Shown in pieces: positions 1 to 64,000 of a stretch of DNA of 64,000 nt. The position numbers were made by a program, and so were the translations under genes. Under the pieces are notes generated by a model. The model saw only the letters and a program-made list of their open reading frames with translations, was not told the origin of the DNA and did no database searches. Source of the stretch: Agelas oroides (taxonomy: Eukaryota; Porifera; Demospongiae; Agelasida; Agelasidae); contig OX422184.1 of the NCBI GenBank assembly GCA_949130485.1, forward strand, positions 5,498,655 to 5,562,654, read 5' to 3'. How positions within the stretch are numbered: the first letter of the stretch is position 1; each line of letters starts with the position of its first letter.

Positions 1-132
1 AGCAAATTCATTCTATCACTACTCGTTTCTTGTACAGATGAACTCCTTTGAGCAGCTTAGCATGGTCATCGAGGAGCAGAGTGTGTCGAGTGGACTTTCA
101 TCGACTTTGGACTTCACCTCCAGCTGCACTTA

Positions 133-160
133 GAAGTGGAGACAATTTTCCGCCCTGCTA
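133..160. repeat. Short duplicated segment (first copy; second at 525-553)
   Basis: The stretch beginning GAAGTGGAGACAATTTTCCG recurs almost unchanged at 525-553, about 390 bp away in the same orientation, and both copies run on into CCCTGCTA. It looks like a local duplication inside an unidentified repeat. Nothing else in bases 1-500 could be assigned. Confidence 0.6.
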
Positions 161-518
161 GCAAACACAGTAGTCATTATGCAGTAATGCCATCAGGTAA
201 GTTGACAAAGTTAAAGTTCCAGTTACATTTATAGTAGTACAAAAATATTGCTTCCCTTGTAGTTGCAAGTGTCCACTTGGCCACCAGGTACCCAAGTGGA
301 TGCATGGAACTGTCACATGCCTTACTCATTGATCATTTTTTAGACTGTCCCAAAGAAGTCAGCATCAGCACAAGGAAACTAGTCAGTGACAACATTAAGA
401 TGAATTGGAGTGGAAGTTGTGAATTCTGACTCCGATTCAGATTTCCGGTGCACAAGAAAGCTGTTAAGAAGTACCCACAACCAAGCCTGCTCTCAAACCT
501 GTGTAGATGCCCTTGCAC

Positions 519-954
519 TTAGTGAGAAGTGGAGACAATTTTCCGCCCTGCTATGGCAGCTTTGTCCATCACGGGTATGTCTATCCTGCGCAAAACCTCC
601 GGGCTCAAGAAATCTTGAAAGATTGCTTCCCACACATTGTCAGGAACCTCGTCGATCTTGTCAACAGGTGGTACGCTCATCGCTAGACAATAGATAGCAG
701 TTTTCTCTCCCAGATTGTCACCGTGGAATCGCTTCAACTGTAGAATTGCTCAAACTCCAATAATGCTCATCGCATTCTTTAGCTGTTGCTGTGGTAGAAG
801 GCGGATCTACTACGTAGACTTGGATGGTTTTCATACATTGCCTCATCTCTTTGGTGCGGCATACTACTTCCTCCTCCCAGCTAGCTACCTGTTGCCAAAA
901 ATGATTTTTGTGAGGTTCTAGTGAAGTGCGGAGGTTATGCGATTTATCCTCCAT
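519..954 (-). pseudogene. Unrecognised broken reading frame
   Basis: Two minus-strand frames overlap at about 718-737. The upstream one (954-718) contains a basic and aromatic segment with KECDEHYWSLS. The downstream one (737-519) reads EKTAIYCLAMSVPPVDKIDE and then a leucine-rich stretch. Their overlap suggests one former coding sequence interrupted by a frameshift, probably from a transposon, since transposon relics surround it. I do not recognise the family and see no catalytic motif. It could also be chance coding-like sequence. Bases 955-1,640 hold only short frames I could not support. Confidence 0.2.
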
Positions 955-1639
955 GGTAAAGTTTGGCCGAGGCAGAATCCTATACCTCTCTTTGCATTCT
1001 TGTATGCAAAATGCTTCCCTGAAAGACGCTTTTCACATGCTGCTCAAGGACGCCTACTTTTGGTGTCTTGAAGTTATTGAGGACAATCGGAAGTTGCCCG
1101 CAGGTCTAGCAATGGCTGCACAAGTTCCTCAATTAGCTTCAGACAGAAGAGCCTTTGAGACTTGAAAGCCGAGTGTGGAATATTTCAGTGAAATATAATG
1201 ATCGAATTGACAATGCAGATGTCAATAAGCCTCCAAAAACTTTTTTTCCACCACTTGTGAGTTTTTTTCATCACTCTCTTCTACAGGTGAAGCAAGCCCG
1301 CACCTGATTGCTCCTTCAACCCTATAAATAAACCAGTATTATGTTTTCAAGTGGTGTATTAACCCTTTATACGCGAATGACGGATAAATCCGTCAAAATT
1401 TACATGCATTAATGACGAATGACGTCTAAAGATGTCAAGGTACGGCTAAGCATTATCACAGCCCAGTGCGAATAGCTATAAGCTTTGTATCTGTTTGTGG
1501 GTAGGTTGGGGCTTCCCCTACTAATACAAGCGGGTTGGGCTAGAAGCCCTCGAGGGGCGGACCACAATGAACGGTAGAAGCCAGCGTGGTCGTCAATCTT
1601 CCTCGATCGTAAAAACAACTTATTGACCACATTTTCTTA

Positions 1640-1765
1640 ACGCCTTTAAGCAGAAGCACAACACTAGCTACGAAGGTGCAGCGGCCCTTGAGCTTCATAA
1701 ATATCAAGACAGTTTTGGAGCTACACTTTGTTATCAGCGAGTAAAGCCAAAGATGCTACCCGGAA
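1640..1765 (+). repeat. Dispersed repeat, copy 1 (copy 2 at about 28,690-28,820)
   Basis: This segment matches the reverse complement of 28,690-28,820 over about 120 bp, including the shared core ATATCAAGACAGTTTTGGAG. Both copies can be read as a similar peptide (HKYQDSFGATLCYQR here, SKYQDSFGDALCYQR in the other), so the family may derive from coding sequence, but neither has a convincing full ORF. Bases 1,770-2,880 contain a 147-codon minus-strand frame (2,076-2,519) that I do not recognise and nothing else supportable. Confidence 0.55.
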
Positions 1766-2884
1766 AACGCGGTAGATAAGCGTACTTTGTAAACGGTTAC
1801 ACATTGCTTCTGAAAAGCTTATCTAGGTTTAAAAAACTTCATAAAGCCTTTCTCCGCTCCTTCTTTCACTCTGCAGTGCTTCATTTGGCTTTCCTGATGC
1901 TTTAGTTCTTGGGAAAAATGCATTAAATAATTGCCATCACGCAAAGTTAATTTATTTCCAGGTTTGAGGTTGATTGCATTCCATTCAATTTCGAATCTAT
2001 TGGGTTAATAATTTTTACTAACTGGAAGGGTGGGTTCAAATCTCTCAGCCTACTGGGCCGCTACAGTAACTTAAGTTACGTTCTAACTTCGCTACAAATT
2101 CGCCTTTTCATCCTAGAATAGCTCAATCCGCAGACCTTAAGCCAGGTTTTGAGCGCAGGGCATGTCCACTTATGGACCAGGGCAGTGCTGCAAGACCGCG
2201 AAGGGCCAGGTGAAGAGTCGTTGTCGTCTACCTCTGCTCTAGTTGCCATTGGCTCTCGAAACAATTCCATAGGATAGGAAAACAACTGAACTAACCTCAC
2301 AAAAGAATAAACAGTGAAAGACAGTTGACACGCACAAGGAAAAACTCGAAGGGTAGAGGTAGTCGCGCCATTCGTATTCCATCGTATTCCAACTGTTTCC
2401 CCCCAGACATCATAATTATGTAACAATGGATAAAGGTCTATTGAGCAGTCATGGCATATATATAGCACATTCTGCTCTTCAAAGGGATTACTTAGTAAGC
2501 AAGAAATGGAAGCAGGCAATGAATATCATGTAACCATGGCAGTTGCTGACTCAGAAGCCACTCAATAGTCACACAGTCCTTGTAGGAGAGGGTTGGACAA
2601 ACACCCTGAACAAAGCAGCATGCACAATAAAAAATCTTGGAGCTGAGGTTCAGTGTAACAATAAATAGTGAGGATATGTCATTGAAGTAGATGTAGTGGG
2701 GTAGGTCCACCAGTAGTATGACCAGGAAAGAGGCAACAGAGGAGGTGTAGACCCAGCAGGGATGTTATCCAGTTTGGTAGCCAGCAGTTCATCTGGTAGT
2801 GGAGGTGTGGAGAGAGGGAAGGGCTATGAACAGGCTGCAGCGTTGGTATTGTGGCAGGATCATGCATGACATGCTGATGAAGCT

Positions 2885-4459
2885 TAAGACGGGAAGCTAG
2901 TGCGTTCCATTGAGCAAAGCCTAGCATCCTCAACCTTACGTTCTGTTAGCCGCATACTCTTAGAAAGGCTTGTAACACGCTGCTAAGCAAATAGAGGGTC
3001 AAACATTATGTCTGAGAGGCAACACACACGTGAACATGCAACAAACGTGAGACCTGCACTAAACTCCTTCTTTCCAATGTCAATAACTACTTTATCCAGG
3101 GTAAGCCCCTGAGCATTGTGTATCGTCACTGCCCAAGCAAGTTTGAGGGGGATCTGTAGCCGTGAACATGCACTACCACCTTGTATCCAAGTACGTCGTT
3201 GAGGGACAATCGGAACACTTCCATCATGCAAAGTTGGACCCCAGTATTTATCAAACATCACCATGACAGCTAGAAGAAGGCTAGGTGGACCTCCACTCCA
3301 GTAACAAATTACCTGGACGGTTCCCATTGCTCCATTTTACAAGGCCAGCATCTGTCCATAGGTTAGAGTGAGCATAATCCTGGCACCACGGGCAAGACAG
3401 ATAATTGGTTCAAGTCCTGAAGCATCTTCTGAAGATGCTTTGCTGGCATTGGGACCAGTGTGAACAGCTTTGATGGTGGCTATAGGCTCTCCAGCATTAC
3501 GAAGTTTGGCAACATTGCATTCAGCAACAGCTTGTACTGTGGGGTGCAAGTGAAGGGCGTCACCAAAAGCAGCGCTGTCCACCCGAGAACGACATTGCAT
3601 CATCAAGAGCTCCCAATCTGCAACACTTACCTCTCCATTCCTTAAGTGAAGAAGCAGTTCTTGAAATCTTACCTGTTCTCTGTCCTGTCCATCCTGTCAC
3701 AAAACCCTTGGCAAACAATTGGTATGTGTTTCGCCCAAGATCAGCAATGGCTGACCTAGGAACAGCAGAGTAGAGTGGGAGGTCCATGACTGGAGGAAGC
3801 TGTCCAAAGTCACCCACAAGCACCCTCCCAGAGCCTCACTAGCACAATGTGGAAAAGCCTGACGGAGCCGCTGGTCAACCTGCCCAAAGAGTTTCCTACC
3901 TAACATGGACATCTCATCAATGACGAGGTAGTCCACTCCACTAAAACTTTGCTGGAGTTGCTGAAGCTCCTCACCTTCCAATGCCTTGAACTCTCCACGT
4001 GTTGGCAGATGTGAGAGTGCAAGGTGACACTTCCTACATTGAAAGCTGCTACCCCTGTTGGTGCCATCACACGCAAGCCGTCTAAAAGAAGTGCCTTCAA
4101 GCAGTGAATGAGAAATGACTTACCTGTACCTGCTGTTCCAGAAACAATTATCCGCAAAGGCTCAGGATCTTCTGCCTGCATGTGACTACAAACTGCATCG
4201 TACACCAGTCGCTGCTTACCTTGCAAGCGTTCAGGATCAGCAGAGGAAGTGGGTACTTGTAGCTGAGCATTCTCCTTGGCATGTGTGACAAAACGTGATG
4301 CCTCTTGTAAGTTAGGATAAAGTTGAGCCGCAGCTGTCCAGTCTGTGGACTGCTGTGCTTCCCCCTGCTCCTCAGCTGACTGCTGCAGGTTGGAACAGAG
4401 CAGCATCCACTCTTCCCTGGCTTGGTTGTGTTGGCCCTGCTCACCATTAAGTTCCTCAC
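2885..4459 (-). pseudogene. Helitron PIF1-type helicase, frameshifted
   Basis: Superfamily 1B helicase motifs are visible in order: Walker A SGTAGTGKSFLI (about 4,105-4,145), Walker B DYLVIDEMSMLG (about 3,905-3,935), motif III GDFGQLPPVMDLP (about 3,780-3,815), and the C-terminal motif VI region KLAWAVTIHNAQGLTLDKVV followed by FVACSRV (about 3,030-3,140). At least three frameshifts separate these blocks. After FDPLFA an in-frame TAG interrupts the tail, which resumes with QRVTSLSKSMRLTERKVEDA. The helicase would have unwound the element during rolling-circle transposition. A cellular PIF1 gene is excluded by the upstream HUH domain. Confidence 0.85.
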
Positions 4460-4577
4460 AGACTCACCTGGATCCTGTTGATGCTGTTGCTGCTACTGTA
4501 ACCAATATAGATCATCCTCCAGAGACGGAGGGATGCTGCCTGACTGAAGGTAGCCAGCAAAGGCCTCAGCATAAGTG

Positions 4578-5369
4578 TCACATCCAGCTTTGAACTGCTG
4601 CTACTCCCAGAAAGGCCTGTGTAGCATCAAGCTTTTGCTGGCAGTACTGTTCGTACTGCGGACCACTTGTGTCAGGAGAGCAGTGGGGCCGTGCCCCCAT
4701 CTTTCTAACTACTGGTTCCTCACCTACACTCTTTGGCATGGAGTAGTGCTGCACAAAGTGAAGCAGCGTCATTTCCTCAAACTGTGGAGTGGCTGGCCTG
4801 CTAGTGTAGTGATCAAGTGCTGACAATGCAGTTGCGGGCTTACCTTCTTCCAGTCGTTCCTCTACCTGTCTAGACCCATCTAAGCTAAGCATCACAAAGT
4901 CACGTGAAGCCGTGTACATTGGGAGCATCAACAGGAGGTGGCATGTCTACATTGGTCCGCCACCCTGAGAGCTGGATGCGGTTGAAGCTGTTGATCAGTG
5001 GATCATTCCTGGCCGTTCGAAGCTCAACATCACCATCCTCTACTGACCAACTGTCTCCTCACACAAAGCCTTGGGGTAGTGAAAGCGACATTCCTGCTTA
5101 CCATGCTTGGTCCTGAGGCAGTATGCAGGGGAGCAAACAGTGTGGTGTTGGCATGTGGCAATCAATTGGCTGAGGTCCTCTTCATGGTCTGCCAATTCTG
5201 CATACGCCTTGTTGCAGATGTGAGGTTCTGTCTGAGCACAAGGTGCTTCTGACAGATTGCTACCATCTGGCAGAAGAGCAGGGTTGGTGGCGGAGATCAC
5301 AGTCAATGGATGCAATAGCTTGCTGGCAGTTCTCCTCAGCTGCAGCAGGATCAGAGAACAGTTGCACAT
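4578..5369 (-). pseudogene. Helitron linker between Rep and helicase
   Basis: The frame 5,369-5,040 includes HICNKAYAELADHEEDLSQL and CLRTKHGKQECRFHYPKA, a histidine/cysteine-containing box conserved in animal Helitron proteins. The frame 4,931-4,578 includes MTLLHFVQHYSMPK, the conserved LHFVQHYS element that precedes the helicase. Frameshifts separate them. The segment belongs to the same relic as the flanking Rep and PIF1 parts and has the same minus orientation. Confidence 0.75.
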
Positions 5370-6013
5370 CTCAGGTGTATTAAGGCATGACTGGAAAACA
5401 AAAGTAGGAGGTTTCCATAACTTTCTTTCTGCTTAGCACACGTCCAAATTTAGAGAGAATATGTAGCTCATTGACAGGAATTGCTACGCCCACTCTGGTA
5501 ACCACGTGACCAACTATGATGTCACTATTTCCAAAACAGACCTAAAAATGCATCGCCAAAATACCATTTCTTTTCCTTTAGATGTAAGTTTAAAATGGTA
5601 TGAGGCAAGAGTAAACAGTTGATATCACCAAGATCCTGCATGGGAATCAAAACCGTTCTGTACAAAACAAATTGTGGCCAATAACGTCATTTATTTGGTG
5701 TGCACTAATTAGAAAGTCACTGTTTTCTCCAAAAGCAAATGGATTCATATTTTCCCATCCAAGATTCTTAGTGAAGAGGATGTACTTTATCACATTAGCA
5801 GCAAAAAAAATTGATGGCTAAGGTACTAGAAATGGTTTTTGGCTGAAAGTGGCTTGGCCATCACAGATCTCAGCAGCATTAAGGCATGGGCAGCTCATTA
5901 ACAGTGCCTTAAATGCAAAATTTGAATAACTTAAAAAGTATGATCACATTGGCCACCAAACTTTACAGTGCACTAGAACTAATGAAATTATAAGGCCACG
6001 CCCACTATGGGGA
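5370..6013. other. Non-coding insertion or intron inside the Helitron gene
   Basis: Between the HUH domain and the following linker about 640 bp have no coding capacity. The insert is bracketed by imperfect direct repeats at 5,486-5,510 and 5,998-6,022, both reading ACGCCCACT(M)TGG followed by CACGTGAC. That arrangement suggests an inserted element with repeated ends or a recombination product rather than a simple intron, but I found no element-specific motif. Confidence 0.45.
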
Positions 6014-7065
6014 TCACGTGACTTTTATATTGGAGCCAGGCACACCTGGCAGCCAAGCCAGGCCATGCACATGAGGACTGCCACGGTGCTGCCACTCAAA
6101 CCTCAGCCAATAGTCCTTGGCACCAAGGATGTCCAGGTAAAAGCACTTGAACTGCTGGAATCGCTCGTAGAAAAACAAGTCACCTACAGCTGGGTTGTCA
6201 ATGACTGCACTCGCATCTTCCGGACTATCCTGGCAGATCAAGTTTTCTAGATCTGGCCACTGAAGGTCAGCAACACTGTGGGTGAAGAAAACAGTTGGAA
6301 GCCCAAGCGTGTCGACCATGGCTATCAAGCAGCTATGTTGCTTCATCCAGTACTGGCGTGTTCCCCTCAGAGAGCCAGCATAGTGACAGACTTGACTGGA
6401 AAAGGATGTGCCAACCATGTCACGCAACTCATCCACAGAAAGGCGTGCATCCTCAGGGTATTGACGAACGTAAATACGACCAGCTTGTAAAGCACGCCAG
6501 CGCATTTCATTGTCAAGGGCGAAATACCTGAAGCGAGGATGCCTAGCAAACCTACCATCACTGTACATCATCAAATGCTTCAGATAGTAAACAAGGGTAA
6601 CAGGTTGCATGTGCGGAGCAGTGGGTTATTCTCCATCAACCATTGCGTTACCTTAAAGTCCTTGTGTGATCCAGCTGCACCTTCTCTGTGTACTACCACA
6701 ACATCAAGCTGGCTAGGAATGCGTGGAAGGCTGTGGACAAAGCTTGCTACATCTTGTGGTAGGTTGATAATGTGCCCACTATAGCCATACTGACCTAGAC
6801 GAAGTTGGTACACACTCATAATAGCATCTCCTCAACCTGCATTAGACCTTGTAATGCTGGTGGCACTGAACCAGGATCCAGCCGAATAGAGTTTCGGTTC
6901 TTGCTTGTCACGTGAACAGCGGCTACATAGAGAGTCACCAGAGGTGAGTTTGATGCTAGGAAATGATTCATTGCAGCAGCTACAGTGACAGAAAGATAAG
7001 CTTGACATTTTGGAATGAAAGACAGCAAGCTTACCCTGTACCCACTCATCCTCTAAAGCTGGCAT
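6014..7065 (-). pseudogene. Helitron DUF6570-like and HUH replication-initiator region
   Basis: The first part has a CHCSCCNESF and CSRCSRDKQ cysteine cluster, then VPPALQGLMQVEEMLL and LPQDVASFVHSLPRIPSQLD, which match the DUF6570 region found before the Rep domain in Helitron proteins. Next comes a Helitron_like_N domain of about 198 codons (6,610-6,014) containing YYLKHLMMYSDGRFARHPRF and ending near the HUH-type metal-binding motif RGSPHVHGLAWLP. This nuclease would nick one strand and bind the 5' end during rolling-circle transposition. The frame shifts several times, and it stops where the inserted non-coding segment begins. Confidence 0.8.
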
Positions 7066-7518
7066 GCTGGTTCGTTCTTGCTCAAGCTGTGTTTCAGCTT
7101 GGCTTCTTTGTCGGTTAGCCTCCCGGTTTCATGTAAGCCTAGCTTAAGCTGTCTTGCTTCAGCCTGTTCAGCTGCTCGTTGTTGGTGGTTACACTTACGT
7201 AGTCTCTCTAGCCTGGATTGTCTAGCCTCAGGCTGTTCCATTGCTCTACGTTCGTGGTCGTGCTCGCGCTCACATACTCTCTCTAGCCTGACCTGCCTAG
7301 TTACGGGCTGCTCCTTCACTCTGCGCTCGCGTCTAGCTAACAAATTACATTGCCTCACTTCTGTCTGTTGTGATCGTCTGTTGTGATCGTCTTCACTCTC
7401 AGTCTTTTTCACACCAACGCTGTAGCCTGGCAGTAGCTCTTTCCTCTCGCTCAAGACGCAATCTTTCTCTCCCACTCAGTAGATCCACTGTCATTGAGGA
7501 AGATAGTGAGGACTCCAT
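7053..7518 (-). pseudogene. Helitron N-terminus with STPR-like basic repeats
   Basis: An ATG at 7,518 opens a frame beginning MESSLSSSMTVDLLSGRER. It is lost after about 38 codons at a stop, and the next frame continues the same protein. The body contains about 23-residue arginine/glutamate-rich repeats of the form RRAMEQPEARQSRLERL and QQRAAEQAEARQLKLGL, typical of the STPR (score-and-three peptide repeat) region seen at the front of many invertebrate Helitron proteins and thought to bind DNA. The break between the two frames is a frameshift, so this copy cannot make the complete protein. Confidence 0.7.
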
Positions 7519-7619
7519 GATAATTTTCAGAATCAAATTTAGTGTGCACGTGTACACATACAGATTTCAAATTTGGATTTAAAGTGTGTATGTGCACATA
7601 CAATTTTCGTAAGTCCGCA

Positions 7620-7712
7620 GATTTAAAATGTCCGGGAAGTGGTCGGTCCATAGATACACACACGTTTCCGCAATGCAGTCACACTAGTGTGGGGCTTGCT
7701 CAGGCTCGCCCC
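7620..7712 (-). repeat. Dispersed hairpin repeat, copy 1
   Basis: Read on the minus strand, 7,712-7,691 begins GGGGCGAGCCTGAGCAAGC and ends CCC, a near-palindrome able to form a GC-rich hairpin. It is followed by ACACTAG, TGACTGCATTGCG and a GTGTGTGTATCTATG tail. The same order occurs at 17,277-17,340 (plus) and 25,095-25,164 (minus). Shorter copies of the hairpin alone occur at 11,620-11,639, 12,699-12,718 and 24,615-24,633. A GC-rich hairpin followed by CTAG resembles a Helitron 3' end, but the shared sequence continues beyond CTAG. Bases 7,713-8,098 show nothing I can assign. Confidence 0.6.
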
Positions 7713-8098
7713 AACTAGTGTAGCATGATGTGCCCACCTCTCTTTCTATACTTCAAGGATCGCAACTTTGAGCCTCGCACCTGCGTCGGGAGGATCTCTC
7801 CGCCTCGTGTTCTTTGCTCGGCCCCACCCCCACATACTCTTTTTTTTCGCTGTCGAAATGAAGTTTAGTTTACTTTCTCGTACTCCCTGGCTTGAATGTG
7901 GGTGCAATTTGTTAGTTATTTTTCACTGGCTATATAGTACATGAACTTGTGTACTTGTGCATTTATGGTGGCTCCTTCGCATACAGTCTGGTTTTGGGGA
8001 TACTCAGTGAACTGTCCTAAGACTGTGGGGAGAATTTATGAGAATGGCTCCATACACACATTCTTCATCTGTGTGCTATGATGATCATGTGGGACTCT

Positions 8099-9038
8099 TT
8101 ATACCCTTCCCCGTGTAAACCTGTAGCTTGGAAAAGTACCCGTTGTTGCTGTCTGCCAACCCCACACCTTGATTCCACGCTTGACTAGTTTGAGGGACAT
8201 GTATTGTTTTAGACATGACCACCCCTGAAACTTGATCATCGCCTCATTCACTGCAAGTTCCTTATGAGCATTATAAAGTTCCGTGAACTTTCTGGTGATG
8301 TGGTTGATAAAAGGCCAAACCTTGCCTAGGCAGTCATGGTTTGGTGATCCCCATGTTGCCAAGGTGCTGTTGTCCACAAGATGAAGATAACGTGAGATTA
8401 GTGTTGCACCGATACCACTTTTTACCGATACTACCGATACCAATACTTCATTTCTCAGTACTGGCCGATACTAATACCGATACCGATACTGGAGATCCAT
8501 GGGCAGAGCCAATAAACCAGTTTCAACAAAGAACAAGAAATTTTCTCTCTGCAGGTAGCACAAATGGCCTTCGATTCGTCAATGGCACAAATCAAGTAGA
8601 ATTAGTTCCAAATACAACTCTTACGACTGGTATCAGTTGCAATACCAAGCGATGCCCATACGAACGATCAGTCTCAGCTAGCTAGGCATGTCAGTGCTGC
8701 ATGCCACGTGCATGCATGCTAATTAAATTTAGTATCACTAATTAGTTCCGGTACTGCCATAACTAGATCAACAGATACCGATTCAGTACCGCTACACTGA
8801 ATATCGGCGCCAGTACCGATGCCGATGCCAGTATCGGTGTAACACTACGTGAGATGTCCTGGAATCTGTCTCGAGTTATCCAGTCAGCTATTGGAGCATA
8901 CCTGAGTGTCTTGTGTTGCTGCCAGTAGTCATCTATCGAAGGAAGCACATTGATTCCCATGAGAACTGAGAATCCCAGAAACGCCTTCATATCCTCAAGA
9001 GTGATTTGTCTCCATGATTGATACTTCTCTGCTCCCAT
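8099..9038 (-). pseudogene. piggyBac-type transposase relic, split by an insertion
   Basis: The upstream part (9,038-8,848) contains SWRQITLEDMKAFLGFSVLM and PSIDDYWQQHKTLRYAPIAD, then ITRDRFQDIS, typical of the DDE_Tnp_1_7 (piggyBac) family. The downstream part (8,398-8,099) resumes with YLHLVDNS, KVWPFINHITRKFTELYN and the catalytic-region block AVNEAMIKFQGWSCLKQYM, then KRGIKVW. The two halves are separated by a 449-bp MITE. In active family members the block reads VDEAM-like with the first catalytic aspartate. Here it is asparagine, so this copy is inactive even apart from the insertion. The N-terminus, later catalytic residues and the C-terminal cysteine region are missing. Confidence 0.85.
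8399..8847. mobile_element. hAT-superfamily MITE with 8-bp target duplication
   Basis: The element starts TAGTGTTGCACCGATAC and ends with the near-perfect inverted copy GTATCGGTGTAACACTA. It is flanked by identical 8-bp direct repeats CGTGAGAT at 8,391-8,398 and 8,848-8,855. An 8-bp duplication with short TAGTGTT-type inverted termini is diagnostic of hAT transposons. It has no transposase frame, so it is non-autonomous. The interior next to both ends is a run of CCGATAC-like subrepeats. It sits inside the piggyBac relic and is therefore the younger insertion. Confidence 0.9.
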
Positions 9039-9423
9039 GACCTCTCAATCATATCTGTTGGATGGTGTTATACAATACTACACTAATGTCTATTGAAGCC
9101 ACCCCACTGATGTACCTTTACACTGTTTGATATGTCCCATCATACATACAGTTATGCATGTTACACTCCTCAACAATCATGCAAAGATCGATTGTTAAGA
9201 ACAGCAGGAACACCTCCAATAGTGAGCTGGGGATGGTAATGGTTTGACCTACTTGAGAGGTAAATGTCAATATCAACTGGCACTGTTGTTGTCCACGATA
9301 TTGTCAAAGCTACAGGGCGTGATGATGCGGGGGCTGTTGGTGAATGGACAGGAGAATCAGGCGAAATAGTGGATTGAGGTGTGGTTGGAAAAACTGGACT
9401 TAAACTTAACCCTTACACATCAA

Positions 9424-9484
9424 TAGCGGCCAAATGTGCCTGTGAAATTTCTTGACCATTAACCCCGATAGCGGCCAAATGCGC
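9424..9484 (+). repeat. Short direct repeat in an otherwise empty stretch
   Basis: ATAGCGGCCAAATG occurs twice about 42 bp apart, followed by TGCC or CGCC. The rest of 9,039-9,836 has no frame, RNA or terminal repeat that I could support. Confidence 0.45.
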
Positions 9485-9836
9485 CCGCACTTAGGTTCCG
9501 CTATTTATTGCGTTTGCTGCGGACTTGGAGTTAGTTATTATATGTAACAGAAGTCATAATTAACTGCAGTGTCCTATTAGGGACCTCCCTACAAAATTGT
9601 GTTCGAAGTTTGCCTGTCAATCGTAGTTGGCCACAGTCAGCTTATATCCCACGCACTTCTTTTTCAATCGAGTATATACTATCTAATTGAAAGTGGTAAT
9701 TTTTGCTGTGTTGCACAATATTAAAAAGCTGTGTGACACTATCCAAGCAAAGGATATGTAAGCATAATTCCCCTCAGACTATTGCTTAAAGACATGCTTA
9801 GCAGTTGATGGTTCTTTTTCCTCCCTACCCGCTAGG

Positions 9837-9904
9837 GGGTTGTCAACATAGACTTGAGCATGACTTTGCATAATATCTATGTTGTCCACAGACACAACCC
9901 GAAA
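9837..9904 (-). pseudogene. Short transposase-like peptide fragment
   Basis: One minus-strand frame reads VVSVDNIDIMQSHAQVYVD. From memory this resembles a DNIDI-type block in uncharacterised transposon-borne proteins of sponges, but no domain name is secure. It lies just downstream of the 10,374-9,925 frame and could be a following exon of the same relic. Confidence 0.25.
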
Positions 9905-9924
9905 AGCATTGGGAAGTTCCTTTG

Positions 9925-10374
9925 TTAACATGCACTGTTACCGCAGGTAAGAATGTCCTTTGGAACAGGATTTACTGGTTTAGCTTTGATCCTCCAGTCC
10001 ATCCACGAGTTGAACGTCTTCACCGACCACTGCGTGTTTGCTTGTGTGTTTGGAGGTACGTATCCCTTCGAACAGCTGGCAAGCTCAGGGCTTCCAGTCA
10101 GATCCACGAAGCGCTTATCCTTCACATTAGCAACTGGTGAACAGTTTTCCAGTTTTGTACGCTTTGGCTCAGGCTCCATGTTCTCTTTTTCCTCGCACTC
10201 GAGTTCATCATCGGTGGCGAATAAACCAGGAACGTCAGCGACCCACTCTAGGGTCTTGTCGTCGATTATGCGCTGATCAGCTGGGATACTCAGCCAGTCA
10301 AGAGTCTCAGCATCCTTCTCGGCGTGCTCAAGAATGCTTCCAGCAACAGCAGGCTCTTCTGCACTAGCAGCCAT
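9925..10374 (-). CDS. Possible first exon of a Crypton/QRICH1-like protein
   Basis: The frame begins MAASAEEPAVAGS at 10,374 and is rich in acidic residues, with a KENMEPEPKRTKLE segment that could be a nuclear localisation signal. At about residues 105-130 it has the block YVPPNTQANTQWSVKTFNSW. That PPNTQANTxWAxKxFxxW pattern is the signature of the DUF3504-linked region in Crypton-derived proteins such as QRICH1, ZMYM2 and KIAA1958. The frame ends at 9,925, soon after a GGTAAC that could be a splice donor, so the tyrosine-recombinase-like part would lie in later exons. I do not find those in the window. It is either a cellular domesticated gene start or a transposon remnant. Confidence 0.4.
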   Translation of the reverse strand: MAASAEEPAVAGSILEHAEKDAETLDWLSIPADQRIIDDKTLEWVADVPGLFATDDELECEEKENMEPEPKRTKLENCSPVANVKDKRFVDLTGSPELASCSKGYVPPNTQANTQWSVKTFNSWMDWRIKAKPVNPVPKDILTCGNSAC

Positions 10375-10683
10375 AGCTCAACTTGACTCTCGGTTTGAAA
10401 AATGAATGAGATTCATGAGCATATGATGTCATTGTCTCCCAGGAAATGCATTTATAATGGTCTATGACCGTAGACGTCACCGTCTCCAAGGAAGTGCATT
10501 CATTGTCATGCAACAAATTAGTTATTGCATGACCCCTCGTGCGCATATGCCAAATACTGGCACAGTAGTGACGTAATATAATAACTAATACTAGATGCAA
10601 GTACATCAGGGTTACCTCTGTAGTAGGATATGAATACAGCAGCTGTGTCTTGTACATGCTTATTAAGCACGTGCAGTGTGGAA

Positions 10684-11187
10684 CGTGGTGCAAGTATCCC
10701 TTTTGGCTTGACCTAGTGCATGTGACAGTGCATATAGAATATCACCACCACTGCGGTAGAGCATGGTACCCAACTTTTGAATTTTAAAGCATAACTCCAC
10801 ATGTGGTGTAAGTTGGGTGACAATTTCTGCTAGTAACCATCTTTTTGAAGGCACTAGTTCCTTTATTATGAAGTTGTTTAGTGAAGTCATCATAAACTTG
10901 GCTTAAAAGCACTGCATGATTATCAAGTAGTTGCTTCTCTACCTGTGTTATAACTTCTATGGCAACATTGGTTGCTGTGTCATTGCCGCTACAGGTATTC
11001 AGATGTGAAAGCAGCAACTGCAAGTGTTCATCTGTGCTCTGTTCTCTGTATTTGCAAATCAAACTTCTGTAGAAGTCATAGCATGACTTGCAAACAATAC
11101 AAACACTCCGTGCACAACTGCTGATGGTGGAACAACTATTTCTGATACTTCTACTTCATCAAAGCTGCGCTTCTTTCCACTGGCCAT
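10684..11187 (-). pseudogene. Broken cysteine-rich ORF, probably transposon-derived
   Basis: An ATG at 11,187 opens MASGKKRSFDEVEVSEIVVP. After a frame change the sequence continues with CIVCKSCYDFYRSLICKY, with CxxC spacing like a zinc-binding motif, then a helical segment containing STDEHLQLLLSHLNTCSG. A second frame change near 10,880 leads to LVPSKRWLLAEIVTQLTPHV and YALSHALGQAKRD. The three pieces read as one former protein of about 150 residues. I do not know the family. Position and decay argue for a mobile element gene, possibly the same unit as 9,837-9,904. Confidence 0.35.
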
Positions 11188-11619
11188 TGTTTAAACCACA
11201 CTTGAAACACACTCGCAATCCACACACCAAACCGATCGAAACTTTTTTTTCCACCTTGCTGTATATACACCACATGCACTTGCCTTGCCTTGCCTACCTC
11301 GGTTATGTAAGTGCAAAATCGTCAACCAACCAGATTGTGCAATGCACTTATGAATATTTAATAACATGATGCATCCGTTTTGAACAAATCCTTAGCCTTC
11401 CCCAATAGTCTTATGCTTTGGGCTAGCTTTTTGTTTGCTTCTGCCACTCTAGCTCGCTTTGACATGCTTACCCAGCACGATTTGCTGTCACACAGCTCCG
11501 AAATACAAGAGTGGATTCAAGCAAACAAGCCACAACCATGACCGGTCCTACTACAAACAAAGTCCAATGTCAAATGTTGCACTTTCACTACACACCGTAT
11601 TTCTCCCTTTCACGCCACT

Positions 11620-11639
11620 GCTTGCTCAGGCTCGCCCCA
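11620..11639 (-). repeat. Dispersed hairpin repeat, short copy
   Basis: The minus strand reads TGGGGCGAGCCTGAGCAAGC, the same core as at 7,691, but lacks the second half of the hairpin and the CTAG tail. Bases 11,195-11,600 show nothing else I can assign. Confidence 0.6.
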
Positions 11640-11878
11640 CATTGCAATGCATTCTGCTAGTTTTTTTCTGACGTATTCTATAGGGCGAAGCTTTAGGAGG
11701 AGTACTAAAAGGTGATGGAAGAAACTCGGGACCCACCTATGTATGTAGATGATGTGGAGGTTAGATAAACCCTTTATTGCCACTGCTGCTACCATTGTGT
11801 GTGCCATTGGTAGTAGTGGTGCCGCCGCTGCTGCCACAGTCAAGGGTTGTTTGCACAAGCCATGAATGAGTTTAGCCT

Positions 11879-11974
11879 TGTTCCCAGGCCTCCCCCATAG
11901 TTGTTCATCGGTTTGCGTTCAGTATAACACATGGAAACGGAAGAGTGGCAAAATAACTGGGAAGGCCTGGGAAC
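11879..11974. repeat. Small inverted repeat of the TTCCCAGGCCT family
   Basis: TGTTCCCAGGCCTCCC at 11,879-11,894 is matched in inverted orientation by GGGAAGGCCTGGGAACA at 11,959-11,975. Related ends occur at 23,715-23,736, 57,327-57,349 and in the complete hairpin at 60,383-60,470, so this is a decayed member of a MITE family. Confidence 0.55.
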
Positions 11975-12698
11975 ACTATCACATGAATGACGCAAGATGG
12001 ACATAGGTGGGAGGGGGCCCCATTGAAATAACATAATTGCGATTTTTCACACATATATATATATGGCGTATGTTGTTCCGTATGTTTTGGACGCTGTAAT
12101 TTAATGCAATGGCCGCGGGCCGCATGCAGACCATAAGTAAGATTTTCGTAAAACTTGGCAGCCAGCTATAAACTCCAGGTTGAGCTTGAAAGATGAAAGA
12201 TAGCCAGGAAGGACAGTCAGAGCGTGTACCTGTTGTACAAGGAATTGCAGTAGCAACATCAGAATAGGCAGCTGGAGCATGAGTACCTACCGTATGTCTA
12301 TGTATAGCATACAAGCGCTAACAGTTGTGTAGACAGACTGAACACAGAATGCGCATGGAGAGACCTGCTTCACAGCTGATGCATGGCAACCCCCATCTGC
12401 TGTTTCTCTAAGATGTCTCAAGTAAGGACTATGCATGATATGCCAGGCTGTGTTCAGACTTAGCCTACAGTTAGCCAGAGTAGCTGCTTAGGTATGAGAC
12501 AAATGGATCCATTGTGCTATCCCATTTAACAAAGGTACCTACCCCCATGAATGATTTTCCAGTGTCTGTCCCAGAGGGAGGGTATTGACTCACTAGGATA
12601 CCTCCTCCGCACTCTCTTGTAAAATTTAGTAAATTTTCCGTAACCTGTGTGTGCTGTGACCTGATACTTCACTGGTAAAGCTATAGCTATACAGTGCT

Positions 12699-12718
12699 GC
12701 TTGCTCACGCTCGCCCCA
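12699..12718 (-). repeat. Dispersed hairpin repeat, short copy with one change
   Basis: The minus strand reads TGGGGCGAGCGTGAGCAAGC, one base different from the family core. No gene is visible in 11,990-12,860. Confidence 0.5.
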
Positions 12719-12862
12719 CAATGTTCTACATTCACCTAGTTAATTAAAACTCATTGGGCACTGAGGGAGTGGTTCATATCCCCTTTATTCGACTTGAGTA
12801 TGAAGAGGTTGGCCTGCGGTCCGGGCATGTGACCACTGTGCTTGACTCAACGTCACCTCAGA

Positions 12863-13411
12863 TACCGTTATTAGGCGCACCTTGCTATTAGACGTATATT
12901 ATTTATTAGGCGCATGCTTCCTTCCTGGTACACAGCATCATTTACTAAGCGCATGTCCCTTAAATAGACTACACGATGGCGGCGAGAGATTGAGTGAAAC
13001 CTTGGTACCAAGAGCACGTGGTACACTTGATAGTCATCCTGAAGTCAAACAAAGAAGAGCTACACAGGTTTTTCCCGCTTCTGGCTAACAAAGTCACAAG
13101 CCACATCCTTCGCGGCTTACTACTCAGTGGACTACTAGGCCTAGTAAAATTTTTCCCGTCTGACGACGCATAGAACCCCACATATCTCCTTGAGTATACA
13201 ATGGCCGTGAGTCACTGTCTCTTTGAGGTGCTTCTGATTTTACGTCGATACTTGCCAGGTGAACACTGTGGCATCTAAAGAACTGCTGCACACTCGTGCC
13301 CGCCTGTAGGGCGTGGCTTTCATTGCATCCCTTATTTAGTGCATATCCTCTATTAGGCGCATATTTGCTTACCGCTTACACCTATAAGCTTATTAACCAG
13401 AGTCTACGGTA
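12863..13411. repeat. Possible TA-flanked element with repeated TATTAGGCGCAT blocks
   Basis: The stretch begins TACCGT and ends ACGGTA, each starting or ending at a TA dinucleotide, as in Tc1/mariner-type MITEs. The inverted termini are only five or six bases. Inside, variants of TTATTAGGCGCAT occur in the same orientation near 12,870, 12,904, 12,939 and 13,352. The block is clearly repetitive, but the element assignment is weak. Bases 13,420-13,730 show nothing I can assign. Confidence 0.3.
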
Positions 13412-13737
13412 TTGACTTGTGACTTAACCAAGGCTAACAAGAGTGCTTAGGGAAAGTTCCTCTGGTGGAGCCCCACCTACCAGCTCCACCTCTGCCCGGA
13501 CCGATCACATCCCGTTTGGGTAGAGAAGAAGATATTCAGTTCTAACCCTGGGTGGGAGGGAGGGTGATGGATGTAGAGGACAGTTTCACTGTGCTGACAC
13601 TAAACGTGAACTTGCTTGTATGTACACGCTGCTACCACTCAAGGCAGGCTAATAACCTGCCAACTGTACAGTGTATGCCCGCACCGGCCATCGTTAACCT
13701 GGTGTAACCAGAAGGGGTTAAACTCCATTTACCTAGC

Positions 13738-13934
13738 AGCGATTAGCCACTTAGATAAACTAGTCCAGCCTAGTTATGCACAATCTACACAAATCATGCC
13801 ACTGGCTATGTCCAAGGTTTGCTAAGCAACGCATGACTCTTGACCTTTCAGAGTGTTAATGCTGATTATGTAACAGTTGTCTTGGTTAATTAGAGGTGAT
13901 GTCAGATTACAGCCACATCAAGAGGGTTAAATGC
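13738..13934 (+). repeat. Dispersed repeat, copy 1 (copy 2 at 31,556-31,748)
   Basis: About 195 bp match 31,556-31,748 in the same orientation, sharing TAGATAAACTAGTCCAGCCT, the stretch around CACAAATCA, CACTGGCTA and a terminal AGGGTTAAA. Divergence is moderate with small indels, so both are old copies of one family. No ends or coding capacity were identified. Bases 13,935-14,450 contain no exon I could support. Confidence 0.65.
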
Positions 13935-14532
13935 GGAAACACTCGAAAGACCTCTTTGGCAGACTTGTAAGGTGCTCCTCCGCCCATGGGTGCTCTTTCA
14001 TGAGACTACAATACTACCACTTTGTTTATATTTGTAGGTGCAATGATCAATTCGCACTAAAACTTCTTGATATGAGAAGGAACTTTCTCCTTATGTGATA
14101 TCACATGCCTATATAAATGTATTGAGTTCATCATGTTGCTACGTACATGACTCTCAGACATTACCAGGGCATGTGATTCATGGTGTAGGTAAACTCAGTA
14201 CAGAAGTGTATAGCTATTCATGATACAAGTGTTAAGTAAACTGCTGTCTGACTCCTCACTTAACTTGCAGGTTGCTGGGAGTTCTTTGGGGTGCAGCTTG
14301 TACTGAGGTTAACTGCAGGAGAGGCCGGCCATCTATAGTGGCCTCCCTGCATAAAACCCCACTGATTACCTATGCTCTTTGTTCAGTCAGTATACACATT
14401 GCAGAGTGTGCCTGAATTTATTATGTGCCTGTTTTTAGGCTTAGAATATGATGTGCAAATTTTTTAAAATTGCTTTTGACATGTTGTGTTTCACTGATCG
14501 TATCAAGTTTGCATTTTCTTGTTTGTGTGTAG

Positions 14533-17500
14533 GGAACTTGCTTTCAGGCAAGCTACAATCGGATGAATCTGAATCTTACTCTGGAGGGAGTGAAGGTGAC
14601 ACATCAAGTGAACTGTCAGCTGGTGAGCTCTCTGAGGAATACCACCAGGATGATATTCACAAGGATGAAGCCACAGCTAAAAATTTTTTAACTAGTCTAC
14701 AGGAGGACATTGAGAAAGGAAGAGCCGCCAAGCAACAAATTGGTAAACGTGTTAGACAAGACAGCTATTTGATGTGCAGTTCACTTCCAAGGCATTATTA
14801 TATCAAGCCATATCCAGATTAACAAGCCCAGAAGTGTAGAGTAATTCTAGTTTGCTGAGTTGTGAGTTACATTCCCATGATTGGTGGACGTATTCAGTAA
14901 TCATTCTCTTCTGTCAATCATGCAGATTTGTGGGGTAGTCTATTGGAGAGTCGGATCAGATTACATCAAGTACTTGGCCATTGCAACAGGATGCCTCAGT
15001 TTAACTCACTCCCTGCCTTCAGGAGCTCTGGAACCCAGCAACTGGAACAAGCATTGGGCGATTGTAAGAATAGTAGATAATGCTGCTATACAATGGATGG
15101 TACTAATGTCCAGCTTGTTTTATTTCATTAGCATTTGGTGAAAACTCCTAACGATCTCTTCATTTTTTCCTGTGTATCATGAAGTCACTATCAACTTTTT
15201 GAATTGCTTTACAGGCCAGGCTGCCCTTAGGAACTTACTAGAGGATTTGTTGGAGCTTCAGCAACTTGTTCTGTTGAAGAACAAAGAGACAAGTCCAGTC
15301 TTAGATGAAACTGCATCAGACTGGGTAGGTTAATTTGCAGTTTGTTACAGCTTGACTTAACTAGTGGTGTATATCTAGGTGAAATTACAGAGTTGAGAAA
15401 TGGTGCTTGCTATAGGTATGTTCACATCCCTTGAAAGCTCATCACTAATTACATTTGAGTGGGTGGTAAAGTGCAGCAAGTCTGAGGTTATTACTAGCTT
15501 ATTTATTAGCATATACAGATTCTGTGAAGAGAGATATGATTATACAGTTCTTGTACCCTGAGTGTCATTGAGTTAGCTTTTTACTATAAGTACTACTTCA
15601 CTGGCATGATTTGAGTCATTGTTGTATCTTGCAATGACTGAATACTCTCTTGGATGGACAGGTAGGAGTAAATGGAAACCGGAGCTATGAATCCTACATT
15701 GCCACAGTTCACAACCAACTCAAGCCTTACCGTGACAGCACCATTACCAAGTGGAGCAACAAGACTCGACTAGCTAGTGGGAAAGTTACTAGTAAGGTGA
15801 GAATGTGGTTGATACTTACCAGAACTACAAACTTACTGAGTACAGCAAATTGTTGTATAGTATAGTGTGTACGTGAGCTGTTCCTACTCTGTAGTGTTGC
15901 ATGATATGTAGGTTTATTTAAAAACCATGTACTCAGTTACCCTTTCTGTTTCTTGCAGGCTTTCATCCAAGTTGATCATTCTGTGCTAGCCCAAATCGAA
16001 CATGTAAGTAATACTAAATCCCTCCCTGGGGGTTCTGTTTTACCAAGGATTTATTACTGTAATAAACCCTTGGTTTTACATATTGGTGTTGGGTGTAGTT
16101 GGGCAACATTGTGCACGAATATCCTCCTAGGAGTGATGTATAACCTATCACCTAGGCATCACCACTGCATACAGTATGGGGTTAGTTTGTGTGATTGCAT
16201 GATGATAGCACATAATTGAATAGCAATATCAGGAGCAGGTAGTGATATATTGGGGCCTGGAGGGAAAGGTTCTTGGTTCTATCTGCAGTTTCCATCATCT
16301 TGTACAAAGCACACATCTAACTTTATTAATGGGAGAAGGTTATTTTTCGAAGAGCAAAGTATGTGAAGCCACACATTGGTTGACTTTCATGTATGAATTG
16401 TAGATATTGCAAGCTGATATTTTTGGTAGGTGTTAAAGGATCGGCCTCGTTTGATAAAGAGGACACAACTGAGGAGGTCTGTGTATCACATCCTTGGGAA
16501 GGAGACAGAGGGGAGCTCAATTGAGGAAGGTGACCAGTCTACCCACGACATGCACCTAAAAGATTATGACAAAGAGATTTATGATGATGATGATTTCTAT
16601 CATCAGGTAAGAGTAGTTAATGAACAAAATGTTTGTTATTCAACACTCATTTGATGGGTACCTGTGTAAAAATTATATATGTGTAATGTGTGCAGGCTTA
16701 TGGCAGTGTTATAGATTACTGACAGTTATTAAGCAACTTTTAGGTTACTGCTTTAGAGCAACTTGCTTCAGCTGTCAAATAAGGGAGACTGGCAATCATT
16801 GGGAATCAAATCCAGGGCCACTTTTAGCTTATGACACTAAGCTACAACCACTGGCCCTCACATGTCTCCGTACACAATTAACTGATGATAATGAATGCTT
16901 CGGTCTCGCACAAGTCAGTATAACAGGAAACACCTCTTCATCAGGAGAGGAACCAACGCTGAGTGGTTTCTCTCATCTTGGAGCATCTTGCCTCAGCTGT
17001 AAATAAAGATGTTATGTCGTAACTTGCAAACTATATACCAATATACTTGTTATCCATTGTGTTGACTGTGATGATAAGAATACAGTTTTATTTTACTACC
17101 TTAAGCCTCAATTGTATTTTTGCTTACATCACCACTGCAGGATACAGTAGGAAAGTTAATTACAAGGAGTTTGGGTCATGGATCTGGCTGAAAGTGCCCG
17201 AGTTCAATAGTGTTAAATCCAGGCATAAGTTGACATACAGGATGTTAAAGATACCCATAGACTTCAAGAAATATTTGGGGCGAGCCTGAGCGAGCCCCAC
17301 ACTAGCATGACTGCATTGCGCGTGCGTGTGTGTATCTATGCTTGCTTGCTTGCTTGGACCAACCACTTACTGTAAATTTCAATTGAGCGCATTCAAACAT
17401 TTCATGAAAATCAATATCGTGAAGCATGTGATGCCAGTGGAGGCGGCTCGAATGATGACAGAAGTTGAAGCACACGTGGCAACTTAATTCTGGTTTGTGC

Positions 17501-18340
17501 TTCTACCAACCACCAATGGCAGGCCGCTCACAGGCAGTAAAAAACTTAATATGGACGGTGGTTGAAATTGCTTCAGGTATAAGGGCCATGCATAAACGGC
17601 ACTCATAAATGCCAGAAATTTAGCTCAACTTACTAGAACGATATTTGCATAAAGCAGACATAATTGTCACTGTCAGAATCAAGCTCAACTTCACCTATTG
17701 CTCAATATGATACATGCACTTTAGCTGCTTCGAGAGCTGATTGAGAGGAAGATGAACTTTACAGAGACAACCGACCCCATAACAATGGGAAGGCAATGGC
17801 TGGAATTGCAAAAACTGAGGACAAAAGTGAAGAGAACAGTGGACACTAAGGCCAGCAAAGGAAGAAAGATACGGTATGTCAGTGGGCATATATAACTGAA
17901 AAATACTACATGCTGTGTATCACAGTTTGGAACCTAGACGTATTATGAGAAGCTTGTTACACCGTTGGTTAAATGAACAATTTTGACTGCAATCACTGTG
18001 TTATGTTCAATGAAAAGTACCCCCCAGCAGTTCATTGTGACTGCCGGTAATAGTTGTACAATGGCCTTCTATCTAGGGTGAAGGGTATGACTCAGTACAT
18101 CCACAGAAGCCCGTGGTATAGCTGACTTGTATCATATCATAGTTTTGACAACAGAGTTGCCATGGAAGCCTTATGTACCCTAGGGTATACATAGATGTAC
18201 CCTGTTGGGGGCTCCTTTTATACATTTGATACAAACCATCTCCTGTCTTATTGTTTTTCTTCAGGTATGACATTCATCCTAAGTTGGTTGGGTTCATGGC
18301 TCCTATTCCAAGAGGCACATTTTCTGATACTTCAAGGTAA
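14533..18340 (+). CDS. AATF: AATF/Che-1 (apoptosis-antagonizing transcription factor), 5' exon(s) not found
   Basis: Exons joining in frame are 14,533-14,742, 14,926-15,063, 15,215-15,324, 15,662-15,796, 15,959-16,003, 16,430-16,606, 17,725-17,873 and 18,265-18,340. They encode an acidic N-terminal part, the AATF-Che1 domain ([10 protein letters not shown] joined to [18 protein letters not shown]), the conserved [15 protein letters not shown] and [16 protein letters not shown] blocks, the acidic [10 protein letters not shown], and the TRAUB domain ([38 protein letters not shown]). AATF is nucleolar. It works in early small-subunit ribosome assembly and is a transcription cofactor for RNA polymerase II in p53 and RB pathways. 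The first coding exon, expected to end in phase 1, is not recognisable upstream. The end is uncertain: TCAAGG is followed directly by TAA, but the G/GTAAAA there could also be a donor, and the usual ELYRSLFG-like tail is absent. Confidence 0.92.
16790..16846 (-). repeat. tRNA-like SINE fragment in an AATF intron
   Basis: On the minus strand TGTAGCTTAGTGTCATAAGC resembles a tRNA A box and GGATTTGATTCCC resembles a B box at slightly shortened spacing. It lies in the 16,607-17,724 intron. No complete cloverleaf forms, so I read it as a SINE remnant, not a tRNA gene. Confidence 0.4.
17277..17340 (+). repeat. Dispersed hairpin repeat with CTAG and GT-rich tail
   Basis: This is the best plus-strand copy of the family described at 7,620-7,712. 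GGGGCGAGCCTGAGCGAGC plus CCC forms the hairpin, followed by ACACTAG, TGACTGCATTGCG, a GTGTGTGTATCTATG stretch and then repeated CTTG. It lies in the last large AATF intron. Confidence 0.6.
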
Positions 18341-18475
18341 AATAGACTCATACTGTTCACATACTTAATCTGAAATTTTTTTGCTTGTAGTCTAGTGGTT
18401 GAATACGAACATGTAGGATGTAGAGCGACATCCTCCAATCACTGGGCTGAACTAGACTGGTAGACTGACATTTTT

Positions 18476-19276
18476 AACCCTCGGCGCGCATGCGCAGCGA
18501 GGGTTACGGTAGTTGTCCTGTGTGTCTGTCTGTCTGTCCGTTTCCTCTATTCTGCCTTCTCGCGCTTTTAGGCGTTCAACGAGAGGTATCAGCGGCTACA
18601 GCGTGGAAAATGCAGTAAAACTAAAAAGCCGTTTTCTCTAAAACTGTTTAGTTCAAAAGTTAGAAGCGTTAACTTATAACTTACGGCAACTAAGTCAGCC
18701 ATTTTCTTCACGTGCAATGTTTCCATATACCTCTCCGTAACACGTACGTAGCGGTAATGTGTGATCACGTGACTTGGAGCACGCGGTATAGTGTTTTCCG
18801 TCGAACGTTTGTGACTGTCTTTTACGAGAGGTTCAGCGAGGTATGCCCACAGTGTAATACCGTAGTGCATGCAATGGAGTGCAATAGGTCTATGCGTCTG
18901 AGAAAGGTATGTGCACAGTGTAATACCGTAGTGCACGTGAAGAGGTCAGTTTGTGACTGGCCATGCCTTCGCATCGAAGAAAAGGAAAGCACGGTGTACT
19001 GCTGTTGGGGAGCCTGAGAACGCAATGAAACATAGAAAAGCCTTACTGTCTGAGGAAGAGTTATTAGTGGGGAAAGAGAGAGACAAAGTCCGCAAAGTGA
19101 GTAAGAGAGCTTCTGAAACACGTGAGCAGACTTTGCACAGGTAAGAACAAAAACCGAACACATCTGGCAAGCACGACAGCTTCTATAGTTCACGAGACAG
19201 TGATCGATTCTAGTCAACACACAAGTACAATCACATGCACTGCTGCGCCGAGGGTTTGGCACTTCAGTGCCTTTCA
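18476..19276 (+). mobile_element. Helentron-like non-autonomous element, copy A
   Basis: The 801-bp element starts AACCCTCGGCGC and has the inverted partner GCGCCGAGGGTT not at its end but 20 bp inside it (19,245-19,256). That partner is followed by a perfect hairpin GGCACTTCAGTGCC and a TTTCA terminus. Asymmetric terminal inverted repeats, a 3' hairpin and insertion between Ts are the hallmarks of Helentrons and their non-autonomous HINE derivatives. The first 30 bp are also nearly palindromic around GCGCATGCGC. Inside, ACAGTGTAATACCGTAGTGCA-like repeats occur near 18,848 and 18,914, and a short STPR-like frame is present. The flanks are T-rich, so the target duplication is ambiguous here. 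Confidence 0.7.
18953..19144 (+). pseudogene. STPR-like coding remnant inside element A
   Basis: An open frame without its own ATG at the start reads FASKKRKARCTAVGEPENAM and then KVRKVSKRASETREQTLHR before a stop. The (R/K)ASETxEQTLHR pattern is the start of the basic STPR repeats found at the N-terminus of invertebrate Helitron proteins. The element probably kept the first exon of an autonomous parent and lost the rest. Confidence 0.4.
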
Positions 19277-19447
19277 TTTTTTTTGCACTAAAACAAATCA
19301 TTTTTTATGCCCCTTTAATCTTGTACTGACCAAAGACACGAATACATGTTGTAAGTTAATTCACCACTAAACGACCTATGCATGAGTGCCTAGGTGGGTT
19401 TTGCAAGTTTTCTCCTGAGGTAGTTGGTTATCAGGGAATTCATATAT

Positions 19448-19710
19448 ATGTGGCAGTCCCAGATAGAATTCGAATATTATTCTGTTGCGTATTTCGAGCG
19501 CATCACCAAATTTGATGCGCTGTAGTGCTAAGCTTCCGCTAGGGGCGGGGCTCATACATGCTGCGTAGAAGTATCAGATATTCATGCATTTACATAGCAC
19601 GTATGAGCCCCACCCTTAGCGGAAGTTCAGCGCTATAGCACGTCAAAGTCAGTGATGCACTCGAAATACGCAACGGAATAATATTTGATTTCTATCCGGG
19701 ACTGCCACAT
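19448..19710. mobile_element. Foldback (inverted-repeat) MITE of about 263 bp
   Basis: The left half starts ATGTGGCAGTCCC and continues through TTGCGTATTTCGAG and GGGGCTCATAC. The right half is its inverted copy, ending GGGACTGCCACAT. Arms of about 110 bp differ by roughly 15 percent and almost meet at the centre, so the transcript would form one long hairpin. No clear target-site duplication was found. Bases 19,711-20,855 show nothing else I can assign. Confidence 0.75.
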
Positions 19711-20855
19711 GTTATTAATTACACCAAACGCTTATATTGGTATTGCGAACAGACTACGTACAAGTCGGAAGTTGAATGTTGTGCGATGCATGACGCTATC
19801 GCAATCAACAAAGCCATGTTTATCACTACTGATCTCAAGAAGTAGACAAAGTATGAAGATTAAACTGCATCGAGCTAAAGGAAAGCTCTAACTTTGCTGC
19901 CGATTTCTATGTAGCTGACAACAATTGCCCTGCCAAATATTCTAAGTACCCAAACAGATCGGAAGTTGCAACCTTCAGTATAACAACTTCTGGTTTATTT
20001 CACAGCTTCTGTTACATGAATAAGCTTCAAAACTAGAGCAAAGCCTAAGGTACTACGTTGCTTTGTATCAGAAGTCTGTAACTGTTTCTCAACTGGAGAA
20101 ATATGCTCTTGACTATTTTGTTAATGATTATTATGCTTTACATTGTAATCACGTGTTATGGTTATGTTATGGTCAGTAAAGTGTTAAGGAGACTTACTTG
20201 CCTGTAGGGTTGTGGGGGCAGCTTCTCTGTGCGCACAAACTCAGTGTGTAAAAAGATGATGCAATGTTACTACAACGTCTTCATGTTATAGTGCTATCCA
20301 ACCATTTCTTGACTTTGTGCAAAATTTGCCCTATTAAAACTGTCCAAGCGCAGTGATGTCACTGACTGCAATGCGTGATTGTAGTGTTGAACATAAGGTA
20401 ACCATTAATAAGGTGATGCCATGTGGTTCGTGTTTCATTTTTGCATCTCCAGTTGTAAAACAGTTACAGACTTCTTGTAAACAGCAACGGTTTGCTCAGC
20501 TTTGCTGTAATTTTGAAGCTTACCACCATAGCAGAAGCTGTGAAATAGACTGAAGTTTTCATACCGGAAGTTGCTTTTTACAATCTGTTTGGTACTTATA
20601 ACTTGGTACACCAATACTTCTTGTCTCTGAAGTGAGGTTAGAGCTTTTTTTGCTCTATGTAGCTTTCTACTGAATCTTTGTAGCTTGTCTACTTGAGATC
20701 GGTTGCAGTAAACATGGCCATATTGATTGCACTGACAAGGATTCTGTCTCAAAGAGAGTACAACAAGCTGCTACAGTCCCTTGTGACCAGCACTGACAAG
20801 TTACACATCCTCAATCTATGTAGCTAAGCTAACCACTTTATATACTAAAACACTT

Positions 20856-21567
20856 GGGGGTTCGTGTAAAAGCCGGACTGCCGGATCACCCAGATCATCA
20901 AATATGCGAGCAAAGTTTTTTTGCACATGCACAGTAAACGTACATCACATTGGCTCTCATTCAGGCAGAAATCTACTTTTCTCAGGCTAGCAGTCTCCAG
21001 GTTTATTTGTATAGTGTGACTCTTTTGAGGTAGTTGCACGAAAAAATGCATTAATGAAAGCTCCGCTGCCTCAAGGTGCACAAGACGGTGCTGCTTGTGC
21101 ACGAGGTAAGCCAGCTAGTTACCTACCCGGTAGTTTCTCGCTGTACTGTGTACTACCGCTGTTTGTTACACGCACTCTTTGGTTGCAGCAAGTCAGCGTT
21201 CACGTAGAACACCTACTGTGAGCTTATAGCATGCTTGGTACCTCTGTGTTTGTACATAACTATCATGGCTTACCTCTGGCAAGGGGCTGAGCTACACCTG
21301 TGAAGATTTGTTTATACGCCTTAGGAAGGTCAAACCACACAATCAAGACTGAATACTTTCAGCATAATGGGGTTCAGGCCTACAACGTCATAGAGCCAGT
21401 GCTCGCTCTCGTACAGCAAAAGATGGGCAGGACCTTGGTAACGAGGCTTATGCCATACTTACATGCAAATTGCAAATGCTTCATAATGGTCTGTTTGATT
21501 TTTGCACACATTTTTGGTGATCCGAGTGATCCGAGTGATCCAGCAGTCCAGCTTTTACACGAACCCA
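20856..21567. mobile_element. 712-bp element with about 45-bp terminal inverted repeats
   Basis: The left end GGGGGTTCGTGTAAAAGC is matched at the right by GCTTTTACACGAACCCA. The similarity continues through CGGACTGC and GGATCAC. The sequence ACACTT lies immediately outside both ends (20,850-20,855 and 21,568-21,573) and could be a 6-bp target duplication. The right terminus has an internal TGATCCGAG triplication. No transposase frame is present. Bases 21,574-22,740 contain no supportable feature apart from a weak hairpin-repeat match at 22,698-22,717. Confidence 0.6.
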
Positions 21568-22740
21568 ACACTTAGAGACCAATTGCATTGCTTACTTTGC
21601 TTTCTCACACAGGAATGATCTTTTCTCATCACTGTTTGGAGCCTATGGCATGAAGGATTGTGATAGTTGATACTCTGAAACTGAAACTGATTCCATTCAG
21701 TAGATCGTTTCCATCGTCAGTACTGCCCATCTTTAATTTTTATTGTAAACATTTTTTTTCAATAACTATTTTGAACAACGTTTAGGGTAGCTCTAGATCA
21801 GCAGATCGCAAAACCAGGGTCTACTAACATTCGTTCAATATTATATAACGAATCCATGCTGCAGTATGAATAGCATGTGTAGGCTCCCTGTTCTCCGTCC
21901 CTGTTCTGCATTGACACAAAGAAGTGGAAGTGTGGCATAAAACGGGCAGGCTTGGTCTTGTTCATTATAAGAATGATGAACAGATACAGGAGGACTTCAG
22001 GTAAACACAGGTCATCTTGTTGAGCACTCACTCTACTACTGTTCTGAGCTCCATAAAATTTGGTTTTGTCAAAACAACTCAGTTTGTACGTGTAACTGGC
22101 TTTCAAGCTTAATGCATGAATATGCCCTGTACATTTCTTTTATGTCCACCTCTCCTCTTCTGTGTCAACAAAAACTAAAATGGGAGAGGCCTTGGTCAGG
22201 GCTGCTGCATGCTCGGGGGTGTAGTGCAACATAAGTTTGCTGAATAGCTAGCTAGTGTATAACAACTCCTTGTTAAGTCATAATGAATATACTTCATTCC
22301 TTTAGGGTTATAGTTGACAGCTTCACATTTGGAGACCAAATAGTTGGTGGTAATTGGTACTGAACACTTCAGTTTCATACTTGGTAGGCACACAGTACAA
22401 CTTGTGCCGTCAGAAGTCAAGAGGAAAGGAAACACCTTGCCAGAAATTTTATGCCAAGTGGTTTCTCGTACTCTTAAGACTTTTGGGGCTTCTTGCCTAA
22501 CCTGGTAAGAAGCCAACAGGTAGAAAGCGGACACTGGCAGTTGCTGGGAAGGAACCCCAAAGTTTTTTTATTTTTGCTTGATCTATATACTACGTCACGC
22601 CTATTCCTAAATTTTCAGGCTGCTCTGCAGTGGTACCAGCAGAACGGTCAAAATATTTTGGCTAAAGAGTTAGTTATTATTCTGCTGCCGTATTATTGGA
22701 GTAAGCCTGAGCAAGCCTTGTTAAACCCACACAATCACCT

Positions 22741-23052
22741 CTCGATAAGACAGGTGTCATCTACAGCATACCCTGCAAAGATTGCGACAAGGTGTATGTG
22801 GGGGAGACTGGCAGAATGCCGAGTGTCAGACAGAAGGAACATCATCGTCAACTGGCCTATGACAGTTCAGCAGTAGCCGCCCACGCAGTCTCGACTCTCC
22901 ATGACATCGACTGGGAGAACTCTTCTGTTCTTGAGCATGAAGACAATTTCTTCAAGAGAAAAGTTAAAGAGGCCTTGCTCATTTGTACACATCATAACTT
23001 CAATCAAGACGATGGCCTAGCAGTTTGCCCAGTGTGGACCTCCTTATTGTAG
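22741..23052 (+). pseudogene. Penelope-like retroelement, GIY-YIG endonuclease end
   Basis: The frame reads KTGVIYSIPCKDCDKVYVGE then TGRMPSVRQKEHH, the GIY-YIG nuclease core (here VIY and VYVG) with the CxxC and the conserved arginine and glutamate region. It continues with HAVSTLHDIDWENSSVLEHE and KRKVKEALLI before a TAG at 23,050. This is the C-terminal endonuclease of Penelope-like elements, which nicks the target for reverse transcription. The reverse transcriptase that should precede it is absent, so the copy is 5'-truncated, as most are. Confidence 0.8.
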
Positions 23053-23091
23053 ACTTTAATATTCCGTTCTATTTATTGGCATTTGCCTCAA

Positions 23092-23186
23092 TGTAATGAT
23101 TACGTAATTACTCTATGCATAGGTAGCTACGCCACTCTGTATTGTATTGCCTGATGAAAATTGCCAATAAGTGCGATTGAAACATT
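23092..23186 (+). ncRNA. Hammerhead-ribozyme-like motif downstream of the Penelope ORF
   Basis: CTGATGA at 23,151-23,157 and GAAAC at 23,179-23,183 flank a six-pair helix (AATTGC with GCGATT) with an eight-base loop. ACATTG after GAAA can pair with CAATGT at 23,092-23,097. Penelope-like elements are known to carry hammerhead ribozymes near their ends. An extra A lies between CTGATGA and the helix, and I could not draw a convincing helix I, so activity is doubtful. Confidence 0.4.
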
Positions 23187-23589
23187 GCAAACAAAGTTTT
23201 TGCCTTCTACTGCCTTCGTCCAAGATCTAGCAATAGCAAGTTACAATGTAATTACTCCGCAGGTGTGTGTAGTGGGGGTAATCCAGTTGTGTTTGTGAGT
23301 CTATCATCCAAAATATTGGAAGATCACTGAAATAAGTGATTTAGATGATTTAACAATTAATTTTGTATTGACAACTACAATGCAACTGTATTCAAACATT
23401 ATCGCTTTGAATACCGTTTTGCCCTGACAGAAATTTGTGAAACTGCAAGTTGCATGTCAAAAGCTGCATGTTGTATTTGTCACAAAAGATGTTGCTGCAC
23501 CTTTACAACTTTAGCCACCATCTTTAATTGTCTGTTATGATACCAATTTGTTTGTGGACAAGCTCATTGCTTTTCTCTGAGGAAGGCAC

Positions 23590-23736
23590 AACCCAGGGGA
23601 TCCACAAGGCAATGCATGCCCATGTAAGACCTAGGCAGTGGACCAGACTCTTCCTTCCGGGTACTAGGGTCTGGCCACGCGAGACTTACACAAACCTGCC
23701 ATGGTGGAAGTAGCTAGCCTCATTCCCAGGCCTTCC
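23590..23736. repeat. MITE remnants
   Basis: GGGTCTGGCCACGCGAGACT near 23,667 and TAGCCTCATTCCCAGGCC at 23,715 look like ends of two MITE families. The second matches the ends of the complete hairpin at 60,383-60,470. The rest of 23,187-24,029 contains no gene I can support. Confidence 0.4.
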
Positions 23737-24029
23737 TTCAAATCAAGATTCAAGGCTCGGGCAAGTCATAGAAAAAGCTAAAAAGCTTTCTACCTTGCAA
23801 TATCCAAGATCAATTAGTGTGACCTCAGCCATTTTAATTGGTAAAGTTCAACCGTGTCCGACCTCCTCTGGGGACGAGGGTACCTGCTTTTAGACCAACC
23901 CCCATGGAACGGCTGCAGGCTAGGGGGGCCTGGGCCGGGAGCACCGATTTGTCACGTGACTTCATGTCGGTCGAAACTCTGCGTCCAGCCGTTGGCCACC
24001 TACTACAGACGGTTTAACACGCTACAGAT

Positions 24030-27000
24030 ATGGAACCACTTCAGCTCTCTCCAGTCGGTGCAGACCCCTCTCCTTTCTTCCGCGTGCCCGATGCCGGCGA
24101 AGTGCTTACGCTGATGTTTGAGCCCTGCGCAGAGATTTATTTATCACAATCATGCCTTCTATCTCACCGACAATATGTGGTGACGGAACAACTCGTCAAT
24201 GTTTTAAAAGGGCTTAACACTGGAACGCTTACGAGATTGGTCCTCAAAGGCCCTAAAGGCGTGGGCAAAAGTGCTGCACTGGTTGCGCTTGCTCAACTCT
24301 GTCAGAAACCATGTATCATTTACTCTCCAGAAGGATACACTAGTGCATTTCTGAGCTATTTGGAAGAACTTTCCAAGAAGTATGATAGTAAGTGAGCATG
24401 GATATAACGTAGTATTGTCAAGTTCATGTCGCTTTCTCTTGGTCTACACATGTAGGTGGTGAAGGCAGCACACACCCAGCCACAGATGAAAATGGGGAAG
24501 GCAGGTCATCCACTAAGAAGATCAAGTGCCAAATCAGCGGTTCGTGTTTGTTAGCACAAAATTGAAATTCCCCAAGTCAGCACATAGTATACTAGTGTGA
24601 TGATTCATCATCGTGGGGCGAGCCTGAGCAAGCAGCAAACTGATTTGTCCTTGCACAAAGCAGCATTTGTCACACATAAGTAGATATCTTGATAAGTCTT
24701 CACCAGAGACAGCTAGGTATCACATATGCCAACAGCCAGGACAGCTACTGTCAGTATGGCTACATATGCATGGACTAAGCTTTACACTAAAGTCATGAGT
24801 TGCATTTCTTGTGTTCATAAGCATCGTTTATGCATGGCCCATACCTGGAACAACCTCAACCACATCATGATCGAAATTTGTACTGCCTGTGGACAGTCTG
24901 CTATTGATGATCTGTAGCAGCAAGGAGTAAGTTGCCATGCATGCTTCAACTTCAGTCGTCTCAGTTCCAGGTCACCTATGCTGAACTCTGGTAATAGGCC
25001 TTCACTTACCAAGTGCATGAGCTCGATCTTCGTAATATTAAAATTTAACCATGCTCATTTAAATTTACGGTATATGGCTGCAAGCAAACAAGCACGTATG
25101 TATGTATACACACACACTTGCGCAATGCAGTCCCGCTAGTGTGGGCTCGCTCAGGCTTGTCCCAATGACACTCCCTTTAATTGGATCACATGTCTACTGG
25201 TTAGTATCAGAGGAGGTGTGTCAACGTCATGTAAACTTCACTCAATGTGACATCATGTTTACATGGAATGTAGACAAGAATGCAATCAAATCTGAACTCG
25301 TCCTCAGTTTTCATGGTATAAGTCTGGGAATGAGACTACAAAGACACTTATTTCCAGTAATCTGGCTAACTTGAGCTGAAGTAAGCATCCTGGCTGATGT
25401 TGTCTATGGTGGACACTATGGGGAAATTAGCCTTGTTATTATATTCATGAAGCACAAGTGACGTTGGCTATTATGCCGGCATTATTTTGAGCATAATCAA
25501 TGCTGTCAGGCATTGAAGTTAAAGCAAGAACTTTCAGGTATTTTACAGGAATCATGACACGAATCACGTGAATCCGGTGCAGCTGCACGCATTGGTATCC
25601 GTTGCCAGTGTAGCTGGCAGTATTGTCAACTCTGCTGATTAACCCTCGGCGCGCATGCGCAGCGAGGGTTACGGTAGTTTTCTCTATTCTGCCTTCTCGC
25701 GCTTTTAGGTGTCCAACAAGAGGTATCAGCAGCTACAGCGCGGAAAATGCAGTAAAACTAAAAAGCCGTTTTCTCTAAAACTGTTTAGTTCAAAAGTTAG
25801 AAACGTTAACATAAACTTACGGCAACTAAGTCAGCCATTTTCTTCACGTGCAATGTTTCCGTATACCTCTCCGTAACACGTACGTAGCAGTAATGTGTGA
25901 TCACGTGACTTGGAGCACGCTGTATAGCGGTAGTGTGATTTTTCCGTCGAACTAGAAGGACAGGGACAGTGGTAGCCGAGCGTGAAGCGCGAGGCTCAGA
26001 CTCGGTTGTAGAAATGCTCCCGACGCTGGCGAGTTGCGAGCAAGGTTCGGCGGCAGGCGGTGAAGAGGATCAGCGTCTCTTCGTGTTACGAGTGTTCATG
26101 GTCGCAGCGAGCGGGTGTGCGTTACCGCGGTAGACACTCTTGACAATTGACAGCCTTAGCTTAAGTAAAGTCAGCCATTTTCTTCACGTGCAATGTTTCC
26201 GTATACCTCTCCGTAACACGTACGTAGCAGTAATGTGTGATCACGTGACTTGGAGCACGCTGTATAGCGGTAGTGTGATTTTTCCGTCGAACTAGAAGGA
26301 CAGGGACAGGGACAGAAGGACAGAAACAGGGACAGAAGGACTGGGACAGGGACAGCGCGGCGAGCGCGAAGCGCAAGGCGTGTGATGCTCAGATATTAAC
26401 ATGCTCCAGACCTGACAGTCAGACCTTAGCCTAAGTCAAAGTCAGTGGGAAGGAAAGAAAATAAAGAGTGAAAATAAAGAGGGAAAAGAAAGTGACAGTG
26501 ACTCAGGGAGGGACTCGAACCCGCGACCTGGCAAATGGCCTGCCATGCTCTAACCAACTGAGCTACCGAAGTCACTCGGCAACTCAGTGGCTGAGTTCGA
26601 GTACTTAAGGCTGAGCTGCCAGGGATCCAGCCGAGGCGGATACCAAGCTGGCATGTTCGATGGGGACAGCGCGGCAAGCGCGAAGCGCGAGGCGCGTGAT
26701 GCTCAGATATTAACATGCTCCAGACCTGACAGTCAGACCTTAGCCTAAGTCAAAGTCAGTGGGAAGGAAAGAAAATAAAGAGTGAAAATAAAGAGGGAAA
26801 AGAAAGTGACAGTGATTCAGGGAGGGACTCGAACCCGCGACCTGGCAAATGGCCTGCCATGCTCTAACCAACTGAGCTACCGAAGCGTAACACGTACGTA
26901 GCAGTAATGTGTGATCACGTGACTTGGAGCACGCTGTATAGCGGTAGTGTGATTTTTCCGTCGAACTAGAAGGACAGGGACAGGGACAGAAGGACAGAAA

Positions 27001-30000
27001 CAGGGACAGAAGGACTGGGACAGGGACAGGGACAGGGACAGGGAAAGGGACAGTAGAACAGGGACAGGGACAGGGACAGAAGGAGATTCGAGGACAGACA
27101 GTTAGGAATGAATTAATATCAAAAGGCGTGCCATATCAACTCGAGAGCAAACGTCATGATACTATTGTTCACGAGACAATGATAGATTCTAGTCAACACA
27201 CAAGTACAATCACATGCACTGCTGCGCCGAGGGTTTGGCACTTCAGTGCCTTTCATTGTATTTTGAGTGATTTGCATGGGATCAAGACTACAAAGGCACT
27301 TATTTCCAGTAATCTGGCTAACTTGAGCTGAAGTAAGCATCCTTGCTGAAAAGCCGAGATGATGTTGTCTATGGCGGACACTATGGGGAAATTAGCCTTG
27401 TTATTATATTCATGAAGCACAAGTGACGTTGGCTATTATGCCGGCATTATTTTGAGCATAATCAATGCTGTCAGGCATTGAAGTTAAAGCAAGAACTTTC
27501 AGGTATTTTACAGGAATCATGACACGAATCACGTGAATCTAGTGCAGCTGCATGCATTAGTATCTGTTGCCAGTGTAGCTGGCAGTATTGTCAACTCTGC
27601 TGATTGTATTTTGAGTGATTTGCATGGGATCAAGTAGCTGTGAAGCAGCTAAAAGTAACCAAATAAAGTGTTCTAAAGTACCGTAATCTCCCAAAAATAG
27701 ACCCACCCTCGAAAATAAGCCCACCTCCCTTTTTTGAATGAAGTTATTTCAAAGGGTGCTTTTCTTTCCAAAGTACTCCCACTTATTTATGCCGCAGTAC
27801 ATGCTGTTATGTTAAGCAAGAGCAACGGAAGAAACAGTGCTGTGCAAATGGAGGGACTAACAAATGAAGGCAGACACCATTTGCTATCGCATAAGCAACT
27901 GCATGACAAAAGAGGCATTGCAGAATCACTGCATGCGTGCATAGCGAGGGCTAGACTAACACCGTGTGAGGTGGGTGTATTTTCGAGAGAAATATCACAG
28001 CTCTCGAAGGTACGCCCACCCCCCCTCTGTGAGGAGCCACTTAAGTTCATTGCCCATGGGCTTATTTTCAAGAGATTATGGTAGTCTCACAAGTTAGCCG
28101 TAATTTTGTCGAAAAATGCGGCTGGCTCACCATACTAGCTCTCAGTGATGCTTTCTGTGAGCAATTGCAGGAGTACAAAGCATAATGAAAGCGTAATGAG
28201 ATAATTTCGAAAGCATAATGGCAATTTCATAAGCATTGAAGCATTGCATAAATGTGGAAATAAGAAGCACAGTATGCGGAGGGCTAACATTGACGCACCT
28301 CCTCTGGGTTAGTAATTCATAAACGCAAATGTGTATTGTAGCTGGTTAATCACAGATGCTCACCTGGATGTTCAGACATCTGTGCCACTTGCTAATCACC
28401 AAGTCGGTAGACTCTGTATCGTATTCTCTCTAAAATAACGGAGAATCTAATTGTCCAGACACCTCAAATATGAATTTTACATCACTCTAATTAAACTGGA
28501 CAGCAGAAAAGTGGAGAGATTTCCCCTCTCTAATTCAAGCGGACACATGCAAGGTTGAAATTGTTAGTCGGAATATTGGCTAGTCGAGCAAAGCTCTGCA
28601 GAGAGAGGCTCTATGAAGTTATTTTGAGCCTAGGTATGTAAGTTTGATGTAAGAAGAGTCACCGAGAATGCTTACATACTGCATGTTGTGTGTATCGGGT
28701 ACCATATTTGGCTTTTGTCGTTGATAGCAAAGCGCATCTCCAAAACTGTCTTGATATTTAGAAAGCTCATGGCCCGCTGCACCTTTGTAGATAGTGTTGT
28801 ACTCAAGCTTAGAGGCATTGTGAAGAAATCCTGGCCAATAAGTCGTTTTTACGATGGAAGCAATCGACAATGATCCAGGCTTCATTTACTATGCTTCACC
28901 CTTGAGTCTGATGGTGGTGCTCAGCAGCTCTGGTTCATGGGTACTGACAGTAGCCCACGCACATAGACAGCGGCAGTAAAAGGACATGGTAACTCGTAAC
29001 AAAAGCCAATCACTCACAAAAAGGACAACGAAACTAGCACTTAAGACCTCTCTAATTCATACCGGGCACTTCCGTTCAGCAACTAGTAACTGTTTAAAAT
29101 TTTCCAGACACTTCAGTTTTGAATTTTTTATTTTACTGTCCGCTCAGGGTTTCATGCAGGATTTTGAGTTGGGGGGGGGGGGGGGGGGGGGGGGTGGGAA
29201 CAGGATGGTAGCAGGATGATAGTAGCGTGTGAAAGCGTGCGTACCTACTAGGGGGGTCTGGGGGCATAGATCCTCTCAGATTGCTTCTGACGCAATCTGG
29301 GACAAACTTTCCAAACAACATTTTGATGACATATACTTATGTCCAGTAACATGTAAAATTAAATAGCTAATATTGATGGCACCACAATAATAATTGTACT
29401 CAACTTCAAGATTTCCCCCCCCTCTGTATGAAACCCTGCCACTATTTTAGAAAGAATACGTCATGTAGGGATGGACACGCATATACTGAGCATTGGTTAT
29501 TTCATGTTAAATGAGCACCTGCGTGGATTTGGACGAAACATGGTTCTTACATGTACATAGTGTCTGTTTAGACATCGAGCAAAGTAACCACACCCCAAGA
29601 TGCTCACGGAAGGTTAGTGCTGCAGGTTTACCTTGGCTCGAACACTTTAGAGTTCAGTGCTATACGTAGGTAAAATGTTTGTTAGTAGGCATGGATTTGG
29701 ACGAAACACGGTTCTTACATAGTGTCTGTTTAGACATTCACCCATAGTGGGTTTAATTTTTCGCCTAATTATATACTTATTGATTTTATATGCAGTTTCC
29801 CCTATAGAAAAGATTTCCAAATTGCACTCTTATTGAGCCAGTACTTTCATCCAATCAGATGCATGCAATTTTCAAATTTGACGAATCACATCACTTATAA
29901 ATATTCCACGCGATCCGCCCTAGCAACAATAATTGAAAATGGGTACTGTTGTCACAGTTATCCACTACTTACTGTCACTGTAAAGGTACCTAGATGGTTG

Positions 30001-33000
30001 AGACGCTGTGAAAATGGAACAAAAATGCACTGAAATATGGCATAGATGTGATGGTGTGTCGAAACTTATACATAGTCAATGCCGCTCCGTGCCGCTCCGT
30101 GTTGGGCATTATGCCATAGCATGTAGCTATCGATAGAAATTGATACTCGTGACTTGAATGTACTCAATGTGCTCCTTTCGTGTGCTATTCTAAACCTGGG
30201 TGACATTTCACTGTCTTGTTTCTGATCTTACGCCTACTGTCATGGGCTTTGTGTGTAACAACAGTGATACTGTTACATGTAAGTTGGCCTGTTTGAGGTG
30301 TGGCTTACTTGCTTGTTTTGCGCAACACGGTGTTAAAAGACTTGAAGTGTATGATTAATATGCAATCACATGGATTCTCATACAATTTGGGAATAATTGC
30401 ACTCACAAAAGATATAAATTGTACTCGTTATTGCTCATGCAATTACTTGCCTATTACTCATGCAATTATTCCCAAATTGCACTCGAATATGTGATTACCT
30501 ATCCTAATACTATAGCTAGTATAGTTACAATATAAAATGTGTAATATTATTTTGAAATACTACACTTATTGACCAATCAGATTAGTATTACACTTTTTTC
30601 ACAGTGAAGTATCAAAAAAGTGTAATACTAATCTGATTGGTCAATGCGAAGCGCCACATACGTGGTTGCTACAGGAACGCTGCAGGGACGCAGCCATTCA
30701 TTTTTCAAATTTGGGTGGAGCAGAAGGCGGAGTTCTCTTTTTCGGACTACAATGCGAATAGCTGCATGCTGTAACAGCACTTTACTGTTAGCAGAACAGT
30801 AAAATTATCGAGCGAAGGTACTTCAGAAGTCGTGTCGACGTTGAAGAGTATAGGCAGTAGCGAGAACGGCCCTGACGAGTGTGCTTGCAAAACTACGGAA
30901 GCTCGGCACGGGTTGGCAAGCGCTGTGTTGCTGCGTTCGGCTTGTGCTTGCGAGTTTAGCCTCATATTCGGGTTTTATCGCCACAGCGTTTGCAGCTTGC
31001 GGTACCACGAAGGTTAGTAGGTGCTACAGACGGCAAACGCTGAGGGGGGAAAGCTTGGTTACGAGGCTAATAACTTTTGAGTGCCTTGTCACGGAAGCTC
31101 AGTAGTGCATGGCTTCTAGGAACCGTTTTGATGGCAGCTGAATGTGAATTATAAAGCTATAGTATTAATTTACGAAGACTGAGCTTGTGCACTCAGTAGC
31201 TACATGTAGGTGGAGGGCAAGCAACATCGGTGACCCAGAGCAGAGCTTATTTAGTGGTAATGTGAGGCCACGCCTTTTCACTTACATCACTATCCAGGAA
31301 AGGCGGGGCAGTGCTTCTTCGTTGATCGATCATGATTTGGCTAAGGGCTGCCAAACACAAAGCTTTTAAGGAAGCAAACGGCTTCCATTTTTCACTTAAG
31401 ACAGCAGTACTACCCTCAAAAAACTTGGAAATCGGCTGAATCTGTCAGAGCTGTAGGTAACAAGTGGGAAAATCGGCACCATTTCAAAGTGCTAGGAAGG
31501 TATGAGTATAGCCACGCGTAAATGGCTTCAAGCAAGTACAAATAGCTTACCTGGCTGTGAACAGTTACTTAGATAAACTAGTCCAGCCTAGTTACGCACT
31601 ATTTACACAAATCAGTCCACTGGCTACGCCTAGGGTTTCCTAAGCAATGCTTGACACTTTGACCTCTGGGTGGTAGCGCTGATTGTGCAACAGCTGTCGC
31701 AGTTAATTAATGGTGACGTAAAATTTCTGTCACGTTCAAAGGGTTAAACAAAACAAACTATATAAATGGTCTCCATGTTTCCTGCATATTTTCGTTCACT
31801 AATACAGTGTGTTTGAAGAAAAGCTTGATGTCTAATTGCCTTGGCTAAACTCGCGATCACCCCTGAACTAGCACTGCCTCTTCCAGCCCCTACTCCCGAG
31901 TCTCGCTAAGCTTCTTAGCTTCATGGTAAACTTAAGTGGCCTTCCGAATCTGCTAAGTGGCAATTATTGGGCCACTGAAGTGGCATCCTGCATGCAATCA
32001 GCTAATTGCTTCTTGGGTTGTAACATGAAATATAGTCATGGGCTGTGACATCAGGAGGGCAGAGTTAAACACATATATAGGGTGGTGCCTGATTATTTTT
32101 AATATACCGTATAATGGGAAATTTTCATGGGCCAGAACTTTTCGCGATTTTCGCGATCAAATGCCAAGTCGCAAAGTTCACTGGCGATGATCTATGCTTG
32201 TTAATTATACAGAAAGTTACAAGTGATTCAAATTGCAGGTCATTAAGTTAACTGTCTTCTAAGTTATGATTGATTATGTGCCAATGGGTAAGCCGAAAAG
32301 TAAGTTTTTTTTTATCTGGCTCCAACTCCAAAGCCATAACAGTAGCAGCCAATAAAATACAGTACTGAATTTTCATGGTGTAACTGTAACGGTACTGGTG
32401 TGAAGCTCTGTGTAGGCAGTAACAAACTTGATGTAAGCTTTGGAGAGAGAGAAAGAAAAATCCACAGGGATCCAGCCAGAAATTGAACCCAGGACCTTCC
32501 GATTACCAATCCGACACTCTTACCACTGAGATACTGGACCGATGGCAGAGGAGCAGAAGCAAGTCTGCTTATAACAGCCATGCTAGACTCCTCAGCCGAC
32601 TCCAGCTGTCTTTCTCTGTCACACAATTGAATACACTGCCTTATTTCAAATGGAGATCACTGTCAGCCAGGGTTGCGAACCTGGGTGGATTGACTGTACA
32701 AGCACATTGCCTGAGTGGATACTCTCACTCTCCACCACATCACACACTGGCTGAATTATCTCCTGATACATTGTCGCCTGTTCTACAACAGGCCTCAAAG
32801 GCTAACATCTATGCAGATGGCAAACAAATCGATATCAGGAATGGTCCTGGGTTCAATTTCCAGCTGGATCCCTGCGGATATTTCTTTCTCTCTCTCCAAA
32901 GCTTACATCTGTAACTGTACTATTACACTGTACCTTTGCCTCACCTGCATCACACAAGTACACTTGAAGTTTGACTGAGTTTGGTTCACTTTGCTGTACT

Positions 33001-34532
33001 GTTGAAGTACTACTTCCGAGTGCTAATTCACCCTTTCACTTCCGTGTGCGCCAAGTGGTGCTCTCATCTTTGACTGCGACATAGCATTGCACATAAGACT
33101 ATTTCAAACGAACGACTCGCCACAGACATGTGGGACCTAGGGTACGGTTCGAATTTTGACCTATTGCAAGTAATTGCGTGACCTGTACTACATTGAATGT
33201 TTGTGGACAACAATGTAACTAACAGCACTGCATTGTTTTCTTATTACAGGTGATTCGAAGGTTCTGAACGCTCTGTTACGGCTAAGGAAGTACTCACCCG
33301 TCATGCTTTTAGACCTGTCAGGGATATCCGAAGAGTCTGTAGACAGGGAAACTTTTGCACACTTTACTGGGGCATCACTGTGCGCAGACCGTTTCGTGGT
33401 GGCACAGACCAGTGCGGCAATGGAATTCTACGAAGGTCCTACGTCTAAAATGGCCACACGGTTCAGCGTTTTTTGCTCAATAGAATTCAAACCATTCACT
33501 GTTAGTGAAGGCAAAATCTACTTAAGGACGTACGCCAATCACCTTTTGGGACAATGGGACAAGATCCAAACCCTAACCAACCTTAATCCCTTGCTTTTGT
33601 CACACTGTATACATCGCCCCATCAGTGACATAAAGGTCGAACTGGTGAAGGTTAGAAGGAAGTGGGTCACTCAATTAGCGAAGACTCTAGAGGCAGAGAC
33701 AAAGTATAAGTGGGTTGGGGAAACCATACATACAAGTCTAGAGATGTTATACAATGCTGCAAATTCCATTCCTGTTCCTGTTTCTGAGCTGGAGAAGTAC
33801 GAATGTTGCTGGTTGGCTGCTGAAGGCATTGCTTACATTACCGATACCCCTGACTGTGAAACTTTTCAGGCACATGTGAACTTCCCTGGTATAGTGCCGC
33901 TATTAACTAAAATGCTTAAGGATGATCTACACTATACAACGAAAAGGCCAATGTTTCCTATTGTTAAAGACTACTACTTTGAAGACGCTCTTCTAGTAGA
34001 TTTGAGAGTGCTGAGTGTTAATTATAATAATTCCTCTGAACGAACACCAAGGTCAACTCAGCTCACCATTCAAGTTTGTACTGAGCAAACGCAAGATCCA
34101 TTGACAAGAACCATGAGTGTTGGTGTTTTGAATCGTTTAAGACCGGAGCACCCTGCCATTGACGCTATTGGGGTAATAGAAGATCAAAGCAATAAGAAGT
34201 GGCTTTTGATGTTGCAAGTTTCCCTCTCTGAATATAAGAAACACCGCTCTAAGGTTGAACACATCTACAATTATGTCAGTGGTCTGGAAGGTGAAGGTAG
34301 AGTCACTTGGCTGCAGTACTATCAGGGCCTTTTACCTGAGACTTTGAAGGAGATTGATTGTATGTATGTATACGTTTCTCCTAAACAAATCGGGACCACA
34401 GATCCATATGAGGTAATGCAAGACCATGGTGTAAGATCGCGAACCAAGTCACCCACATTATACTTTGGAGTAGTTGGTTCCAAGACAGTCACTGATAGAC
34501 GCATTGCCACTGTACTTTCACAACTTGATTGA
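24030..34532 (+). CDS. Crinkler-like P-loop ATPase with C-terminal nuclease-like domain
   Basis: Three exons, 24,030-24,387, 24,456-24,539 and 33,250-34,532, join in frame to 574 residues. Residues 1-120 carry Walker A GPKGVGKSAAL (about 74-84), then CIIYSPEGYTSAFLSYLEEL. A 28-residue polar linker follows, and the third exon opens with KVLNALLRLRKYSPVMLLDL, a Walker B-like strand. IEFKPFTVSEGKIYL fits the family's sensor-proximal block. Near residues 445-480 HPAIDAIGVI and LMLQVSLSEYKKH resemble the D...QxS/T core of a restriction-endonuclease fold. That ATPase-plus-nuclease layout is known from Crinkler (CRN/RHS) proteins, suggested to act as DNA-targeting effectors in defence or conflict. 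Function here is inferred. The second donor (G/GTTCGT) is weak and the second intron is 8.7 kb and transposon-filled. No signal peptide is seen. Confidence 0.65.
24615..24633 (+). repeat. Dispersed hairpin repeat, short copy
   Basis: GGGGCGAGCCTGAGCAAGC is identical to the family core and lies in intron 2 of the Crinkler-like gene. The right half of the hairpin is replaced by AGCAAACTG. Confidence 0.6.
25095..25164 (-). repeat. Dispersed hairpin repeat with tail
   Basis: The minus strand reads ACAAGCCTGAGCGAGCCC, ACACTAG, GGGACTGCATTGCGC and a GTGTGTGTAT tail, in the same order as the copies at 7,620-7,712 and 17,277-17,340. It is diverged at the hairpin base. Confidence 0.55.
26501..26572 (-). 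repeat. tRNA-like SINE head, copy 1
   Basis: A 72-base minus-strand segment folds as a cloverleaf. The acceptor ACTTCGG pairs with CCTGAGT at six of seven positions, the D stem is GCTC/GAGC, the anticodon stem TGGCA/TGCCA, and the B box GGTTCGAGTCC is perfect. The anticodon loop GGCCATT would place CCA (Trp) at 34-36 but has G instead of U at position 33, so it is unlikely to be a working tRNA. A CTTTC-rich body follows, as in SINEs. Confidence 0.6.
26815..26885 (-). repeat. tRNA-like SINE head, copy 2
   Basis: This copy is nearly identical to 26,501-26,572 and arose by the internal duplication of element B. Its 5' end is cut at CTTCGG, exactly where a copy of the CGTAACACGTACG block begins. 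Confidence 0.55.
26971..27083 (+). repeat. GGGACA microsatellite
   Basis: Imperfect tandem GGGACA and AGGACA hexamers fill this stretch. A shorter run is at 26,295-26,355. Simple tandem repeats inside the element are common in Helentron derivatives. Confidence 0.7.
27679..28083. mobile_element. Tc1/mariner-type MITE
   Basis: The element begins TACCGTAATCTC and ends GAGATTATGGTA, with imperfect inverted termini of about 26 bp (AAAAATAGACCC against GGGCTTATTTTC). A TA dinucleotide flanks each side, as expected for Tc1/mariner insertions. It has no transposase. The interior holds a second pair of inverted GAAAATAAGCCCACC-like blocks. Confidence 0.6.
28690..28820 (-). repeat. Dispersed repeat, copy 2 (copy 1 at 1,640-1,765)
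   Basis: The reverse complement matches the copy near the left end through GAGCTTTCTAAATATCAAGA and CAGTTTTGGAG, with roughly 80 percent identity by eye. An 88-codon minus frame (28,885-28,619) covers it, but I do not regard it as a gene. Bases 28,084-28,690 contain nothing else I can support. Confidence 0.55.
29145..29438. mobile_element. Possible hAT-like MITE with CAGGGTTTCAT ends and a poly-G tract
   Basis: CAGGGTTTCATGCAG at 29,145 is matched inverted by CTGTATGAAACCCTG at 29,424-29,438. Next to the ends lie a 24-base G run (29,171-29,194) and a CCCCCCCC run (29,415-29,422), so the arms extend through complementary homopolymers. CAGGG termini suit hAT elements, but I see no 8-bp duplication. 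Confidence 0.4.
29522..29737 (+). repeat. Direct repeat pair
   Basis: TGGATTTGGACGAAACA, GGTTCTTACAT and AGTGTCTGTTTAGACAT occur at 29,522-29,575 and again at 29,691-29,737, the second copy missing a short TGTACAT spacer. Confidence 0.6.
30383..30479. repeat. 19-bp inverted repeat
   Basis: CAATTTGGGAATAATTGCA at 30,383-30,401 is perfectly inverted at 30,461-30,479. It is AT-rich and of unknown origin. Confidence 0.6.
30569..30644. repeat. Perfect 31-bp inverted repeat (hairpin)
   Basis: The arm 30,569-30,599 starts TTGACCAATCAGATTAGTAT and is perfectly complementary to 30,614-30,644, with a 14-base loop. It is probably a young MITE or the terminus of a larger element. The following 30,645-31,550 has only short chance frames. 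Confidence 0.75.
31556..31748 (+). repeat. Dispersed repeat, copy 2 (copy 1 at 13,738-13,934)
   Basis: It shares TAGATAAACTAGTCCAGCCT and the AGGGTTAAA end with copy 1, in the same orientation. Bases 31,750-32,425 contain nothing I can assign. Confidence 0.65.
32430..32540 (-). repeat. tRNA-derived SINE
   Basis: Bases 32,540-32,469 form a 72-base tRNA-like unit: the acceptor GGTCCAG pairs with CTGGATC, and the loop TTGGTAA gives anticodon GGT with U33. The T stem is mostly G-U pairs and the anticodon stem has a G-G mismatch, so it is a decayed tRNA head. The body (CCCTGTGGATTTTTCTTTCT onwards) recurs in inverted orientation at 32,844-32,910. Confidence 0.6.
32844..32910 (+). repeat. Second, truncated copy of the SINE
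   Basis: CCTGGGTTCAATTTCCAGCT and the TTTCTTTCTCTCTCTCCAAA body match the 32,430-32,540 copy but the A-box half is missing. The two copies face away from each other about 300 bp apart. Confidence 0.6.
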
Positions 34533-34652
34533 GTACATTCTGTTAAACACTGGTTTCAAGCAATTATGTGAAATGCGTATATATATATAATATACATAAT
34601 TATGTGATTGTATTTATGTACAATTAAAATCTGAACCAACAACCTCACATGT

Positions 34653-34677
34653 AATAAATGTGAAAGTGTGCAATAAA
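34653..34677 (+). promoter_or_regulatory. Two polyadenylation signals of the Crinkler-like gene
   Basis: AATAAA occurs at 34,653-34,658 and 34,672-34,677, 121 and 140 bp after the stop codon, in the expected orientation and distance. Confidence 0.55.
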
Positions 34678-35519
34678 TCAGCTACCGTTTCATCCATTAT
34701 GTTTGAAGTGGGATGACTCATCAGCTGGCTGCAGTAGAATGGGATGCATTCTACCCACTGAAGGGAGAAGCTAAGTAGTAGAGTGAGCTTTTAATACTTT
34801 CCACTGCTCATTCTGCTGCTCATAGAGTGTGTAGCAGAATGAGGTAGAATTGAAGTAAAATGTGCAATAGTATATGGGGTGGGAGGCATGGGGTAGGACA
34901 AGCTCAAAGCATGACATGACTTCAATCCGGGTTCAATTTCTGTTTATCATGCAGACCTATTTACAAAAATGCTTATAACTCTTGAAAATACTCACGACTC
35001 ATGAAAATGTTCACAGCACTGGATTAATGCTCACAACTTATGAAATTGCTTACAACACTGGATATATAACACTCCCAACACTGGATGCATTCACAAGTCT
35101 TGCAAATGCCCACAACGCAGGATAAGATCATAAGACCCCTGTTCTGAGTTATTAGTTTCTCATCGGCCGCCCGGATGATTTAGACCACTCCAAATGAGAC
35201 TATAATAGTTTCCCGCCCTTACTTCCATGCGGGCGGGCGGTCTATTACCATTAACCATTACTATAAACTCATTATAAGCACATCAAAATTTATGCGAATG
35301 AAAACAATGCCAATAACTGTGTCGGAATGTCCGCATCCCGAGCTGTCGAACACTAACTATTAGTGTTCTGACTGCCTTTCATTTTCATGCATGAGATACA
35401 TAGCAGTCCCCATCTCCAGGTCACCCAGGAGTTCATCCTAGCAGCTCACTTGTGGGGACCAGCACTTCAGTTAGGCACTTGCGCGGGCCATAGCTACTGG
35501 TGCTCTGTGGCAATGGCCA

Positions 35520-35645
35520 TGAGGGGGAAGAAAATGAAGGGGAAAAAAAGAGAAAAGAAGGGGGAGTGGGAGCTGAGGAGGAGAAGGAAGAGGGGGAAGT
35601 GGACAAGAGGAAAAGGAGAAGAGGAGGAGGGAGGAGGAGTGTTGA
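35520..35645 (+). repeat. Purine-only low-complexity tract
   Basis: About 125 bp are almost entirely A and G, giving spurious lysine/glutamate/glycine frames. The intergenic stretch 34,680-36,260 otherwise shows only GT-rich sequence at 35,780-35,840 and a small AACACTAA palindrome at 35,349-35,367. Confidence 0.7.
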
Positions 35646-36261
35646 GTTTCTAGGTCACCAAGTTCACATCTTCCTCAAGCATTTACATCTAGCAGGCAGC
35701 TCCTCAAACATGGCTGCTATTAAACATCTGGCTGTACAAGTAGCTCCTTAAACTTTTCCAGCAAGGTAGTGAGGTCCTCTGTGTGTGCATGTACATGTGC
35801 ATTTGTGTGTGCAGGTGTGTGTGGCATATGTGTATGTTAAATTTTGTGTGGAAGTGTTGCACTCAAATATCAATCAGTAGGGAAGTCAATCAAAATGAAA
35901 GCCATAAGCATGCACTAACTAGGTCTATGTTGATGGCTCAAGTTCAAGCAAATCAGTCATCCCCACCTCTAACTGTTGCATGCAGTGACTCTTGTCATTG
36001 TGTAAGAGGTTTGGGTCCAACTATATATACATGTAAAAGAGAAGCAATAGAGCAATAGAGAAGAGCCTCTGAAACTCCATACCACAACTCTAGCAATTGT
36101 GCCCAGGAAAAGGGAACTAAAAAAATCAGCATGGCTTCTCTCTCCTGATGGAGAACAATCTCTAAATGGGCCCATACTGAGTGGTTGTGCAACTGAAGCA
36201 TTCAAGTCTGTACCACCTGTGTAGTACATACAGAAGATTTTGAGGGCTGGTGGTTGTCAGG

Positions 36262-36425
36262 TGGTGGTATACAGCTCTGTGGTTAGAGCATTGCATGGTG
36301 GCGGCTCAACCTGGGAATCCTGGGTTTGATATCTATAGAGCAGTGTGAAGGGTGGTGGGAGCCTGGTGGTTGTAGCTCAGTGATCAAAGTACTTGTAGCC
36401 TAGGCTGGAGGTCCAAATGTCATGA
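36262..36425 (+). repeat. Two tandem tRNA-like units (dimeric SINE)
   Basis: The first has CTCTGTGGTTAGAGCATTGC and GGGTTTGATATCT, and the second has TTGTAGCTCAGTGATCAAAG and GGTCCAAATGTC: an A box and a B box each, in the same orientation. Neither folds well. Bases 36,430-38,316 contain no gene I can support. Confidence 0.45.
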
Positions 36426-38316
36426 CGTAGGCATATGATTGTGCTACTTGGAGACAGCAACTACCACAGGTGCAGACACATGTTCATTTGTTCTGGAAGT
36501 TCCAAGCTACAAATATTGCTCCATTCCCAACAGTATTTATTGGTAAACCTGTGATCTTATAGCAATAACTCCCTTAATCATTGTGCTACAATGATTATCT
36601 ATACTACAGCTGGAGCATAAACTATCAGATAAAGCTTTTGTAGATAGGTAGATCACTTGGACTGTGTCACTGCACACCATATCCAGCCACTAATTTGGGT
36701 AACAAACAAGCCATTACAGTGCACTCATACATTCGTTTCCAAATATACTTGCTGCTCCTATATTATGCATGCATGTATTTAATGTTGAGAGGAGAAGGTA
36801 AGGTGATATGAATGGCAAAGTTACTAGAGCAAGGTGGAACATTACTGTATGTGTATGAAATCAACATGCCACACCTCTTCCTCTTACAGGACTAATTACT
36901 CCATGCAATTACGTTTGTAGGTGCCTGTACAGCAGGAAAGAAATTATTGTTGCAGTCAGTATATATTCAGAAGCATGTATTCTTCACTTCGTCCTTGTGC
37001 TGTTCCACATTATACCACAGGAAGTTGTGAAAGTACGTACTTGCATGGACATATTATGCATATGGGGTGAACCACCTAAGTATGGACTAAATGGGTGATT
37101 TTGCCCATGTACATGATGGTACGTCTGTCATTCCAAATGTAGTAAAAGTGTGTGCACTATATACGTGTTTACTGCATCAACATAACTTGAACAACAAGCT
37201 TCAGGTAACAAAATGTTTGTATGGTACATGCACTGCACATTTTTGCAGGTGCTACATTACATGAACCAGGAGCTTTTTTTTTCAACCTCAAACATTTAAT
37301 ATGACTGAGGGTTTTGTACGAGGAGAAAGTGCCAACATGACTATCAATAACATGGTGCACTAAGAAAATGAGACTCCTAGTACAAAAACATGTTGACTGG
37401 TAAGAAAAAACAACAAAAAGATGATACTAATAAGATAAATACGTAGGAGAGTGAGAGTGACTAATGGTTGTTTGCATGGTTACGGTCAGTCCAGATGAGG
37501 AAAGATCCGTTGATGGCTACCTTAGATATGGAGAGAAGCAAATCTTGTAACTCATTATTAGAAGCACCTTGAGACATCGGAAGATTTCATAATAGTTCAA
37601 TCAAGCTTTGGACCACTTAGAGCTTATGAGACAGCATGTTTGAGGGGTAATGTATTCTGCAAAATAGGTGGCTTGATTGTGTACATAGAAAGAATGAAAG
37701 AAGAATGGAAATCCAATTTTCCTGAAGGTAGCTAGCTAGCTATTTACTGGTACTGTAAGCTCACAATAATATTCCCCTCCTTTCTGCACACTACTTTGAG
37801 TGTAAAGTGGGGAAGGGATGTTTGCTAGAATATCTCACCATACATGCACCCTCGGTTCCTCACGATGTTGCGTGTGAGGCCGACAATCACAATGACTGCT
37901 TTCCGGAGAAATGGAAGCTTCGCTGGTCATGTATATAAGAACTTGGGGGGCAAAAAGGGGGAGGGCTTTTGCTCAAAGGGGGCGTATAATCGAAAGCTTA
38001 CTGTAGTGGCAAATGATTACATTAAAGATGACTTACACTGGTAATAGAGGCTACAGTCATACATGCATGTCAGATACATTATTGAATGAGCAAATGAATA
38101 CAAATCCAAGTACTGCAAATAATCTTTAGTTGTTACAATGACTGTTCTCTAAACTGGAATGGTATCTGGGCTTGAAGAGGTCATTATTGACTGTTCCCCA
38201 ATTTGGGTCCAACTTTGTGTTAACAGTAGCTATGCTTATCAAAATTTAGCTATTACATGCACAAAAATTAAAAACACATGGTCAGATTCAACATGTGCAG
38301 GTAGCTAAACAATTGT

Positions 38317-39447
38317 TTAGACAATCTCAAATTCGAATCGACGTTCAATCCTCCTCCTTGTGCAGTCAGGATCAACAGGCCTTATTGACAGTACATGGCT
38401 TCCAGTTGCAAGTCCACTCCTAACAAATCCCTGAGAAGATTGGCCTAATAAGTATAGGAATAGACAATAATGGTAACGTACAGATGTACTTTGTGTGTTC
38501 AATGCAAGTGTACATTACCCGGTATCATACTTTTTGATTTTAGCATGCCAAAGATTATAGTTACACTAATGCTTGCTGAACAACATTGATGGGATAAATA
38601 TATGGTCGTACTTGACTTTTCATCCAGTTCAGAGGCAGAAAATATCATCTGACTACCACACAATAATAATCACCAGCAGTTTGAGAGCCATCCTCAAGCT
38701 GATACATGTGCAGTCACATACCAAAAATGTATTTATCACTAGAGGCATCCCTATTAAATCATACCCACTAAACTTACGTACAATTCTCAGCTTGTCCATC
38801 AAGCACACATCTGAATAATGTAGCACGGTTGTCTGCACTTGGTCCAGTGCCCTGCCATTCTACTCTAACAGTGTCTCCAGTGACAGTCAAGCCATCATTA
38901 ATGGGGTGGAGCCAGCAGTCAGTGATAGTATCTGAAAGCAGTCAACAGCACACCCTAACTCATTATGTACTACTGTCAGCTGTGTACCTGGTAATAGTGT
39001 TTTAATGTCATACTTAAGTACATATACCAGTTCTGAAGATTCTGGAAATCAGGACTCTTTCTCCAGCTGGCCCAATTCCTTCTACTGTGAAGGTAAACCG
39101 GCGTCGTCGATTTGGTGGTAAGCCAGTGAATGTAACACTTCCTGATGAACCTGTGTTAGAGGAGATTTTTTAATCTGTTTACAAACTGCTCCTCCATCTA
39201 AGTTGCATCACAATAGATGAGGTTTGTACTCACCACATGTACTGGTGTATAAAGCTGTGAGAATAGCTGTACATACTGTAAAATAACATGCCTATAAAAA
39301 CCATCTTACAATCTTGCGTTTGCCTGGTGGTGACTCTGCACATCACCGACTGAAATGATGTTCCAATGGCAAGGTCTGCTGTGACAGTGTTCCCATCAAC
39401 TCTTGGACTATCATTGATCCATCTGAGCTCAAAGTCATCTTGAGAAG
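38317..39447 (-). CDS. C-terminal pair of cysteine-containing beta modules and stop codon
   Basis: Exons 39,310-39,447 and 39,028-39,150 encode one module ([52 protein letters not shown]). Exons 38,782-38,931 and 38,317-38,444 encode a second ([50 protein letters not shown]). In both, an exon junction falls inside the same cysteine codon, so the pair arose by duplication. The C-x-LDG...C-(T/S)S...GL..G.H.F pattern is common in extracellular Ig-like modules of sponges and bacteria, but I cannot name a Pfam family with certainty. The final exon ends RRFEFEIV and TAA, with no membrane anchor. Confidence 0.75.
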
Positions 39448-42400
39448 CTGCAAAATGGAATAATTGTTTTTCAGTTTGAGAGTGTAGTAACATTCTCTAT
39501 TCATGGTAGCTACTGTAATCTCAAGCAGCCATCCCGTTCCCATTTAGGTTTTCACTCTTCACACACCTGTATTACATGTCAACAAGAAAGCATTGGAGAG
39601 GCAAGGCAGTGGGACTAACAGAAGAAGGCTTGCACCAATTGGTGTGTCACTGTCCAATATAGCTGTGATAGCTACAACACTGACTGAGCAGTGCTCAAAC
39701 TGTTTTTTAATCAAAAAATGGCCCTAGTCAGCACTGACCTGAAAGACCCCAAAAAAGAAATTTCTTGGTGGGTATTTAGGCACTGGGTGATCAAGTGATC
39801 GTCAGCTGTTCCAACCATAAGGGTATCTGCTCTTTTAGAGATAAATGTGACTCGTTCCAGTTTCTACAGTAGCATATTTATACTCAGAATACGTACTTTT
39901 TACCATGTGAGAAAAGATAGTCTAGTGACCTATCTGTATTGTTATATTCCAGCTCCAGGCACACTATGATTTTTGTATGCATAGTAAAATTGCTGTGCAT
40001 ACTGAGTTAAGTCACTAGAATGAGCATGCACATGAGCACATCACCACATCACCACATTGAGTGCATATGAATGTGGCAACAAAAGTAGCAATTATGTTAC
40101 TATGGTGATTGCAAATTTATATAGTGATAACAGTTGTGATAAAATAAGGAAACCTTTGAGCCTTGTGGTTTAATTTATTTGAGGAATTCTGTCTCTGCCA
40201 CCCTCTGTTGTCTGTGAGCAAACTGGCTTGTGGAGACTTCACTTTAATTCATCGTGCAAGATGACAGACCTTATCTGTAAGGTGTGGCTTATTTGTAAGA
40301 CAGGAAATTTCCTAAGTATGAAGTTCTATAGTGGATGATAAAACGTTGCCACACACCAAAGCACATAGTAACTCCCTGTGCACAACAAATGTAATGTGTT
40401 GTCTCCCTTACAATAGATATTATGCTTGATATGTTCAATTTTATATATTGCTTATTTTCTTACGATCATCGTCCACAATAGTCACTGCTGAAGTGTTCCT
40501 GGTGATATTGATATTTGGAGATGTAGTATTGATTGCGACCACAAACTGCTCATTATCATCATCCTCCACATCCTGCAGTATCTGAACACATGCACACTGC
40601 CTTTGACTGCCCACACCAGGTATGAAGGTAAGAGTATCCACAGAAGGTAAAAAGTCTCTGCCAGCTGTTATGTGAAAGAGGAATATTTCACAGTTACTTT
40701 ACAATGGACAAGATCAGACTACTTACAGGATGGCATCTACTAAGCAAGATAGGAAGGAAAACCAATGGAATTAAGTGATGATTAAGGAACACCAATGTAC
40801 ACTTAGATACAACTTACCTAGTGCTGTTCCGTTTTGTACTGAAACTGTCACTGTGAATCCAACCTGTACATCACTGCTTGTACTAGCACAGACCAAAAGT
40901 GCAAGATCACTGTCGCTAACGTTCTCTGCAACTACATAGCTCTCTTGCTCAAGGCCAACTTGAATTGGCATAACATCAACTGCATAGGAATGTTGCTGTA
41001 GGTACTTAGCTTGCAGAAACATGACATAACCATAATACACCTCGTGCTGTATGGTACAAGACAAAGCACAGATGTCCACTCGTGCACGGGCTAAAACACT
41101 TAACTAATATACTCATGAACTATGATACACCTTGGAAAGTTTTTATTCACTTGACATACTAAAGTAACCTACGTTGACAGGTAGGTTCACTTCCAGACCA
41201 CATTCCTGTAGCTTGACAAGTGCGATTACTGTCTCCCACCAGGTTGTAGCCTGCGTTACAACTGTAGGCGGCTGTCTGTCCAAAGGTTGTTCCAGCAGTG
41301 TGACTAACCTGGCCATTGGCTGGGTCAGTCAGAGCACCACAGTCCACCACTGTCAGAAAGAGGAATAGCTACATCATGTACATTATCTGATAGTATCGTT
41401 CTCAAGCAAAACATATGCCTGGTGTGCATGCATCACAGCTACTGCATTGTAAATCTTCTGTATATGACCAAGTGCACAGAGTAGATGCCTCTTTCTATTT
41501 ACACAGATATGAATGATACCATGCAAATACTTGATCAGCTGTACACATGCACACTAGATTGTGGGTAGTAACAACATACGTTGACAGGTAGGTTCGCTTC
41601 CAGACCACATTCCTGTAGCTTGACAAGTGCGATTACTGTCTCCCACCAGGTTGTAGCCTGTGTTACAACTGTAGGCGGCTGTCTGCCCAAAGGTTGTTCC
41701 AGCAGTGTGACTAACTTGTCCATTGGCTGGGTCAGTCAGAGCACCACAGTCCACCACTGTCAGAAAGAGGAATAGCCACATCATGTACATTATCTGATAC
41801 GGTTTCAAGCAAAACATATGCCTGGTGTGCAAGCATCACAGCTACTGTCAAAACCTGTACAGCCTGACAGGTAGCTACTGCATTGTAAATCTTGTGTATA
41901 TGACCATGTACACAGAGTAAATGCCTCTTTCTATTTACACAGATATGAATGATACCATGCAAATACTTGATCAGCTGCACACATGCACACTTGATTGTGG
42001 GTAGTAACAACATACGTTGACAGGTAGGTTCGCTTCCAGACCACATTCCTGTAGCTTGACAAGTGCGATTACTGTCTCCCACCAGGTTGTAGCCTGTGTT
42101 ACAACTGTAGGCGGCTGTCTGCCCAAAGGTTGTTCCAGCAGTGTGACTAACTTGTCCATTGGCTGGGTCAGTCAGAGCACCACAGTCCACCACTGTCAGA
42201 AAGAGGAATAGCCACATCATGTACATTATCTGATACGGTTTCAAGCAAAACATATGCCTGGTGTGCAAGCATCACAGCTACTGTCAAAACCTGTACAGCC
42301 TGACAGGTAGCTACTGCATTGTAAATCTTGTGTATATGACCATGTACACAGAGTAAATGCCTCTTTCTATTTACACAGATATGAATGATACCATGCAAAT

Positions 42401-45400
42401 ACTTGATCAGCTGCACACATGCACACTTGATTGTGGGTAGTAACAACATACGTTGACAGGTAGGTTCGCTTCCAGACCACATTCCTGTAGCTTGACAAGT
42501 GCGATTACTGTCTCCCACCAGGTCGTAGCCTGTGTTACAACTGTAGGTGGCTGTCTGCCCAAAGGTTGTTCCAGCAGTGTGACTAACTTGTCCATTGGCT
42601 GGGTCAGTCAGAGCACCACAGTCCACCACTGTCAGAAAGAGGAATAGCCACATCATGTACATTATCTGATACGGTTTCAAGCAAAACATATGCCTGGTGT
42701 GCAAGCATCACAGCTACTGTCAAAACCTGTACAGCCTGACAGGTAGCTACTGCATTGTAAATCTTGTGTATATGACCATGTACACAGAGTAAATGCCTCT
42801 TTCTATTTACACAGATATGAATGATACTATGCAAATACTTGATCAGCTGCACACATGCACACTAGATTGTGGGTAGTAACAACATACGTTGACAGGTAGG
42901 TTCGCTTCCAGACCACATTCCTGTAGCTTGACAAGTGCGATTACTGTCTCCCACCAGGTTGTAACCTGCGTTACAACTGTAGGTGGCTGTCTGTCCAAAG
43001 GTTGTTCCAGCAGTGTGACTAACTTGTCCATTGGCTGGGTCAGTCAGAGCACCACAGTCCACCACTGTCAGAAAGAGGAATAGCTACATCATGTACATTA
43101 TCTGATAGTATCATTCTCAAGCAAAACATATGCCTGGTGTGCATGCATCACAGCTACTGCATTGTAAATCTTCTGTATATGACCATGTGCACAGAGTAAA
43201 TGCTTCTTTCTATTTACACAGATATGAATGATACCATGCAAATACTTGATCAGCTGCACACATGCACACTTGATTGTGGGTAGTAACAACATACGTTGAC
43301 AGGTAGGTTCACTTCCAGACCACATTCCTGTAGCTTGACAAGTGCGATTACTGTCTCCCACCAGGTCGTAGCCTGTGTTACAACTGTAGGCGGCTGTCTG
43401 CCCAACGGTTGTTCCAGCAGTGTGACTAACTTGTCCATTGGCTGGGTCAGTCAGAGCACCACAGTCCACCACTGTCAGAAAGAGGAATAGCCACATCATG
43501 TACATTATCTGTTATGGTTTCAAGCAAAACATATGCCTGGTGTGCAAGCATCACAGCTACTGTCAAAACCTGTACAGCCTGACAGGTAGCTACTGCATTG
43601 TAAATCTTATGTATATGACCATGTACACAGAGTAAATGCCTCTTTCTATTTACACAGATATGAATGATACTATGCAAATACTTGATCAGCTGCACACATG
43701 CACACTTGATTGTGGGTAGTAACAACATACGTTGACAGGTAGGTTCGCTTCCAGACCACATTCCTGTAGCTTGACAAGTGCGATTACTGTCTAGCACCAG
43801 GTCGTAGCCTGTGTTACAACTGTAGGTGGCTGTCTGTCCAAAGGTTGTTCCAGCAGTGTGACTAACTTGGCCATTGGCTGGGTCAGTCAGAGCACCACAG
43901 TCCACCACTGTCAGAAAGAGGAATAGCTACATCATGTACATTATCTGATAGTATCGTTCTCAAGCAAAACATATGCCTGGTGTGCATGCATCACAGCTAC
44001 TGCATTGTAAATCTTCTGTATATGACCATGTGCACAGAGTAAATGCTTCTTTCTATTTACACAGATATGAATGATAACATGCAAATACTTGATCAGCTGC
44101 ACACATGCACACTTGATTGTGGGTAGTAACAACATACGTTGACAGGTAGGTTCGCTTCCAGACCACATTCCTGTAGCTTGACAAGTGCGATTACTGTCTC
44201 CCACCAGGTCGTAGCCTGTGTTACAACTGTAGGTGGCTGTCTCTCCAAAGGTTGTTCCAGCAGTGTGACTAACTTGTCCATTGGCTGGGTCAGTCAGAGC
44301 ACCACAGTCTACCACTGTCAGAAAGAGGAATCACTACATCATGTACATTATCTGATAGTATCGTTCTCAAGCAAAACATATATATGCCTGGTGTGCATGC
44401 ATCACAGCTACTGCATTGTAAATCTTCTGTACATGACCATGTGCACAGAGTAGATGCCTCTTTCTATTTACACAGATATGAATGATACCATGCAAATACT
44501 TGATCAGCTGCCACATGCACACTTGATTGTCGGTAGTAACAACATACGTTGACAGGTAGGTTCACTTCCAGACCACATTCCTGTAGCTTGACAAGTGCGA
44601 TTAATGTCTCCCACCAGGTCGTAGCCTGTGTTACAACTGTAGGCGGCTGTCTGTCCAAAGGTTGTTCCAGCAGTGTGACTAACCTGGCCATTGGCTGGGT
44701 CAGTCAGAGCACCACAGTCCACCAGGACCACCACTGTCAGAAAGAGGAATAGTTACATCATGTACATTATCTGATAGTATCGTTCTCAGGCAAAACATAT
44801 ATATGCCTGGTGTGCATGCATCACAGCTACTGCATTGTAAATCTGTATATGACCATGTGCACAGAGTAGAAGCCTCTTTCTATTTACACAGATATGAATG
44901 ATACCATGCAAATACTTGATCAGCTGCACACATGCACACTAGATTGTGGGTAGTAACAACATACGTTGACAGGTAGGTTCACTTCCAGACCACATTCCTG
45001 TAGCTTGACAAGTGCGATTACTGTCTCCCACCAGGTCGTAGCCTGTGTTACAACTGTAGGTGGCTGTCTGTCCAAAGGTTGTTCCAGCAGTGTGACTAAC
45101 TTGTCCATTGGCTGGGTCAGTCAGAGCACCACAGTCCACCACTGTCAGAAAGAGGAATCACTACATCATGTACATTATCTGATAGTATCGTTCTCAAGCA
45201 AAACATATATATGCCTGGTGTGCATGGATCACAGCTACTGCATTGTAAATCTTGTGTATATGACCATGTGCACAGAGTAGATGCCTCTTTCTATTTACAC
45301 AGATATGAATGATACCATGCAAATACTTGATCAGCTGCACACATGCACACTTGATTGTGGGTAGAAACAACATACGTTGACAGGTAGGTTCGCTTCCAGA

Positions 45401-48400
45401 CCACATTCCTGTAGCTTGACAAGTGCGATTACTGTCTCCCACCAGGTCGTAGCCTGTGTTACAACTGTAGGCGGCTGTCTGTCCAAAGGTTGTTCCAGCA
45501 GTGTGACTAACTTGTCCATTGGCTGGGTCAGTCAGAGCACCACAGTCCACCACTGTCAGAAAGAGGAATAGCTACATCATGTACATTATCTGATAGTATC
45601 GTTCTCAAGCAAAACATATGCCTAGTGTGCATGCATCACAGCTACTACATTGTAAATCTTCTGTATATGACCATGTGCACAGAGAAAATGCTTCTTTCTA
45701 TTTACACAGACATGAATGATACCATGCAAATACTTGATCAGCTGTACACATGCACACTTGATTGTGGGTAGTAACAACATACGTTGACAGGTAGGTTCAC
45801 TTCCAGACCACATTCCTGTAGCTTGACAAGTGCGATTACTGTCTCCCACCAGGTCGTAGCCTGTGTTACAACTGTAGGTGGCTGTCTGTCCAAAGGTTGT
45901 TCCAGCAGTGTGACTAACTTGTCCATTGGCTGGGTCAGTCAGAGCACCACAGTCCACCACTGTCAGAAAGAGGAATAGCTACATCATGCATCTGATAGTA
46001 TCGTTCTCAAGCAAAACATATGCCTGGTGTGCATGCATCACAGCTACTGCATTGTAAATCTTCTGTATATGACCATGTACACAGAGTAAATGCCTCTTTC
46101 TATTTACACAGATATGAATGATACCATTCAAATACTTCATCAGCTGTACACATGCACACTTGATTGTGGGTAGTAACAACATACGTTGACAGGTAGGTTC
46201 GCTTCCAGACCACATTCCTGTAGCTTGACAAGTGCGATTACTGTCTCCCACCAGGTCGTAGCCTGTGTTACAACTGTAGGCGGCTGTCTGTCCAAAGGTT
46301 GTTCCAGCAGTGTGACTAACTTGGCCATTGGCTGGGTCAGTCAGAGCACCACAGTCCACCACTGTCAGAAAGAGGAATCGCTACATCATGTACATTATCT
46401 GATAGTATCGTTCTCAAGCAAAACATATATATGCCTGGTGTGCATGCATCACAGCTACTGCATTGTAAATCTGTATATGACCATGTGCACAGAGTAGATG
46501 CCTCTTTCTATTTACACAGATATGAATGATACCATGCAAATACTTGATCAGCTGTACACATGCACACTAGATTGTGGGTAGTAACAACATACGTTGACAG
46601 GTAGGTTCACTTCCAGACCACATTCCTGTAGCTTGACAAGTGCGATTACTGTCTCCCACCAGGATATAGCCTGTGTTACAACTGTAGGCGGCTGTCTGTC
46701 CAAAGGTTGTTCCAGCAGTGTGACTAACTTGTCCATTGGCTGGGTCAGTCAGAGCACCACAGTCCACCACTGTCAGAAAGAGGAATCGCTACATCATGTA
46801 CATTATCTGATAGTATCGTTCTCAGGCAAAACATATATATGCCTGGTGTGCATGCATCACAGCTACTGCATTGTAAATCTGTATATGACCATGTGCACAG
46901 AGTATATGCCTCTTTCTATTTACAACGATATGAATGATACCATGCAAATACTTGATCAGCTGTACACATGCACACTAGATTGTGGGTAGTAACAACATAC
47001 GTTGACAGGTAGGTTCACTTCCAGACCACATTCCTGTAGCTTGACAAGTGCGATTACTGTCTCCCACCAGGATATAGCCTGTGTTACAACTGTAGGCGGC
47101 TGTCTGTCCAAAGGTTGTTCCAGCAGTGTGACTAACTTGTCCATTGGCTGGGTCAGTCAGAGCACCACAGTCCACCACTGTCAGAAAGAGGAATCACTAC
47201 ATCATGTACATTATCTGATAGTATCGTTCTCAAGCAAAACATATATATGCCTGGTGTGCATGCATCACAGCTACTGCATTGTAAACCTTCTGTATATGAC
47301 AATGTGCACAGAGTAGATGCCTCTTTCTATTTACACAGATATGAATGATACCATGCAAATACTTGATCAGCTGCACACATGCACACTAGATTGTGGGTAG
47401 TAACAACATACGTTGACAGGTAGGTTCGCTTCCAGACCACATTCCTGTAGCTTGACAAGTGCGATTACTGTCTCCCACCAGGTCGTAGCCTGTGTTACAA
47501 CTGTAGGTGGCTGTCTGTCCAAAGGTTGTTCCAGCAGTGTGACTAACTTGGCCATTGGCTGTGTCAGTTAGAGCACCACAGTCCACCACTGTCAGAAAGA
47601 GGAATAGCTACATCATGTACATTATCTGATAGTATCGTTCTAAAGCAAAACATATGCCTGGTGTGCATGCATTACAGCTACTGTCAAAACCTGCACAGCC
47701 TGACAGGTAGCTACTGCATTGTAAATCTTGTGTATATGACCATGTGCACAGAGTAGATGCGTCTTTCTATTTACACAGATATGAATGATACCATGCAAAT
47801 ACTGGATCAGCTGCACACATGCACACTTGATTGTCGGTAGTAACAACATACGTTGACAGGTAGGTTCACTTCCAGACCACATTCCTGTAGCTTGACAAGT
47901 GCGATTACTGTCTCCCACCAGGTTGTAGCCTGTGTTACAACTGTAGGCGGCTGTCTGTCCAAAGGTTGTTCCAGCAGTGTGACTAACCTGGCCATTGGCT
48001 GGGTCAGTCAGAGCACCACAGTCCACCAGGACCACCACTGTCAGAAAGAGGAATAGTTACATCATGTACATTATCTGATAGTATCGTTCTCAGGCAAAAC
48101 ATATATATGCCTGGTGTGCATGCATCACAGCTACTGCATTGTAAATCTGTATATGACCATGTGCACAGAGTAGATGCCTCTTTCTATTTACACAGATATG
48201 AATGATACCATGCAAATACTTGATCAGCTGCACACATGCACACTAGATTGTGGGTAGTAACAACATACGTTGACAGGTAGGTTCACTTCCAGACCACATT
48301 CCTGTAGCTTGACAAGTGCGATTACTGTCTCCCACCAGGTTATAGCCTGTGTTACAACTGTAGGCGGCTGTCTGTCCAAAGGTTGTTCCAGCAGTGTGAC

Positions 48401-51400
48401 TAACTTGTCCATTGGCTGGGTCAGTCAGAGCACCACAGTCCACCACTGTCAGAAAGAGGAATCACTACATCATGTACATTATCTGATAGTATCGTTCTCA
48501 AGCAAAACACATATATGCCTGGTGTGCATGCATCACAGCTACTGCATTGTAAATCTTGTGTATATGACAATGTGCACAGAGTAGATGCCTCTTTCTATTT
48601 ACACAGATATAAATGATACCATGCAAATACTTGATCAGCTGCACACATGCACACTTGATTGTGGGTAGTAACAACATACGTTGACAGGTAGGTTCGCTTC
48701 CAGACCACATTCCTGTAGCTTGACAAGTGCGATTACTGTCTCCCACCAGGTCGTAGCCTGTGTTACAACTGTAGGTGGCTGTCTGTCCAAAGGTTGTTCC
48801 AGCAGTGTGACTAACTTGGCCATTGGCTGTGTCAGTTAGAGCACCACAGTCCACCACTGTCAGAAAGAGGAATAGCTACATCATGTACATTATCTGATAG
48901 TATCGTTCTAAAGCAAAACATATGCCTGGTGTGCATGCATTACAGCTACTGTCAAAACCTGCACAGCCTGACAGGTAGCTACTGCATTGTAAATCTTGTG
49001 TATATGACCATGTGCACAGAGTAGATGCGTCTTTCTATTTACACAGATATGAATGATACCATGCAAATACTGGATCAGCTGCACACATGCACACTTGATT
49101 GTCGGTAGTAACAACATACGTTGACAGGTAGGTTCACTTCCAGACCACATTCCTGTGGCTTGACAAGTGCGATTACTGTCTCCCACCAGGTTGTAGCCTG
49201 TGTTACAACTGTAGGCGGCTGTCTGTCCAAAGGTTGTTCCAGCAGTGTGACTAACCTGGCCATTGGCTGGGTCAGTCAGAGCACCACAGTCCACCAGGAC
49301 CACCACTGTCAGAAAGAGGAATAGTTACATCATGTACATTATCTGATAGTATCGTTCTCAGGCAAAACATATATATGCCTGGTGTGCATGCATCACAGCT
49401 ACTGCATTGTAAATCTGTATATGACCATGTGCACAGAGTAGATGCCTCTTTCTATTTACACAGATATGAATGATACCATGCAAATACTTGATCAGCTGCA
49501 CACATGCACACTAGATTGTGGGTAGTAACAACATACGTTGACAGGTAGGTTCACTTCCAGACCACATTCCTGTAGCTTGACAAGTGCGATTACTGTCTCC
49601 CACCAGGTTATAGCCTGTGTTACAACTGTAGGCGGCTGTCTGTCCAAAGGTTGTTCCAGCAGTGTGACTAACTTGTCCATTGGCTGGGTCAGTCAGAGCA
49701 CCACAGTCCACCACTGTCAGAAAGAGGAATCACTACATCATGTACATTATCTGATAGTATCGTTCTCAAGCAAAACACATATATGCCTGGTGTGCATGCA
49801 TCACAGCTACTGCATTGTAAATCTTGTGTATATGACAATGTGCACAGAGTAGATGCCTCTTTCTATTTACACAGATATAAATGATACCATGCAAATACTT
49901 GATCAGCTGCACACATGCACACTTGATTGTGGGTAGTAACAACATACGTTGACAGGTAGGTTCGCTTCCAGACCACATTCCTGTAGCTTGACAAGTGCGA
50001 TTACTGTCTCCCACCAGGTCGTAGCCTGCGTTACAACTGTAGGCGGCTGTCTGTCCAAAGGTTGTTCCAGCAGTGTGACTAACTTGGCCATTGGCTGGGT
50101 CAGTCAGAGCACCACAGTCCACCACTGTCAGAAAGAGGAATAGCTACATCATGTACATTATCTGATAGTATCGTTCTCAAGCAAAACATATGCCTGGTGT
50201 GCATGCATCACAGCTACTGCATTGTAAATCTTCTGTATATGACCATGTACACAGAGTAAATGCTTCTTTCTATTTACACAGATATGAATGATACCATGCA
50301 AATACTTGATCAGCTGTACATATGCACACTTGATTGTGGGTAGTAACAACATACGTTGACAGGTAGGTTCACTTCCAGACCACATTCCTGTAGCTTGACA
50401 AGTGCGATTACTGTCTCCCACCAGGTTGTAGCCTGTGTTACAACTGTAGGTGGCTGTCTGTCCAAAGGTTGTTCCAGCAGTGTGACTAACTTGGCCATTG
50501 GCTGTGTCAGTCAGAGCACCACAGTCCACCACTGTCAGAAAGAGGAATAGTTACATCATGTACATTATCTGATAGTATCGTTCTCAAGCAAAACATATGC
50601 CTGGTGTGCATGCATCACAGCTACTGCATTGTAAATCTTGTGTATATGACCATGTGCACAGAGTAAATGCTTCTTTCTATTTACACAGATATGAATGATA
50701 CCATGCAAATACTTGATCAGCTGTACACATGCACACTAGATTGTGGGTAGTAACAACATACGTTGACAGGTAGGTTCACTTCCAGACCACATTCCTGTAG
50801 CTTGACAAGTGCGATTACTGTCTCCCACCAGGATATAGCCTGTGTTACAACTGTAGGCGGCTGTCTGTCCAAAGGTTGTTCCAGCAGTGTGACTAACTTG
50901 TCCATTGGCTGGGTCAGTCAGAGCACCACAGTCCACCACTGTCAGAAAGAGGAATCGCTACATCATGTACATTATCTGATAGTATCGTTCTCAGGCAAAA
51001 CATATATATGCCTGGTGTGCATGCATCACAGCTACTGCATTGTAAATCTGTATATGACCATGTGCACAGAGTATATGCCTCTTTCTATTTACAACGATAT
51101 GAATGATACCATGCAAATACTTGATCAGCTGTACACATGCACACTAGATTGTGGGTAGTAACAACATACGTTGACAGGTAGGTTCACTTCCAGACCACAT
51201 TCCTGTAGCTTGACAAGTGCGATTACTGTCTCCCACCAGGTTATAGCCTGTGTTACAACTGTAGGCGGCTGTCTGTCCAAAGGTTGTTCCAGCAGTGTGA
51301 CTAACTTGTCCATTGGCTGGGTCAGTCAGAGCACCACAGTCCACCACTGTCAGAAAGAGGAATCACTACATCATGTACATTATCTGATAGTATCGTTCTC

Positions 51401-54400
51401 AAGCAAAACATATATATGCCTGGTGTGCATGCATCACAGCTACTGCATTGTAAACCTTCTGTATATGACAATGTGCACAGAGTAGATGCCTCTTTCTATT
51501 TACACAGATATGAATGATACCATGCAAATACTTGATCAGCTGCACACATGCACACTAGATTGTGGGTAGTAACAACATACGTTGACAGGTAGGTTCGCTT
51601 CCAGACCACATTCCTGTAGCTTGACAAGTGCGATTACTGTCTCCCACCAGGTCGTAGCCTGTGTTACAACTGTAGGTGGCTGTCTGTCCAAAGGTTGTTC
51701 CAGCAGTGTGACTAACTTGGCCATTGGCTGTGTCAGTTAGAGCACCACAGTCCACCACTGTCAGAAAGAGGAATAGCTACATCATGTACATTATCTGATA
51801 GTATCGTTCTAAAGCAAAACATATGCCTGGTGTGCATGCATTACAGCTACTGTCAAAACCTGCACAGCCTGACAGGTAGCTACTGCATTGTAAATCTTGT
51901 GTATATGACCATGTGCACAGAGTAGATGCGTCTTTCTATTTACACAGATATGAATGATACCATGCAAATACTGGATCAGCTGCACACATGCACACTTGAT
52001 TGTCGGTAGTAACAACATACGTTGACAGGTAGGTTCACTTCCAGACCACATTCCTGTAGCTTGACAAGTGCGATTACTGTCTCCCACCAGGTTGTAGCCT
52101 GTGTTACAACTGTAGGCGGCTGTCTGTCCAAAGGTTGTTCCAGCAGTGTGACTAACCTGGCCATTGGCTGGGTCAGTCAGAGCACCACAGTCCACCAGGA
52201 CCACCACTGTCAGAAAGAGGAATAGTTACATCATGTACATTATCTGATAGTATCGTTCTCAGGCAAAACATATATATGCCTGGTGTGCATGCATCACAGC
52301 TACTGCATTGTAAATCTGTATATGACCATGTGCACAGAGTAGATGCCTCTTTCTATTTACACAGATATGAATGATACCATGCAAATACTTGATCAGCTGC
52401 ACACATGCACACTAGATTGTGGGTAGTAACAACATACGTTGACAGGTAGGTTCACTTCCAGACCACATTCCTGTAGCTTGACAAGTGCGATTACTGTCTC
52501 CCACCAGGTTATAGCCTGTGTTACAACTGTAGGCGGCTGTCTGTCCAAAGGTTGTTCCAGCAGTGTGACTAACTTGTCCATTGGCTGGGTCAGTCAGAGC
52601 ACCACAGTCCACCACTGTCAGAAAGAGGAATCACTACATCATGTACATTATCTGATAGTATCGTTCTCAAGCAAAACACATATATGCCTGGTGTGCATGC
52701 ATCACAGCTACTGCATTGTAAATCTTGTGTATATGACAATGTGCACAGAGTAGATGCCTCTTTCTATTTACACAGATATAAATGATACCATGCAAATACT
52801 TGATCAGCTGCACACATGCACACTTGATTGTGGGTAGTAACAACATACGTTGACAGGTAGGTTCGCTTCCAGACCACATTCCTGTAGCTTGACAAGTGCG
52901 ATTACTGTCTCCCACCAGGTCGTAGCCTGTGTTACAACTGTAGGTGGCTGTCTGTCCAAAGGTTGTTCCAGCAGTGTGACTAACTTGGCCATTGGCTGTG
53001 TCAGTTAGAGCACCACAGTCCACCACTGTCAGAAAGAGGAATAGCTACATCATGTACATTATCTGATAGTATCGTTCTAAAGCAAAACATATGCCTGGTG
53101 TGCATGCATTACAGCTACTGTCAAAACCTGCACAGCCTGACAGGTAGCTACTGCATTGTAAATCTTGTGTATATGACCATGTGCACAGAGTAGATGCGTC
53201 TTTCTATTTACACAGATATGAATGATACCATGCAAATACTGGATCAGCTGCACACATGCACACTTGATTGTCGGTAGTAACAACATACGTTGACAGGTAG
53301 GTTCACTTCCAGACCACATTCCTGTGGCTTGACAAGTGCGATTACTGTCTCCCACCAGGTTGTAGCCTGTGTTACAACTGTAGGCGGCTGTCTGTCCAAA
53401 GGTTGTTCCAGCAGTGTGACTAACCTGGCCATTGGCTGGGTCAGTCAGAGCACCACAGTCCACCAGGACCACCACTGTCAGAAAGAGGAATAGTTACATC
53501 ATGTACATTATCTGATAGTATCGTTCTCAGGCAAAACATATATATGCCTGGTGTGCATGCATCACAGCTACTGCATTGTAAATCTGTATATGACCATGTG
53601 CACAGAGTAGATGCCTCTTTCTATTTACACAGATATGAATGATACCATGCAAATACTTGATCAGCTGCACACATGCACACTAGATTGTGGGTAGTAACAA
53701 CATACGTTGACAGGTAGGTTCACTTCCAGACCACATTCCTGTAGCTTGACAAGTGCGATTACTGTCTCCCACCAGGTTATAGCCTGTGTTACAACTGTAG
53801 GCGGCTGTCTGTCCAAAGGTTGTTCCAGCAGTGTGACTAACTTGTCCATTGGCTGGGTCAGTCAGAGCACCACAGTCCACCACTGTCAGAAAGAGGAATC
53901 ACTACATCATGTACATTATCTGATAGTATCGTTCTCAAGCAAAACACATATATGCCTGGTGTGCATGCATCACAGCTACTGCATTGTAAATCTTGTGTAT
54001 ATGACAATGTGCACAGAGTAGATGCCTCTTTCTATTTACACAGATATAAATGATACCATGCAAATACTTGATCAGCTGCACACATGCACACTTGATTGTG
54101 GGTAGTAACAACATACGTTGACAGGTAGGTTCGCTTCCAGACCACATTCCTGTAGCTTGACAAGTGCGATTACTGTCTCCCACCAGGTCGTAGCCTGCGT
54201 TACAACTGTAGGCGGCTGTCTGTCCAAAGGTTGTTCCAGCAGTGTGACTAACTTGGCCATTGGCTGGGTCAGTCAGAGCACCACAGTCCACCACTGTCAG
54301 AAAGAGGAATAGCTACATCATGTACATTATCTGATAGTATCGTTCTCAAGCAAAACATATGCCTGGTGTGCATGCATCACAGCTACTGCATTGTAAATCT

Positions 54401-57400
54401 TCTGTATATGACCATGTACACAGAGTAAATGCTTCTTTCTATTTACACAGATATGAATGATACCATGCAAATACTTGATCAGCTGTACATATGCACACTA
54501 GATTGTGGGTAGTAACAACATACGTTGACAGGTAGGTTCACTTCCAGACCACATTCCTGTAGCTTGACAAGTGCGATTACTGTCTCCCACCAGGTTGTAG
54601 CCTGTGTTACAACTGTAGGTGGCTGTCTGTCCAAAGGTTGTTCCAGCAGTGTGACTAACTTGGCCATTGGCTGGGTCAGTCAGAGCACCACAGTCCACCA
54701 CTGTCAGAAAGAGGAATCGCTACATCATGTACATTATCTGATAGTATCATTCTCAGGCAAAACATATATATGCCTTGTGTGCATGCATCACAGCTACTGC
54801 ATTGTAAATCTGTATATGACCATGTGCACAGAGTAGATGCCTCTTTCTATTTACACAGATATGAATGATACCATGCAAATACTTGATCAGCTGCACACAT
54901 GCACACTAGATTGTGGGTAGTAACAACATACGTTGACAGGTAGGTTCACTTCCAGACCACATTCCTGTAGCTTGACAAGTGCGATTACTGTCTCCCACCA
55001 GGTTATAGCCTGTGTTACAACTGTAGGCGGCTGTCTGTCCAAAGGTTGTTCCAGCAGTGTGACTAACTTGTCCATTGGCTGGGTCAGTCAGAGCACCACA
55101 GTCCACCACTGTCAGAAAGAGGAATCACTACATCATGTACATTATCTGATAGTATCGTTCTCAAGCAAAACACATATATGCCTGGTGTGCATGCATCACA
55201 GCTACTGCATTGTAAATCTTGTGTATATGACAATGTGCACAGAGTAGATGCCTCTTTCTATTTACACAGATATGAATGATACCATGCAAATACTTGATCA
55301 GCTGCACACATGCACACTTGATTGTGGGTAGTAACAACATACGTTGACAGGTAGGTTCGCTTCCAGACCACATTCCTGTAGCTTGACAAGTGCGATTACT
55401 GTCTCCCACCAGCTTATAGCCTGCGTTACAACTGTAGGTGGCTGTCTGTCCAAAGGTTGTTCCAGCAGTGTGACTAACTTGTCCATTGGCTGGGTCAGTC
55501 AGAGCACCACAGTCCACCACTGTCAGAAAGAGGAATAGCTACATCATGTACATTATCTGATAGTATCGTTCTCAAGCAAAACATATGCCTAGTGTGCATG
55601 CATCACAGCTACTGCATTGCAAATCTTCTGTATATGACCATGTACACAGAGTAAATGCTTCTTTCTATTTACACAGATATGAATGATACCATGCAAATAC
55701 TTGATCAGCTGTACACATGCACACTAGATTGTGGGTAGTAACAACATACGTTGACAGGTAGGTTCACTTCCAGACCACATTCCTGTAGCTTGACAAGTGC
55801 GATTACTGTCTCCCACCAGGTTGTAGCCTGCGTTACAACTGTAGGCGGCTGTCTGTCCAAAGGTTGTTCCAGCAGTGTGACTAACCTGGCCATTGGCTGG
55901 GTCAGTCAGAGCACCACAGTCCACCACTGTCAGAAAGAGGAATAGTTACATCATGTACATTATCTGATAGTATCGTTCTCAAGCAAAACATATGCCTGGT
56001 GTGCATGCATCACAGCTACTGCATTGTAAATCTTGTGTATATGACCATGTGCACAGAGTAAATGCTTCTTTCTATTTACACAGACATGAATGATACCATG
56101 CAAATACTTGATCAGCTGTACACATGCACACTTGATTGTGGGTAGTAACAACATACGTTGACAGGTAGGTTCGCTTCCAGACCACATTCCTGTAGCTTGA
56201 CAAGTGCGATTACTGTCTCCCACCAGGTCGTAGCCTGTGTTACAACTGTAGGTGGCTGTCTGTCCAAAGGTTGTTCCAGCAGTGTGACTAACTTGTCCAT
56301 TGGCTGGGTCAGTCAGAGCACCACAGTCCACCACTGTCAGAAAGAGGAATAGTTACATCATGTACATTATCTGATAGTATCGTTCTCAAGCAAAACATAT
56401 GCCTGGTGTGCATGCATCACAGCTACTGCATTGTAAATCTTCTGTATATGACCATGTGCACAAAGTAGATGCCTCTTTCTATTTACACAGATATGAATGA
56501 TACCATGCAAATACTTGATCAGCTGCACACATGCACACTTGATTGTGGGTAGTAACAACATACATTGACAGGTAGGTTCACTTCCAGACCACATTCCTGT
56601 AGCTTGACAAGTGCGATTACTGTCTCCCACCAGGTTGTAGCCTGTGTTACAACTGTAGGCGGCTGTCTGTCCAAATGTTGTTCCAGCAGTGTGACTAACT
56701 TGTCCATTGGCTGGGTCAGTCAGAGTGCCACAGTCCACCACTGTATTAGGAACTAAGAGAGCAAGTGACAGAAATGTATGTAAGAGCTAGCAGTTTTATT
56801 TAACAGACATTTCAGGCCTGAACTGCATGAGGTTGTATAAACTGGGTGTACCTGCATTTGTTTGAAGTCCATAACATGCTGCAGGTTCTGCAGAAGACAA
56901 TGTTAAAATGACATGTACGTAGATGCACATTCATACATGTAGGTACATACATGGCAAGAAAGATATACAACAGTTGATGTACCTTGATCTGGGCAGAGGC
57001 TGAGGTCATCCTGGATCAAAAAGAAAATGATTTCAATGCTTAGCACAAACTTGACAAATGCATTTTGCATTGCATAAAGTATAGTTGCTACTATTATATA
57101 TGTGTGCAACATTATGTATGTTATTGTATAAGAGGGAATTCTGAATGTTTGTACAATGTATGCATGGAGCTAAATTGTTCGAACACAAGAGCCATAGAAA
57201 ATTTGCACCACAGTTAGAAAGAGGCGACTGGCTATATAGGCACATTTTAGCAGCAGCTTCTAAATCATCAGTAACTCTGCTATAAAGTTTATATATAACA
57301 AAAAAAAACAAACAAAAAAAACACATGGCCTCATTCTCAGGCCTTTACCTCAACTCTTGTCACTTCTGAAATGACACGAGTGGGGTGCCCGATAACAAAG

Positions 57401-60400
57401 CTAGGATATATACTACCATTGAGTAATCCTGTGCAGTGGGTGACTGTGCACAATATCCAGCCTGCACTGATTTTTAACAGGGAGGGTTGATGATGATTAT
57501 GCATACACACGTACAAAGCAGAGTTGTGCACATGATGGGCAGATGAGAGATCCCTCATAGTCAGATCCATTCACAGTGATATTCATGATCAGCTGCATGT
57601 GGAGAATTGAGAAGTAACTTGAGAAGTAACTTGAGAAGTAACTTGAGAATTTCTTTTATAGCACATGCAAAGTGTGCTACATGCAGCTTCTGTATGTAAC
57701 CACATGCAGGTCTGCCAACTCTCATGAATGTATCATGAGTCTCACAATTTCAGTGCAAGCCTCACAGTCTCACAGCCACACATGCAGGTAGTCCACTCTC
57801 TGGGAACATCTGAATTATGAATGCGAGTGCGTCCAGGAGCGTAAAATGCAGTCTGGGAACGAAACTACATGGACAGTTGCGGAATTTTGCAAAGAGAGCT
57901 GTTTCATGCGATGTACCCAGTTTCTGCAAGCGAAACCAGAGATGGCTGAGTTTCTGTGAAGGGTATGGCTTGTGGGACTCAATTCCATTGGAACCACACT
58001 CACCTAGCTTACAGTGTGTACCTAGTAGACACATACCAGTCTCAAGGTTTTTGAACTGAAAACATTTGGCAGTCCTGTAACCAATATAGCCACTAGCCAT
58101 GCAAGTCTTTTGGCAGTCCTGTAACCAATATAGCCACTAGCCAAGTCTTATTTTATATGATCGCCTCTTTAGCTCGTGAAATAAAGTGACAAAAATTAGA
58201 CTGTATAATACCTCTTCTCCCTCGCAGTTACAGCGAAACCTCAGTCCCAACACCTCAATCTCCACCCCCGTGGTAGCAGAGCAGGAATACTGAGGACAGA
58301 GAGATCAGAGTCTGTATGTAATACGTATCACAAATATGTACTAACTATGCATACATTGTTAATTACAATGATACTTATGCTCTCCCAAAGCTTGCATGCC
58401 CAGGTTGATGCTACTCCTATTGCTTATATAGCTGCCAATCCGATTGAGTTTACTGATAACTTTACCAAATCTCAAGTCTTGATAAAACAGATCACGTTTT
58501 CACTTGCACTGTTTTCTTTGTCTTAACACAAAACAAAATCACAACCCGAAATGCTCACAGAAACTACAGTTTAGTACTGCATATTTACTGTTAGAGTTTA
58601 GTCTAAAGGCATTATTAGAATACTTATCACAATGGGTAATAATTAGTACTACTTTATCACAAGGCTTTCCCTTCTGGAATTGCTGTAGGATTCAGAATGG
58701 TGTAGCTGGCTAGTGAAGGGAAGCTTGTTGGTGAACCAAAGTTTCATTAGGCTTTGTTGTCCAAAGGATATTGTTAACAAGATGACTTGTTTTAGCTGCA
58801 CTGTTCAAATAACAATTTTCTGGTCAATTTTAGTGTATAAAGACGTTGATAACAGGATGCAGGTAGGTGTATATACACAACCACACCTGGTAGCAACCAC
58901 CTCCATACACTTCTGAGGTAGAACTGGCTTCATTTGTTGTCAGAAACCATTGTCTTCCATGCTCTACACAGCGAGATCCAGGACCGTAGGTTTCAGCACG
59001 AATATTTGGTACAGGTTGGTCTGCTGCCTGATTGCACACCTGAGAGATACCTGTTTGGCGCTAAAACAGAACAAAAATATGTCAGGAGATCATCTATAAA
59101 ATTGCACTATAAGTTTAGCTGATAGTCTGATAGTATCTAGTCAGGCTACTGCAAGATAAAATCTGGGAGTTTTCGAGGGACAAGGCTAGATTACCAGTGT
59201 GAGTTTGAAACAGACCTCCCCCATTTTTTGTTCTTCAGTTTGGCTCAATGTAACATACGGAAGTGAGATCAAGGCTAGCCAACTTCTAAAATTAGGTCTC
59301 AGTCAAATTAACAGCAATTAACAAGTACCCATATGGTAGATTTGATTTATGCAAGTTTTGTGTACTTTGGCTCTTATAATATATAAGTATCACCACAGTA
59401 CAAAGCTATACAAGAAAATATGTTGCCGTCTGTATTGTTACAAGTGTGCAGCATGAGTAACAATGCCAACGGCAACAAACGAGTGGTACTTTTTTCCTGG
59501 CTTGGTACTATGGTGATAATGATTTTATCATACAAACTTTTGATTTCATTGCACGATCAGACGTAGTGCATGTGACTTGTAGTACCTGATACAGATTCTC
59601 ACGTGACTTGTAGTACTGATAGAGCTATCCCAAAGTATTTTTCAAAGCTCTAATTAGCCCTATTGGTCAATATATTATACACAACTATATGCACATATGT
59701 GCCGTTGCTCAGCAACACCCTAAATTAACCCTAACCCAACCAACCAGATTATAGCTTTGAAAACACTTTGATACTGTAATACTAATACGGTTCTCGTGTG
59801 ACTTGTAGCAAAAAATACAGCTACATGCAGCAGCAGGGCTTCCCCGTTGACTCCATACATTTGATGTATGATAATAATATCATACGTCTAACTCACACTA
59901 ATGTATGGGAGTCAATGTGGAAGCCTTGCAGTTGCACGCAGTTTATAAAAAGCCGTATTTTTTAATACAAGTCACGCGAGAATCCATATCAGTACTACAA
60001 GTCACATGCATGTGTCTGAACGTGCAATGGTTCATATGATAAAATCACTATCACCATAGTACCAAGCTATACCGGAAAAAATATCACTCATTTGTTGCCG
60101 TTGGCATTGTTACTCATGCTGCACACTCGTAACAATACAGATGGCAACAAACTCGTGATATTTTCCGGTATAGCTTTGTACTATGGTGATACTTATATAT
60201 TCATAACGCTATTACTAAGGCATCTTGCCATAACATGAAACTATAAAAGACTAACTTATCGTGTGGATACTGCATGCAGATACTAGTAATGTTATAGCTC
60301 TGCTTATTCATGTTACACACATTGATGGTATGAGGTGAATGTGATTAACTGGCTATTGCTCCAAGCTGCCAGTGCTCTGACCTAGCCTCGTTCCCAGGCT

Positions 60401-63400
60401 CTCCCCTCACCCCGGGCCCGATGAAAAATAAAAATGGAGGGGCGAGGGGAGAGCCTGGGAATGAGGCTAGCTCTGACCATTTCCCAGGCGACCACCTTAC
60501 AATCCTCTTTATATATCACACGGGGGATACTGAGCAGCAAATAATTGTATCTACATTTAGTGAATATGACCAATGATGTTAATGTACTCATACGTACGTC
60601 ACTAGGAAGATGAAGGCCACAATAGTCAGGTATTGTCACACTACCGCCAACTCGAGGAGCAACAACAGCATCAAAATTTGGCCCAGAGTTGAAATACTAG
60701 AGAGCAAAATGAAAAACAGTTAGCTCAGGAGTATGTTGAGTCCCATGTGACCATACAAAGAACCATTTAGACTACACATGGGAAAAAATAATTATCTTAT
60801 GCAGTATAATAAATTAAAATGCCAAGTAACTGCTCCATGCAGATCTGTTGATAGCCAGTATTCCTTGCAGAGTTTACTAATACAGTTGAGTTGTATATAC
60901 ACACACCTGAAATTCTGCCGGTATAGGTGTTGATCCATAGTCAACCAAGTTGCAAACTGAAACGCTCTCTCTGTCAATGGTGCATCCAAACCGTGCAGGA
61001 TTTTGTACCAAGAAATTGCAGTATGGGGCCAAGGTTGTTCCTCTGCAGTAAGTAATGCATACAGCTAAACTTAACATTGCTCGACGCAAATATAAGCTAC
61101 TATACAGTTGCCAAGTTCTGTCATTTAATGTGTTTACAAGGAGCTGCTGTAATAATTATACTTCATGAATCACAAGCAAATAAGGTCTTCATGCCACTAA
61201 CCTTTGTTGCTGTGTTTGAATCCATTCTCCACAACTTCCCTGAGGAAGTCTGCAGCCAGAATTCTGCCCCCATGCCAGTGGCTCTGCTTGAGTATAGTTG
61301 GCTTGGTACCATCTAGATTGGAGATGAGAATTCATGTATATACAAAAGAGTGGTCAGTAACCTTGAGTACTACGGAGCCAGAAACAGCAATGAAGGTCAA
61401 ACTTAAACACTCTGTGCAGGGCACACAAACTAACCCTGTGTCTTCAAGTAGACCAAGTGTCATTCTGGAAAAGCGAATATTGAACAGAAGTACTCCAGTC
61501 ATTCCTTCATTCTGCAGAAGAATGCCCAATGCTAAAAATCACCCTTGTATTTCATATTCAAAGTTTTGTAACATTACCCCAAGAATTCTCTGTTCAAAGT
61601 GTGCAGAACTAGTTCCTCCTCCTCCTTGGTTTTCAAGCTCTACACCATCAAGGGAAGAGCAGTTGTAATGAATCCTTGCTTGTTCCTATAAAAAGAGTTA
61701 AAATACTGAAACAAAAAATACTTCAATGATTCATCTTAATGACCAGCTTGGCATCAGATTATGCTGGAGCTGTACACTAATGCTATGATTTTTGTTTCTT
61801 CTCTAGCACAGTCACCAAACTTTGGTTGCAATGTCCTATTTAACTCCTGCGTGCAAGTCATGTTAAAATTTCCAGTTTAGAAGAAGTAAGCCACACCCCC
61901 AAGATGCCCACAGAACCTAGTGGTACACATTTTCTTTCACATCTTAGGGTGTAATAATTCAATTAAGTCTTGGGATGTAAAAATAGCTCACCACAACATT
62001 TGGAGTTACAAACTGCTGAACGTCATGATCAATTATTCCATTGCGGGTCTGCCAGTCTTGGTATGTGGTTGTTCTAACGGTTGTCTCACTGGCAATAAAA
62101 CTGCAAGCAACAAAAATGAACTTATGTTATCCAGCACAACATGTCATACTCGCCCTAAGAACAGGATTTTAGATGGTTACTTCGGTGTATCTGAAATGAC
62201 TATCTTTTCCATTCTCACAGGAACCAATTACATAATTATCAAATTAATTGTGTTTGCTTAGATTATCACAGAGATTGCAAAGCTTGTTAACTATGTTTTG
62301 CAGACTTCAATATCTGTGTTCAGCCACTGGCCTAACAAAATTTGGTTGCCATGGTAATGGACACTAAGTAACAACCGACTGGTAGTTTACTGGTTAGTGA
62401 AATCCATACTTCCTTTTCTCGTTTTTTTTTTTAAATAAATAAAGACAAAGCTGTAATTGCAAATATTCTAAAAGTATATCGTGTGCGTGCAGCGAATTCG
62501 CGAAATTATTTGAACGAAATCTTCCAATATTTCTATTCGCGAAAATTTGGACCCTCGAAAATTTAGCGCTATAGCTACAGTAATAGACAGTTGTGGCCAC
62601 ATCATAGGATATCTACATATGTGTATAGGGACCCATTCTAGTGGTACTCCATGAGGTTTGATGGCATAAAGGTAAGGCAATGCTTAAGTTTGCTCACCCA
62701 GATCCATCACTTGGTGGGAATCCAAATTGGTCTCTTGGTGTACGAGGATTTCCTTCTTCGTCACGAAAGAAAGCATACACACTTGGAGAAAAACCCTACA
62801 AATGAAAGTGAAAAATTGAAATAGGTTTGCTTACTTGTATACTGTATAATTAAGGGTAGCTGGACCATTGATATTGTCTTTAGTATAAATGAGGGCGTTC
62901 TTTATGCAGGTTATTGATCTACATTTGGGAAACTATACTATGCAGTTTAACTGTGAAGCAATACAGCAGCAAGAGATACAGTAGTAAGAGATTCCATTGT
63001 GCACATTGCTTCACCGGTAATTAAATTACAGTGCATCACAGTTTACCAAACTATAAGGACAATAATGTATGTTGCTTATGCCAACTTGTGAAATATGTTC
63101 TTCAGATCAAGTGTTGCTCTTACCAGTGCATGAATAACTTCATGTATTCCTATTCTGATGTTGTCCTCATCTGAACGTGCTTGAAACTGATCTGGACAGA
63201 AATTAATGCCTCCTGCAATAGGACTAAGAAAAGAGTAATTGTAGCTATGTTTATAATCTTTCCATATCCGTATTGTCTTCTGTGGTTTACTCTAAATACA
63301 GCAACTTGATAATAGAGCAACAAGCTACTGAGTGCCTAGCTACCAAATACCTACTGCAGACTCTATGCACTAGTCAGTTTCTGTTTGTTGATAGTTGATG

Positions 63401-63796
63401 CCTTCCATGGTCAGTGCAAGCCATCATCATATTTCCTGATATGCACATACCACTTATAACTTCAATTTAATATGCAGGTGGTTGGATTTCATAGTTTAGA
63501 GTCTCTTTGTGGTGTGGAAAGATTAAATGAAGAGTATTTTCTCTGTTGCAGTTAGTATGTAATTTAGCTATCTGCTTGTTTAGTGTCAACACAAAGCTAC
63601 CATGTAATATTTAGTCTCACCGATCCAATGTGGCTTCCAGCTCGCAGACATTCGCAAAGGCTAGAACTCCATTATTTGTACATGAACCTCCTCGATTAGC
63701 TCCTACGTACAGTATGTAGTCTGTGTTATTCACTCCTGGACCATCTGAGCCAATTGTTACACAAGTAGCTGAACTACCGCTGCACTGAACACAACG
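38317..63796 (-). CDS. Secreted leishmanolysin-like (M8) protease with 38 sushi domains and Calx-beta; 5' end outside the window
   Basis: Exons with matching phases run from 63,796 down to a TAA at 38,317-38,319. In order they encode an M8 zinc metallopeptidase (14 exons to 56,852), 38 CCP/sushi exons (56,740-41,173), a Calx-beta domain (40,979-40,464) and two cysteine-containing beta modules (39,447-38,317). From the first CCP exon to the last spliced junction every boundary is phase 1, so any set of internal exons can be joined without losing frame. If all are used the visible part is about 3,000 residues. There is no transmembrane helix or GPI-like tail, so it is probably secreted. Signal peptide and propeptide must lie beyond the right edge. 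CCP and Calx-beta modules usually bind proteins or carbohydrates outside the cell. The substrate is unknown. Confidence 0.88.
40464..40979 (-). CDS. Calx-beta domain exons
   Basis: Exons 40,818-40,979 and 40,464-40,664 follow the last sushi exon in phase 1. They read [20 protein letters not shown], then [20 protein letters not shown], ending [14 protein letters not shown] and SAVTIVDDD. The pattern, with acidic clusters that bind calcium and a closing VxIxDDD strand, is that of Calx-beta modules of Na/Ca exchangers, integrin beta-4 and matrix proteins. One complete module is present, so calcium-dependent stiffening or adhesion is plausible but inferred. Confidence 0.88.
41173..56740 (-). CDS. 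Array of 38 sushi/CCP exons
   Basis: Each exon is 177 bp (59 residues): [20 protein letters not shown] at the start, then QTAxYSCNxGYx[23 protein letters not shown]. The four cysteines and the tryptophan define a CCP module, and NRT is an N-glycosylation site. Exons begin after CTGACAG and nearly all end CAAC/GTATGTTG, phase 1 at both sides. Examples are 56,564-56,740 (first), 41,580-41,756 and 41,173-41,349 (last). Five exons starting at 44,733, 48,037, 49,305, 52,206 and 53,474 are 186 bp, with an extra VVL. Introns of about 220-260 bp are as conserved as the exons. Differences between modules cluster at DP/DT, A/T before YSCN, T/A after it, and N/D/I/K after GY. No module contains a stop. 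Confidence 0.93.
41173..56740. repeat. ~410-bp tandem repeat with 1,268-bp and 4,169-bp higher-order periods
   Basis: Exon plus intron repeats 38 times at spacings of 402-440 bp. A three-unit cycle of 1,268 bp appears at 47,589, 48,857 and 50,125. A larger block of about 4 kb (roughly 46,560-50,500) recurs as 50,730-54,670, with corresponding exons exactly 4,169 bp apart. Longer units carry an extra TACAGCCTGACAGGTAGCTA-like intron segment. The left-hand units (41.5-44 kb) are more diverged. Confidence 0.9.
56852..63796 (-). CDS. M8 (leishmanolysin) metallopeptidase part of the gene
   Basis: Exons are 63,621-63,796, 63,124-63,223, 62,698-62,795, 61,992-62,100, 61,578-61,685, 61,435-61,511, 61,202-61,312, 60,907-61,042, 60,598-60,696, 58,887-59,039, 58,212-58,289, 57,515-57,592, 56,983-57,010 and 56,852-56,887, and phases agree at every junction. 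Landmarks in order are [25 protein letters not shown], the zinc motif HEVIHALGF (HExxHxxG), [20 protein letters not shown], the third-ligand histidine in SSAHFEQR, the Met-turn [46 protein letters not shown] and ICPSCAQLC. All zinc and Met-turn residues of metzincin family M8 are kept, so the enzyme should be active. Cysteines of the C-terminal leishmanolysin region are present. Confidence 0.93.
57327..57349 (+). repeat. Diverged end of the TTCCCAGGC MITE family
   Basis: GGCCTCATTCTCAGGCCTTT resembles one arm of the hairpin at 60,383-60,470. The other arm is not found nearby. Confidence 0.35.
57609..57649 (+). repeat. 12-bp minisatellite
   Basis: GAGAAGTAACTT is repeated three times in perfect tandem plus a partial copy, in an intron of the protease part. 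Confidence 0.85.
58066..58143 (+). repeat. 34-bp tandem duplication
   Basis: The sequence starting TTGGCAGTCCTGTAACCAAT at 58,066 recurs exactly at 58,110, a 44-bp offset. It lies in an intron. Confidence 0.85.
59390..60199. mobile_element. Long nested palindromic element in a protease intron
   Basis: The left end TATATAAGTATCACCACAGT and the right end GGTGATACTTATATA are inverted copies. The arms stay similar for about 150 bp and more weakly to about 59,640, sharing GTTGCCGTCTGTATTGTTAC-like and GTGCAGCATGAGTAACAATG blocks. Each arm is itself palindromic around GTAACAAT. Inside lies another inverted pair at 59,838-59,925 (CTTCCCCGTTGACTCCATAC). A composite of two foldback elements, one inside the other, explains this best. 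Confidence 0.65.
60383..60470. mobile_element. Complete short hairpin MITE with target duplication
   Basis: Arms of 27 bp starting CTAGCCTCGTTCCCAGGCTC are inverted with one mismatch. CTCTGACC occurs directly before (60,375-60,382) and after (60,471-60,478), giving a 7-8 bp duplication of hAT type. The element is only about 88 bp. Related ends are at 11,879, 23,715 and 57,327. Confidence 0.8.
61686..61991. other. Protease intron without recognisable content
   Basis: The introns 61,686-61,991, 62,101-62,697, 62,796-63,123 and 63,224-63,620 contain no repeat, RNA or additional exon I could support. Beyond 63,796 the sequence to 64,000 should be an intron leading to earlier protease exons. A TTTCAG near the right edge could be an acceptor but is not convincing. 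Confidence 0.5.
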
Positions 63797-64000
63797 CTGT
63801 AGAATGAAAAGAAGTAAGTAATGCAGTGTAAATTAGCAAGATGTATCTAGCATAGCAGTGTGACCATGAAAAGTGGGCACATACAAACTTCATCCATTAG
63901 AAAGTAGTATTACAACTGAAGGACCGAGAGGTAAAGTGAATGTGGAATTGCATGAATTTATGCACATCCTATGAACATTCTCAGCAGCACCTGAAACACG

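Follow-up and report, generated by a model that had tools for sequence, protein, structure and literature searches.

Proteases in which non-catalytic modules direct the catalytic domain are well represented by C1r, C1s and MASP, by tolloid and by the ADAMTS enzymes, with C1r and MASP using CCP (sushi) modules. In the M8 metalloproteases, Leishmania GP63 is a GPI-anchored parasite surface enzyme. The animal leishmanolysin-like peptidases, or invadolysins, have an M8 domain like that of the gene described here (35-49% identity among the best 120 of 225 matches), but the members listed are mostly 500-800 amino acids long and mostly match PF01457 alone, without a module array. M8 domains joined to EGF modules are already present in public records from Halichondria panicea, from sea urchin and under the name scpid4015, whose prefix we take to denote Sycon. 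The last of these (P0176), together with Lytechinus variegatus LOC121429156 and its kin (P0177-P0180), combines M8 with long sets of extracellular modules, as does the present gene, but the arms are built of EGF and laminin G modules, with no Sushi match in P0176 or P0177.

The gene considered here lies in a 64,000-nucleotide stretch of DNA from the sponge Agelas oroides, analysed as a whole and called the window. The window is part of contig C2 of the host genome (259 Mb in 141 contigs), from which upstream exons and paralogs were also taken. A phase-consistent frame of 58 exons runs on the minus strand from 63796 to 38317, where it ends in a stop, and is made up as follows.

56852..63796, minus strand: most of the M8 domain and a short linker, 14 exons, about residues 159-627 of the 3184-aa prediction (exon borders, phases, Pfam, phmmer)
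41173..56740, minus strand: CCP/sushi array, 38 exons (33 of 177 nt, 5 of 186 nt), introns of 225-263 nt, phase 1-1 (Pfam Sushi)
40818..40979, minus strand: Calx-beta, first exon (exon borders, Pfam)
40464..40664, minus strand: Calx-beta, second exon (exon borders, Pfam)
39310..39447, minus strand: tail module 1, first exon (exon borders; aligned to the P0002 tail)
39028..39150, minus strand: tail module 1, second exon (exon borders; aligned to the P0002 tail)
38782..38931, minus strand: tail module 2, first exon, with the VEWQGTGP motif (exon borders; aligned to the P0002 tail)
38317..38444, minus strand: tail module 2, last exon, with stop TAA (exon borders)

Joined, these exons (14 on the M8 side, 38 CCP and 6 tail) amount to 9081 nt, or 3026 amino acids, with one stop, which is terminal. 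Five more 5' exons lie outside the window on C2, with a predicted ATG at C2:5566618 (equivalent to window position 67964), so that the predicted gene spans C2:5536971-5566618, and bring the full prediction to 3184 amino acids, or roughly 344 kDa before any glycosylation. The intron borders inspected are GT-AG, and exons from the fourteenth through the last but one have phase 1 at both ends; this was read directly for exons 1-16 and for the final 7, and the CCP exons in the middle all have lengths divisible by three. The predicted N-terminus carries a hydrophobic stretch resembling a signal peptide and an RGKR site, and no membrane or lipid anchor is seen at the C-terminus, all of these judged by eye. 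Among 49 N-glycosylation sequons in the 3184-aa prediction, 38 are NRT, occurring once per CCP. A 12-bp tandem repeat (3.6 copies, window 57607-57649) sits in an intron of the M8 part, and the intron that follows the third 5' exon contains a minisatellite, recognised by eye, whose units measure some 36 bp (locus L009, roughly 2340-2910).

Elsewhere in the window, the minus strand holds Helitron-type pieces in separate frames at 3900-4463 and 6014-6625 (PIF1-like helicase, 7e-8; Helitron_like_N, 4e-30) and a DDE_Tnp_1_7 transposase fragment at 8099-8470 (4e-12), which is presumably of piggyBac type. On the plus strand, the frame at 24018-24395 matches AAA_16 below cut-off, and Pfam gives nothing at E<=0.01 for a frame of 437 aa at 33219-34532; the two are possibly parts of one large ATP-binding protein.

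The catalytic head of the predicted protein is that of an M8 enzyme. A Pfam run on a shortened join that included 2 of the 38 CCPs returned Peptidase_M8 (PF01457) at 1.2e-56 and 193 bits against a cut-off of 21, rising to 194.5 bits with the N-terminal exons, as well as Sushi (PF00084) at 8.4e-26 and 90.6 bits for the two copies and Calx-beta (PF03160) at 1.4e-12 and 48.1 bits against a cut-off of 27. The zinc site HEVIHALGF, an instance of the HExxHxxG zinc motif, is split by an intron between exons 63223-63124 and 62795-62698; AHFEQR, with the third histidine ligand, lies in exon 61685-61578, and NEGMTGV, with the methionine of the Met-turn, in exon 61511-61435. Motifs corresponding to all three recur in the stitched paralogs B-E described below. 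By profile and motifs, the product is predicted to be an M8 zinc metalloprotease. The only solved structure with a sequence match to the M8 part at E<=0.001 is Leishmania leishmanolysin (1lml_A, 6e-28, phmmer), the GP63 enzyme, which shares the family and the zinc-site region by sequence but has no arm.

The two last modules of the tail match nothing in Pfam or NCBIfam at E<=1, and a comparison with the PDB gave one match, at E 1.1. Tail module 2, of the VEWQGTGP type, has 37 matches in the genome, some of them beyond the M8 paralogs (on C6, C1, C11, C21, C9 and others), which raises the possibility of an undescribed extracellular module of wider occurrence.

The anatomy reported in a first-pass annotation, made from the letters of the window alone, is confirmed: the three M8 motifs are intact, and M8, 38 CCPs, Calx-beta and two further modules follow one another in unbroken phase in the exon join and in Pfam. 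The array itself was counted directly. Searching with an exact motif gave 36 and then 37 CCP exons, a relaxed pattern gave 38, and a CCP protein search also found 38 in the window. All are stop-free, all have four cysteines, and all have lengths that are multiples of three between phase-1 borders, as annotated; the donor is GTATGT and the acceptor TGACAG in 37 of 38 exons each. The five 186-nt exons (for example, 44733-44548) begin with 9 additional in-frame nt, which add VVL to the protein. Across 703 pairs, the last 177 nt of the exons are 94.4-100% identical, with a mean of 97.5%, so that the earlier description of the copies as near-identical holds. The array introns are 93.3-100% identical, with a mean of 96.4%. 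Only 16 protein types occur among 37 CCP exons, the variation being confined to few codons.

Likeness between units of about 410 bp (one exon and one intron) is highest at lags 3 and 10, and a block of ten units is present twice in tandem:

50672..54673, minus strand: 10-unit block (4002 bp), first copy, with a tandem copy 4169 bp along at 2 mismatches
46503..50504, minus strand: 10-unit block, second copy (coordinates by subtracting 4169)

The lag peaks and the near-identical block argue for repeated unequal crossing-over. Since the introns are almost as alike as the exons and the block copies differ by only 2 mismatches, the length of the array is probably unstable, and the count of 38 holds for a single assembly. 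Homogenisation of this kind is not peculiar to the M8 gene, since the genome contains further homogenised arrays of CCPs, including one of 20 CCPs at about 241 bp spacing at C4:9995123-9999881 (L029), in which neighbours of equal length are on average 97.9% identical, and one of 6 copies at 326 bp spacing on C12. A 1762-aa open frame on C12 was set aside as mostly a run of N. Genome-wide, 944 candidates yielded 150 scored CCP matches, and 38 of these fall in the window; the window CCP protein is up to 88% identical to CCPs of other fetched loci, compared with about 80% to paralog B. The CCP exon with its intron was also considered as a mobile cassette, for which there is no support: in a search that skips very common words, all 37 genome matches to the array intron fell inside its own array. 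In P0001 (664 aa, from an ENA contig), a CCP array is read in one frame through apparent introns that start RMLLLS, comparable to RMLLLP in the window intron.

The same genome holds relatives in which the middle of the protein is built differently. The M8 query gave 47 exon matches, which include four paralogs on contigs C2 and C1; their domain lists are assembled from matches and open frames between stops rather than full gene models, with CCP counts by tblastn at E<=1e-3. Paralog B (about C2:5586155 to 5570186), the directly upstream neighbour on the same strand, has M8, 2 CCPs, Calx-beta and the tail modules, its Calx-beta being 88% and 91% identical to that of the window gene in its two exons. 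On C1, paralog C has M8, NIDO, 9 CCPs and tail; paralog D has M8, an LDL-receptor class B propeller, an EGF-type module, NIDO, 2 CCPs, Calx-beta and tail; and paralog E has M8, SRCR with LDLa, and a weak tail match (tblastn E=0.60, otherwise by frame reading). Pfam matches in the paralogs, each on one frame, were to NIDO (5e-25 in C and 7e-24 in D), Ldl_recept_b (7e-21), FXa_inhibition (1e-10), SRCR (8e-16) and Ldl_recept_a (1e-5). The Calx-beta of D, at 4e-5, is below the Pfam cut-off, and C and E yielded no match to this domain. A Cys-rich module follows M8 in all four; by eye it is TB-like, and Pfam gives sub-threshold matches, to TB in D and E and to TSR in B. In each of B, C, D and E, M8 lies upstream and the tail (weak in E) downstream, all on a single strand and separated by differing modules. 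Two copies on C19 have M8 only, with no CCP, EGF, Calx-beta or tail match at E<=1e-3 in the 20 kb examined, and contigs C5 and C21 contribute three weak single-exon M8 matches.

Outside Agelas, the closest named proteins among the best 120 of 225 matches are from H. panicea, followed by Amphimedon. The H. panicea protein named in public annotation as LOC135344730 isoform X3 (P0002, 1348 aa) has the plan of the window gene, with an M8 head (49% identity over 480 aa), a homogeneous tandem arm and a tail, but its arm consists of 10 EGF_3 stretches rather than CCPs. Its C-terminal region aligns with the Calx-beta and two tail modules of the window gene at 40% identity over 295 aa (E 2.4e-60); the alignment spans Calx-beta, although Pfam reports none in P0002 at E<=0.01. 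Two further H. panicea proteins of the same clade, P0004 (Kunitz) and P0005 (EGF), carry other modules and have no tail match to the window gene, so that not every member has the tail. By BLASTP, P0004 contains a stretch resembling a CCP (39% over 74 aa), for which Pfam reports nothing at E<=0.01.

In an M8 tree of 26 rows, rooted for drawing only, the window gene and its paralogs B, C, D and E form one group (100/99) and the three H. panicea proteins another (100/100); the two join in a group of eight (100/99), outside which lie the C19 copies with P0003 (92/88). P0176-P0180 also fall outside, with P0176 on a long branch and unsure in its place. The window gene thus belongs with the arm-bearing M8 proteins of sponges both by its head, which groups with P0002, P0004 and P0005, and by its tail modules, which are common to the window gene, P0002, B, C and D and weakly to E. 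The expectation that the domain order would recur elsewhere was borne out in part: the head-arm-tail order is found in four paralogs (with a weak tail in E) and in one H. panicea protein, but the modules of the arm differ.

These comparisons favor, with a probability of roughly 0.7, a reading of the locus as one gene of a sponge M8 clade that swaps its arms, in which the CCP arm has been amplified recently and locally and a secreted enzyme is positioned by that arm. It is very improbable that the architecture is an artefact, in which neighboring genes are joined by a chance frame or the array owes its length to misassembly. A 4.0 kb block duplicated with 2 mismatches is the kind of copy that an assembler could create or lose. 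Between neighboring units (lag 1), however, there are on average 14.4 changes, so that the bulk of the array is not copy error. Likewise, the introns at the two joints, 111 nt between the last M8-side exon and the first CCP exon and 193 nt between the last CCP exon and the Calx-beta exon, leave little room for a gene border. With unbroken phase and the same head-arm-tail order in the paralogs and P0002, two genes are an unlikely reading. The comparative case for one gene is strong, and the single predicted gene with M8 and a long homogeneous CCP array that the first-pass annotation described is supported.

A more serious, though still unlikely, alternative is that the array is a selfish or neutral tandem repeat, with unequal exchange having inflated an arm that needs few CCPs and the extra copies being without function. 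Introns homogenised like the exons are in keeping with such an origin, as are paralogs B and D, with 2 CCPs each, and the other homogenised arrays of the genome, such as the 20 copies on C4. Such an account sits less easily with the integrity of the coding sequence, as all 38 exons are intact and none has an indel that breaks the frame, compared with six gap classes in the introns. Nucleotide diversity at codon positions 1, 2 and 3 is 0.030, 0.004 and 0.042, compared with 0.037 in introns. Of 24 exon variants, 23 could be classed, as 12 nonsynonymous, 11 synonymous and 0 nonsense; neutrality would predict 73.5% of variants to change the protein, so that synonymous change is in excess (P 0.023) in what is a modest test that counts each variant once. 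This mildly suggests that the CCP modules are translated. Improbable, too, is a length-variable recognition protein, for which alternative splicing would skip varying numbers of CCP exons to produce arms of many lengths. With phase 1-1 throughout the CCP exons and in the tail as far as the penultimate exon, any CCP exon could be left out without loss of frame, so that the freely skippable exons of the first-pass annotation are a prediction from phase; the splice sites are nearly identical, and H. panicea family members are annotated as isoforms X2 or X3, by name only. Identical splice sites, however, offer no cue for choosing among exons, and 16 protein types among 37 exons with few variable codons would be a poor source of recognition diversity. 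The relatives point instead to exon shuffling and unequal exchange acting on the DNA of the arm, and not to a splicing switch.

The preferred reading, a single arm-swapping M8 gene, can be set out as a proposed sequence of events. The product would be an M8 zinc metalloprotease with a putative signal peptide and RGKR processing site, a 38-CCP arm, Calx-beta and two C-terminal modules. Shuffling of phase-1 exons would have placed different extracellular modules (CCP, EGF, NIDO, LDLR propeller, SRCR/LDLa) between a fixed head and tail, and the CCP arm would then have been amplified, locally and recently, as unequal crossing-over duplicated the roughly 410-bp unit in blocks that include ones of 3 and 10 units. 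The enzyme would be secreted, with the arm serving as a long, glycosylated, repetitive spacer and a multivalent binding surface that would place the protease in matrix, on cells or on substrates. The sequence itself shows the predicted gene anatomy, the family and the homogenised expansion of the array, while secretion, activity and the targeting role of the arm are all predictions of this reading. The proteins P0003 and P0006 end in hydrophobic stretches resembling, by eye, lipid-anchor signals, so that the arm may stand in place of a membrane anchor that it replaced.

Targeting of the enzyme by its arm is more likely than the role in self/non-self recognition raised as a possibility in the first-pass annotation, which is unsupported: few residues vary among the copies, and a single Calx-beta is insufficient for an aggregation factor. 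Sponge aggregation factors have several tandem Calx-beta domains and a wreath domain; the window gene, with its one Calx-beta stretch, is not placed among them. By analogy, the enzyme would work like ADAMTS, tolloid and C1r/MASP without belonging to any of these families; their catalytic domains are unrelated, and they have 2 CCPs rather than 38.

Searches of wider scope bear on how far this architecture has been seen before. None of 16 hits among 7258 candidates in a search for long M8 fusions, all of about 913-2905 aa and below the length of the window protein, carried PF00084. Querying with the tail region gave 52 hits from 5020 candidates, mostly Calx-beta proteins, of which those with a named organism are bacterial; P0002 was missed, so that the lack of further hits carries little weight. 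Six pattern matches in viral contigs were not confirmed. In the open-access literature, we found no long uniform CCP arm on an M8 enzyme, no such head-arm-tail family and nothing on concerted evolution of sushi domains. Passages in two papers describe sponge SRCR proteins combined with other modules (PMC4704026, PMC10855680), and astacin is among those modules in the passages of the second (PMC10855680). Judged from the sequences compared, the feature that is the window gene's own within the sponge M8 family is its recent local CCP expansion.

A further and rather doubtful extension of these results is that the arm is a fast-evolving slot in which modules are swapped or amplified, so that individuals would differ in the reach or valency of the protease, possibly as part of an individuality or matrix-recognition system. 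More generally, the locus points to a protease family, in an early-branching animal group, whose catalytic head and C-terminal tail are retained as the module between them changes, and in which exon shuffling, concerted evolution of domain arrays and variation in array length are directly testable by long reads. If array length varies between individuals, it would provide a natural experiment on the non-catalytic arms of extracellular proteases.
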